A stretch of DNA of 36,626 nucleotides from a virus, in IMG/VR virus record IMGVR_UViG_3300037728_000010, positions 1-36,626 of that record; one strand, 5' to 3'. Both the position numbers and the translations under genes were made by a program. The notes below the pieces were generated by a model. That model was not told the origin of the DNA. It made no database searches and saw only the letters and a list, made by a program, of their open reading frames with translations. This document shows, in pieces, positions 1 through 36,626 of the stretch; the stretch's first letter is position 1; the number at the start of each line of letters is the position of its first letter.

Positions 1-353
1 GGGATATTGAAGTATCATATAACGGAACTACGGCGTACGAAATTACTCAAGACTATATTCAAGCAAATACTATTCCAGTTCAATACGACTCAAACACAAG
101 CGGATCTCCAGATTCAAACGCTTATCAAACAGAAAATATTCCCCACTATATACAAATTGCTAGGTCCGGAGCTATTGTAATGCCTGTGTTTAAAAACGGT
201 GCTATTGAAGACACTACTGCAGGAACTACAGGTAAAAAGGTTAAAAACGGTGGACACCAGCCGCCAGACGGGCACGCTTCACTTGTGTTTCAAGATGATG
301 GTGGCCTTATTCTTTCACATGTTGACGATCAAGGAAATGAAGACGGCGTGTAA
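1..353 (+). CDS. 3' end of a probable virion protein (partial)
   Basis: The frame is open from base 3 and ends at TAA 351-353, so only the last 116 codons are inside the window. The visible part is acidic and rich in Gly, Thr and Asn, with short beta-type segments such as HYIQIARSGAIVMPVFKNG. This composition is common in phage structural proteins. I do not recognise the family. Its position just upstream of another probable structural gene supports a virion role, but that is inference. Confidence 0.6.
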   Translation, partial: DIEVSYNGTTAYEITQDYIQANTIPVQYDSNTSGSPDSNAYQTENIPHYIQIARSGAIVMPVFKNGAIEDTTAGTTGKKVKNGGHQPPDGHASLVFQDDGGLILSHVDDQGNEDGV

Positions 354-389
354 TGAAAAAGAATATAAAGAGTTTACGAAACAAACGGT

Positions 390-2201
390 ATGCCAAAAAT
401 TAAAAAATCTAGACAAAAACGGGGTCTCGCTTCACGCAGGACGTTTATCGAAGATGAATCGGAAAACTCTCCGTTTTATTTCAACGTAACGAAACTAGGA
501 GAAGAGTTCAACTTGGGAAAAAATGGCTTCATCATTAACGGAAGCCAAAATTTAGCCTCTGGAGCGGACGTTCAAATCGAAATTACTGATTCTAGAGGGG
601 ACGTTATCTACCATGAAATTCGCCCGTATACAGAAGGAGTTTCCCGCGTTGTTGGGGTTTACGTGTACGAAGACACCCCGGTTGGTCAAGGACAGATAAC
701 AATTTTGTCGGAAGCAATTCGACAAAAAAACGGAAACCCCGTCCCTGAAGATCAAAGAGGAACAGTTAACCTAAAGTGGACCAAAAACATAAATGTTAAC
801 CCAAACGAGTTTAACACCGACGTTATTCGTTTTGTTCGGCCACCTGAAATCATTGTAAATGATGAAGAATACATAAAGAAGAACCCAAACTTTGCTTCAC
901 CAGAAGCGGCAACGGAGCGTCTTGGAAATACCGAGTACGTGCCAAGCGGTGTTGAATTTAGCCCGGAGTTTGAAGATAACACAACATTTCCACTTCTCGT
1001 TGCTGATGATATAAGCGTTCCATCGGTAAGTTTTAAATATTATCCCCCACAATGGTCATATGATTATTACAACTTAGTTGCAAATGGGTTTGATTGGGAG
1101 ACGACAATGGAAGGGGAACAGTTTTACATTTCTAAAGACGGAATTCAATCTGTAAATGAAAGCACTGGAGAAGTCACCTTAGAGCGCCAGCTTCCAAAAG
1201 ATGAAGACCTTGTGCTTCAAATTGAAGAAGTGATAAACAATACGCTAGCTCGCGTTAGCGTTGTAAACGAGGCGTACGAAGATTTTCAAACAAAGTTTGA
1301 AGTGGACACCCGGAGATATTTTATGCTCTACCAAAGAGAAGCGCAGTTCTTTGAGGACACAAAGCGAGGATACTTTAAAAATCTTCAACTTGGCTTCATT
1401 CAAACATTAACAGGTGCAGCATACCGGGCAAAAGTGTATAATAGGCTTCGTGGTGAAAACGAAAACTACTCGTTTGTTGGAGATTTCGAAATTGAACCGA
1501 TTGAACTTTTAAGTGATTCAAGAGAAGACAGACAAAAACTTGTTGAACCCGTTGGCGTGTTAGACTCTGAGTTTGAGCTTAACGAGTTTTTTGATTCTGG
1601 CCCGGATTCAACTCTCTCTTTTGACGAAGACGAATTTAAGAACTCTGCGCGGCTTTCTCCACAGTCTTCTGGATCAAACGAGTATGAATTGTTCATTGAT
1701 TTTTCAAACCCGGACCTCCAACAATTTCAGTTTTTCAATTATTCAGAGTACACGCTTTCGTTTCAAACACAGTTCAAATCCAACTCACCTAAAGATACGA
1801 CGCTAAAGACGGTTCTTTCCGGTGCCGCATTTGAAAATACAGAAAAAGAGATTGATTCAATTAACCTTAAAAACGAGACGTATCACTACGAAGAAGTAAG
1901 CGCAAACTTTTTCCCGCTTCGAAACGCAAATGTTCGTCAACCCCCTGACTCTGTAAATGAAGATCAGTCTTTCCGGATTACGTTTCGGGTCGAGGATACA
2001 GAAGACGTAGACTGGAGCTGGTTTATAAGAGACGTTCGCCTTCGCCCTGCACAAGAAGCCGGGTTTAGTCCCGACTACACAATCTTGAAAGTGGAAGTAG
2101 ATACAGACACATACAATCTTCGTGAAATCGAAAACCTTCAATACAAAGTTGACCTATTTGACATTGATGGAAACAAGGCAGGGGTGTTTCTTGAAAGCTA
2201 G
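390..2201 (+). CDS. Probable virion structural protein, 603 aa
   Basis: Long, clearly coding frame starting MPKIKKSRQKRG. After a short basic N-terminus the protein is acidic and looks beta-rich, with no transmembrane segment. The region around residues 425-570 alternates hydrophobic and polar residues with aromatic patches (LFIDFSNPDLQQFQFFNY), reminiscent of jelly-roll or carbohydrate-binding modules of phage fibre or neck proteins. No family was recognised with certainty. The ATG at 390 was chosen because the earlier ATG at 353 runs into a stop after 16 codons. The 3' end overlaps a convergent small gene by 4 nt. The next + strand gene follows after about 230 nt that hold that gene and a promoter-like motif. 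Confidence 0.75.
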   Translation: MPKIKKSRQKRGLASRRTFIEDESENSPFYFNVTKLGEEFNLGKNGFIINGSQNLASGADVQIEITDSRGDVIYHEIRPYTEGVSRVVGVYVYEDTPVGQGQITILSEAIRQKNGNPVPEDQRGTVNLKWTKNINVNPNEFNTDVIRFVRPPEIIVNDEEYIKKNPNFASPEAATERLGNTEYVPSGVEFSPEFEDNTTFPLLVADDISVPSVSFKYYPPQWSYDYYNLVANGFDWETTMEGEQFYISKDGIQSVNESTGEVTLERQLPKDEDLVLQIEEVINNTLARVSVVNEAYEDFQTKFEVDTRRYFMLYQREAQFFEDTKRGYFKNLQLGFIQTLTGAAYRAKVYNRLRGENENYSFVGDFEIEPIELLSDSREDRQKLVEPVGVLDSEFELNEFFDSGPDSTLSFDEDEFKNSARLSPQSSGSNEYELFIDFSNPDLQQFQFFNYSEYTLSFQTQFKSNSPKDTTLKTVLSGAAFENTEKEIDSINLKNETYHYEEVSANFFPLRNANVRQPPDSVNEDQSFRITFRVEDTEDVDWSWFIRDVRLRPAQEAGFSPDYTILKVEVDTDTYNLREIENLQYKVDLFDIDGNKAGVFLES

Positions 2202-2353
2202 TTAGAATCGTTTTCGAGCCTTTTCATAACCCTTTCTCTTTCTTTTTCGGTTAGGCTTGACCAATTTGTTATTTCTTCGATTGTTCGACCGCAGCCTTTG
2301 CAGGTTCCGGTCTTTTTGTCTATGTCACATACATTTATACACGGAGACTTCAT
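2198..2353 (-). CDS. DUF1289-type small Cys protein, 51 aa
   Basis: Reading the - strand from the ATG at 2353 gives a 51-aa protein starting MKSPCINVCDIDKKTGTC, followed by KGCGRTIEEI, TNW and SLTEKERERVMKRL. The pattern PCxxVCxxDxxTGxCxGCGRTxxEIxxW is the signature of the DUF1289 family (Pfam PF06945): short bacterial and phage proteins with four conserved Cys, probably metal-binding, of unknown function. It is convergent with the preceding structural gene (4-nt overlap) and is the only - strand gene in the structural half of the window. Confidence is high because the family pattern is complete despite the small size. Confidence 0.88.
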   Translation of the reverse strand: MKSPCINVCDIDKKTGTCKGCGRTIEEITNWSSLTEKERERVMKRLENDSN

Positions 2354-2367
2354 AATAGCTTTAACTT

Positions 2368-2385
2368 CTATATATTTATAAACGG
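2368..2385 (+). promoter_or_regulatory. Late-promoter-like TATA motif
   Basis: The sequence CTATATATTTATAAACGG lies about 50 nt before the GTG start at 2436. It resembles the stronger CTATATATAAnGTGAA motifs found elsewhere in the window and the T4 late promoter TATAAATA. It lacks the GTGAA extension, so it is a weaker candidate. Confidence 0.35.
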
Positions 2386-2435
2386 ATGGATTGTAAGTTT
2401 GTATTTAATAAATATCAAAAACAAGAAGAAATACT

Positions 2436-4361
2436 GTGAGTTTAGAGGATTTTTCAAAACGAATTGCAGCGCAAGTTCTAAGTGAAATTAAGCGAGAGGA
2501 TATGCCTCAAGTGGACGGTGGAAAAACCCAAGACGTTGTAAACGTCTTGGAAAACAACGGCGTCTTGGTAACAAGAGAAAAGATATCTCCCACCGAACTT
2601 GAAAGCTTTCAAGACGATTATAGTTCCGATAAGGTAGACTCTCTAAAAGAAAAGATCCGGAAAGAGGGTAAAGTCCGGACAGTTTTTGTCTCCGAAGATT
2701 ACAAAGTAGTTGACGGGCACCACCGAGCAATCGCCGCTACTCAAATTTCCGAAGAAGACGAAGTAAACGTTCGCCTTCCTATTGTTCGGGTCCACCTTTC
2801 GGGAGAAAGTGCCGTTGAACAGGTCCGGGATGCTGTAAATAAGGTCAACGAAAACACAGACGACCTAAACCACGTTGTTGTATACTCTGGCGTTTTTCAG
2901 CCGTTTCACAAAGAGCACTACAACATCTACGAAAATCTTGTTGAGAAGTTTGGGGTTCACAACGTTTATCTTGCGACAAGCGATAGAACCAACGAGTCAA
3001 ATCCTTTGTCGTTTAGCGATAAGAGAAAAGTAATGACCCGGATGTATCCAATTCCAGAACAACAAATTCACGAAGTTGAAAATAGCTGGAACCCCACAGA
3101 AGTTTTAGAAGGACACGACGAAGAAGAAACGGTATTTGTTGCAGCACTTGGAGAAAGCGACGTTGAAAAACTAAAAGAGTCCGAAGACGTCTCTGATCTG
3201 TTTGAAGAATACGATTCTTCAGATCTAAAACCGTATAAAGAGCAGTCTTACTATTACGAAGTAGAAGACGCAAGTGTAACAATCAAAGAAACATCTGTTG
3301 AAGAATCGAAAATTTCAAAGATATTTTCAAGTTCCGACGTTGAAGAAAAAACAAAGAAGCAAGTCTTCAAAGAGCTATTTGGATCATTTGACGAGACGGT
3401 GTTCTCTCTTATCAACGACCGTTTTGATTCAAAGATTGTTCAAGACCAAGTGTTTGAGAAGTATTTAAAAGAGACGAAAGGTAACATCGGGGGAGTGGTC
3501 AAGAAAACAAAGAAAATGCTTTCTGAAGCCTCTACGACCTCTCTCGTGCCTGTTGACGACGGGCCTACAACTTGGTGGCACAATCAAGGGGTATATGAGG
3601 AATACCATGAAGAATTTGCAAATAAAATCGGTTGGGAGTTTCTTGACGATATTGGAAAGGCAGATGAAGATCAAGAGTTAAAGACCGATGGACTTCCATT
3701 TGACTCCTTCTACCCTACAGGGGCAACCGGATCTACACCCGTTGAAAACCCGGAGACAATTTACTATCCGTTTGTTGACGCTTTGGCAAGCGGACTTGGA
3801 TTTGAGATTATCGACTACCTAGGAAGCGAGATCGCCCCGAATTATGAACCGTCCACAGATCCTAGAGATGAAGTTGAAGTAGAGAGTGGGAGACTTGCAC
3901 AACTTAAAGGACAAGCCGGGGCTGTTGAAACGGTGAACTCTCCATCTGATCGGGTTGAAACGATTCGCTGGCACGGAGAAAGCGACACCGAAGTAGCAAA
4001 CGTGCTTGGAGAGTCCATCCGGCGTGGGCACATGAAAAAAGTGGCTACCGGAGAAGAAGTTGTTGTGTACCCGATTTCTAACCACGGGCCGACAATGAAA
4101 GAAAAGATTATCCGCGAGGCACTTCATGAAGAGTTCGGAAACAGGAACGTTCATCTTATCGAGCGGCAAAACCTTAAAAACGGGATTCAAAATGTCCTTA
4201 AAAAACAAAATGCCGACAAAGATTCGATTGTTTATGTGACCGATGAAAGCGGAGAGCAAAAGCTAAATCAAAAGAAAGCGTTTGCGCCGTATAAATCTAA
4301 AGGCGTTAAAGAGCCAATTTCAGAAAAACGATACGTTCTTAACGAAAACGACTTGATTTAA
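2436..4361 (+). CDS. ParB-like/nucleotidyltransferase fusion protein, 641 aa
   Basis: Starts with GTG at 2436. Residues 40-125 look like a ParB/sulfiredoxin-fold domain, with SPTELESF, a central VVDGHHRAIAA (DGHHR at 93-97) and LPIVRVHL. Residues 147-245 form a cytidylyltransferase/NMN-adenylyltransferase-like domain: VVVYSGVFQPFHKEHY carries the HxxH site (H158, H161), followed by NVYLATSD and the PLSFSDKRKVMTRMY loop. Similar nucleotidyltransferase proteins sit among structural genes in T4-like marine phages, where their role is unknown. From residue 542 a second segment, VVVYPISNHGPTMKEKIIRE then FGNRNVHLIERQN, resembles the first domain but lacks the HxxH site; it looks like a degenerate internal duplication. 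The N-terminus (EDFSKRIAAQVLSEI) may be a head-targeting helix. Domain calls are fairly sure; the in vivo role is unknown. Confidence 0.82.
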   Translation: MSLEDFSKRIAAQVLSEIKREDMPQVDGGKTQDVVNVLENNGVLVTREKISPTELESFQDDYSSDKVDSLKEKIRKEGKVRTVFVSEDYKVVDGHHRAIAATQISEEDEVNVRLPIVRVHLSGESAVEQVRDAVNKVNENTDDLNHVVVYSGVFQPFHKEHYNIYENLVEKFGVHNVYLATSDRTNESNPLSFSDKRKVMTRMYPIPEQQIHEVENSWNPTEVLEGHDEEETVFVAALGESDVEKLKESEDVSDLFEEYDSSDLKPYKEQSYYYEVEDASVTIKETSVEESKISKIFSSSDVEEKTKKQVFKELFGSFDETVFSLINDRFDSKIVQDQVFEKYLKETKGNIGGVVKKTKKMLSEASTTSLVPVDDGPTTWWHNQGVYEEYHEEFANKIGWEFLDDIGKADEDQELKTDGLPFDSFYPTGATGSTPVENPETIYYPFVDALASGLGFEIIDYLGSEIAPNYEPSTDPRDEVEVESGRLAQLKGQAGAVETVNSPSDRVETIRWHGESDTEVANVLGESIRRGHMKKVATGEEVVVYPISNHGPTMKEKIIREALHEEFGNRNVHLIERQNLKNGIQNVLKKQNADKDSIVYVTDESGEQKLNQKKAFAPYKSKGVKEPISEKRYVLNENDLI

Positions 4362-4390
4362 CATAAAACACAGCCTACTACCTTTTTTCG

Positions 4391-4407
4391 CTATTTATAA
4401 AGTGAAG
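4391..4407 (+). promoter_or_regulatory. Late-promoter-like motif
   Basis: CTATTTATAAAGTGAAG lies 24 nt before the start of the zinc-ribbon gene. It shares the AT core and the GTGAA extension with the motifs at 13878, 22249 and 32268. It is read as a phage late promoter by analogy with T4 TATAAATA. Confidence 0.55.
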
Positions 4408-4430
4408 ATAAATTCAAAAACACAACTGTT

Positions 4431-5084
4431 ATGCCAGATAAAAAAGACATGATTACAACCCCGCAAGAGCGGGATGCGCTTTACGAAATTCTTAAAGGGG
4501 AAAACCCCGCAGACGAAGAGCTTCAAATTGGATTTGACGAAGATTCTTCTACAAACGTAAGAGTGAAGGAAGTTGTTCCTGAAGGCGTCGAGCCCGGAGA
4601 CACATGGAGAGACGATAAAGGCGACCTTTGGGAGCGGAAGAAAGGGTACTCGATCCGTCACGGAAAGTCAACCGAGTCTCTTGGCACGCCGCTTTTTTGC
4701 CCTGAATGTGGATCAATTATGAATCACAGAAACGACAAAAAAGCATATAAGATTCACGGACATTGTTTTGACTGCCAGATTGAGTTTGAATCTACGCTCC
4801 GGGCTCGCGGAGAATATGAGCTTTACCACAAAAAGCGTACCATCAAAAACATCGAGTCTTGGCTTGAAGACCAAAAGAAAGAGTTTCAAGAGTTTCTAGA
4901 AAGCCAAAAAGGGGACGACGAGTACGTTCAAAATCCTCAAGGAAGAATGGAAGTTTGGTCTGGTGGGCCGGATATAAATCAACTAGAAGAAGATTTTGAG
5001 GAATTTGTTTCTTTGTATGAAGAAAAAATTGAAAACCTAAAAGAAGAAGTTGCACAACTTGAGGAAGAAAACGAAGAACAGTAA
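4431..5084 (+). CDS. Zinc-ribbon protein with C-terminal coiled coil, 217 aa
   Basis: Residues 88-118 contain FCPECGSIMNH and, about 20 residues later, HCFDCQIEFE: two CxxC knuckles forming a zinc ribbon, preceded by GDTWRDDKGDLWERKKGYS. The last 80 residues are rich in Glu, Lys and Leu with heptad spacing (EEKIENLKEEVAQLEEENEEQ region), predicting a coiled coil. I recognise no named family. Position between the nucleotidyltransferase fusion and the membrane/cupin genes, and the upstream late-type promoter, suggest a late gene. A nucleic-acid or virion-assembly role is possible but not shown. Confidence 0.78.
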   Translation: MPDKKDMITTPQERDALYEILKGENPADEELQIGFDEDSSTNVRVKEVVPEGVEPGDTWRDDKGDLWERKKGYSIRHGKSTESLGTPLFCPECGSIMNHRNDKKAYKIHGHCFDCQIEFESTLRARGEYELYHKKRTIKNIESWLEDQKKEFQEFLESQKGDDEYVQNPQGRMEVWSGGPDINQLEEDFEEFVSLYEEKIENLKEEVAQLEEENEEQ

Positions 5085-5152
5085 GCGGTAACAATGAAAC
5101 CGACACCTGCGCTGGTTATTTTTTAAATTTCAAAGAAACATCATATTTTGCA

Positions 5153-5380
5153 ATGGAAATTTCCATTCTACTGGAAATCCTAAAGTTGGGTACAGGGCCA
5201 GCGGTTGCTGCTGTCGTGGCTTATTGGCTTAAAAAAACTATGGATCGCAGAGACTATTGGCGGGACAAGTATCTTTCTTTGAGAGACCAACGAGATAAAG
5301 AAAGCAGAGAACGTAAAATTGAACAAGAGAATACAATCGAAGTTTTGCAAAAACTCTTAGAAGAAGCCAACAAAGATTAA
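5153..5380 (+). CDS. Single-TM protein with coiled-coil tail, 75 aa
   Basis: Residues 3-27 (ISILLEILKLGTGPAVAAVV and onward) form one predicted membrane helix at the N-terminus. The rest is highly charged and helical (MDRRDYWRDKYLSLRDQRDK, then a Glu/Lys-rich coiled coil). The architecture resembles small phage holin-associated or inner-membrane spanin-like proteins, but no family is recognised. The start is the ATG at 5153, with no Shine-Dalgarno sequence. Confidence 0.62.
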   Translation: MEISILLEILKLGTGPAVAAVVAYWLKKTMDRRDYWRDKYLSLRDQRDKESRERKIEQENTIEVLQKLLEEANKD

Positions 5381-5437
5381 CAACAGAATTTTACTATAAA
5401 AGAAACATGAAATTCATGTAACAATTGAAATGGTATC

Positions 5438-5860
5438 ATGAGTGAAAAACACGAAAAAATACTTAGCTTACAATCGGAACTTTCGACCCGACTTGAAACG
5501 AAATATAGAGAAGGGTTTGTAAGTAATATTCCGTATACAACCGAGCCCATAGAAATTCAAGACGGGTGGAAGATAAAGTCCGTTATCGAAAGAGAAGATA
5601 TTGACGGATGGATTGAAAATGTAGATCCGGGCGGTAGCCTACCTGACCACTCCCATCCCAACAAGTCTGAACTTTCAATTGTTATTTCAGGCGAGCTAAA
5701 GTATGAAATTAAAGACAAGACAAAGATCCTATCCTCTGGAGATAGCATATACGTTCCGTGTGGGGTTGAACACTCTGTCGAGGACGTGTCCGAGGCCGGG
5801 TCAAAAATGCTTGTGATTTACGAGCCACCTATCGGTGTAAACGTAGAAGACAACAACTAA
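5438..5860 (+). CDS. Cupin-fold protein, 140 aa
   Basis: Contains both cupin motifs. Motif 1 is GGSLPDHSHPNKSELSIVIS followed by G (metal ligands HxH and E). Motif 2 is GDSIYVPCGVEHSV, with the second-motif His. The single small beta-barrel domain fits the RmlC-like cupin superfamily, whose members bind metal and act as isomerases, dioxygenases or sugar-binding proteins. The substrate cannot be told from sequence. It sits between a small TM gene and the first gene with a targeting-type N-terminus. All expected metal-ligand positions (His, His, Glu, His) are present, so an active metal site is likely. Confidence 0.85.
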   Translation: MSEKHEKILSLQSELSTRLETKYREGFVSNIPYTTEPIEIQDGWKIKSVIEREDIDGWIENVDPGGSLPDHSHPNKSELSIVISGELKYEIKDKTKILSSGDSIYVPCGVEHSVEDVSEAGSKMLVIYEPPIGVNVEDNN

Positions 5861-5939
5861 TATCTTAGACGAGTAGCAACGAGTTATCGAATCGGCAAAA
5901 CATTCTTTACAATCATAATAAAAGTCAAATAAGAATACC

Positions 5940-6308
5940 ATGAATAAAGATCAAATTAGAAGCTTCATTCAAGAAGAGGTTTCAAAAATTTTAAATGAAG
6001 AGACGGAGTACCAAAAATATTTCAAACAGATGATGGACGTGTTTGGAATTGATTCTCCACAAGAATTAAATGATAAAGAGAAGAAAAAGTTCTTCGACTT
6101 TGTTAGCCTAGGATGGAACGAAGACACGGATACAAAAGACCAAGAAGCTATCGAGCAAGCTAAAGACTACGTTCAAAGAAAAGATGGCTTAAACGAATCT
6201 TCAAAAAAGCTTGAATCGTTCAAACGGGCGGTTCGTCAGCTTATGGAACGGGGAGTAAGCAAAGAAAAAGCCGTTCGAGAAGTGGTGAAAAGAGCAAAAA
6301 AAAAGTAG
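5940..6308 (+). CDS. Head-internal candidate with targeting-type N-terminus, 122 aa (zero-frame product)
   Basis: Begins MNKDQIRSFIQEEVSKILNE, a member of the basic/amphipathic N-terminal motif family of this window. The I-Q-E step fits the gp21-type cleavage consensus (I/L)-x-E. The middle part (EYQKYFKQMMDVFGIDS, then KEKKKFFDFVSLGW) looks like a small helical domain I associate with T4-like marine phage proteins. The C-terminus is very basic and ends in KRAKKK on a run of nine A, directly followed by TAG. That run is a slippery site for a probable -1 frameshift into the next 61 codons (see 6305-6490). Both products may be made. Confidence 0.8.
   Translation: MNKDQIRSFIQEEVSKILNEETEYQKYFKQMMDVFGIDSPQELNDKEKKKFFDFVSLGWNEDTDTKDQEAIEQAKDYVQRKDGLNESSKKLESFKRAVRQLMERGVSKEKAVREVVKRAKKK
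6296..6308 (+). promoter_or_regulatory. Candidate -1 frameshift site (A9 then G, stop TAG)
   Basis: Nine A at 6296-6304 followed by G give the classical heptamer A AAA AAG (6299-6305), read as Lys-Lys just before the zero-frame stop TAG at 6306-6308. A -1 slip bypasses the stop and enters an open frame that ends exactly in an ATGA overlap with the next gene. A homopolymer sequencing error is the alternative explanation. Confidence 0.6.
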
Positions 6309-6490
6309 ATGAAAACGTCGGCCAAGCAGAGTATGAAAGAGCGGTTGACGCGATTTATGATGTTGCAATTTCTTCTCCTATGAATGCAGAGCAACACATA
6401 ACCGGAATTGTAAACAAAGCTATCGAGAAAATCCAGCTTCAAGGTGGGGATATAGACGGAAGAAAAATCGCTAAAAACATAAGGCCATGA
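6305..6490 (+). CDS. -1 frame C-terminal extension of the 5940 gene
   Basis: In the -1 frame the reading continues VDENVGQAEYERAVDAIYDV, then AISSPMNAEQ, GIVNKAIEKIQ and GGDIDGRKIAKNIRP to TGA at 6488-6490. The stop overlaps the ATG of the next gene as ATGA, the same spacing used between many real gene pairs here. The segment has codon use like its neighbours and ordinary protein composition. The only internal ATG would give a 36-aa peptide, so I favour a transframe product of about 183 aa over a separate gene. It is a helical, charged domain of unknown family. Confidence 0.6.
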   Translation, partial: VDENVGQAEYERAVDAIYDVAISSPMNAEQHITGIVNKAIEKIQLQGGDIDGRKIAKNIRP

Positions 6491-6849
6491 TTGAAACATT
6501 TATACGTATTGGAGAAGCTATTTTGTCTTTCTTGAAGAAATCTTGGGAGTACATAGCCCTTGGGTTGTCAATTATCTTGGGCTATCTTGTGTTTTTTGAC
6601 GACTCCGCACAAGAAAAAATCGAAAAGAGCCTCCGGAGGCAAAACAAGCTTCAAAACGAAGACCAAAAACTTCAAGAAAAAGAACGTGAAGTTGAAAAGG
6701 AGAAAGAGGGTCTTGAAAAAGACTTAAACAATCTTGAAGAAGAAGAGAAAAAGATAAGAGAAGACCTCCGGGAAGACCCCAAACCGAAAGAAAATGAAGA
6801 AAATGTAAGAGATTGGCTTCAAAACAATTATGGTGACAAAAATGATTAA
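6487..6849 (+). CDS. Membrane-anchored coiled-coil protein (inner-membrane spanin-like), 120 aa
   Basis: N-terminal amphipathic stretch MIETFIRIGEAILSFLKKSW, then one membrane helix at about residues 22-38 (EYIALGLSIILGYLVFF). Residues 45-100 form a long coiled coil full of Glu, Lys and Leu. Topology and size match an inner-membrane spanin (Rz-like) facing the periplasm. It overlaps the following exported protein gene by 8 nt (ATGATTAA), as lysis pairs often do. It is translationally coupled to the frameshift extension before it through ATGA. Lysis function is inferred from topology only. Confidence 0.6.
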   Translation: MIETFIRIGEAILSFLKKSWEYIALGLSIILGYLVFFDDSAQEKIEKSLRRQNKLQNEDQKLQEKEREVEKEKEGLEKDLNNLEEEEKKIREDLREDPKPKENEENVRDWLQNNYGDKND

Positions 6850-7267
6850 AAAGTCTGTTACGTTACTTATAGCATTTTTGCTGTTGTCCCCTACAGTTGC
6901 CTTTGGGCAATCTTCTTCGTCTTCTTCTGCGTCACAAGATAGCGTTTGTGTTCCTGTCAAGCAGCTTGAACGGGTAAGAGACGATATTCAAAAGAAACAG
7001 AAGAAGATTCAAGATCTTCAAAGGTTAAAACGAAATTTGGAGTCACAAGTCCGGACGCTTAAAGCCCTTCGGCAAAAAGATAGCCTTCTTATTGGAATCA
7101 AAGACCGGAGAATAAAAAACCGAAACGAGCTTCTTGAAGAAAAAAACAACGAAATAGAGGGCCTAAGAGAACAGCTAAATTCCGCAAACCGGAGAAAGTG
7201 GCTTTACTTTGTCGGTGGAGCGGCTGCAGTTATCGGTTCGGCATATGTCGTCGGACAAACAAATTAA
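6842..7267 (+). CDS. Exported coiled-coil protein with C-terminal TM, 141 aa
   Basis: I chose the ATG at 6842 (MIKKSVTLLIAFLLLSPTVA) because it gives a textbook signal peptide and an 8-nt overlap with the preceding gene; an in-frame ATG lies at 6830. Predicted cleavage is after TVAFG, before Gln. The mature part starts with a Ser-rich spacer and DSVCVPVKQLERVRD, continues as a coiled coil to about residue 115, and ends with a membrane helix (WLYFVGGAAAVIGSAYVVG). From memory, similar exported proteins occur near lysis genes of Bacteroidota phages and may act as unimolecular or partner spanins. There is no lipobox Cys at the cleavage site. Confidence 0.68.
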   Translation: MIKKSVTLLIAFLLLSPTVAFGQSSSSSSASQDSVCVPVKQLERVRDDIQKKQKKIQDLQRLKRNLESQVRTLKALRQKDSLLIGIKDRRIKNRNELLEEKNNEIEGLREQLNSANRRKWLYFVGGAAAVIGSAYVVGQTN

Positions 7268-7353
7268 CAACGCCAAACACCAAACGTCTACACTAGCATG
7301 GCAACATTATTTACTACATTCATTAATCTTTCATCAACTTAACAACTGATAAT

Positions 7354-7677
7354 ATGAAAATCAATAGACGAAAAATTCGCAGACTTGTAGAACGCGAGAT
7401 TCGCAGACAAACTTCTTCAAAAAGACAAATTGACGAGGCCGTAGGTGGAATGGTTGGGCTTCAACCAATTCACGACATGAGTTCTCCTTCAAGACAAGAC
7501 GACTTTACGTACAGAGGTCTTGAAGACATGAAGAGAGGCCAACTCGACATTGTTACCGAAAGCATTGACGAAACTGTTTCTCTTCTCCGGGAAGCTGCAG
7601 ACGGTTCAAACAACGACAAAATTTCAAGAATTGTCAAGCGTCTTGGAGAGATTCGAGAAGATATTGAAAATCTTTAA
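7354..7677 (+). CDS. Targeting-motif small protein, 107 aa
   Basis: N-terminus MKINRRKIRRLVEREIRR belongs to the motif family; L-V-E fits a gp21-type cleavage step. The rest is a charged helical protein without recognised domain (VTESIDETVSLLREA, ISRIVKRLGEIREDIENL), possibly another short coiled coil. It lies 18 nt before the gene that precedes the terminase. I infer a head-internal or scaffold-associated protein. Confidence 0.72.
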   Translation: MKINRRKIRRLVEREIRRQTSSKRQIDEAVGGMVGLQPIHDMSSPSRQDDFTYRGLEDMKRGQLDIVTESIDETVSLLREAADGSNNDKISRIVKRLGEIREDIENL

Positions 7678-7695
7678 ACAAACAATCGAAGTGTC

Positions 7696-7950
7696 ATGTC
7701 AAACGACTTTTTTGGAGACGTAGAAAAAGAGGCTCGCCCACAGAAGGCTAAAAATCTCCGGAAAAAACTTGACGTAAACGGTGGAGGGGTTGTCGTAAGC
7801 GGTGGCCCCTCTACGGCTTTTGACCCGGACAAAGACCTTTCAACAAAGAAAAAAAGAGCACGTCCGGATAGTCCTCTCGAAAAAGATGAAGGAGAATCTT
7901 TTTGGAATAGCACGATCCGAGAAAGTGAAAGAAAGCTTCTTCACGGGTAA
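7696..7950 (+). CDS. Small basic protein upstream of terminase, 84 aa
   Basis: MSNDFFGDVEKEARPQKAKN followed by a Gly/Val patch (VNGGGVVVSGG) and a C-terminal ESFWNSTIRESERKLLHG. It is polar and probably mostly disordered. It sits 20 nt before the large terminase, the place where a small terminase subunit might be, but I see no HTH or coiled-coil oligomerisation region typical of gp16-like proteins. Treated as hypothetical. Confidence 0.62.
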   Translation: MSNDFFGDVEKEARPQKAKNLRKKLDVNGGGVVVSGGPSTAFDPDKDLSTKKKRARPDSPLEKDEGESFWNSTIRESERKLLHG

Positions 7951-7970
7951 ACTATCAACTAAGCAGTAGC

Positions 7971-9629
7971 ATGTCAAATCAGTCAAACAAACGGAAAGAA
8001 ATCCTTCAAAACCAGCGGGAAGAGTACCTAAAGTGTGCAACTAATCCCGAGTATTTCATGCGGAAGTACTGCATGATTCAAGATCAACAGAAGGGAAAGA
8101 TTCCGTTTGATCTTTACCCGTTTCAAGAAAGGACGCTTGAAGAGATTGAAAATAACCGCTTCAACGTTATTTTAAAAGCCCGTCAAATGGGTATATCGAC
8201 GCTTATGGCGGCGTACGCGCTTTGGCTTATGGTATTCAACACCGATAAAAACATTTTGGTTGTGGCCTTAAAACAAAGCGTTGCAGCCAACTTGGTGAAA
8301 AAAACCAAAATCATGCACGACAACTTGCCTTCGTTTTTTCGAAGAAAAAAAGTGCGTGATAACAGGCTTTCGATGGAGCTTGACAATCAAAGTCAAATCT
8401 CCGCTGAAACCACAACAGAAAATGCGGGCCGATCCGAGTCTCTTTCTCTTTTAATTATTGACGAAGCCGCGTTTATCGACGGTGCCCGTGACCTTTGGGC
8501 TAGCGTTCAAGCTACGCTTTCACAGTCCGGGGGAAGTTCTGTCGTGCTTTCAACGCCTGAGAACATCGGGAATTGGTTTCATGAAGTATGGCAAAAGGCG
8601 GTGAACGGAGCAGAAATGGTAGACGACACACCGAACAAAGAAAAGTGGGTTGGAGAAGGAGAAAACGGTTTTCACCCGATCAAACTTCATTGGAGCCTCC
8701 ACCCCGATAGAGACGCGCAGTGGAGAAAAGAGCAGGGGGAAAAGCTTCCGGAAAAGGAAGCAAAACGAGAATATGATTGCGATTTCTCCAGTTCCGGTAC
8801 AACTGTAATTGAAATGGACCGGATCGAATCCATCGAAGAACACACGGTTTCAAAGCCAAAGTATAAGGTTCCAATTCTTGCGGGAACAAGCCTCTGGGTT
8901 TGGGAAGAGCCACAACCGAACACAAATTATATCATATCCGCAGATGTTGCAAGGGGGGACGATGAAGGCGACTTTTCGACTTTTCAGGTGTTCACAACCA
9001 AACAGATAGAACAAGTTGCAGAATACAGAGCAAGAATCGCTCCAGACCAGCTTGGTGAACAAATATACAAAGTTGGAAACATTTACAATCAAGCTCTAGC
9101 CGTTGTCGAGAGAAACAATTATGGGTTTACAACCCTTCAACGGCTCATTGACATGGATTACAAGAATCTTCTTTATACGTCAAGCGACTTTAAAATTGTT
9201 GAGGTGAACGCAAACGTTTCTTCTAAAAAGAAGGTGTATCCGGGACTTAAAACAACAAGAAAAACAAGACCGCTTCTTGTATCGAAGCTTGAAGAGTTTA
9301 TCCGAAAAGACTACGCCACGATTCGCTCGTCTAGACTTGTAGACGAGCTTAAAACGTTTGTGTGGAAAACTTCAAAACGGGCAGAACACCTTGACGGGTT
9401 TTACGACGACTTGATATTTGCTACGATGTTTGCGTTTTGGAGCCGGGATACAGCTATCCGAGTCTTTGGCAACGAAAAAGAAATGAACAAAGGCATGGTG
9501 AAGGGAATCAAAAACAAAAACTCACCAAGCAAGCAAATTCCAAGTTCCGGAATCTCCTCTGGAAAAAACAGGGGGAATCCGTATCGAGACCCTTCGAGTG
9601 GAGAAGACATTTCTTGGCTTTTCAACTAA
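7971..9629 (+). CDS. terL: Terminase large subunit (gp17-like), 552 aa
   Basis: DNA-packaging motor ATPase plus headful nuclease. The ATPase domain has the variant Walker A ARQMGIST (70-77), Walker B LLIIDEAAFID (160-170, D164/E165) and coupling motif VLSTPEN (192-198). The RNase H-fold nuclease domain shows the three acidic sites: D325 in IISADVARGDDEGDF, E380 in AVVERNNYG, and D479/D480 in FYDDLIFA. Length and motif spacing match the T4 gp17 group. The C-terminal about 60 residues are Lys/Ser/Gly-rich and probably flexible. The start ATG is at 7971 in MSNQSNKRKEILQNQ. All catalytic residues are present. Confidence 0.97.
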   Translation: MSNQSNKRKEILQNQREEYLKCATNPEYFMRKYCMIQDQQKGKIPFDLYPFQERTLEEIENNRFNVILKARQMGISTLMAAYALWLMVFNTDKNILVVALKQSVAANLVKKTKIMHDNLPSFFRRKKVRDNRLSMELDNQSQISAETTTENAGRSESLSLLIIDEAAFIDGARDLWASVQATLSQSGGSSVVLSTPENIGNWFHEVWQKAVNGAEMVDDTPNKEKWVGEGENGFHPIKLHWSLHPDRDAQWRKEQGEKLPEKEAKREYDCDFSSSGTTVIEMDRIESIEEHTVSKPKYKVPILAGTSLWVWEEPQPNTNYIISADVARGDDEGDFSTFQVFTTKQIEQVAEYRARIAPDQLGEQIYKVGNIYNQALAVVERNNYGFTTLQRLIDMDYKNLLYTSSDFKIVEVNANVSSKKKVYPGLKTTRKTRPLLVSKLEEFIRKDYATIRSSRLVDELKTFVWKTSKRAEHLDGFYDDLIFATMFAFWSRDTAIRVFGNEKEMNKGMVKGIKNKNSPSKQIPSSGISSGKNRGNPYRDPSSGEDISWLFN

Positions 9630-9642
9630 GTAAATAAGTGCT

Positions 9643-9852
9643 ATGAAATACCGAAAACAAAGAAACAAACTTCAAGAAAAGATCACAAAAGGCGACCTGT
9701 ATTGTGACCTAAACGACCTTCTTTCCCACATGAAAGGAGTAAGGACTTCAACTCGTCTTATTCAAAAGCTTTCAGATCGCCTTAACAAAGATCCTGCAGA
9801 GGTGGAGTTACTTTTAGATGAACTTATCGAAGAACTTATGATGGTAGTATGA
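9643..9852 (+). CDS. Small helical protein, 69 aa
   Basis: MKYRKQRNKLQEKITKGDLY with a helical, HTH-like middle (TSTRLIQKLSDRLNKDPAEV) and an acidic end (LLLDELIEELMMVV). The stop overlaps the next start as ATGA, so it is coupled to the basic motif protein that follows. No family recognised. Confidence 0.68.
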   Translation: MKYRKQRNKLQEKITKGDLYCDLNDLLSHMKGVRTSTRLIQKLSDRLNKDPAEVELLLDELIEELMMVV

Positions 9853-10115
9853 AAAAATTAACAAGGGAACGACTAAGAAAACTTATTCGAAAAGAAATTG
9901 AAGAAGCGCGGTACAAAACCGTTTATAGAAACGGGAAGAAAGTCCGTAAGCTTGACTGCCCAAAGGGTAAGAAAGCAAAAGATGGTCGGTGCGTCCGAAT
10001 GTCAAGTAAAGAAAAAAGAAGGCGTTCGAAGGCAGCCAAAAAAGCTCACCGGAAAAAAAGTAGCTACAAAAAAGGTTCTAGAAAAAGAAAGAAAACCAAA
10101 CGTAAAAAGTCATGA
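9849..10115 (+). CDS. Highly basic targeting-motif protein, 88 aa (DNA-condensing candidate)
   Basis: Starts MKKLTRERLRKLIRKEIEEA, a clear member of the N-terminal motif family. A middle segment VRKLDCPKGKKAKDGRCVRM holds two Cys, and the last 45 residues are almost only Lys, Arg, Ser and Ala (RRSKAAKKAHRKK). Such a tail should bind DNA or RNA. With the targeting helix in front, the simplest reading is an internal head protein that enters the prohead and meets packaged DNA, like T4 internal proteins. ATGA overlaps link it to both neighbours. Confidence 0.78.
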   Translation: MKKLTRERLRKLIRKEIEEARYKTVYRNGKKVRKLDCPKGKKAKDGRCVRMSSKEKRRRSKAAKKAHRKKSSYKKGSRKRKKTKRKKS

Positions 10116-10507
10116 AGTTAAACGATATGCTTGAAGAGCTTACTAAAAAAATTGCCGAGCGTTCAATTGGCAAATTTTTGGAGAGCGTTACAATTGAAGT
10201 CAATGTTGATTTGTCTAGACATGCAGATGAACGAAGGTTTCGCCACGGACAGGGAAACGAAATTGACGAGGAAGAAATTATTGCAACGGCAGAAGAGGCG
10301 TCCGACAAGATTCTTCAGTATCTAATCAATAACCGGATGGACGTGGGCGACGAATTCGTAATTCGAGATAATACCTATGATTTAAACTTGGTTGGAGTTT
10401 TAGAACGAACAAGAGATCCTTCGGTTCTTGCTCTTACCGTAATTACGGTTATGAGAAAAGAAAACTTTAAGCCGAAGTCTGGCGACATTGTTATTGACAT
10501 TTACTAA
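10112..10507 (+). CDS. Conserved phage protein with HADER motif, 131 aa
   Basis: After a helical N-terminus (MKLNDMLEELTKKIAERSI), residues 30-131 show VDLSRHADERRFRHG, EEEIIATAEEA, GDEFVIRDNTYDLNLVGVL and LTVITVMRKENFKPKSGD. HAxER followed by an acidic helix and a beta-rich half recalls DUF4258/BECR-type small folds and a family common in marine T4-like phages, here from memory. Function unknown; a ribonuclease-like fold is possible but not shown. The start overlaps the previous stop as ATGA. Confidence 0.72.
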   Translation: MKLNDMLEELTKKIAERSIGKFLESVTIEVNVDLSRHADERRFRHGQGNEIDEEEIIATAEEASDKILQYLINNRMDVGDEFVIRDNTYDLNLVGVLERTRDPSVLALTVITVMRKENFKPKSGDIVIDIY

Positions 10508-10570
10508 AAGATATATAAACACGAGTTGTTTGAATACCGTTACATAAACTAATAAAAAAAATAGAAAACA

Positions 10571-10873
10571 ATGAACAAAAGAAAACTTAGAAGAATTATT
10601 CAAAAAGAAACAAGACGTGTAATCAAAGAACAAGAGAACCTTGAGCAGTATCCAGAACCTCTTAAACGTCTTATTACACGCGCAATCGGAGTAGAAGGGC
10701 GCGAAGTAGATCAAATTTCACAGCTTCTAGACGACACATGGGAGGTGTACTTAAAGCCGGGTGTTCGAGACTTTGAGTTAAACATCGACGACCTTTCTTA
10801 TGGAGCAAGAATGGATATTTTGAAAGTTGCAATGTATGGCAACCAGTTTTACTTTCAAGTTCGGATTGGTTAG
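10571..10873 (+). CDS. Targeting-motif small protein, 100 aa
   Basis: N-terminus MNKRKLRRIIQKETRRVIKE belongs to the motif family. The remaining part is a compact alpha/beta segment (WEVYLKPGVRDFELNIDDLS, FYFQVRIG) of unknown family. An A-rich leader precedes the ATG, with no Shine-Dalgarno sequence. A weak TATA motif (GATATATAAACACGAG) lies at 10510. Confidence 0.75.
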   Translation: MNKRKLRRIIQKETRRVIKEQENLEQYPEPLKRLITRAIGVEGREVDQISQLLDDTWEVYLKPGVRDFELNIDDLSYGARMDILKVAMYGNQFYFQVRIG

Positions 10874-10916
10874 TAAGAGTTAAAATTTTATCAAAATACA
10901 GGCAAACAATTGTATC

Positions 10917-11876
10917 ATGATTACAAAAAAACAGATCGCCCACATATTGACCGAAGACGAAGACGAAGAGCTTACAATGGACGATCTTCCCGACTATGAT
11001 ACTCCCGAGCTTCCGGACCAAGAAGATGCAGAGTATGATGGTCGGGAAGTTACGCTTTACGACCCGTTTCGGATTGAAGACGATGAAAAGAAGTTTGCCG
11101 TTTACGTCCGGAACCCCGATTCTGGAAACGTGAACAAAGTTAAGTTCGGGTCTGACACGATGGAAATCAAAAGAGACGATCCGGCACGGCTTAAATCTTT
11201 CCGGTCTAGATTTAGCTGTGGGGAACTTGATCAATCCGATAAGCACACCGCAAAGTTTTGGAGTTGTGTGTTTTGGAGAAAAGACAAGTCCGTGTCCGAC
11301 CTTTTAAGTGAAGGCGAAGAATGGAAAATTGAAGAATACGTTCGCTCCGCTACTAGAAATCGCATTTTAGAAAAAGCAAGTGAAGAGTATTGCAAAAACA
11401 CCGATCCGGAAGACATGGGATTTACCCAAAGAGCAAGTTGCAAGGCACAAGGATACATCGAACGATCAGACGGAGAAAAAAGAAAATCCGATAAATATAA
11501 AGAGTCAACTAATATGAGAATCAATTCAAAAGAAGGAAAACAGCAAATTTTCGTTGAAGAACTTCGACGCCTACAAGAGCAAGAAAACCGGGAAGAGTCT
11601 ACGGTTGGGGACGTTATTGACGACCCGGATATGATTTTGGTTCACCCGAGAAGCCCACAGTACAGCGAACTTGTTCGCCAGCTTCGAGACGAACTTGGAA
11701 CGAGTTCTTTTAACCCGTCTTCATATGAATTTTACATCGTCAACCAAGCAGAATACGATTCTCAGACTGGACACGGAGAGGTTTACGGTGGTTACGTCGG
11801 AAGAAACTACGTGGCAGATTGGGGAAAAGGATACGACCAAATTACCGACGAAAACAAGATTGTAAGGCTTGTGTAG
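10917..11876 (+). CDS. Modular head-region protein, 319 aa
   Basis: Three parts can be seen. Residues 1-57 are a short motif-like start (MITKKQIAHILTEDEDEE) and an acidic linker. Residues 59-122 (FAVYVRNPDSGNVNKVKFGS ... MEIKRDDPARLKSFRSRF ... FWSCVFW) match, from memory, a small Cys-containing module found in many T4-like marine phages. Residues 157-182 (EYCKNTDPEDMGFTQRASCK) are a second small Cys module. From Met200 a separate segment begins (MRINSKEGKQQIFVEELRRL), which could even be an internal start, ending in an alpha/beta domain. Probably a structural or assembly protein; the fusion of modules is notable. Confidence 0.75.
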   Translation: MITKKQIAHILTEDEDEELTMDDLPDYDTPELPDQEDAEYDGREVTLYDPFRIEDDEKKFAVYVRNPDSGNVNKVKFGSDTMEIKRDDPARLKSFRSRFSCGELDQSDKHTAKFWSCVFWRKDKSVSDLLSEGEEWKIEEYVRSATRNRILEKASEEYCKNTDPEDMGFTQRASCKAQGYIERSDGEKRKSDKYKESTNMRINSKEGKQQIFVEELRRLQEQENREESTVGDVIDDPDMILVHPRSPQYSELVRQLRDELGTSSFNPSSYEFYIVNQAEYDSQTGHGEVYGGYVGRNYVADWGKGYDQITDENKIVRLV

Positions 11877-11883
11877 CCTAAAG

Positions 11884-11898
11884 CTATATATGAATGAA
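11884..11898 (+). promoter_or_regulatory. Late-promoter-like motif before the portal gene
   Basis: CTATATATGAATGAA lies about 45 nt before the portal ATG. It keeps the CTATATAT core and a GAA end of the window's promoter motif but has G in place of AA after the core, so it is a moderate candidate. Confidence 0.38.
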
Positions 11899-11942
11899 TA
11901 GAAGCGAGTAAGTTATAAATTTAAAGAGTATAAATACACAGA

Positions 11943-13847
11943 ATGGCAGAAAAGTCAAGAGGAAGTATTAGAAATGCCCTCTCACGTCTCTTTTCCAGCG
12001 AGGTGATTGTCCGCTCTTCGGATGGAGAGGACGTGACAACGGCAGACTTACGTAGTAGCCAATCTATTTCACAAGACCTTGCGGACGGGCGTTTCAAAAA
12101 GCTTTATGGGTCCGGGCAAAGCCATTACTCTTCAAGCGGATACTCGTCTTCACAGGCTCTTCATGCAAACAGGTTTGAGCTTTTTCAAACCTATGAAGAT
12201 ATGGACCAAGACCCGATTATTGCATCTGCTCTTGATATTTACGCAAACGAAGTTGCAACTAAAGACGCATATGGACAGATTTTGGATGTAAAGTGTGAAA
12301 ATGGGGAAATCAAGTCTGTTCTTGAAAATTTAGTTTTCAATATTCTGGATGTGAATTTTAACGCCCGGTGGTGGGCACGCTCAATTGCAAAGTATGGGGA
12401 CTTGTTTCTTCACATGACGATCAACGAAGACGTTGGAGTGACAAAAGTTACCCCACTTTCCCCGTATGAAATTGTAAGACAAGAAGATACCCACGGAGAC
12501 GAGATTAAATTTGTCTATCAAGGGAATGCCCACGGGTCCGCATACACAAGCAGCACGCAAGGGCAAGTTGCTTTTGAAGAATGGGAAGTTGCACACTTTC
12601 GATTCATAAATGACGGGAACTTTTTTCCGTACGGGAAGAGCATCATTGAAAATGGCCGAAAGATTTGGCAACAGCTTTCTTTGATGGAAGAGGCTATGTT
12701 GATTCACCGGATCATGAGGGCACCGGAGAAGCGGGTTTTCAAAATTGACGTTGGGAACATCGAACCTGACGCAATTGAAAGCTATATGAACGACGTAATG
12801 AACGACATTCAGCAAACCCCGCTTGTTGACCCGGAAACGGGACAATACAACTTGGAATTCAACATGCAGAATATGCTTGAAGACTTTTTTCTTCCGGTTC
12901 GGGGAAACCAATCCGGAACGGAAATTCAAAGTCTTCAGGGCCTTCAATATCAAGCGATGGAAGACGTTGAGTATCTTCGGAAGAAGCTTATGTCGGCTTT
13001 AAAGATTCCAAATGCTTTCTTAGGATACGAACAAGAAATTCAAGGAAAAGCCACTCTTGCCCAAGAGTCCATTAAGTTTTCTAACGCCGTAGAAAACCTT
13101 CAACGGTCTATTGCAAGAGAGTTGAAAAAAATCGCCGTTGTTCACCTGTATGTCCGAGGGTACAGGGGAAGTGATCTTATTGACTTTAACTTCTCGTTTA
13201 CAAACCCAAGCATTGTTGCAGAACAAGAACGGATTGAGTTTCTTAGCCGGAAGGTTAGTCTTGCGCGTGACATGCGAGAAATGCCTTTCCTATCGGATGA
13301 AAAGATTGCAAAGGAAGTGTTTAACATGTCCGAAGACGAAATCGATGAAGAATACAAAGAGAAGGTTCGGGACTGGAAGAGAAACTTCCGAAAGGATCAA
13401 ATCGAACGTGAAGGCAACGATCCCGTAAAGACGGGAATGAGTTACGGGACGCCAAGTGATTTGGCAATGAGTGGAAGCTCACAAATCCAGAACTTCGACA
13501 TTGACAACACCGAAGACGAACTAGAAGACTTAGATAAAGATGAAGGTGGAAATGATCTTGGAGGCGGAGACGATGATGTTTCAGGAATGAAAGACCTTTC
13601 AAATCAACTTAGAAACAAGTCTTCGGATATAACTCACAACTACCAAGGAGGAAGCCCAATGGCTCTTTCTTCAAGTTTAGAGAAACATTTCAACAGAAAA
13701 AGACGGCTCATTCATGAAACATACACCGAAGACGAAGACAAAGAAGACGAAGGAAACGAAGATCATATGAAAGATACATATATGGACGAGTCAGCCCTTG
13801 AAGAAAAAAATGATAGACTCAAAGAATTGCTAGATGAAACCTTGTAA
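11943..13847 (+). CDS. 20: Portal vertex protein (gp20-like), 634 aa
   Basis: Forms the dodecameric DNA channel at the capsid vertex. Typical T4 gp20 features: FELFQTYEDMDQDPIIASAL at residues 79-98, DIYANE, KVTPLSPYEIVRQ, the central PEKRVFKIDVGN with a MLEDFFLPVRG stretch, then LRKKLMSALKIPNAFLGYEQ and the long helical region ARELKKIAVVHLYVRGY. The C-terminal about 130 residues are acidic and low complexity (DEDKEDEGNEDH), as in other gp20 relatives. It lies downstream of the terminase, separated by small genes instead of tail sheath and tube genes as in T4. Confidence 0.96.
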   Translation: MAEKSRGSIRNALSRLFSSEVIVRSSDGEDVTTADLRSSQSISQDLADGRFKKLYGSGQSHYSSSGYSSSQALHANRFELFQTYEDMDQDPIIASALDIYANEVATKDAYGQILDVKCENGEIKSVLENLVFNILDVNFNARWWARSIAKYGDLFLHMTINEDVGVTKVTPLSPYEIVRQEDTHGDEIKFVYQGNAHGSAYTSSTQGQVAFEEWEVAHFRFINDGNFFPYGKSIIENGRKIWQQLSLMEEAMLIHRIMRAPEKRVFKIDVGNIEPDAIESYMNDVMNDIQQTPLVDPETGQYNLEFNMQNMLEDFFLPVRGNQSGTEIQSLQGLQYQAMEDVEYLRKKLMSALKIPNAFLGYEQEIQGKATLAQESIKFSNAVENLQRSIARELKKIAVVHLYVRGYRGSDLIDFNFSFTNPSIVAEQERIEFLSRKVSLARDMREMPFLSDEKIAKEVFNMSEDEIDEEYKEKVRDWKRNFRKDQIEREGNDPVKTGMSYGTPSDLAMSGSSQIQNFDIDNTEDELEDLDKDEGGNDLGGGDDDVSGMKDLSNQLRNKSSDITHNYQGGSPMALSSSLEKHFNRKRRLIHETYTEDEDKEDEGNEDHMKDTYMDESALEEKNDRLKELLDETL

Positions 13848-13877
13848 CACTCTTTTACAAAGGAGCACGTAACTTTT

Positions 13878-13894
13878 CTATATATAAAGTGAAG
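13878..13894 (+). promoter_or_regulatory. Late-promoter-like motif
   Basis: CTATATATAAAGTGAAG lies 22 nt before the next start codon, after the portal stop. It has the full core plus GTGAA extension and is one of the four best copies. Confidence 0.6.
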
Positions 13895-13915
13895 AAGATT
13901 TAACAAAAACCTAAG

Positions 13916-14806
13916 ATGAAAAAGATAAAACACTCGAAATACAAAAATACTGGCTTGATTTTTGAAATGCTGGTGCGTCAAATTACCGTTGACGCCCTAA
14001 ATGGAGAAACAAAAAGCGAGGCGGCTCGAATTATCCGCGAATACTACAAAGATACCGAGCTTGCCAAAGAGTATTCTTTGTACAACGTTTTAATGAGTGA
14101 AGATTTCTCCGACCCAAGCAAAGCAAAAGAGCTTATTGATCGAGTTGTTGAAGCCCGTAAGAAGCTTGACGACCAGAAGCTTTATAATCAAAGATACGAC
14201 TTGATTGGAGAGATCAAAGAGCATTACCCACTTGAAGAGTTTTTCAAGTCAAGAGTTGACAACTACAAAGAGTATGCGAGTGTTTACAAAATCTTTGAAG
14301 CGGAAAAAGACGACAAAGAAATATACAACCCTGCAGATGTTGTTCGATCTGAAGACACGCTTGTCGAGCACATTACAAGTGATACGTCCGAGCCAACCAA
14401 AGAAGAGAAGTTAAGAGAGGCCCGGTCAAAAGAGATTGAAGAGTATAAAAACCAAAGTAAAGACCTTCGCCTTTATGCACAAAAGCTTATGATCGAGCGG
14501 TTTAATGACCGCTATAACGGCTTAAATGGCAAGCAAAAGAAACTTCTTCGCAAGTACATCAACAACATTTCAAATACGAACAACCTCCGGGAATATGTGG
14601 ACTCTGAAGCAGAAGAGTTGAAAGAAACCCTTTCTTCTCTTCAAAGTGAAATTGAAGACACAGTTACAAAAACGAAGGTTAAAGAAGCTTCCGAGCTTAT
14701 CGGTAACGTGAAAAATGGCCAGCACGTTAGCGAAGATCAAGTGACGAAACTTCTTATGTATTACCAGCTTCAAGAAAAAATTGAAAACCAGCTTCAAAGC
14801 CAATGA
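13916..14806 (+). CDS. Conserved helical head-region protein, 296 aa
   Basis: Starts MKKIKHSKYKNTGLIFEMLV followed by RQITVDALNG, a beginning I recall from proteins next to portal genes of marine T4-like phages. The whole protein is charged and helical, with coiled-coil character in the last third (EELKETLSSLQSEIED). No enzymatic motif. Position between portal and protease suggests a scaffold- or core-associated protein comparable in place, not proven in homology, to T4 gp67/gp68. The stop overlaps the next start as ATGA. Confidence 0.8.
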   Translation: MKKIKHSKYKNTGLIFEMLVRQITVDALNGETKSEAARIIREYYKDTELAKEYSLYNVLMSEDFSDPSKAKELIDRVVEARKKLDDQKLYNQRYDLIGEIKEHYPLEEFFKSRVDNYKEYASVYKIFEAEKDDKEIYNPADVVRSEDTLVEHITSDTSEPTKEEKLREARSKEIEEYKNQSKDLRLYAQKLMIERFNDRYNGLNGKQKKLLRKYINNISNTNNLREYVDSEAEELKETLSSLQSEIEDTVTKTKVKEASELIGNVKNGQHVSEDQVTKLLMYYQLQEKIENQLQSQ

Positions 14807-15174
14807 GAAAAAAAATTAACGAAGACTGCGGTTGCAAGGGTTCCTCTCTTAAATACCCGAAAGGCAAGCTAAGAGAGTACATTAAAACAATTATTGTTGA
14901 CTCTGACAGAGAGGAAAACGAAGAAACGACAGACGAGGCCACGACCACGTTGAACGTTCCGGGATATGATACCCCGTATGCGTTTTCTGGGGACTCCGAA
15001 GAAGATGAAGAAAAAAGAAAGAAAAAGCTAAAAAAGATTAACAAGCAATACGGATATACGCTTGTTCAAGACGTTACAAGCCCGGAGGCTATTCAAGACT
15101 TTCTTGCGTTTTTTGGCCCACTTGCAAAAAAAGACGAGCGCATTCGAAGAGAGGTCAAAAAACTCATTACATAA
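14803..15174 (+). CDS. Small conserved head-region protein, 123 aa
   Basis: MRKKINEDCGCKGSS opens with a CxC pair; KLREYIKTIIVD recalls the targeting helix but is placed at residue 23. The TTTLNVPGYDTPYAFSGD motif at about residues 47-64 matches, from memory, a TTxLxxPGYxTPxAF pattern in several marine phage head-region proteins. The rest is charged and helical (KRKKKLKKINKQYGY). ATGA overlap with the preceding gene. Function unknown. Confidence 0.75.
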   Translation: MRKKINEDCGCKGSSLKYPKGKLREYIKTIIVDSDREENEETTDEATTTLNVPGYDTPYAFSGDSEEDEEKRKKKLKKINKQYGYTLVQDVTSPEAIQDFLAFFGPLAKKDERIRREVKKLIT

Positions 15175-15236
15175 TAAATTCATTACTCAATAAGTTTTAA
15201 ACACAAACACACACATAAAACTATTCAAACGTTAAA

Positions 15237-15794
15237 ATGAGAAAACGACTAAGACAAATTATAAACGAAGAAGTAAAAAAGCAAAAGGCCATTCGCGGTA
15301 TTAGAAAGATGGTCCGTCAAGTGGTTAGAGAAGAGAAAAATAAGAAAATGAAAAAGGTGTATAACACCAAGATTGAAAACCCAAAAACGGGAAAAGAAAT
15401 CAAGCTAAAAACCGCTCTAAGTTATGGAAGTGGACACCCTGCCTTCAAGAAAGCTAAAAAAATAGAGAAGAAAGCAAAAGAGAAGTTCGGCGGTGGAGGC
15501 GACGACTCTAGCGGCGAAACCGAAAAGAAAACAAAAGATATAGGAAAAGAGCTTGAAGACCTTGGGGTTGCAGATAAAGACCTTAGCGGAAACACCGCTG
15601 AAGACTTTAGGAAGGCTTTTGACGACTATGAAACCGATGAGCTTGAAGACGTTGCTGACGATCTTGAGGGGCTTCAAGGAAGGCTTGAAGACGGCGAAAT
15701 CGGAGAAGACGAAATAAAAGATAAGCTTGGAGCAGACGCAGAACCGGGTAAGATTGCAAAGAACATCCGAAACTTTATTGACGTTGAGCGATAA
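15237..15794 (+). CDS. Targeting-motif protein with two tandem helices, 185 aa
   Basis: The N-terminus carries the motif twice: MRKRLRQIINEEVKKQK and IRKMVRQVVREEKNK. A module follows at about residues 41-75 (IENPKTGKEIKLKTALSYGS, then GHPAFKKAKK), which I recognise as a small domain shared by several marine phage proteins. The last 90 residues are very acidic (ETDELEDVADDLEGLQGRLE), giving a basic head and acidic tail, as expected for core/scaffold-type proteins. I infer a prohead internal protein. Confidence 0.78.
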   Translation: MRKRLRQIINEEVKKQKAIRGIRKMVRQVVREEKNKKMKKVYNTKIENPKTGKEIKLKTALSYGSGHPAFKKAKKIEKKAKEKFGGGGDDSSGETEKKTKDIGKELEDLGVADKDLSGNTAEDFRKAFDDYETDELEDVADDLEGLQGRLEDGEIGEDEIKDKLGADAEPGKIAKNIRNFIDVER

Positions 15795-15871
15795 GTTCAC
15801 ATACGAAGATTCATTAAAAGTTTACGTGTATCTAAAGATTCATTCACTTTACACAATTTATAAAACGTACA

Positions 15872-16093
15872 ATGGGAAATCTTATTAACGGACAAAAGAA
15901 GTCACGATTCAAAGAGCTTGCAGGACTAAACGAAAACAAACAGTCCCAACGGCAAAGGCTTAACGAACAGGCAGACAAGATGAGGCAACTTATGGGAGAG
16001 GTTTCCTTTACCCAAGCCCTTCTTGAAAGCCTAAGCAACGACGAGCTTGAAGAGAAGCTTTCATACATCAACGAGAACTACCGGGTCCAGTAA
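15872..16093 (+). CDS. Small helical protein, 73 aa
   Basis: MGNLINGQKKSRFKELAGLN, then QRQRLNEQADKMRQLMGEVS and LLESLSNDELEEKLSYINEN. A short basic start followed by amphipathic helices. FKELAGLNE recalls a cleavable head-targeting start but is not the standard motif. No known family. Lies in the run of small head-region genes before the protease. Confidence 0.66.
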   Translation: MGNLINGQKKSRFKELAGLNENKQSQRQRLNEQADKMRQLMGEVSFTQALLESLSNDELEEKLSYINENYRVQ

Positions 16094-16141
16094 CGACCTT
16101 TGGTACTTGGTAGGTGAAATAGAAGATAACTTCAATTTTAA

Positions 16142-16318
16142 ATGAAAGATAAAGAGGGTACGAAGTTGCGGCGCATAATTCAAGACGAGGTGCGTCGCAC
16201 CCTTATCAAAGAAGAATTTTCCAAAGACGAAGAAGAAGAGATCCGGCGAATCATTCGTTCGGAAATTTCAGAAGTCTTTTACGACCTGTTTAGGCGCAGG
16301 TCTTTTTGGATTGACTAA
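16142..16318 (+). CDS. Mini-protein made of two targeting-type helices, 58 aa
   Basis: ATG at 16142, TAA at 16316-16318. MKDKEGTKLRRIIQDEVRRT is one copy of the motif and EEEIRRIIRSEISEVFYDLF a second, joined by an acidic linker, ending RRRSFWID. There is almost no sequence outside the motif, so the protein may act as a core filler or as a competitor/regulator of targeting. The reading frame is supported by strong similarity of both helices to those of eleven other genes in this window. Confidence 0.75.
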   Translation: MKDKEGTKLRRIIQDEVRRTLIKEEFSKDEEEEIRRIIRSEISEVFYDLFRRRSFWID

Positions 16319-16336
16319 TTTGAAACCAAAAGATCC

Positions 16337-16636
16337 ATGTCTCCACAAAAACTTAAACGTATTATTCGAGAAGAAGTTTCAAATCTTATCTCCGAATCCC
16401 ACCTGTCTCCCGGAGAGGTTGTTGGCAAAGGTGTAGGTCCAATTGAAATCCGGGAAGAGATCGGAAGTCTTCGAACAATGGGTGGAGACATTGAAATTTA
16501 TGCCGTTGAAGACCAGCGGACAATGGACGTTGGAGTATACATCGTTGAGTACGGAGAAACAAACGGTATTATCATTGGAGCAAACGACGCAGACAAAGTT
16601 TCTCGAATGATTTCAAGTGTTACGGAACTGTTTTAG
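16337..16636 (+). CDS. Targeting-motif small protein, 99 aa
   Basis: Starts MSPQKLKRIIREEVSNLISE, a clean copy of the motif with I-R-E as possible cleavage step. The mature part is alpha/beta (IGSLRTMGGDIEIYAVED, VGVYIVEYGETNGIIIGAND) and seems a small folded domain of unknown family. It directly precedes the prohead protease gene by 30 nt, which suits a protease substrate. Confidence 0.78.
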   Translation: MSPQKLKRIIREEVSNLISESHLSPGEVVGKGVGPIEIREEIGSLRTMGGDIEIYAVEDQRTMDVGVYIVEYGETNGIIIGANDADKVSRMISSVTELF

Positions 16637-16666
16637 TAATCAATTATCAAAACTAAGCTTTCAAAC

Positions 16667-17365
16667 ATGGCAGAAGTAGAAACAAAACAACAGCTTGATA
16701 CAAAGCCGGAAAAAGAAAAAGCGGACATTGTTGATGTTCGGCCTTTCAGGTACGAAAAGAAAAAGACTCGACTTGACGAGGCTGCGGGGGACTCTGACGA
16801 GCCCCTTGTTGTAAAAGGTATTCTTCAACGGGCCAATGCCCAAAACCAGAACGGTCGGATATATCCTAAAAAAGTGCTTAAACGGGAAGTTGAAGATTAT
16901 AAGAAGCTCATTAATGAACGCAGAGCATTAGGCGAACTTGACCACCCGGACAGTTCCGTTGTGAACCTAAAAAACGTTTCACACATGGTTACGGATGTGT
17001 GGTGGAAAGGAAACGATCTTATGGGGGAAGTAAAAGTTCTTGACACGCCCAACGGTCGAATTCTAAAAAGTCTTCTTAACGACAACGTGAATATCGGAAT
17101 TTCAAGCCGTGGAATGGGAAGCGTGAAAGAACAAACAGACGGAACGCTTCGAGTTGGAAATGACTTTGATCTTATCGCTTGGGACTTTGTTTCAAACCCT
17201 TCAACACACGGCGCGTTCATGGACGAAGTAAACGAAGGGGTCGTGCAAGAGGGTCTTATTACCGAAAGCCGGGAGGCAAAGAAAGAAATGGATAGGTGGA
17301 AAGACGTAAACAGTTTTGCAAGCGAGCTTATTGAAGAAATGTCTGAAGAATACGAAATTGAATAA
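16667..17365 (+). CDS. 21: Prohead core protease (gp21-like), 232 aa
   Basis: Serine protease that matures the head by cutting scaffold, internal proteins and the capsid protein N-terminus. Recognisable blocks are LVVKGILQRANAQNQNGRIY (48-67), the catalytic His in RALGELDHPD (H93), the nucleophile region NIGISSRGMGSV (S146/S147) and the FDLIAWDFVSNPST block that should carry the acidic residue. Length and order agree with T4 gp21 (peptidase U9/S78 group). The residues before 48 form an unusually long charged N-terminal extension, which may be self-cleaved. The next gene overlaps by 1 nt (TAATG). Confidence 0.95.
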   Translation: MAEVETKQQLDTKPEKEKADIVDVRPFRYEKKKTRLDEAAGDSDEPLVVKGILQRANAQNQNGRIYPKKVLKREVEDYKKLINERRALGELDHPDSSVVNLKNVSHMVTDVWWKGNDLMGEVKVLDTPNGRILKSLLNDNVNIGISSRGMGSVKEQTDGTLRVGNDFDLIAWDFVSNPSTHGAFMDEVNEGVVQEGLITESREAKKEMDRWKDVNSFASELIEEMSEEYEIE

Positions 17366-17766
17366 TGATTCGGCTCAACAGTTTACTTAAAGAGGCGTTT
17401 TCCGAACTTGAAAAAGAGCTTCGAACGCTTGGGGAAAACCTAGGTGAAGAAATGGACCTATATCGTTCAGGGAGGGCCGGAACGTATTTCACCTATAACG
17501 GAACGTATGAAGGGTTTGACGTTACCGTAGAATACTTTGGCCGATCTAGAAGCGTTCTTCAAATTTCTTTTTCTCTTCAAAACCCCGACCTTCGGGGCAA
17601 GCAAATTCTTCGGTTCAAAACAACCACGTCAAGTTTTCCAACCGTTTCAATTGAAGAAATTGTTAACGACGTTTCCGACGCGGCAGGAGAGTTTGACGTT
17701 GAATCCGTAGAGCAGTTCATCGAAGAAATGAAGTCAACAGCCGAAGGAACTTTAGAAAACCAGTAA
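17365..17766 (+). CDS. Small head-region protein, 133 aa
   Basis: Starts MIRLNSLLKEAFSELEKELR, a hydrophobic/basic N-terminal helix of the T4-like targeting type (compare T4 MKTYQEFIAEA) rather than the Arg-rich motif. The middle is beta-rich (GTYEGFDVTVEYFGRSRSVL) and the end helical and acidic. Coupled to the protease gene by TAATG. Likely a substrate or partner in prohead assembly; family unknown. Confidence 0.72.
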   Translation: MIRLNSLLKEAFSELEKELRTLGENLGEEMDLYRSGRAGTYFTYNGTYEGFDVTVEYFGRSRSVLQISFSLQNPDLRGKQILRFKTTTSSFPTVSIEEIVNDVSDAAGEFDVESVEQFIEEMKSTAEGTLENQ

Positions 17767-17772
17767 AAAGAT

Positions 17773-18744
17773 ATGAACAGTAAAGATTTCATTAGAAGTT
17801 TGATTCACGAGGCGTATTATGCAAATCGTGGACGACCTGTGCGTTCTCCGTTTAGCCACTACAGAGAGTATAACCCCGGCAGGCCGTATACGGACACCTT
17901 CCAAGAAATTACCGACTTGTACAACACGACGTATCGGATGCTTCACCAAGAAGATGCATTCGAAGAAGTTCACTACAGCGAGCCGATGAACGTTTTAGTG
18001 GCCGTTCCTCTAGAGGAAAGCGAGTTTGAAGGTCCATATACTATCTTTGGGCTAAAGGCCGCTAGAGGTTATCACAAGGACTACAGGTTCATTGATAAAG
18101 GTATTGAAGGGGCCGGATCTTACTACATCAACGAAGAAGAGGTAGACATGCTTCTTCAAAACCCAAAAAAGGCAATCCGAGAGCTTAACCGGGAATACTT
18201 TGGTAGGATTGGGATGCACCCAAAATCAAGAGAACGGCTTGATGAATCTGTTGTAAACGAAAAATCAAAGTCTGAAACCCAACAGAGGCTTTTCGGAATG
18301 GTTTACGCTTACAAGCAAGGAGAACTTGACTTGGGCGAGCTTGACGACGACTTGGCAGAAAAGATCAAGTCTATCGCTGACGACATTTCGATGGAAGATG
18401 CAAAAGATTTTGCCGAAACTGGTCACGACGACATTCCCCCGGAAGTAAAAGAAGAGGCTTTTCGAAGAAAAGCAAGAGCGTATATTAAAGAACATTTGTT
18501 AGCGGAAGAGAATCCGTACATAGGATGGGAAAACCTTCCCCCCGGATGGGACGAAGAAAGCCTTCAAAGCTTTGCTAGAAGCCTTACAGGAAAAACAAAA
18601 GACGACACAGAAGGGTTTTTCTCAAATTGTATGGACAAAATGGAAGACGAGCTTGACGACCCGGAAGCATTTTGCGCTTCGCTAAAAGACGAGTATTTGG
18701 GCCGTGAAGATTGGAGAACAGGCCCAAACGGGGAGAATGATTAA
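17773..18744 (+). CDS. Modular head-region protein with DUF3008-like domain, 323 aa
   Basis: N-terminus MNSKDFIRSLIHEAYYANRG resembles a T4-type targeting peptide. Residues 40-140 are an uncharacterised alpha/beta region. Residues 164-226 match the DUF3008 pattern: KSETQQRLFGMVYAYKQGEL, then IADDISMEDAKDFAETGHDD. Residues 266-316 form a third module (SLTGKTKDDTEGFFSNCMDK, DDPEAFCASLKDEYLG) with two Cys, known to me from unrelated small proteins. DUF3008 is usually a free protein of about 60 aa; here it is embedded. Probably carried in the head; function unknown. Confidence 0.78.
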   Translation: MNSKDFIRSLIHEAYYANRGRPVRSPFSHYREYNPGRPYTDTFQEITDLYNTTYRMLHQEDAFEEVHYSEPMNVLVAVPLEESEFEGPYTIFGLKAARGYHKDYRFIDKGIEGAGSYYINEEEVDMLLQNPKKAIRELNREYFGRIGMHPKSRERLDESVVNEKSKSETQQRLFGMVYAYKQGELDLGELDDDLAEKIKSIADDISMEDAKDFAETGHDDIPPEVKEEAFRRKARAYIKEHLLAEENPYIGWENLPPGWDEESLQSFARSLTGKTKDDTEGFFSNCMDKMEDELDDPEAFCASLKDEYLGREDWRTGPNGEND

Positions 18745-18769
18745 AAAAAACACTAAACCAAAAAGACAA

Positions 18770-19099
18770 ATGAAAATTAGTAACCAAAAACTTCAGAAAA
18801 TAGTTCGTGAAGAAACAAAAAAGGTTTTGTCTGAACAAGAAACAGTGTCCGGGCCTAGTGTTCCCCGGAAGATAGACTCTGCTCTTCAAACTATGGGTTT
18901 AGGTGATACCTCTCGCTACAAAGTTTATAAGGAAGATATGCGAATGGGCGAACCTATTTATATAGTAGAGATTAACCCTTCGACTCTTCCCGGTGGTCTA
19001 ACCTTGAATCCGAATATGCTTTCTTCCATTGCTAAAAGAAGTGACTTAAATAAAGTTAGATTTGACGGTCAAGTTGCTGAATTATGGTTTGATGGATAA
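18770..19099 (+). CDS. Targeting-motif small protein, 109 aa
   Basis: The start at 18770 gives MKISNQKLQKIVREETKKVL, a standard motif copy; the in-frame ATGs at 18704 and 18737 overlap the preceding gene and would bury the motif. The rest is a small alpha/beta domain (RYKVYKEDMRMGEPIYIVEI, VRFDGQVAELWFDG). The following gene overlaps by 1 nt (TAATG). Family unknown. Confidence 0.76.
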   Translation: MKISNQKLQKIVREETKKVLSEQETVSGPSVPRKIDSALQTMGLGDTSRYKVYKEDMRMGEPIYIVEINPSTLPGGLTLNPNMLSSIAKRSDLNKVRFDGQVAELWFDG

Positions 19100-19356
19100 T
19101 GATTACTTTTAAGGATATCTTACGCGAAAAGCTTTTTTCTGACGTTGTGAGGCTTGGGCTTACTGCTCCAAAAGAAAAAGACTATGAAATCGAGCACATA
19201 ACAAGAGGGTCTAATTTAACCCACGCTTTTGAGAAGATGAAGATGTGGGCTAAAAACAACGGGTACGAAATCGAAAGGCCACAGGCCGGGGAAGAAAGCA
19301 TATACGACTACAGATTTGTCAAGAATGGCAACAAGGAAAGAGTGGTAGATATATAA
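19099..19356 (+). CDS. Small protein with T4-type N-terminal helix, 85 aa
   Basis: MITFKDILREKLFSDVVRLG resembles a head-targeting peptide (L-R-E step). The remainder (HITRGSNLTHAFEKMKMWAK, DYRFVKNGNKERVVDI) is a compact alpha/beta segment without recognised family. Overlaps the previous gene by 1 nt. Confidence 0.68.
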   Translation: MITFKDILREKLFSDVVRLGLTAPKEKDYEIEHITRGSNLTHAFEKMKMWAKNNGYEIERPQAGEESIYDYRFVKNGNKERVVDI

Positions 19357-19379
19357 GACTGAAGTAAAAAGAAAATCTC

Positions 19380-19796
19380 ATGAAATTTGATAAGCTTGTT
19401 TCACTTTTGGTCGAAGAACAGAAAAAAGAGTCTTCAAACGAAAACTGGTTTGAATCGGAAGGCAATCTTTCCGAAGACCAAAAGAAAATCCTCTTTCGTG
19501 AGCTAAAAAATTTTCACGAAAACGACAAGTATATATATAATGAAGGAAATTTAAACAAGCTTTCAAAGAAACTTCATGCGGTTGCTAAGTACGCCAAGCG
19601 GTATTTAAACGAAAAGAACACGCCGTTTGACAACGTAACGGTTAACCGCAATATGAGAGAACTCAAAAAATATTTAAACAAGTTTGAAAAAACGGCAGAA
19701 AAGACGCAAAAGAACCGAGAACGTCTTTCTGCCCTATATGAAGATATTGCAATGATTCTTGACCGCTACTTCGACGTGTCAAGCGGCCAAGAATAA
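19380..19796 (+). CDS. Helical head-region protein, 138 aa
   Basis: MKFDKLVSLLVEEQKKESSN begins with a short hydrophobic helix and V-E-E. The rest is entirely helical and Lys/Asn/Glu-rich (KKLHAVAKYAKRYLNEKN, LKKYLNKFEKTAEKTQKN), ending FDVSSGQE. No family recognised. Neighbours and N-terminus suggest another head-internal protein. Confidence 0.68.
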   Translation: MKFDKLVSLLVEEQKKESSNENWFESEGNLSEDQKKILFRELKNFHENDKYIYNEGNLNKLSKKLHAVAKYAKRYLNEKNTPFDNVTVNRNMRELKKYLNKFEKTAEKTQKNRERLSALYEDIAMILDRYFDVSSGQE

Positions 19797-19819
19797 ATCA
19801 AACCTGACACGTCAGATGA

Positions 19820-20242
19820 ATGAACAATAAAACCATTATACAAAAAATGAAGCTTACAAACCGAGAAGTTATTCAAGCACGACAAGCAATTCAAGTTCTA
19901 GAAGACATGGAAATCGAAGGCGACCTAGTTTGGGCGGTCGTCATTAACGCTGAAGAACTCGAACAGGCTCACGAACGTTATCAAAAGGCATACCAGCGCC
20001 ACGTTAATGACCAAATCGTTCGTGACGAAAACGGTGATCCGGTATACCCGGAAGGCGTTGACCCTGACAACGAACAGGTTGACCCGAAGTTCGAAGATAA
20101 AGGTCAACTTGTCGAAGACCTAAACAATCTTTTAAGCAAAGAGGTCGAGCTTGACCTTGAAACGGTCACAAAAGACGATATGCCAACATCTATCAAGCCG
20201 AAAGTAATTCGCGGACTTCGGTTTATGATTGAAGACCTGTAA
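19820..20242 (+). CDS. Acidic helical protein, 140 aa
   Basis: Reads MNNKTIIQKMKLTNREVIQA; an alternative start at Met10 would give MKLTNREVIQARQAIQVLED. Acidic and helical, with a Pro/Asp-rich centre (DENGDPVYPEGVDPDNEQVD) and a C-terminal helix (KPKVIRGLRFMIEDL). I do not recognise a family; such length and composition fit a tail- or head-assembly chaperone as well as a core protein. It is followed by a structured leader of the next gene. Confidence 0.7.
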   Translation: MNNKTIIQKMKLTNREVIQARQAIQVLEDMEIEGDLVWAVVINAEELEQAHERYQKAYQRHVNDQIVRDENGDPVYPEGVDPDNEQVDPKFEDKGQLVEDLNNLLSKEVELDLETVTKDDMPTSIKPKVIRGLRFMIEDL

Positions 20243-20272
20243 AAAATATAAGTTAAATAAAACGGTTGCAAA

Positions 20273-20339
20273 TCAGTTACCGCTTGTTTTCAATAAAGGT
20301 TATGTTAAATATTCATGTTTTGAAAAACAAAGTAACTGA
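20273..20339 (+). promoter_or_regulatory. Long hairpin ending 2 nt before a start codon
   Basis: TCAGTTAC (20273-20280) pairs perfectly with GTAACTGA (20332-20339). Inside, CTTGTTTTCAA pairs with TTGAAAAACAAAG with two single-A bulges, giving about 19 pairs around a 26-nt loop. The hairpin ends right at the ATG of the holin-like gene (20342). It could hold back translation or mark an mRNA end. Confidence 0.5.
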
Positions 20340-20341
20340 CA

Positions 20342-20692
20342 ATGACAACCGACAAAGCAAATACACAAGCCCCAATGCCCCCCAAACCTCCAGAGCAAGT
20401 TGGGGACGGGGAAGATAAAGAGAAGAGTGAAAATCCCCCAAAAAGCAAAAAGAAACTTGACGTTGGGCTTCCTCAAGACCTAAAAGAACGGTTTACGTCA
20501 AGGAAGTTTCTTGCGGGGGTTGCTCTTCACGTGATTAGCATTGCTCTTCTTCTTACAGGATTTATTGACCCGGTGAACTGGACACAGTTTAACCTTGCCG
20601 TTTATGGGGTCTATTCTGTTTCTAACGCTGCAAGCAAGTTTGCAGGTGGAGACAAAAGAGATCCGCAAGTAGGTGGAATCATGTCCAAGTAA
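20342..20692 (+). CDS. Holin-like membrane protein, 116 aa
   Basis: A 60-residue polar, Pro/Lys-rich N-terminal arm (PMPPKPPEQVGDGEDKEKSE) precedes two membrane helices: about residues 58-76 (KFLAGVALHVISIALLLTGF) and 82-100 (TQFNLAVYGVYSVSNAAS). The short turn between them (IDPVNW) and the charged end fit small phage holins with two helices. A holin here, far from an endolysin, is a topology-based guess; another membrane role is possible. A hairpin lies directly upstream of its start. Confidence 0.62.
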   Translation: MTTDKANTQAPMPPKPPEQVGDGEDKEKSENPPKSKKKLDVGLPQDLKERFTSRKFLAGVALHVISIALLLTGFIDPVNWTQFNLAVYGVYSVSNAASKFAGGDKRDPQVGGIMSK

Positions 20693-20750
20693 ACAAACAA
20701 CTACAAACGATTACATTTAACGTTAAGTTAATAGGAAGAATTAAAACACA

Positions 20751-21041
20751 ATGAGACTTTCAAGACGTAAACTGCGCCGCATGATCCGTGAAGAACTTAA
20801 AGAAGCTAAAGGGCTTTTTAACAAGCCTTCAAATGTTCTTAGACGGAGGCTTCCTTCATATGACTCAATCTTTGACATGGGAAAAAGATTGGAAATTGAA
20901 GACGGCCCGGATCTTGCCACCGTCACTTACAATTATGGATCTAGAACATACGTCGTAAGTGGAGACGGAATGCGTAGGGGACTCGCCCAAGAAGTATTTC
21001 GAGTCCTTGATGGTGCAGGATTTAATGTAACTCGCAAGTAA
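20751..21041 (+). CDS. Targeting-motif small protein, 96 aa
   Basis: MRLSRRKLRRMIREELKEAK is a canonical motif copy, nearly identical to the next gene's start. The mature part (ATVTYNYGSRTYVVSGDG, FRVLDGAGFNVTRK) is a small beta/alpha fold. Unknown family. Preceded by an AT-rich leader without Shine-Dalgarno. Confidence 0.78.
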   Translation: MRLSRRKLRRMIREELKEAKGLFNKPSNVLRRRLPSYDSIFDMGKRLEIEDGPDLATVTYNYGSRTYVVSGDGMRRGLAQEVFRVLDGAGFNVTRK

Positions 21042-21085
21042 AGCTATACACGCATATACATTTACTAAAATAAAAAATCAGTATA

Positions 21086-21646
21086 ATGAGACTATCAAAA
21101 CGCAAACTTAAACGCATCATTCGTGAGGAAGTTCGAAAGACCCTGAACAGTAATTCAAGAAGATCAAGACGAAGAGTTACTGAAAGTGTTTCAAATCTTT
21201 ATGAACTAGACCCATATATGGGAAATGATCTTTGGGAGACACTAAGAAATCAAGATTTGACAGATATTCCAGAAAGGGCACTAGTTGAAAACATTATTAA
21301 TCCAGTTGAAGACAGGATCAGAGAGAGCTTCAAAAGAAGAAGAGATATTGAAGATACCGACAGAGGCCAAGTTGTTAGCACAAAACTAGCTGCTGGAGTT
21401 TATGAAGACGGAATGAGTGTTATTGGTTTTGTTGACCCGCAATCTTCAGGCATAGCCGGATTTGAAGGCCACCCAAGAGAAGGAAACTGTGTTGCGATGT
21501 ATGTTATTCCTAAAGAACAGTCCGGAACAAGACTTTTTAGAGGAAACGTAAGACGCAGCAGGATGAAAGATAGCAAAAAATGGGGACGAACAATAAGGAG
21601 TGCTGTTCCCGATGTTGTTAGCGAAACAAGAGAGAAAACACAATAA
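21086..21646 (+). CDS. Targeting-motif protein, 186 aa
   Basis: MRLSKRKLKRIIREEVRKTL is followed by a Ser/Arg patch (SNSRRSRRRVTESVSNL). The body (STKLAAGVYEDGMSVIGFVD, EGNCVAMYVIPKEQSGTRLF) looks like a folded alpha/beta domain, and the end is basic. The pair with the preceding gene suggests duplication of the N-terminal peptide only, since the bodies differ. Family unknown. Confidence 0.76.
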   Translation: MRLSKRKLKRIIREEVRKTLNSNSRRSRRRVTESVSNLYELDPYMGNDLWETLRNQDLTDIPERALVENIINPVEDRIRESFKRRRDIEDTDRGQVVSTKLAAGVYEDGMSVIGFVDPQSSGIAGFEGHPREGNCVAMYVIPKEQSGTRLFRGNVRRSRMKDSKKWGRTIRSAVPDVVSETREKTQ

Positions 21647-21677
21647 AATACTAATCAATCAAAACACACAGAGTTAT

Positions 21678-21884
21678 ATGCAAAGAGCAAGAGTAGGAGT
21701 TGAAGTTCGAGACAACGACGTTGAAAAGGCGCTTTCAGTTTTCAACCGGAGAGTTAAAAAGTCCGGTATTCTATACGAGCACATTCAAAACCAGCAGTTT
21801 ACAAAACCTTCAAAAGAAAGAAGGGATGCTCGAAAACAAAAAGAGCGCCGGATTAAACGCAAAAATAGAAGTAACAGGTATTAA
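21678..21884 (+). CDS. rpsU: Ribosomal protein bS21 homologue, 68 aa
   Basis: Starting at ATG 21678 the protein reads MQRARVGVEVRDNDVEKALS, then FNRRVKKSGILYEHIQNQQF, TKPSKERRDARKQKERRIKR and a basic tail. The order (beta start, VxxALxxFxRxxxKxGIL, FxKPSxERR, basic helix) is that of bacterial bS21, and the length fits (about 65-75 aa). bS21 sits on the 30S platform near the anti-Shine-Dalgarno end of 16S rRNA. Phage-encoded bS21 is known in several marine phages and huge phages. It lies among head genes, 6 nt before the next motif gene. The earlier in-frame start at 21600 overlaps the preceding gene and is not used. Confidence 0.88.
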   Translation: MQRARVGVEVRDNDVEKALSVFNRRVKKSGILYEHIQNQQFTKPSKERRDARKQKERRIKRKNRSNRY

Positions 21885-21889
21885 ACAAT

Positions 21890-22219
21890 ATGAAGATTTC
21901 ACAGCGAAAACTAAAGCGGACTATCCGTGAAGAGGTTCAACACCTCACCGAAGAAGCGGTGATGAAATATACGTCAGCGGTTGACTTTAAACGAGCAAGT
22001 AAAGCGTACCGAGAAGCCGACGTTGAAGTTAAAAAAGACGAAGACTACCCCGATACTACATGGATTGTGAAAGGCCCAAGAAGAGAAGTAGAGCGTTGGA
22101 TTGATATTACGTCGAAAGGAGAGGGTAGGCACATCCGAAAAGCTATGTACGACGCTATTGAGGGCGGCAGCAAAGCCGCAAAGATGTGGAGCAAAGCACG
22201 CCGCTTTTTCTCCGGATAA
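21890..22219 (+). CDS. Targeting-motif small protein, 109 aa
   Basis: MKISQRKLKRTIREEVQHLT is a canonical motif copy. The rest (VDFKRASKAYREADVEVKKD, YPDTTWIVKGPRREVERWID, GGSKAAKMWSKARRFFSG) forms a small alpha/beta domain with a basic end. Family unknown. It is the last small gene before the scaffold-capsid unit and only 6 nt after bS21. Confidence 0.77.
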   Translation: MKISQRKLKRTIREEVQHLTEEAVMKYTSAVDFKRASKAYREADVEVKKDEDYPDTTWIVKGPRREVERWIDITSKGEGRHIRKAMYDAIEGGSKAAKMWSKARRFFSG

Positions 22220-22248
22220 ATGGATTTTAAAAAAAATTCATACAAACA

Positions 22249-22266
22249 CTATATATAAGTGTGAAC
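22249..22266 (+). promoter_or_regulatory. Late-promoter-like motif before scaffold and capsid genes
   Basis: CTATATATAAGTGTGAAC begins about 170 nt before the scaffold ATG. It matches the copy at 32268 (CTATATATAAATGTGAAC) in 17 of 18 positions. The long transcribed leader that follows contains a hairpin. Confidence 0.62.
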
Positions 22267-22305
22267 ATATAAGTTACACACACCTTGCAAAGAGTTATTC
22301 AAATG

Positions 22306-22336
22306 TCGAAAACGGCGTTCATATACGCCGTATCGA
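22306..22336 (+). promoter_or_regulatory. Hairpin in the scaffold/capsid leader
   Basis: ACGGCG (22312-22317) and CGCCGT (22326-22331) form a 6-bp GC stem with loop TTCATATA, flanked by TCGA on both sides that can extend the stem after a small internal loop. It lies in the untranslated leader of the highly expressed capsid unit and may stabilise the mRNA. Confidence 0.45.
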
Positions 22337-22417
22337 AATTTAGCATTTTAACATAAGTTCTCAATTGTCTCTCTCAATAGAGGCAGAGATCAACAATAAA
22401 TCATATAAACTACTATC

Positions 22418-23833
22418 ATGAAAGATCAAACAGATAGTGAAATGCTCAAAGAAGCGATGGCTGACGCCAAAACGCTTCGAGAAGTAGCAAAAGAAAACGC
22501 TTTTGACTATCTTCGTGAAGCTTTCACGCCAAAGATTCGTCAAGTTGTAGCCGACCAACTTCAACGGGAAGCCGAAGAAGAAATGGAAGGTGACTACGAC
22601 GAAGAAGACATGGAAGACATGGAAGATGAAGAAGAGGTCGAAATGGACCTTGACGATGAAGACGAAGAAGACGAAGAAGAGGACGAGGAAGAAGAAGATA
22701 TGGAAGAGTCCTTTGGACTTTCCGAGCGCGATTGGGACAATATCGCAAACTTCCTCTCTGAACTCGATGAAGAGGTTGCGGGAGGCGAGCGCCACCGCGA
22801 CCCGGATCTTGCAGACGAGCTTTCTTACGACGAGGTTCAACACGACGGAGGCCACGAAGATGCTCCAATGCTTGACGTGGACGACCACGAAGACGGATAC
22901 GGAGCAATGGCAATGGACGACGTTCACGAGAAGTTGGATCTAGACCGAGTTGTATCCGAACTTGAAGAGGACATTGAAGAAAGGGATCTAGACCGACAAA
23001 TTGACGAGTTTCTTAACGATCTTGAAAATGGTCGTTCCAGAAGCGGCGGTGACGACGTAATGTACGAAATCGACGTGGATGAACTCGAAAGTACGCTTCG
23101 TGAATACGGCGTAACGTCTGTTGACCGAGACGAGCCAATGCAAGAGCCAAGCGCAGTTTCCGGTCCATACGACCAAGTTGTAGACGATCTTATGGACACG
23201 TCTGACGACTACGTAGAGTTTGATTATGGCTACGGATACGGAGAGATGGACTACGAAGCAGAGGACATGCCGGATTCTACCATTGGCGAATCTTACGTAA
23301 GCTATGGCGATCTTCTTCTTGAAGAGGAAGACGACATGGAAGAAATGGATTACGACGAAATGGAAGACGAAGACGAAATGGAAGAGTCTTACCGAAGTCT
23401 TCGTCGTGAAAACGAAAAGCTTAAAGAGCAGCTAGACGAATTTCGACAGGCTTTCAAAATCCTGCGAGAAGAAATGAATGAGGTTAATCTCATTAATAGC
23501 AAACTGCTCTACACGAATAAGCTTACCAATGCGTTCGACCTTAACGAACGCCAAAAGAAACGTGTTATCGATTCCTTTGATCGAGCACAAAATATTCGTG
23601 AGGTCAAGTTGACATACACAAACCTTGCAGAGAACCTTACCGACTCCGCAAGTCAGTCTAGTCAACGGACCAAGAAGGACCAAGCCGAGAGTCTAACAGA
23701 GCAAATTAACCTAAGTTCCTCTAGACAACAAGGCTCTACACGTCCTTCTTCAAATGAGACAAAACAGATTCTCAACGAAGACGCAAGCTTCCCTGAAAGA
23801 ATGAAGAAGCTTGCCGGAATTGAGAATCGGTAA
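22418..23833 (+). CDS. 22: Prohead scaffold core protein (gp22-like), 471 aa
   Basis: Placed directly before the major capsid gene, with the typical strongly acidic composition: runs of Glu/Asp with Met at residues 50-100 and 300-325 (EEDMEDMEDEEEVEMDLD), alternating with helical segments. The C-terminal third is a long helix (RENEKLKEQLDEFRQAFKIL, YTNKLTNAFDLNERQKKRVI) and ends FPERMKKLAGIENR, similar to gp22 relatives in marine T4-like phages. It forms the internal core on which the capsid assembles and is later digested by the gp21-type protease. At 471 aa it is much longer than T4 gp22 (about 270 aa), mainly through added acidic repeats. Confidence 0.9.
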   Translation: MKDQTDSEMLKEAMADAKTLREVAKENAFDYLREAFTPKIRQVVADQLQREAEEEMEGDYDEEDMEDMEDEEEVEMDLDDEDEEDEEEDEEEEDMEESFGLSERDWDNIANFLSELDEEVAGGERHRDPDLADELSYDEVQHDGGHEDAPMLDVDDHEDGYGAMAMDDVHEKLDLDRVVSELEEDIEERDLDRQIDEFLNDLENGRSRSGGDDVMYEIDVDELESTLREYGVTSVDRDEPMQEPSAVSGPYDQVVDDLMDTSDDYVEFDYGYGYGEMDYEAEDMPDSTIGESYVSYGDLLLEEEDDMEEMDYDEMEDEDEMEESYRSLRRENEKLKEQLDEFRQAFKILREEMNEVNLINSKLLYTNKLTNAFDLNERQKKRVIDSFDRAQNIREVKLTYTNLAENLTDSASQSSQRTKKDQAESLTEQINLSSSRQQGSTRPSSNETKQILNEDASFPERMKKLAGIENR

Positions 23834-23910
23834 ACAATAACTCGCAGGAAAAAAGATTTATCATAAGTTACATCATTTACATAACTTAATCAGAATTTCA
23901 TAAAAATCAA

Positions 23911-25626
23911 ATGAGAACTTCTGTAGACCTTAATAAATTTAATCAGGGTAAAAGCCCACAGCAGACCCTGAAAGAAAAATCCCGTGGGCTTGTTAACAAG
24001 TGGGAAAAGACAGGTCTTCTTGAAGGACTTGACCGTGAAGAAGAAACACACGGTCTTGCAATCCTTCTTGAAAACCAGTATCAACAGCTTGTTAACGAAG
24101 CAAATCGAACCGGAACCTCAGAGGGTTCCGAAGAATGGGCGGGTGTTGCTCTCCCATTGGTACGAAGAGTTTTTGGTGAAATCGTTGCGAAGGAATTTGT
24201 TTCGGTTCAGCCGATGAACCTTCCTTCTGGATTGATCTTCTTCCTTGACTTCAAGTATGGCTCCACGCAGCCGGGATTCAACGAGGATGATCTAATCCAC
24301 GGTGACACCGAAGTTGAAGGAGACCCAACCGGAGGATTTTACGGTGAAGGTCGCTTCACGTACTCTATGAACGACCAAACGGTTGAAGGACTTGACTCTA
24401 CAGGTGGAAGCGGAACCGAACGTGTTGTATCCGTTGACACCGTTTCTAAGAGCCGAGTTGACTTCGATCCGGATCTTGTTGGAGTAAATGGAGCAGACCT
24501 TACTGTTGACGGTGACGACCTTCTAAGGGCCGTTACGGTTGACCTTCCGGAGACGGCTGATCCAAACGGTGTTCGCGGATTCACGATTGCGTCTGCAATT
24601 ATTGACCAATTTTATCCGGCACACATCGAGCACATTGGACAGTTTGGTGGCAAGCAGCGAGTTGAGTTCGTTGTTCTTCCGACAACTTCCGGTGCTGTTG
24701 AAACGGCTGGAGACTTCGATTCCGATAACGTAACGGTTGAGTATCAAGTTCAGCCAGAAACGTTCGACCGTGGTGACTTCGAGGATCGTTCCCCGAACCC
24801 TGACGTTGCTGGTCCGGGTGATAACGGAGACTACCCTTCCACAACCAACCCGTCAAGCGGATATGAAATCCTTGACATTCCGGAAATTGACTTCGACTTG
24901 CGTTCCGAGCCGATTGCGGCAAAGACACGTAAATTGAAGGCTGTCTGGACTCCGGAGCTTGCACAGGACCTTAACGCTTATCACTCCATTGACGCAGAGG
25001 CAGAACTAACAAGTATGCTTTCTGAGTACATTTCAATGGAGATTGATCTTGAGATCCTTGACATGCTCATTTCCAACGCTCTAACGCGAGAGTACTGGAG
25101 CACGAAGGTTGGATTTGAGTATGATCCGGCAACTGATTCGTTCGTTGACGCAGGTTCCCAACCGGGTGCCCGTAAGAACGATTGGTTCCAAACGCTAGGA
25201 AACAAGATCCAAAGCGTTTCCAACTCTATCCACCAGAAGACAATGCGTGGTGGTGCAAACTTCCTTGTTTGCTCCCCGCAAGTTGCAACGATTCTTGAGT
25301 CCATTGAAGGATTCAGAACCGACACAGGTGGAGACGAGATGCAGTTCGCTATGGGTGTTCAGCGTGTGGGTACTCTGTACAACAGATTCCAAGTTTACAA
25401 GAACCCATACATGCTTGAAAACATCATTCTTGTTGGATATAGAGGACAAAGCTTCCTTGAAACTGGTGCAGTTTATGCTCCATATATCCCACTCATTATG
25501 ACACCTATCGTGTATGACCCTAACAACTTCACGCCAAGAAGAGGGGTTATGACACGGTATGCGAAGCGCATGGTTCGCCCCGAGTTTTATGGTATCGTAG
25601 TAGTTGATAATCCGGGCCGCGTATAA
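23911..25626 (+). CDS. 23: Major capsid protein (gp23-like), 571 aa
   Basis: Typical T4 gp23 start: WEKTGLLEGL at 31-40, LAILLENQYQQLVNEANR at 49-66, then VALPLVRRVFGEIVAKEFVS and VQPMNLPSGLIFFLDFKYGS. Cleavage by the protease probably falls near LVNE (60-63). Later conserved parts include FDLRSEPIAAKTRKLKAVWT, ELAQDLNAYHSIDAEAELTS, MRGGANFLVCSPQVATILES and the C-terminal MTPIVYDPNNFTPRRGVMTR. Residues about 130-300 hold an Asp/Gly-rich insertion-domain region. Codon use is more biased than in neighbours (few rare Arg/Leu codons), as for a highly expressed gene. A strong terminator follows at 25655. Confidence 0.97.
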   Translation: MRTSVDLNKFNQGKSPQQTLKEKSRGLVNKWEKTGLLEGLDREEETHGLAILLENQYQQLVNEANRTGTSEGSEEWAGVALPLVRRVFGEIVAKEFVSVQPMNLPSGLIFFLDFKYGSTQPGFNEDDLIHGDTEVEGDPTGGFYGEGRFTYSMNDQTVEGLDSTGGSGTERVVSVDTVSKSRVDFDPDLVGVNGADLTVDGDDLLRAVTVDLPETADPNGVRGFTIASAIIDQFYPAHIEHIGQFGGKQRVEFVVLPTTSGAVETAGDFDSDNVTVEYQVQPETFDRGDFEDRSPNPDVAGPGDNGDYPSTTNPSSGYEILDIPEIDFDLRSEPIAAKTRKLKAVWTPELAQDLNAYHSIDAEAELTSMLSEYISMEIDLEILDMLISNALTREYWSTKVGFEYDPATDSFVDAGSQPGARKNDWFQTLGNKIQSVSNSIHQKTMRGGANFLVCSPQVATILESIEGFRTDTGGDEMQFAMGVQRVGTLYNRFQVYKNPYMLENIILVGYRGQSFLETGAVYAPYIPLIMTPIVYDPNNFTPRRGVMTRYAKRMVRPEFYGIVVVDNPGRV

Positions 25627-25654
25627 GGTTTAGGACCTTACATATCACAAAAAG

Positions 25655-25689
25655 AAAAAAGGGATGAGCTTTTGGCTCATCCCTTTTTT
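25655..25689. terminator. Bidirectional hairpin terminator
   Basis: A perfect 15-bp inverted repeat: AAAAAAGGGATGAGC (25655-25669), loop TTTTG, GCTCATCCCTTTTTT (25675-25689). It has a T-tract when read in either direction. It ends transcription of the capsid unit from the left and of the - strand array from the right, whose last gene stops at 25689-25691. Confidence 0.93.
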
Positions 25690-26522
25690 CATTGTCTAAA
25701 CTGTTTTCTAGCTTCACGGAGACCACATCCGAAATGTTTTTTGAGTTTGCGGGTAATTGTGTTTTGTGAAACATCAAAATATTCAGCCAATTCTTTTGAT
25801 TTTAACTCTTCTTTAACTTTTTGTTTTAGTTCTGTCTTTGAAATTTCTTTGTAGTTCACATTTGCCTTTCCAGTCCCTTTTCCTTTTCTACCTTTACTAA
25901 TTTTATCTTTCCAAGTAACATTTCTTCCTTGAAGTGTTTCCGAAATTTTCTTTCTGTGTTTTTCATGATTCATTGGGTTGTCGTATTCACGGTTTGATAG
26001 ACGTTTACAACGACTTTTATAACGTTGTTTTCCTTTTTCCTCACCATATCGTTCGATAAACCATTCAAGAGTATACCGACCTTCAGCACGGTCTTTCATA
26101 AGCTGAAGAGTTTCTTCGGTATGTTCTTTCCCCCACATCCCGTTGTTTTCTCCAGAATTGATCTTTTTCATTTTTTCAACGATTTCATTGTATCTTGGGT
26201 GTTTTGGTCCCCAAGTGTAACCACCAATAGCATCCGGGCTTATATTGTATCCCTTTGGGTTTTCCCACGGAAAAGGTTTTACATCGTCAAGCCACTGCTG
26301 CTCAATTTGAAGAAGATGTTCGGTTTCCGGGACTTGCTCTAATACCCGAAATACAAAAGCCTCTTCCCCGTACTGGTTCCAAGAGTGTTGGAGGTACGGG
26401 GAAGAGTGGACACCTTTTCGAAGCATCGAGCGGTGTTCAACCATTCGTCTCCGAAAATTTTCGGTGGACCCGATGTATGACCTTTCGGTTTTTGTATTTC
26501 GAATTTCGTAGATGTAGTTCAT
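25689..26522 (-). CDS. GIY-YIG homing endonuclease with NUMOD motifs, 277 aa
   Basis: N-terminal GIY-YIG domain: MNYIYEIRNTKTERSYIGST followed by ENFRRRMVEHRS, with catalytic-type Tyr, Gly, Arg and a later Glu in QIEQQWLDD. The middle has NUMOD3-like DNA-binding motifs (SGENNGMWGKEHTEET, HRKKISETLQGRNVTWKDKI) and a GKGTGKANVNY turn. The C-terminus has an HTH (LAEYFDVSQNTITRKLKKHF). It is a free-standing homing endonuclease of the Seg/I-TevI type, placed convergently to the major capsid gene. The product nicks or cuts a homologous locus to spread its gene; the target is probably nearby. Confidence 0.92.
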   Translation of the reverse strand: MNYIYEIRNTKTERSYIGSTENFRRRMVEHRSMLRKGVHSSPYLQHSWNQYGEEAFVFRVLEQVPETEHLLQIEQQWLDDVKPFPWENPKGYNISPDAIGGYTWGPKHPRYNEIVEKMKKINSGENNGMWGKEHTEETLQLMKDRAEGRYTLEWFIERYGEEKGKQRYKSRCKRLSNREYDNPMNHEKHRKKISETLQGRNVTWKDKISKGRKGKGTGKANVNYKEISKTELKQKVKEELKSKELAEYFDVSQNTITRKLKKHFGCGLREARKQFRQ

Positions 26523-26527
26523 CGCCT

Positions 26528-26772
26528 CTACAGTACAGATACAGGTTCTAAAAGTTCACAAACAATTTCAGGGTCTTCGGGAGTGTGTTTAATTTTGGCT
26601 AAAAAGTTACGTTTTAATTGAACTAGTGGCAAAGGTTCTTCCGGATATCCCTTTTTAATTTTTCAACTTCCCAAATGTCTATTCTTCGAAAACATAAAGA
26701 AAGCTTTTTCATAGCAGTTGTTGACGTAAGCCAACCATTTAGGTTTTCTTTTGTGCTTGACAAAATTACCAT
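26528..26772 (-). pseudogene. Small gene with probable frameshift (49 aa intact part)
   Basis: From ATG at 26772 the zero frame gives MVILSSTKENLNGWLTSTTA and ends at a TAG at 26623-26625 (49 aa). Around the A5 run at 26652-26656 a -1 shift continues in a second open stretch: KKGYPEEPLPLVQLKRNFLA, KIKHTPEDPEIVCELLEPVS to TAG at 26528. The join gives one coherent protein of about 80 aa. The heptamer is a poor slippery site, so mutation or sequencing error is more likely than programmed shifting. The first residues match other mini-proteins of this array. Overlaps the preceding gene's end by 7 nt. Confidence 0.5.
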
Positions 26773-26954
26773 TTCTTTATATTTTCATTTACGAGTCTTT
26801 CTTTAAGAACTTGAACGCTTTGGTTTTTTCTCCACCCCTTTATGTTTCGAATTGAAATTGGAAACGGTTTGTGCCACCCGTTCTCGTAAAGTTCGTCTTC
26901 GACCCATTCGTTAACGATTTTTGAAGTGTTGTAGTTTGCCGTTAGTATAATCAT
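26766..26954 (-). CDS. Mini-protein of the hydrophobic-start set, 62 aa
   Basis: MIILTANYNTSKIVNEWVED, then PFPISIRNIKGWRKNQSVQV and LKERLVNENIKKW. A first beta strand of only aliphatic residues, an amphipathic helix with W, and a second basic helix. It resembles the 27355-27531 gene (MIVVFKTKEAKRFLKR ... NPEVFIHNQKTLQRAKEKI) in both halves, so the two are probably paralogues. Function unknown; host-takeover mini-proteins of phages have this size. Confidence 0.65.
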   Translation of the reverse strand: MIILTANYNTSKIVNEWVEDELYENGWHKPFPISIRNIKGWRKNQSVQVLKERLVNENIKKW

Positions 26955-26968
26955 TGGTTCAATAAAGA

Positions 26969-27358
26969 CTATTCGTTGACGTAATCATTGAAAGCCGAAG
27001 ACCCAAGATAATCCCACCACTGCTTAAAACACGTTGCCTCTTTTTTTGTTTCGAAGAGAATAAGAATTTCGTGTATATACCTACGTCGGTCTCTCGTAAT
27101 AATTCCTTCTTCGGGAAGCCCAAACACGTGATCTGCGGCTTTCGGCACTGAATCGGGAAGGCACTTGTCTACCCGAAACTTTTCGAGTCCACCCCTTCCC
27201 CAAAACCATTTGATGAAGTGCCGTGCTCCGGAGTCGTCACGAAATTCAAGAAGCACTTCATACGGTTCTGTGGGGCGAGATGTTTCTTCTTTTTTTGTTC
27301 CGGTTTTAACTTTGGATTTAACGCTAACCCGGTCAAATTTTTCTTTCTCCGAACTCAT
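26969..27358 (-). CDS. Hypothetical protein, 129 aa
   Basis: The start chosen is ATG 27358 (MSSEKEKFDRVSVKSKVKTG), which overlaps the preceding stop as ATGA; a longer frame to 27472 would run through that gene. The first 40 residues are basic and polar, then an alpha/beta domain (YEVLLEFRDDSGARHFIKWF, VPKAADHVFGLPEEGI). The C-terminus (HEILILFETKKEATCFKQWW) resembles the N-terminal strand-helix unit of the mini-proteins here, suggesting domain sharing. Family unknown. Confidence 0.7.
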   Translation of the reverse strand: MSSEKEKFDRVSVKSKVKTGTKKEETSRPTEPYEVLLEFRDDSGARHFIKWFWGRGGLEKFRVDKCLPDSVPKAADHVFGLPEEGIITRDRRRYIHEILILFETKKEATCFKQWWDYLGSSAFNDYVNE

Positions 27359-27531
27359 ACTATCTTTCCGTGTTTTGAAGCTTCGATAATTTTTTCTTTT
27401 GCTCTTTGAAGCGTTTTTTGGTTGTGTATGAAAACTTCGGGGTTTACGGCAACGTCGTTGTACGACCCCCAAAGAGAAATGTACCTTTTCAAAAATCGTT
27501 TGGCTTCTTTGGTTTTAAAAACAACAATCAT
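27355..27531 (-). CDS. Mini-protein of the hydrophobic-start set, 58 aa
   Basis: ATG at 27531, TGA at 27355-27357. MIVVFKTKEAKRFLKRYISL, then WGSYNDVAVNPEVFIHNQKT and LQRAKEKIIEASKHGKIV. Both ends are ATGA overlaps with neighbours, good evidence that it is translated. The strand-helix start recurs in other genes of the array. Unknown function. Confidence 0.72.
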   Translation of the reverse strand: MIVVFKTKEAKRFLKRYISLWGSYNDVAVNPEVFIHNQKTLQRAKEKIIEASKHGKIV

Positions 27532-28049
27532 TGGTGGTTTTTGAGTACCTTTCGTATTGGTGGTTCAACAAACTTGTTCACGTCTTGGATAGCAGAAAAC
27601 GTAGACGAAACCAGCTCTTCCGGGTCTTCAAAGTCTTTGATTTTCGCGTGCATATATCCTTCCACCCAATCCTTCCCACAGCCTACGGCGGCAAACTTGT
27701 GTTTATCGGGGGACAAATGTCTTGGGGCTTTCGAGTTGTAAAGCCGAACGATGTGCTGGCTGTCTATGGCTATTCCCTTCATTCCGTTGTCCCCCTTTTT
27801 TTCTTCAAAACGCCGAAGAACTTTTTTCATATGGTATGGTTTAACAGACTTTTTACTTTCGGTCTTTATCTCTTTTAACACTTGAATGTCTTCCCAAGAG
27901 TTTACAAGACCGTATAAGACCCCTTCAATTTTTTGAATTTTTCTTGGACTTTTCACAACTTCAAAGTTGCCGTTGCTACTGTTAAACCCTCCGGAGTCTG
28001 CTGCGATTATAGACTTTTCGTTATATGAAACTCCAATTACCAAGGACAT
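27528..28049 (-). CDS. HslV/proteasome-like Ntn-hydrolase, 173 aa
   Basis: The start MSLVIGVSYNEKSIIAADSG with PRKIQKIEGVLYGLVNS matches the N-terminal core of HslV and proteasome beta subunits: strand, turn, IIAADS (D18, or Asp17 after Met removal) and the Lys-containing RKIQKI strand. Later MKGIAIDSQHIVRLYNS and KFAAVGCGKDWVEGYMHAKI correspond to the iGxGxxyA block. Length fits HslV (about 175 aa). HslV uses N-terminal Thr; here the residue after Met is Ser, which could serve as the nucleophile. I infer a small threonine/serine-type peptidase, or an inactive relative. No HslU-type ATPase is seen in the window. Confidence 0.75.
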   Translation of the reverse strand: MSLVIGVSYNEKSIIAADSGGFNSSNGNFEVVKSPRKIQKIEGVLYGLVNSWEDIQVLKEIKTESKKSVKPYHMKKVLRRFEEKKGDNGMKGIAIDSQHIVRLYNSKAPRHLSPDKHKFAAVGCGKDWVEGYMHAKIKDFEDPEELVSSTFSAIQDVNKFVEPPIRKVLKNHQ

Positions 28050-28052
28050 GTG

Positions 28053-28292
28053 TTATTTGATCTCTATTTTTTTCGTGAATACGTTGCTCTTTTCGTAAAA
28101 CTGCTTTGAAGGCACACTTATGGCCTGTTTGATTTGCTTTTTTGTCCCCTTTAATCCTTTATGATATACCGGATGAAGGATGTGGTCTTTTGAAAATTCT
28201 CGATACTCCATAGGTACCCCGTCCTCTGGATATTCCATTACGTAGTTGCGCCACTCTTTTCTTTCCGTCTTGTCTTTCAAATATACAATCAT
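28053..28292 (-). CDS. Mini-protein of the hydrophobic-start set, 79 aa
   Basis: Start at 28292 (MIVYLKDKTERKEWRNYVME) gives an ATGA overlap with the preceding gene; the frame itself extends to 28331. The rest (FSKDHILHPVYHKGLKGTKK, KQFYEKSNVFTKKIEIK) is basic. The first strand plus charged helix resembles the 27355-27531 protein. Family unknown. It precedes the Ntn-hydrolase gene by 3 nt. Confidence 0.7.
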   Translation of the reverse strand: MIVYLKDKTERKEWRNYVMEYPEDGVPMEYREFSKDHILHPVYHKGLKGTKKQIKQAISVPSKQFYEKSNVFTKKIEIK

Positions 28293-28606
28293 ACTTTTTG
28301 GACATGTCTGTTTGAACCAACCTTCGACCATCCAAGATGCATCCAGTAGCTGTCGTATATGCTATGGCAACGGCAATAGAACGGAAGAAAATCCGGGTAC
28401 TCTACACCTTCCGGGCACTCGGAGTCGTAATAAAGCCCCGTGTCCTCTCTGTAAAGAAACGTGTGGAGGGGGCCGCGCTTTACCTTGTACCTGCTGTCTT
28501 CTTGATTTACGGCTTCTGCAAACAACTTACATGACCCTTGGTTGATCTCTTCTTTTCCTTTTGATTCCCAATCCTCTCGCTTTAAAACCTTTTCAATCGC
28601 ATTCAT
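28289..28606 (-). CDS. Small Cys/His/Asp protein, papain- or transglutaminase-like candidate, 105 aa
   Basis: Residues 21-31 are INQGSCKLFAE (C26), followed by GPLHTFLYRE (H48) and GLYYDSECPEGVEYPDFLPF (D61). The order Cys at a helix start, His on a strand, Asp soon after, with PEGVxxxxxLPFYCR, resembles small papain-fold or transglutaminase-like proteins found in phages. Whether it is active is unknown. It shares 14 nt with the preceding gene and 4 nt with the next, so the array is tightly packed. Confidence 0.62.
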   Translation of the reverse strand: MNAIEKVLKREDWESKGKEEINQGSCKLFAEAVNQEDSRYKVKRGPLHTFLYREDTGLYYDSECPEGVEYPDFLPFYCRCHSIYDSYWMHLGWSKVGSNRHVQKV

Positions 28607-29021
28607 TTTCTGTTTGATCTGTTGTTAGTTTCATTCGCCCTTTCCCGTCTTCGGCCCAAAAGAAAAGCTCTTCTCCTTCAACCTTTCCTTTCACCGGGGT
28701 TGAGTCCCGGAAGTGAAAATGCTTTTGCCGAAACGGGTTGTAAAACACGTTCGGATTTTTTTCTTCACTTGAATGGCCTTCGTACGTCCCCACAACGTAG
28801 GCGCAAAGGTCTCTCTGGCCTTCGTTTACGACCCTTTCGTAAGAACCGTCCATGACTCGAAACTCCGGATCGGATACCTTTACAACTTCGTCGGTCATGT
28901 AAAGCATTTTTCCGTAGTTTGGGCCACTTGCGGCTTTCACAACGATAAGACCTTTGTTTAGGTTCATTCGAACCCGAACTCTATCACCTTTTTTTGGAAC
29001 GTTTCGTTTTACGTCTTTCAT
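28593..29021 (-). CDS. Hypothetical protein with SH3-like start, 142 aa
   Basis: MKDVKRNVPKKGDRVRVRMN, then LIVVKAASGPNYGKMLYMTD looks like a small beta-barrel (SH3/KOW-like) opening. Later parts read VVGTYEGHSSEEKNPNVFYN and PFRQKHFHFRDSTPVKGKVE. I recall similar phage proteins whose last part describes a YNPFxxxxF block, but no function is known. Start overlaps none; stop lies inside the next gene (14 nt). Confidence 0.68.
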   Translation of the reverse strand: MKDVKRNVPKKGDRVRVRMNLNKGLIVVKAASGPNYGKMLYMTDEVVKVSDPEFRVMDGSYERVVNEGQRDLCAYVVGTYEGHSSEEKNPNVFYNPFRQKHFHFRDSTPVKGKVEGEELFFWAEDGKGRMKLTTDQTENECD

Positions 29022-29041
29022 ATTTGTTTTTGGGTTTTCCT

Positions 29042-29266
29042 TTATACTTGTCGAGTGTATCCAACTTCTACCTTTGAAGCTTCTTGAAGAGCCTCTTCTT
29101 TCGACGTTGAGAAAAACGTAATTGGCTTGTCCGTCTCCCGCCCGTGGTTGCTTACCCGGACTTCAACAACGGCTACGTAATAGGTTTCTCCCTCAAGCTC
29201 GAAGCTATGGTCGATGTACGGCTCTTCGCTGTATACTTTAATGACGTGATCAGTTGTCGTGTTCAT
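29042..29266 (-). CDS. Hypothetical small protein, 74 aa
   Basis: MNTTTDHVIKVYSEEPYIDH, then FELEGETYYVAVVEVRVSNH and ITFFSTSKEEALQEASKVEV. Beta strands followed by a helix with TSKEEALQEA, the arrangement often seen in small phage proteins that bind others. It overlaps the preceding TM gene by 17 nt. No family known. Confidence 0.66.
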   Translation of the reverse strand: MNTTTDHVIKVYSEEPYIDHSFELEGETYYVAVVEVRVSNHGRETDKPITFFSTSKEEALQEASKVEVGYTRQV

Positions 29267-29384
29267 TTTCTTCTTTGATTTGCTTGTAAATTTTATATCC
29301 TTGCGTTATTAAAAGTGAACCTGTGCCAAAAAGCATGTAGAGCAAAACAAGAGTTACAATCAAATAGTGGTCAAGTGGGTTCAT
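29250..29384 (-). CDS. Single-TM mini-protein, 44 aa
   Basis: ATG at 29384, TGA at 29250-29252. MNPLDHYLIVTLVLLYMLFG followed by TGSLLITQGYKIYKQIKEEN: one membrane helix (residues 7-26) and a short charged tail. The start overlaps the stop of the DNA glycosylase gene as ATGA, and its end overlaps the next gene by 17 nt, which supports translation. Function unknown. Confidence 0.68.
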   Translation of the reverse strand: MNPLDHYLIVTLVLLYMLFGTGSLLITQGYKIYKQIKEENEHDN

Positions 29385-29941
29385 GAGCTTTTGCTATACC
29401 GTTTCCAAATTTCTAAATCCAAATGAGCCGGGTGCCTTCCTCTTTTCCGGCACTCTGAAAGATAATGGGTTTCAATTCTTTTGTATCTGTTTCCGGACGG
29501 GGTAGACTTTGGAACTTCATACCCTAGACTTTTCATCCACTTTAAAATGTGTGTGTCCAAGCACGCAACGTTTGCTTCTTCTCTTGAATGCAAAATAAAG
29601 TACCTTGAAGTTTTTGGCCCAATTCCCGAATAGGTTTCAAGCTCTTTCTTTGAAATTGTTTCAAGATTCGGCTTTTCTTTTGCAAGGCTTTTAAATCCGG
29701 GGACAAGTGTTGTGTACTTTCCCATTTTTACTTTCTTCAAGTTGCTTTCAAGAACGCCTTTTTCTACCATAGATTCAATTTTTTCAAAAGGTGTCTGGCC
29801 TTCTTCTAAACTCAAAAACTCTTCTAACTTCTTTGATTGAACCTTGGCGGTTTTTCCGGCTACACACATACCAAACAAAAGAAACTCTTGAAGCTCTTTT
29901 TTGGTCCTGTTAAAGTTTGTTACATCGTTTTCATCTACCAT
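29381..29941 (-). CDS. HhH-GPD DNA glycosylase-like protein, 186 aa
   Basis: Base-excision repair enzyme of the HhH-GPD superfamily. The helix-hairpin-helix is at residues 103-118 (TYSGIGPKTSRYFILH, with K110), and the catalytic Asp in ACLDTHILKWMKSLGY (D129). GIGPKTSRYF with LDTHILKW recalls thermostable 8-oxoguanine glycosylases (Ogg2/AGOG-type) more than MutY or Nth: there is no FeS Cys cluster. The N-terminal half is a helical bundle (KKELQEFLLFGMCVAGKTAK). It would remove damaged bases from phage or host DNA. The next gene overlaps as ATGA. Confidence 0.85.
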   Translation of the reverse strand: MVDENDVTNFNRTKKELQEFLLFGMCVAGKTAKVQSKKLEEFLSLEEGQTPFEKIESMVEKGVLESNLKKVKMGKYTTLVPGFKSLAKEKPNLETISKKELETYSGIGPKTSRYFILHSREEANVACLDTHILKWMKSLGYEVPKSTPSGNRYKRIETHYLSECRKRGRHPAHLDLEIWKRYSKSS

Positions 29942-29978
29942 TCTTTTGTTTTTGTTTGAAGTTCGTTCGTTTACCTTT

Positions 29979-30143
29979 CTACCAGTTTTCGTTGAAGTCT
30001 TTCTTGATTAGGTTTTCGTATATTCGCACTTGCTTTTTGTCGCCTCTAACAAGATTTACAAGTGCCACATTTTCAAAATTTTGTTCTCTTACGTCATACC
30101 AATGTTCTATCGGTTCTTCCCGCTCAATGACCACAATTATCAT
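29979..30143 (-). CDS. Mini-protein of the hydrophobic-start set, 54 aa
   Basis: ATG at 30143, TAG at 29979-29981. MIIVVIEREEPIEHWYDVRE, then FENVALVNLVRGDKKQVRIY and ENLIKKDFNENW. Beta-rich small protein with the aliphatic start also found in six or more other genes of this strand. It lies 8 nt after the 190-aa gene and 37 nt before the glycosylase gene, filling an otherwise empty gap. Confidence 0.65.
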   Translation of the reverse strand: MIIVVIEREEPIEHWYDVREQNFENVALVNLVRGDKKQVRIYENLIKKDFNENW

Positions 30144-30151
30144 CCGGTCTT

Positions 30152-30724
30152 TTAGTTAAGGTTTGGAAGCGAATACATTCGGTCTTCTATACATGAAGAG
30201 ATAAACCGAAATACGTGGTAAGAACGAAACGGTTTCTTTTTGAAAAGCAGAAACTTCCGCTCCTTTTCAACTGATTTAACCTTAAATTTGATAGGATAGT
30301 TATCATATTTTACAGGCCAACGGTCTTCATTCGGCCACAAGAGAACAGAGTTTTCGGTTGTCGTTACGTTTTTGAACTTGCCGTTTGATTCCCACCTAGA
30401 AATTTTGTTCAAGACGTGTTCTACGGTCCCGGAAAAATGAACCTCTTTAATCATTTCATCAAAATCAGAGTGCTTCATCGTGCGAGAAACTTCGCTGTTT
30501 TCAAATTCTGCAGCAACTCCGTGAACCGAAGAATAATCATCGGTTTGAGAAAAAAGAAAACCAATCTCTTCTTTTAAAATTGCTCCGGTGTATCCTCTAC
30601 TGAAAAACGAGTCTTCTCTGTCTTTGTGTTTTGATTTAGACAGGGTGCAAGAAATTCTCCCGTCAAGAAAACCGGGATTCTCTTTTAAGAACTTGTGTAC
30701 TTGAATTGCACTTTCTATTGTCAT
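30152..30724 (-). CDS. Hypothetical protein, 190 aa
   Basis: Starts at ATG 30724 (MTIESAIQVHKFLKENPGFL); a TTG at 30805 in frame is less likely. Residues include DGRISCTLSKSKHKDREDSF, VHGVAAEFENSEVSRTMKHS and a basic end (FKVKSVEKERKFLLFKKKPF). No recognised domain. The 91 nt upstream contain no other gene or clear signal. Confidence 0.68.
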   Translation of the reverse strand: MTIESAIQVHKFLKENPGFLDGRISCTLSKSKHKDREDSFFSRGYTGAILKEEIGFLFSQTDDYSSVHGVAAEFENSEVSRTMKHSDFDEMIKEVHFSGTVEHVLNKISRWESNGKFKNVTTTENSVLLWPNEDRWPVKYDNYPIKFKVKSVEKERKFLLFKKKPFRSYHVFRFISSCIEDRMYSLPNLN

Positions 30725-30815
30725 TGTTCTTTTATTTTCTTCATGTATGTAGATTAACCTTAGAAGCCTCTTACAGCCTCTAAGACGGGCGATCTCTTTT
30801 AGCAAGTGTGTTGGG

Positions 30816-31031
30816 TCACGTCTTTACCTTATAGCACTCTGCGGTGTTGTATGGGTATCCTCTTTCCTCCGGAAACACGCAGCCGTTTTCAACACGATTG
30901 CACGTAAACATTTGAACGCTTGTGTTCCTTCCACAAAGATACGCGTCTCCGGGGGAAGGCGTCTCGTTTGAAATTTCAATTCCAAGCCGACTTGCGGCCT
31001 TTTGAATTTCCTTTTTTCCAATTGGATACAT
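30816..31031 (-). CDS. Small Cys-containing protein, 71 aa
   Basis: The frame extends to 31232, but the ATG at 31031 (MYPIGKKEIQKAASRLGIEI) is 13 nt after the preceding stop and is preferred. Remaining parts: SPGDAYLCGRNTSVQMFTCN and VENGCVFPEERGYPYNTAEC. Four Cys in 45 residues suggest a metal site or disulfides. Family unknown. Confidence 0.62.
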   Translation of the reverse strand: MYPIGKKEIQKAASRLGIEISNETPSPGDAYLCGRNTSVQMFTCNRVENGCVFPEERGYPYNTAECYKVKT

Positions 31032-31044
31032 GGACGTGTTTTTC

Positions 31045-31359
31045 TTAGTTAAGAAGGTTTTCTGCGTAGGTTGAAGCCCGAAGCTTTTCATCTTCGGTAA
31101 ATATATCCACCATTTCTTTTGAAATGGATTCTTCGGTAATTGAGAAATCTTCTCGACCGAAACTGTCTTTGGCCTTTGCCAAAAATGAATCAACCGAATC
31201 ATGAAAACCGTGCTTGTCAACCACGGACCCATCTTCGGTCAAAAAGGCGTAGTGCCACGTCCGACCGGAAGGAGTGGTGGTTCCAATCACAGTCCCCGAA
31301 ATCCGCTTGTTGATCTCGTGGGCAAGAAGGTGGCAAAGTCCGTCAACTTCAGTTTCCAT
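31045..31359 (-). CDS. Small Cys/His/Asp protein, papain-like candidate, 104 aa
   Basis: METEVDGLCHLLAHEINKRI has Cys9 followed by a helix, then RTWHYAFLTEDGSVVDKHGF with His36 and Asp48. GxCHxLAxxI ... HxAxxxxDGxxxDxxG is a pattern I know from a family of small bacterial proteins resembling papain-like or NlpC-type folds. The helical C-terminus (SITEESISKEMVDIFTEDEK) is separate. It has the same residue order as the 28289-28606 gene although overall similarity is low. Activity unproven. Confidence 0.66.
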   Translation of the reverse strand: METEVDGLCHLLAHEINKRISGTVIGTTTPSGRTWHYAFLTEDGSVVDKHGFHDSVDSFLAKAKDSFGREDFSITEESISKEMVDIFTEDEKLRASTYAENLLN

Positions 31360-31435
31360 CGTAACAGGAGGTTTCTCTCTTTCAAAATCGCAATACTTAA
31401 ATGCAAGTGCATGAGGTTGGTTCCAAGTAAGAGAA

Positions 31436-31690
31436 TCAATTTACAGAGTCTTTAAATTTTATTGGCACAGACTTTCCCATGCCCTCTTTGCAAAACTTTC
31501 TAACCCGGTAACGCACGTAAATATTACTTCCTTTGAAGGTCATTGTGCCATTTCCTATCGGGCGTTCAAACATGTAATGACACCTTCCGGAATAGTCTTT
31601 ACAACAGGAAAAGACGCCTGCGCTTGAAAAATCGAATCCAACATTTGTAAGTTCTATAATCTCTGAATTTGTTTCAAGAAATATAAGCAT
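31436..31690 (-). CDS. Mini-protein of the hydrophobic-start set, 84 aa
   Basis: ATG at 31690 (MLIFLETNSEIIELTNVGFD) overlaps the preceding TAA by 1 nt; a longer frame to 31705 exists. Later SSAGVFSCCKDYSGRCHYMF and TFKGSNIYVRYRVRKFCKEG: beta-rich with four Cys. Family unknown. About 76 nt without a visible feature follow before the papain-like gene. Confidence 0.64.
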   Translation of the reverse strand: MLIFLETNSEIIELTNVGFDFSSAGVFSCCKDYSGRCHYMFERPIGNGTMTFKGSNIYVRYRVRKFCKEGMGKSVPIKFKDSVN

Positions 31691-32079
31691 TAGTGGACAC
31701 CCCAACTCTTTAAAATATTTCCGTATTTTTTCGCTTGTTTATGTTGCTTATCTAACCGACGAAGCCGAAAGTGTCGTTCGCAAATTGGCAAGGCTTTTCT
31801 TCTGTCTTTTCTATGGAAGCTTCTTCGTACCCTCATGCCCCAACGGTCCCATTGGCCTTTGTATTTTGAAAGCCTGTGTCTGTACGTGAAGTCACATCCG
31901 GAAACCCAAATTTTTCTTTCATCGACTTGAATATAGGTGTCTTTTAAAAGGTCAATCTTGCCTTGGCTTAAACGAAGATTGCCATTAATCGAATCTTTAA
32001 ACCAAATTTCATTTTTCCCATGATGCTCGGGGTATACCTCTTCTTTTGAGAGGTCTTCTTTTGTTTGAATTATGACCAT
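31690..32079 (-). CDS. Basic protein of the hydrophobic-start set, 129 aa
   Basis: MVIIQTKEDLSKEEVYPEHH opens with the aliphatic strand and TKE. A beta-rich part follows (EIWFKDSINGNLRLSQGK, IWVSGCDFTYRHRLSKYKGQ) and a strongly basic helical end (RRSFHRKDRRKALPICERHF, DKQHKQAKKYGNILKSWG). It could bind nucleic acid. It is the last gene of the array before the inserted endonuclease region. Confidence 0.66.
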   Translation of the reverse strand: MVIIQTKEDLSKEEVYPEHHGKNEIWFKDSINGNLRLSQGKIDLLKDTYIQVDERKIWVSGCDFTYRHRLSKYKGQWDRWGMRVRRSFHRKDRRKALPICERHFRLRRLDKQHKQAKKYGNILKSWGVH

Positions 32080-32112
32080 TTTCGAGTAAATCGTATCCGT
32101 GCATGTAAAAAA

Positions 32113-32204
32113 GGCGGCTCGGCGTATCCCGTAAAACCGTCTCTAATATAAACTGTGGGCACACCTATCAAGATGTGCCCACAGCTTCAATCAATACCGA
32201 TTAA
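32113..32204 (+). pseudogene. Remnant of an endonuclease gene 3' end
   Basis: In frame this stretch reads RLGVSRKTVSNINCGHTYQD then VPTASINTD and stop. The intact gene at 32309-33403 ends RFDVSRKTVSNISCGYTYQD. It is a clear leftover C-terminus of a second, related endonuclease gene with no 5' part; an upstream TAA closes the frame at 32106-32108. Confidence 0.85.
32153..32184. other. Conserved hairpin, copy 1
   Basis: An 11-bp perfect stem CTGTGGGCACA / TGTGCCCACAG with loop CCTATCAAGA. The second copy at 33349-33380 has the same loop and three compensatory base-pair changes. It lies inside the remnant's coding frame. Confidence 0.85.
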
Positions 32205-32266
32205 TTTTCGGGGTGAAGAAGAATGAGTGTGTCGGTTGATCTTGTGTGAGTAAACCGGGCAATCAT
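32201..32266 (-). pseudogene. Remnant of a helicase gene 3' end
   Basis: On the - strand this reads RFTHTRSTDTLILLHPEN and stop; the intact helicase ends KYTAETRSTDTLIFLHPEN. It is the last 18 or so codons of a second UvrD-like helicase gene. Its upstream part is missing and replaced by the promoter of the inserted endonuclease. Confidence 0.85.
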
Positions 32267-32267
32267 A

Positions 32268-32285
32268 CTATATATAAATGTGAAC
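32268..32285 (+). promoter_or_regulatory. Late-promoter-like motif before the endonuclease gene
   Basis: CTATATATAAATGTGAAC is 17/18 identical to the motif before the scaffold gene (22249). It is placed 24 nt before the ATG at 32309, in the + direction, opposite to the surrounding array. Confidence 0.6.
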
Positions 32286-32308
32286 ATTAACAAGAACTGA
32301 ACTTGACT

Positions 32309-33403
32309 ATGGATGATTCTAATAGAAGATACTACGTTTATGCTCTAGTACACGAACGGCCCCGAAATAACTTTGTTCCGAAGACGTTTTATGTAGGGCG
32401 CGGAACCGGAAGAAGAATGAATAGACACTTTTCTGAAAGCAGTTTACGGTACGATGTAAATCCACACAAATCGTCTACGATTAAAAAGTGCAAGCAAAAC
32501 GGTTGGAAATGTTACGGCAGAAAACTTGCAACTGACCTGACCTTAGAAGAGGCAAAAGAGCTAGAACAACTTGTTCTAGATGATGATTATATTTTTGATC
32601 AACTCACTAACATTATTCGAACCGCCTATGGGGGACAAACACCTTATGGTAGTGATTCACCACTTTCTTTGTTAGATGAAGAGAGTGTAGCCGAAATCAA
32701 ATGGCTCGTTAAAAACACCGAATGTACCCAAAAACAGCTTGCAAATAAATACGGAGTATCGGCACAGGCTATTTGCGATATTATCAAAGAAAGAAACTGG
32801 ATACGTGTTGAACCATCAAAACCCGAATCAATTCCAAAACCAAATAAATTGGGAATGACCAAGAAACAGGTTGCCGAAGCCAAATGGCTTATAGAAAATA
32901 CGGATGCTTCTCAAAAGGACATAGGTGATCTCTACGACGTTACAAGCTATACCATATCCTGCATCAAGACCGGGAAAAGATATACGGATGTGAAGCCACG
33001 TAAGCCCCAAGAAGTTTTTTTAGATCCGAAGAAGACCTACAAGCTGTCCAAAGAGCAAGTTTCAGAAATCAAATGGCTTTTGAATAATACCAAGTTTACC
33101 CAAAAGTCTGTTGCTAAACATTACGACGTAAAAAGCCAAACCATTTCTGAAATCAATGTTGGTAAGATTCATGAAGGTGTAAAACCTTCCAAGCCCCAAC
33201 CCATTCCAGATTTGAAAAAACCTAAGACACCTGCGCTTTCAAAAAAAGAAGCCGGGGAGATAAAGTACCTTCTTGAAGAATCCGATATGACACAATCTGA
33301 GATTGGTGAGCGGTTCGACGTATCACGTAAAACCGTCTCTAATATAAGTTGCGGGTACACCTATCAAGATGTACCCGCAACCCCGGCTGACACTTGTAAT
33401 TAG
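32309..33403 (+). CDS. GIY-YIG-type endonuclease with four HTH repeats, 364 aa
   Basis: The start is ATG 32309 (MDDSNRRYYVYALVHERPRN). Residues 8-100 form a LEM-3-like GIY-YIG domain: YYVYALVHE, FYVGRGTGRRMNRHFSES and EAKELEQLVLDDD. Residues about 125-355 hold four similar units of 55-75 residues, each with VAEIKWLVKNTECTQKQLAN-type helices and a second-helix pattern YGVSAQAICDIIKERNWIRV, YDVTSYTISCIKTGKRYTDV, YDVKSQTISEINVGKIHEGV and FDVSRKTVSNISCGYTYQDV. These are HTH DNA-binding repeats joined by Lys/Pro linkers. It lies antisense inside the - strand array and ends overlapping the helicase stop by 4 nt. Confidence 0.88.
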   Translation: MDDSNRRYYVYALVHERPRNNFVPKTFYVGRGTGRRMNRHFSESSLRYDVNPHKSSTIKKCKQNGWKCYGRKLATDLTLEEAKELEQLVLDDDYIFDQLTNIIRTAYGGQTPYGSDSPLSLLDEESVAEIKWLVKNTECTQKQLANKYGVSAQAICDIIKERNWIRVEPSKPESIPKPNKLGMTKKQVAEAKWLIENTDASQKDIGDLYDVTSYTISCIKTGKRYTDVKPRKPQEVFLDPKKTYKLSKEQVSEIKWLLNNTKFTQKSVAKHYDVKSQTISEINVGKIHEGVKPSKPQPIPDLKKPKTPALSKKEAGEIKYLLEESDMTQSEIGERFDVSRKTVSNISCGYTYQDVPATPADTCN

Positions 33404-33450
33404 TTTTCAGGGTGAAGGAAGATTAACGTATCCGTAGAGCGAGTTTCGGC
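33310..33450. repeat. Direct repeat copy 2 (endonuclease tail plus helicase tail)
   Basis: The intact counterpart of copy 1 at 32113-32255: the 3' end of the endonuclease gene joined to the 3' end of the helicase gene with a 4-nt overlap. Together the two copies flank the endonuclease gene. Confidence 0.85.
33349..33380. other. Conserved hairpin, copy 2
   Basis: An 11-bp perfect stem TTGCGGGTACA / TGTACCCGCAA with loop CCTATCAAGA, inside the last codons of the endonuclease gene, about 20 nt before its stop. Three base pairs differ from copy 1, all as paired changes. There is no T-tract, so it is not a standard intrinsic terminator. Confidence 0.85.
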
Positions 33451-34854
33451 TGTATATTTCAGGTTCATCTCCTGCTCTGCCTGCCACTTCTTTTGACCCT
33501 TCCAACGAAGCGGCATAAGATCGGTTCGGATGATGATAATCCGGTCGTTTTCAAGGCCCTTCGCCTTGTGTGCGGTCATAAGCTTCACCGAATCGGGCGT
33601 TTCTTTGAACAGGGACTTGATCTTGCTTTTTAGACCCCGCTTTGTGGAAACGTCATATTCGCCGTAGACGGTTTTAATGGCGTCTACCTTATCCCGGAAG
33701 GCCCGAAGCTTTTCTTCGGACGTATCGTTCTCTAGAAGCTTCTCTCGCTTGCTTTGGTAGTAAGAACGAACGCTTTCGTTGAAGTTATCAAAATCAATCC
33801 GGTTTGCAATTTGAAGAAGGCCCCGCTTGATGTTTCGTCCGACCACGTGAGCAGGCTGTCCGTTCTTGATTAGACGGATGCAATTCCGGATAAGCGGAGC
33901 GTTTGTGCGGCACAAAACGTAATCCCCACTTTCGGCAATGTTCGGTAGGCTGTCCATCTTGTCTTCGATGATTTTACCTTCCGGGGCGTTTTCACGGGGC
34001 TCGATTTCCGGAACAATGCGTTGCACGTTTTCAACGTGGCTTTTCGGGCAACGGTAGGTGATGTTTAGCGGAAGTTCGGTTGTTTCAAACTCTTCTTTGA
34101 TCTGCTCGAAAGAATCCGAATCCGCACCCGCGAAACCGTAAATGGCTTGACGGGGATCTCCCACGAAAATTGCGCGACCGTCCCGACGAAGCATCTTGTC
34201 AATCACCCGGCGCGTGCAAGTGTTTAGGTCCTGTGCTTCATCCACGAAGACCCACTTGTTTTGGTACATCGAAAGGTTCCACTTCACCGGAAGATAAATC
34301 ATGTCGGTGAAGTCAATTTCCCCGTTTTCTTTTGCAATCTTGTTTGAACGGTTAATCACCGTTTCGATAAGCGGGAAAATCTCTTCAATGGAAATTCCGT
34401 GGTGACGGGCAACGTCCAAAACTTCGCTTTTATCGGACGGGTCCGCAAGATTGAGCCGAACAAGGTCAACGATGTTTCGAAGGTTGGCCTTTACCGTCTT
34501 TTTGTTTTTCTTGAACGCCATATCGGACGTAACGGCGTTGACGATGTCTTTGATTTTATCAGAGTTTACGTCAACGTCGTACCCGGCGTAGCGGATTGCA
34601 CCGAAACCGCAAGAGTGGACGGTCTTTGCAATGAAATCGGTATCGGAAAGCTTGTCAGAGAGTTCGCGCTCGATGTGTTTGTTGAACGCAACAAAAACTC
34701 CACCCTCTCCACGCTCTTCTTTGATTCGACGTGCAAGCTCAATAAGCGTGGTTGTTTTTCCGCTTCCGGCCTTTGCGTCCACAACCGCGTTTCCGGACCC
34801 GTTGATTCCCCAATCGAAGATCCGTTTCTGGTAATCGCTCCAGTCAAAAGACAT
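33400..34854 (-). CDS. UvrD/Rep-like superfamily 1 helicase, 484 aa
   Basis: ATP-driven DNA helicase. The start at 34854 (MSFDWSDYQKRIFDWGINGS) fits the Q motif; an in-frame ATG at 34896 adds 14 residues. Motif I is VDAKAGSGKTTTLIELARR, Ia VFVAFNKHIERE with AKTVHSCGFGAIR, II WVFVDEAQDLN, III IFVGDPRQAIYGFAGAD, IV LPLNITYRCP and V/VI VKLMTAHKAKGLEND. It is shorter than UvrD and ends LIFLHPEN. All motifs are intact. Base composition is visibly richer in GC than neighbouring genes, suggesting separate origin. It could act in replication, recombination or repair of phage DNA. Confidence 0.93.
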   Translation of the reverse strand: MSFDWSDYQKRIFDWGINGSGNAVVDAKAGSGKTTTLIELARRIKEERGEGGVFVAFNKHIERELSDKLSDTDFIAKTVHSCGFGAIRYAGYDVDVNSDKIKDIVNAVTSDMAFKKNKKTVKANLRNIVDLVRLNLADPSDKSEVLDVARHHGISIEEIFPLIETVINRSNKIAKENGEIDFTDMIYLPVKWNLSMYQNKWVFVDEAQDLNTCTRRVIDKMLRRDGRAIFVGDPRQAIYGFAGADSDSFEQIKEEFETTELPLNITYRCPKSHVENVQRIVPEIEPRENAPEGKIIEDKMDSLPNIAESGDYVLCRTNAPLIRNCIRLIKNGQPAHVVGRNIKRGLLQIANRIDFDNFNESVRSYYQSKREKLLENDTSEEKLRAFRDKVDAIKTVYGEYDVSTKRGLKSKIKSLFKETPDSVKLMTAHKAKGLENDRIIIIRTDLMPLRWKGQKKWQAEQEMNLKYTAETRSTDTLIFLHPEN

Positions 34855-34950
34855 AACCTGTTTGCTTTGTGATAAAGGGGCTTCCTTGTTAGGCACCCTT
34901 TTACATGCGCGTGCTGGCTTTTTGTTTCAAAGAGGACCTAGGCTTCACAC

Positions 34951-35442
34951 TTACTTCACGTTAAAAGATCGGTCAATTGAGTTTTTCGGAATGTAGACAA
35001 CGTAAAACCTTTCCCGCGACCATGTAAGCCGATACCACATATCTTTTCGAACTTTAGTTCTAGCCTCTACTCTAAAGCTGTCTGTTTTTGCCGGATTAAT
35101 TTCTTTGATGTATGTCTGGCTCGCAGGAATTCTTTTGCTTCTGTGTCCAAGCCTCTGTTTTGTCATGTAGTAGTAATACTTTCTTCCTTCAATGGACCCG
35201 GTGCCTAAATACAAATTTCCGGAAGTAGAGTGGTTGTCATACAGGTTGTAAATCTGTTCCGTTGACTTCGTTTTGGTGACAACTTCTTCGACCGGATATG
35301 CAATTGATAACATGCCAGAAGACATAGCACCAAAACCAGCAAAGAAAATGGCAAAGAAAACTACCTCAACGAAAGACTCTACTTCCGCAACAAAAATGCC
35401 ATATAAAACCCCCAAAAGTGAGCCTGAGATAATCCAAAGCAT
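34951..35442 (-). CDS. Two-TM membrane protein, 163 aa
   Basis: Two membrane helices, about residues 2-18 (LWIISGSLLGVLYGIFVA) and 26-48 (VVFFAIFFAGFGAMSSGML), then a soluble part: TEQIYNLYDNHSTSGNLYLG, TGSIEGRKYYYYMTKQRLGH, PASQTYIKEINPAKTDSFRV. The pattern IYxLxxN...GxxxLGxGSIxxxxYYxY...xAxxTYI is shared, from memory, with a widespread family of phage and bacterial membrane proteins of unknown function. About 95 nt without a gene separate it from the helicase. Confidence 0.75.
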   Translation of the reverse strand: MLWIISGSLLGVLYGIFVAEVESFVEVVFFAIFFAGFGAMSSGMLSIAYPVEEVVTKTKSTEQIYNLYDNHSTSGNLYLGTGSIEGRKYYYYMTKQRLGHRSKRIPASQTYIKEINPAKTDSFRVEARTKVRKDMWYRLTWSRERFYVVYIPKNSIDRSFNVK

Positions 35443-35459
35443 AACAAAGTTTGTTTTAG

Positions 35460-35681
35460 TTAAAAGGCGTCTGCTTTTCGTTCTAGATCAAGAGTGAGCC
35501 CGTCTGTGGACACAAGCTTAACGCTGAAAGCATTGTGCCTTGTTTCCGCTTTCATTTCAAACGTGTTAATGAACCAGTAAACCATGAAGGTCGAACGGTC
35601 CACTCGCCGCAATCCGTGAACGTCATGGTTTATTTCGGTGATCTCTTCTAAAATCTCTTGATTTTCTGAGTATACGATCAC
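35460..35681 (-). CDS. Mini-protein of the hydrophobic-start set, 73 aa
   Basis: MIVYSENQEILEEITEINHD, then VDRSTFMVYWFINTFEMKAE and FSVKLVSTDGLTLDLERKAD. Beta-rich, with the same MIV-type first strand as other genes of this array. The start overlaps the preceding stop as ATGA. Family unknown. Confidence 0.66.
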   Translation of the reverse strand: MIVYSENQEILEEITEINHDVHGLRRVDRSTFMVYWFINTFEMKAETRHNAFSVKLVSTDGLTLDLERKADAF

Positions 35682-35878
35682 TTTCCTTTTTTTACGTTTG
35701 TGTAAATGATGCTTTCGACGGTGCTTTGAGAATCGGTTTCAATCCGCTCTTTGATTGCGCCTTCTAAGAAAATGTCAAATTGCCTTTTTTCATCGACCAT
35801 ATCCGCAAGTCTGTCCGGGATTGAAACGGTGGCCTCTTTTTCTTCACCATCTATTTTGTACCGAACTTCGATTTCCAT
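35678..35878 (-). CDS. Small acidic alpha/beta protein, 66 aa
   Basis: MEIEVRYKIDGEEKEATVSI, then PDRLADMVDEKRQFDIFLEG and ESIIYTNVKKGK. A beta-hairpin followed by helices; no family recognised. Preceded by a promoter/operator-like inverted repeat at 35903-35947, so it may begin a transcription unit. Coupled to the next gene by ATGA. Confidence 0.68.
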   Translation of the reverse strand: MEIEVRYKIDGEEKEATVSIPDRLADMVDEKRQFDIFLEGAIKERIETDSQSTVESIIYTNVKKGK

Positions 35879-35902
35879 ACGTTATACCTCTTGGTTTATT
35901 CA

Positions 35903-35947
35903 TGTAGGATACATTATATAGGCAAACCGCGCCGTTTGTTTCCTACA
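35903..35947 (-). promoter_or_regulatory. Inverted repeat around a TATAAT-like box
   Basis: TGTAGGA (35903-35909) and TCCTACA (35941-35947) are perfect inverted repeats 31 nt apart. Between them, CAAAC and GTTTG pair around a GC centre, and on the - strand CCTATATAATG resembles a -10 box just upstream of the 35878 gene. Candidate operator/promoter. Confidence 0.35.
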
Positions 35948-35954
35948 ATTTGCT

Positions 35955-36563
35955 TTAACCAAGAACGATGGACGCTGTTTCGTCAGACCACCCGGTTCCA
36001 TCTGAACGCTTGAACTTGTGGCTTTCTGTTCGGATTTGCCGTGTGGAAACTTTCGTGACCTCTTCAAACTCCCCGTTTGAAAGTTCAATGGTATCACCCG
36101 GCTTTATTTCATCCAAGTCTTTAACGGCTTCAGGTTCTTCTTTTGGCTTCGGTTGTGCGGAAACAGATTGATCTCCCCAACCTTCACCGGAGGACTTGGT
36201 AAACTTCAACCCACCAGCTTTTACCTGTCTTGAACTTACGGACTTAACAACGACCGTTTCACCTTGCGACGTTACAATAAGATCCCCAACCTTTACGTCT
36301 GTTAATGGCTTCGCTTCTTCAAATCCGGACTTTCTTCGAAGCTCTTTTTCCCGAATCGAGCGGATTTTTTCGTCTACGATGATAAGAGATTCGAAGTACC
36401 AAAAGCCAGTGTATCTACTGCTGTGTCCACAGTCTACAACCGCATAGCCGTTTTCTTCCCATACTCTTTCTACGGTTCCTTTCTTTCTTTTATCGCCATA
36501 AATCGCCACTTCATCGTTTTTTCGAATTGGAAGCTTGTTCGGAACCTCTTCGTGACTTGTCAT
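35955..36563 (-). CDS. Protein with two SH3-like repeats, 202 aa
   Basis: The last two thirds hold a tandem repeat: VKVGDLIVTSQGETVVVKSV with SSRQVKAGGLKFTKSSGEGW, then IKPGDTIELSNGEFEEVTKV with STRQIRTESHKFKRSDGTGW. A first, diverged unit may be NDEVAIYGDKRKKGTVERVW with GYAVVDCGHSSRYTGFWYF. The small beta-barrel type (SH3/KOW-like) and the Pro/Glu linker (QPKPKEEPEAV) fit a protein- or nucleic-acid-binding adaptor. The start overlaps the preceding stop as ATGA. Function unknown. Confidence 0.74.
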   Translation of the reverse strand: MTSHEEVPNKLPIRKNDEVAIYGDKRKKGTVERVWEENGYAVVDCGHSSRYTGFWYFESLIIVDEKIRSIREKELRRKSGFEEAKPLTDVKVGDLIVTSQGETVVVKSVSSRQVKAGGLKFTKSSGEGWGDQSVSAQPKPKEEPEAVKDLDEIKPGDTIELSNGEFEEVTKVSTRQIRTESHKFKRSDGTGWSDETASIVLG

Positions 36564-36626
36564 ACGTCTTTGATTTCGTTTGGTTTGAATACAGCTACAA
36601 AGTTTTCTTCTTCGATTACCTTGTAC
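36560..36626 (-). CDS. 3' end of a - strand gene (partial)
   Basis: The last 21 codons read YKVIEEENFVAVFKPNEIKD V and stop TGA at 36560-36562, overlapping the next start as ATGA. The rest lies beyond the window. Too short to assign. Confidence 0.6.
   Translation of the reverse strand, partial: YKVIEEENFVAVFKPNEIKDV

Follow-up and report, generated by a model that had tools for sequence, protein, structure and literature searches.

An N-terminal helix shared by many proteins of a T4-type phage is probably a capsid-targeting propeptide

Results

A common N-terminal tag in the head region

We analysed a 36,626-nucleotide stretch of DNA from a large uncultured T4-type phage (the window), in which 11 ORFs begin with a common helix, the type-A tag. 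This helix is probably a capsid-targeting propeptide, belonging to a divergent and expanded system that would load ~30 cargo proteins. An earlier sequence-only reading had proposed that many cargo proteins bear a capsid-targeting peptide like that of T4. Several lines of evidence support this core idea, and the cut site, the membership and the confinement to the head module needed revision. Tags, frequent L-x-E ends, modular swapping and a prohead protease are all present in the sequence. The window genes are listed below (a slash marks a tag end or putative cut site; scores are leave-one-out bits on the type-A profile unless noted).

5940–6308, +: type-A ORF, tag MNKDQIRSFIQEEVSKILNE/, score 14.2; body aligns with the last ~40 aa of head-region proteins (~210 aa) in relatives
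7354–7677, +: type-A ORF, MKINRRKIRRLVEREIRRQ, no L-x-E at tag end, score 20.8
9849–10115, +: type-A ORF, MKKLTRERLRKLIRKEIEEA, no L-x-E at tag end, score 16.0; body very basic (K+R 51%), matching phrog_3503 'head scaffolding' weakly (4.7e-5)
10571–10873, +: type-A ORF, MNKRKLRRIIQKETRRVIKE/, score 31.6
10917–11876, +: non-member by type-A profile, MITKKQIAHILTE, score −3.4; in LR756508.1 (position 401717), a type-A tag immediately precedes an internal domain of this protein
14803–15174, +: ORF without scored tag; LR756508.1 homologue (153398) has a type-A tag, and homologues in other relatives have ..LIQ[LQ]ELDE/AT-like N-termini
15237–15794, +: type-A ORF, MRKRLRQIINEEVKKQ, no L-x-E at tag end, score 22.3
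16142–16318, +: type-A ORF, MKDKEGTKLRRIIQDEVRRTLIKE/, score 28.6
16337–16636, +: type-A ORF, MSPQKLKRIIREEVSNLISE/, score 28.3; body weakly similar to 18770
16667–17365, +: prohead protease, peptidase S77 (T4 gp21 family), by Pfam and PDB profile matches; putative sites RLDE/A before and LITE/S after the catalytic domain
17365–17766, +: type-B (T4-CTS-like) ORF, MIRLNSLLKE/A, type-B score 26.1; in the type-B training set
17773–18744, +: ORF beginning MNSKDFIRSLIHE/A, type-A tags on homologues in G011 (L225) and LR756508.1; central region weakly matches DUF3008
18770–19099, +: type-A ORF, MKISNQKLQKIVREETKKVLSE/, score 24.9; inside an ORF listed from GTG 18704
19099–19356, +: type-B ORF, MITFKDILRE/K; in the type-B training set
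19380–19796, +: ORF beginning MKFDKLVSLLVEE; body corresponds to the N-terminal portion of relatives' ~210-aa proteins
20751–21041, +: type-A ORF, MRLSRRKLRRMIREELKEA, no L-x-E at tag end, score 27.0; body corresponds to the C-terminal part (82%) of the single-tag fusion G011 L225:6103
21086–21646, +: type-A ORF, MRLSKRKLKRIIREEVRKTL, no L-x-E at tag end, score 35.6; body corresponds to the N-terminal portion of that fusion (84%)
21890–22219, +: type-A ORF, MKISQRKLKRTIREEVQHLTE/, score 23.2
22418–23833, +: acidic ORF, candidate scaffold by position, no useful family match
23911–25626, +: major capsid protein (MCP, gp23 family), putative maturation site L60-V-N-E63/A64

The type-A tag spans ~20–22 N-terminal residues, with the core L-[RK]-x-[IV]-[IV]-[RK]-E-E-[IVL] often followed by V/L-L-x-E. 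We built a 15-column profile from the 11 window N-termini (leave-one-out scores 14.2–35.6 bits) and scanned all 410 ORFs of the 223-kb phage record that holds the window, a check that the sequence-only reading had put forward. N-terminal matches at ≥15 bits were found in 14/410 ORFs: the 11 training sequences and three genes outside the window that had not entered the profile (rc89420, rc156247 and rc218305). Internal windows gave 0 matches, and 0.08 (~0.1) were expected from shuffled N-termini. A 14-sequence profile with a generic background passed 16/410, and the two extra matches (rc85874 and rc117672) look like charged false positives. The profile thus retained 11 of the 12 genes first proposed and removed 10917, which had been counted as a weaker member.

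A second record of this phage, which overlaps the first, contained 10 further type-A genes, giving 24 in this phage, and a related 484-kb phage has ~30. No type-A match reached 15 bits in RM378, immuto or Mel-JY01, all T4-type relatives (Mel-JY01 had one at 14). In a DNA pattern search, all 4 type-A records >100 kb carried an S77 protease; a stricter DNA pattern gave no matches. The searches for relatives had a cap (one kept 80 of 599), and comparisons with relatives' loci left out duplicates of the window or of whole records. A literature search, which is not proof of absence, found no report of the type-A tag. A low-confidence structure model of 21086 placed a helix at residues 5–22 (mean pLDDT 39.5, two-sequence alignment).

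Synonymous sites of the tag codons were near saturation in two phages, and the peptide is therefore under selection. This argues against an unselected spread of the helix through recently duplicated or recombined 5′ ends of genes. Identical codons were slightly in excess (0.454 vs 0.388 expected), as such a mosaic artefact would predict, but distant large phages repeat the type-A pattern in different wording (MKITKRQLRRIIKEEK). We regard this explanation as barely credible.

The end of the tag and the prohead protease

Conservation of the type-A tag tends to stop at an (I/L/V)-x-E step at ~residue 20–22, which supports capsid targeting. L-x-E ended the conserved segment in 36/54 tags of the clade (6.4 in shuffled sequences), in 28/52 others (5.8) and in 37/51 from six further records (7.0), one of the 51 being equal to a profile sequence (G033 7955 = rc218305). 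This shuffle control partly flatters the result, since columns 13–14 of the profile already select hydrophobic residues, and only the E at column 16 is independent. We observed E at this column, which lies outside the profile, in 48% of clade tags and 46% of others, vs 24% and 10% one column before and 17% and 13% one column after. L-x-E was absent from the end of 27–46% of type-A tags; in the window, 6/11 have it by eye, and 7354, 9849, 15237, 20751 and 21086 lack it. An unspecific count of hydrophobic-hydrophobic-x-E in N-termini (47/410 vs 25.0 ± 4.7 shuffled) is too weak alone.

The first proposal had pointed to I-R-E, I-Q-E or I-N-E within most helices. I-[RQN]-E was present in 6/11 tags by eye, and I-R-E is probably not the main site. 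The stronger candidate is the second L-x-E, which closes the conserved segment, so that cleavage is likely at the tag end (~residue 20–22).

The genome encodes a T4-type protease, which also supports capsid targeting. The window protease (16667–17365) matched S77 in Pfam (1.5e-32) and PDB 5jbl (7e-20). The step at the tag end resembles putative prohead-protease sites in the protease itself and in the capsid protein, where they read L-[IVL]-x-E/[AS]. E at the putative MCP maturation site was kept in 100/101 ORFs (identical duplicates included). An (I/L/V)-x-E-type step preceded the protease domain in 26/26 parsed proteases, 26 of 71 distinct proteases being parsable by the chosen landmarks. The P1′ residue of type-A tags was mostly E, D, G, Q or K, with A/S in 9/64, compared to 43/148 for type B and 89/101 for MCP. 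Type-A P1′ residues thus do not match the A/S of the putative capsid-protein and protease sites. P1′ is a processing feature and does not define targeting.

A second tag and its exchange with the first

We observed a second tag, type B, of 10 residues (M-I-[RK]-F-x-D-L-L-x-E; for example, MIRFNDLLRE). The T4 capsid-targeting sequence (CTS) is described as 10–19 aa long and as acting through residues 4 and 7 (targeting) and 8 and 10 (processing) (PMC9026906). Type B has F/L4, L7, L8 and E10, in agreement with these positions. The type-A layout differs from the T4 CTS, and by sequence it is therefore not the same signal. Type B was chosen by eye; seven sequences selected in this way trained its profile, and their own scores are not independent. 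The type-B regular expression was noisy (148/4778 ORFs vs 38.8 shuffled). Among type-B-like ORFs, 133 matched, the 131 with a reference were scanned, and the first 25 of 43 families were considered. The phage has at least 7 type-B genes.

Type-A tags and the T4-CTS-like type-B tags were exchanged on orthologous bodies between relatives, which supports capsid targeting. The body of 19099 (type B) was 45% identical to that of its type-A homologue in LR756508.1 (189655). Support also comes from 20751 and 21086, each tagged, which together correspond to one fused gene with a single tag in G011 (L225:6103). Five Straboviridae orthologues of the tagged zeta-like kinase begin with MKSFKQFTESTLTE/A and similar T4-like tags, and such N-termini in the T4 family are a further line of support; no ATG-started tag was seen in the inspected stretch of the LR756508.1 orthologue. 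The swaps and the fission or fusion are evolutionary evidence that tags may be exchangeable between bodies.

These data bear on whether the helix is instead a basic nucleic-acid-binding or dimerisation element with no packaging role. A basic charge is common among type-A tags (net +1 to +7 in 10/11 window members), as is an amphipathic character (moment 0.55 vs 0.29 shuffled), and both would suit such an element. We nevertheless consider it very improbable, given the type-B tag in its place on homologous bodies, the strict N-terminal position, the frequent L-x-E end and the split gene whose two halves each bear their own tag. Since the tag resembles, and is exchanged for, the T4 packing signal, packaging of the tagged proteins into the virus head is probable. 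These proteins may also be delivered into the bacterium.

Genome position of tagged genes

Tags cluster round the protease, scaffold and MCP genes in the head region of this phage and in LR756508.1. The claim that all tagged genes lie within the head module was correct for the window; three lie elsewhere in the record and 10 among tail genes of the overlapping record (G033). Record G032 has 16 tags at 80–200 kb from the protease gene. We therefore rejected the tag as a mark of head-module genes only, given these distances and the tail-gene neighbours.

The 10 G033 genes lie between the tail-sheath and tape-measure genes, nine of them between the tail tube and baseplate hub, and rc156247 adjoins a baseplate wedge gene. 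These positions would suit a tag with a tail or baseplate destination, such as the tube lumen. The S77-type cut signature and the tag's equivalence to capsid tags like that of T4 indicate the prohead instead, and we judge a tail destination improbable.

The T4 late promoter (TATAAATA) was rejected as a late-expression marker: it lay upstream of 1/23 tagged vs 3/387 untagged genes in G001, and of 0/32 tagged vs 6/718 untagged genes in LR756508.1.

Cargo bodies

The bodies had been described as unrelated. BLAST agreed with one real exception, 16337/18770 (34% over 70 aa, E 0.002); one further match covered 11 residues (E 0.73). Among the other ORFs searched, blastp at 1e-3 returned no hit for 7/11 window type-A bodies and for 18/30 of those in LR756508.1; relatives of three of those 18 were later found in G030.

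Pfam and PHROGs gave few informative matches for the window cargo. Elsewhere, rc92494 is a predicted zeta toxin/P-loop kinase (Pfam Zeta_toxin, 29.7 bits, cut-off 22.3) and rc156247 a predicted high-potential iron-sulfur protein (HIPIP, 25.8 bits, cut-off 22). The candidate ADP-ribosyltransferase rc219160 scored 20.5 bits on Tox-ART-HYD1, below the cut-off of 25. Its homologue matched PTS_2-RNA (E 0.016), its PDB profile search returned RNA 2′-phosphotransferase chains only (best E 0.09), and its structure model was too poor to use (mean pLDDT 34.4, two-sequence alignment). Some tagged proteins thus look enzymatic: zeta-toxin-like kinases, a HiPIP-like protein and possibly an ADP-ribosyltransferase. 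LR756508.1 also has an 18-member set of type-B-tagged ORFs, 13 with an R-G motif as in LYRG; a suspected likeness of this set to ADP-ribosyltransferases received no support from the PDB profile search and is not claimed here.

The tagged proteins could instead belong to the prohead core or scaffold, as T4 gp67/gp68 do, with a role in assembly; they would then be degraded or retained as structural proteins, and would not be delivered effectors. The clustering round protease, scaffold and MCP and the weak scaffolding match of 9849 fit this explanation, but the bodies turn over between relatives in the blastp searches, and some of the tagged proteins look enzymatic. We consider it unlikely, at a level well above negligible.

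Discussion

Our data favour the reading of the helix as a propeptide for capsid targeting. Numerous small proteins of this phage would be made with a type-A or type-B tag. During head assembly, the tag would bind the prohead core, and the S77 protease would cut after the terminal (I/L/V)-x-E. The freed bodies would remain inside the head, and some would probably be injected with the DNA and may act as effectors.

We offer tentatively, at somewhat less than an even chance, a broader reading: type A may be a second, independently worded capsid address code across large T4-type phages, by which one phage loads 30+ proteins and delivers them as a ready-made set of effectors (kinases, a redox protein, anti-restriction-like zinc proteins and possibly ADP-ribosyltransferases). 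Tag reading would then list the injected proteins of uncultured phages directly.

If the propeptide reading is true, the tag marks tens of packaged, perhaps injected, proteins per phage, and nearly all such genes are unknown. It would provide a simple sequence criterion by which to find the counter-defence and takeover proteins of uncultured large phages, and a new packaging signal to load foreign proteins into phage heads.

Comparison with known systems

Head-packaged ADP-ribosyltransferases and polyvalent effectors share effector-like domains and a virion or late-gene context with the proteins described here, but in the account of PMC9503650 recognition is by domain, fusion (MuF, portal) or gene context, and not by a common cleavable tag. 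In P1, an N-terminal signal within 30 residues of DarB directs a reporter into the head, whereas the Dar N-termini are described as lacking a consensus (PMC9024508). The giant phage SPN3US also has many cleaved head proteins, some of them ejected, with two short propeptides (20 and 24 residues) and two paralogues with an identical 15-residue N-terminus. However, most of its propeptides are 111–254 residues long, 9 substrates were found, and no short tag common to unrelated bodies appears in the parts of these accounts drawn on here (PMC10052503, PMC5694885).

The T4 CTS (IPI, IPII, IPIII and the Alt propeptide) is, like the tags here, a short N-terminal propeptide on unrelated bodies with an (I/L)xE end. 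A T4-type protease is encoded in the same genome, and type B agrees at residues 4, 7, 8 and 10. In contrast, the type-A tag has about double the length and differs in sequence, being amphipathic. T4 Ip1, Ip2 and Ip3 are reported each to block a distinct restriction enzyme of the host, and related phages are reported to have at least 10 Ips (PMC12373910). The phage described here has ~24 type-A and at least 7 type-B genes, compared to three Ips and Alt in T4.

Gene content of the window and its phage

A 223,357-base IMG/VR record (G001) contained the entire window on its reverse strand at 100% identity; positions marked rc refer to the reverse complement of that record (rc = window + 173,684). 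A record of the same phage, G033 (34,845 bases), overlapped the end of G001 by 13,007 bases at 100% identity and extended 21.8 kb beyond it. Judged by its genes, the window is a piece of a T4-type phage genome. It encodes an S77 prohead protease (Pfam, 1.5e-32; T4 gp21 structure 5jbl, 7e-20) and a gp23-type major capsid protein. By sequence and place, ORF 7971 is taken as the large terminase and ORF 11943 as the portal. Other features observed were:

2198-2353 (-): cysteine-rich small ORF, DUF1289-like by eye
2436-4361: fused ParB-like and nucleotidyltransferase-like domains, adjoining the head module; immuto and Mel-JY01 have annotated nucleotidyltransferase genes at comparable places
5438-5860: ORF, cupin-like by eye; only a weak PHROG match, to a family without an assigned function
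25689-26522 (-): GIY-YIG homing endonuclease (PHROG 8.7e-30), immediately behind the capsid gene
27528-28049 (-): ORF with a peptidase HslV family match (phrog_1040, 1.1e-8), a proteasome-like protein in a phage
32303-33403 (+): second ORF with endonuclease/HTH-repeat matches
G033 (L300) 13023-15485 and rc220844: tandem tail-sheath genes (PHROG 1e-66 and 1.8e-14)

A helical N-terminal tag recurs across the phage and its relatives

We built a profile from the 11 clear window N-termini carrying the helical type-A tag (~20-22 residues); their leave-one-out scores were 14.2-35.6 bits. The scan of the phage genome proposed in the sequence-only reading gave N-terminal matches of at least 15 bits in 14/410 ORFs called in G001, three of them absent from the profile (rc89420, rc156247, rc218305). 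Internal windows of G001 ORFs gave none at this level, and 0.08 were expected from shuffled N-termini. G033 added ten further genes (scores 21-38), bringing the phage total to ~24. Eleven of the twelve genes originally named were borne out; 10917 is not a member (score −3.4). Their bodies, described as unrelated, were so by BLAST except for one pair, 16337/18770 (E 0.002).

The claim that all tagged genes lie in the head module held within the window but not beyond it. The ten G033 genes sit between the tail sheath and the tape measure, nine of them between the tail tube and the baseplate hub. In G032, a 284-kb record, a distance of 80-200 kb separates 16 type-A genes from the protease; type-A genes are thus not generally tied to the head module.

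With a 14-sequence profile, we observed 106 distinct type-A proteins at 14 bits (4,800 ORFs, 143 sources). The uncultured 484-kb phage LR756508.1, whose capsid protein is 66% identical, had 30 at this threshold. At 15 bits, 18/29 fell within a 46-kb head region picked only after the matches were known (65/750 ORFs; hypergeometric, 1.2e-13). The equivalent test in G001 placed 11/16 in 35/410 ORFs, those 11 being the profile training sequences. Eight type-A ORFs were found in a 15.8-kb record (69% capsid protein). A DNA pattern search returned 16 loci, including more arrays, where type-A genes made up 10/22 (L257), 7/21 (L259), 5/10 (L258) and 4/10 (L264) of ORFs. The S77 protease, looked for in 8 of these 16 records, was found in all four tested that exceed 100 kb and not in the other four, all fragments of 6-83 kb. 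RM378, immuto and Mel-JY01 had no type-A match at 15 bits.

A second tag resembles the T4 capsid-targeting sequence

We picked the shorter type-B tags by eye:

rc24008, rc151029, rc151529, rc157659, rc219160, window 17365, window 19099: M-I-[RK]-F-x-D-L-L-x-E or close variants
rc92494: type-B-like, one residue shorter

Functional positions 4, 7, 8 and 10 of the T4 capsid-targeting sequence (CTS) correspond to F/L4, L7, L8 and E10 of type B. In T4 IPIII, residues 1-10 are sufficient, 4 and 7 serving targeting and 8 and 10 processing, according to PMC9026906. All three members of the ART-like family have M1, L8 and E10, although most of their tag is variable. Type B is probably a T4-type CTS.

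LR756508.1 carries 18 type-B-tagged ORFs at ~177-337 kb (L164-L172), mostly ~250 aa and in several clusters. They align as a single set with R-G...RxPxDT...S.FA...YG motifs; 12/18 match phrog_11975 and 5 match phrog_12810. G001 encodes five related ~150-aa proteins (rc24008, 151029, 151529, 157659, 217762), four of them type-B-tagged and three at rc151-158 kb, near baseplate genes.

A protease-like step tends to close the type-A tag

In the window clade, type-A columns 2-10 were strongly conserved (L, R/K, x, I/V, I/V, R/K, E, E, I/V/L), columns 13-14 then carried V/L and column 16 carried E; information fell to 0.19-0.33 bits from column 19. We counted hydrophobic-x-E steps whose first residue fell in columns 12-15 and compared them with shuffled tag tails. 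The step occurred in 36/54 window-clade tags (6.4 shuffled), 28/52 from other sources (5.8) and 37/51 from six later records (7.0; window one column wider, one of the 51 a profile sequence). This excess is partly selection, because columns 13-14 belonged to the profile. E16, outside the profile, was present in 48% (window clade) and 46% (others); in the flanking columns, E stood at 24%/10% (column 15) and 17%/13% (column 17). Overall, type-A tags tend to finish with this protease-like step.

A similar step was almost invariant at residues 60-64 of capsid ORFs (n=101, duplicates included; L 97, [IVL] 100, E 100, A/S 89), close to the 65-residue propeptide given for T4 gp23 in PMC5694885. [LIVM]xE followed by [ASG] lay ahead of the catalytic domain in 26/26 parsable proteases (out of 71 distinct ones) and also downstream of it in 25/26. 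The residue after E (P1') was A/S in just 9/64 type-A tags, which counts against a simple protease-site reading.

The prohead protease of LR756508.1 (156480, 574 aa; L163) has an in-frame ~340-residue insert between GELDHPD and SSVVNLKN. It starts with C, ends with TGN and is intein-like, with motifs identified by eye.

Homologous bodies carry different tags

Window 19099, which is type-B-tagged, has a body 45% identical to that of the type-A-tagged LR756508.1 189655, and rc156247 (type A) shares 58% body identity with LR756508.1 121184 (MEFSDIVNYLIEQ). Window 17773 starts MNSKDFIRSLIHEA; its homologues in two relatives carry type A. The bodies of 21086 and 20751, separately tagged in the window, form one single-tag protein in a relative (84% and 82%). 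In many relatives, 19380 and 5940 correspond to separate stretches of ~210-aa proteins. Synonymous codon matches among type-A tags were barely above codon-use expectation (0.454 vs 0.388; 0.444 vs 0.386).

The zeta-toxin-like kinase rc92494 has homologues in 206 phage records. We read five Straboviridae starts: MKSFKQFTESTLTE (Matisse), MKSFKDFTSLDE (GAP161) and MNFKEFCQLDE (S13), each followed by A, and MKMKFSEFVQLEE (CC2) and MKKFSEFIKLEE (65.2), each followed by K. A sixth homologue, from PTm5, was left out, its CDS start lying outside the piece examined. The LR756508.1 homologue showed no ATG-started tag within the stretch read. In Tenacibaculum phage PTm5 (L250), the zeta-like kinase lies within a longer reading frame, and residues preceding the P-loop (VSGN/SGKGF) are intein-like by eye.

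Tagged bodies and comparison with T4

Few tagged bodies received family assignments by profile matching. Zeta-like kinases (rc92494, Pfam; LR756508.1 330232) and the type-A-tagged HiPIP-like rc156247 exceeded profile cut-offs. Matches were weak for the type-B-tagged ART/KptA-like rc219160 and the type-A-tagged Lar-like zinc protein LR756508.1 219298 (Pfam 17 bits, cut-off 28.6); one member of the tagged set had a Lar PHROG match at 2.7e-4. T4 Alt is an ADP-ribosyltransferase packaged in the head, as described in PMC9026906 and PMC9503650. An ART among the cargo here would therefore fit, with rc219160 as a weak candidate.

Overall, at the sequence level, the tags behave like T4 capsid-targeting sequences. 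Packaging of the tagged proteins is likely, and by analogy with T4 they may also be injected and act as effectors. Type A suits a CTS role in its position, its end, its modular swapping and the presence of a cognate protease. It differs from the T4 CTS in wording, length and P1', and would best be regarded as a new form of capsid-targeting sequence.
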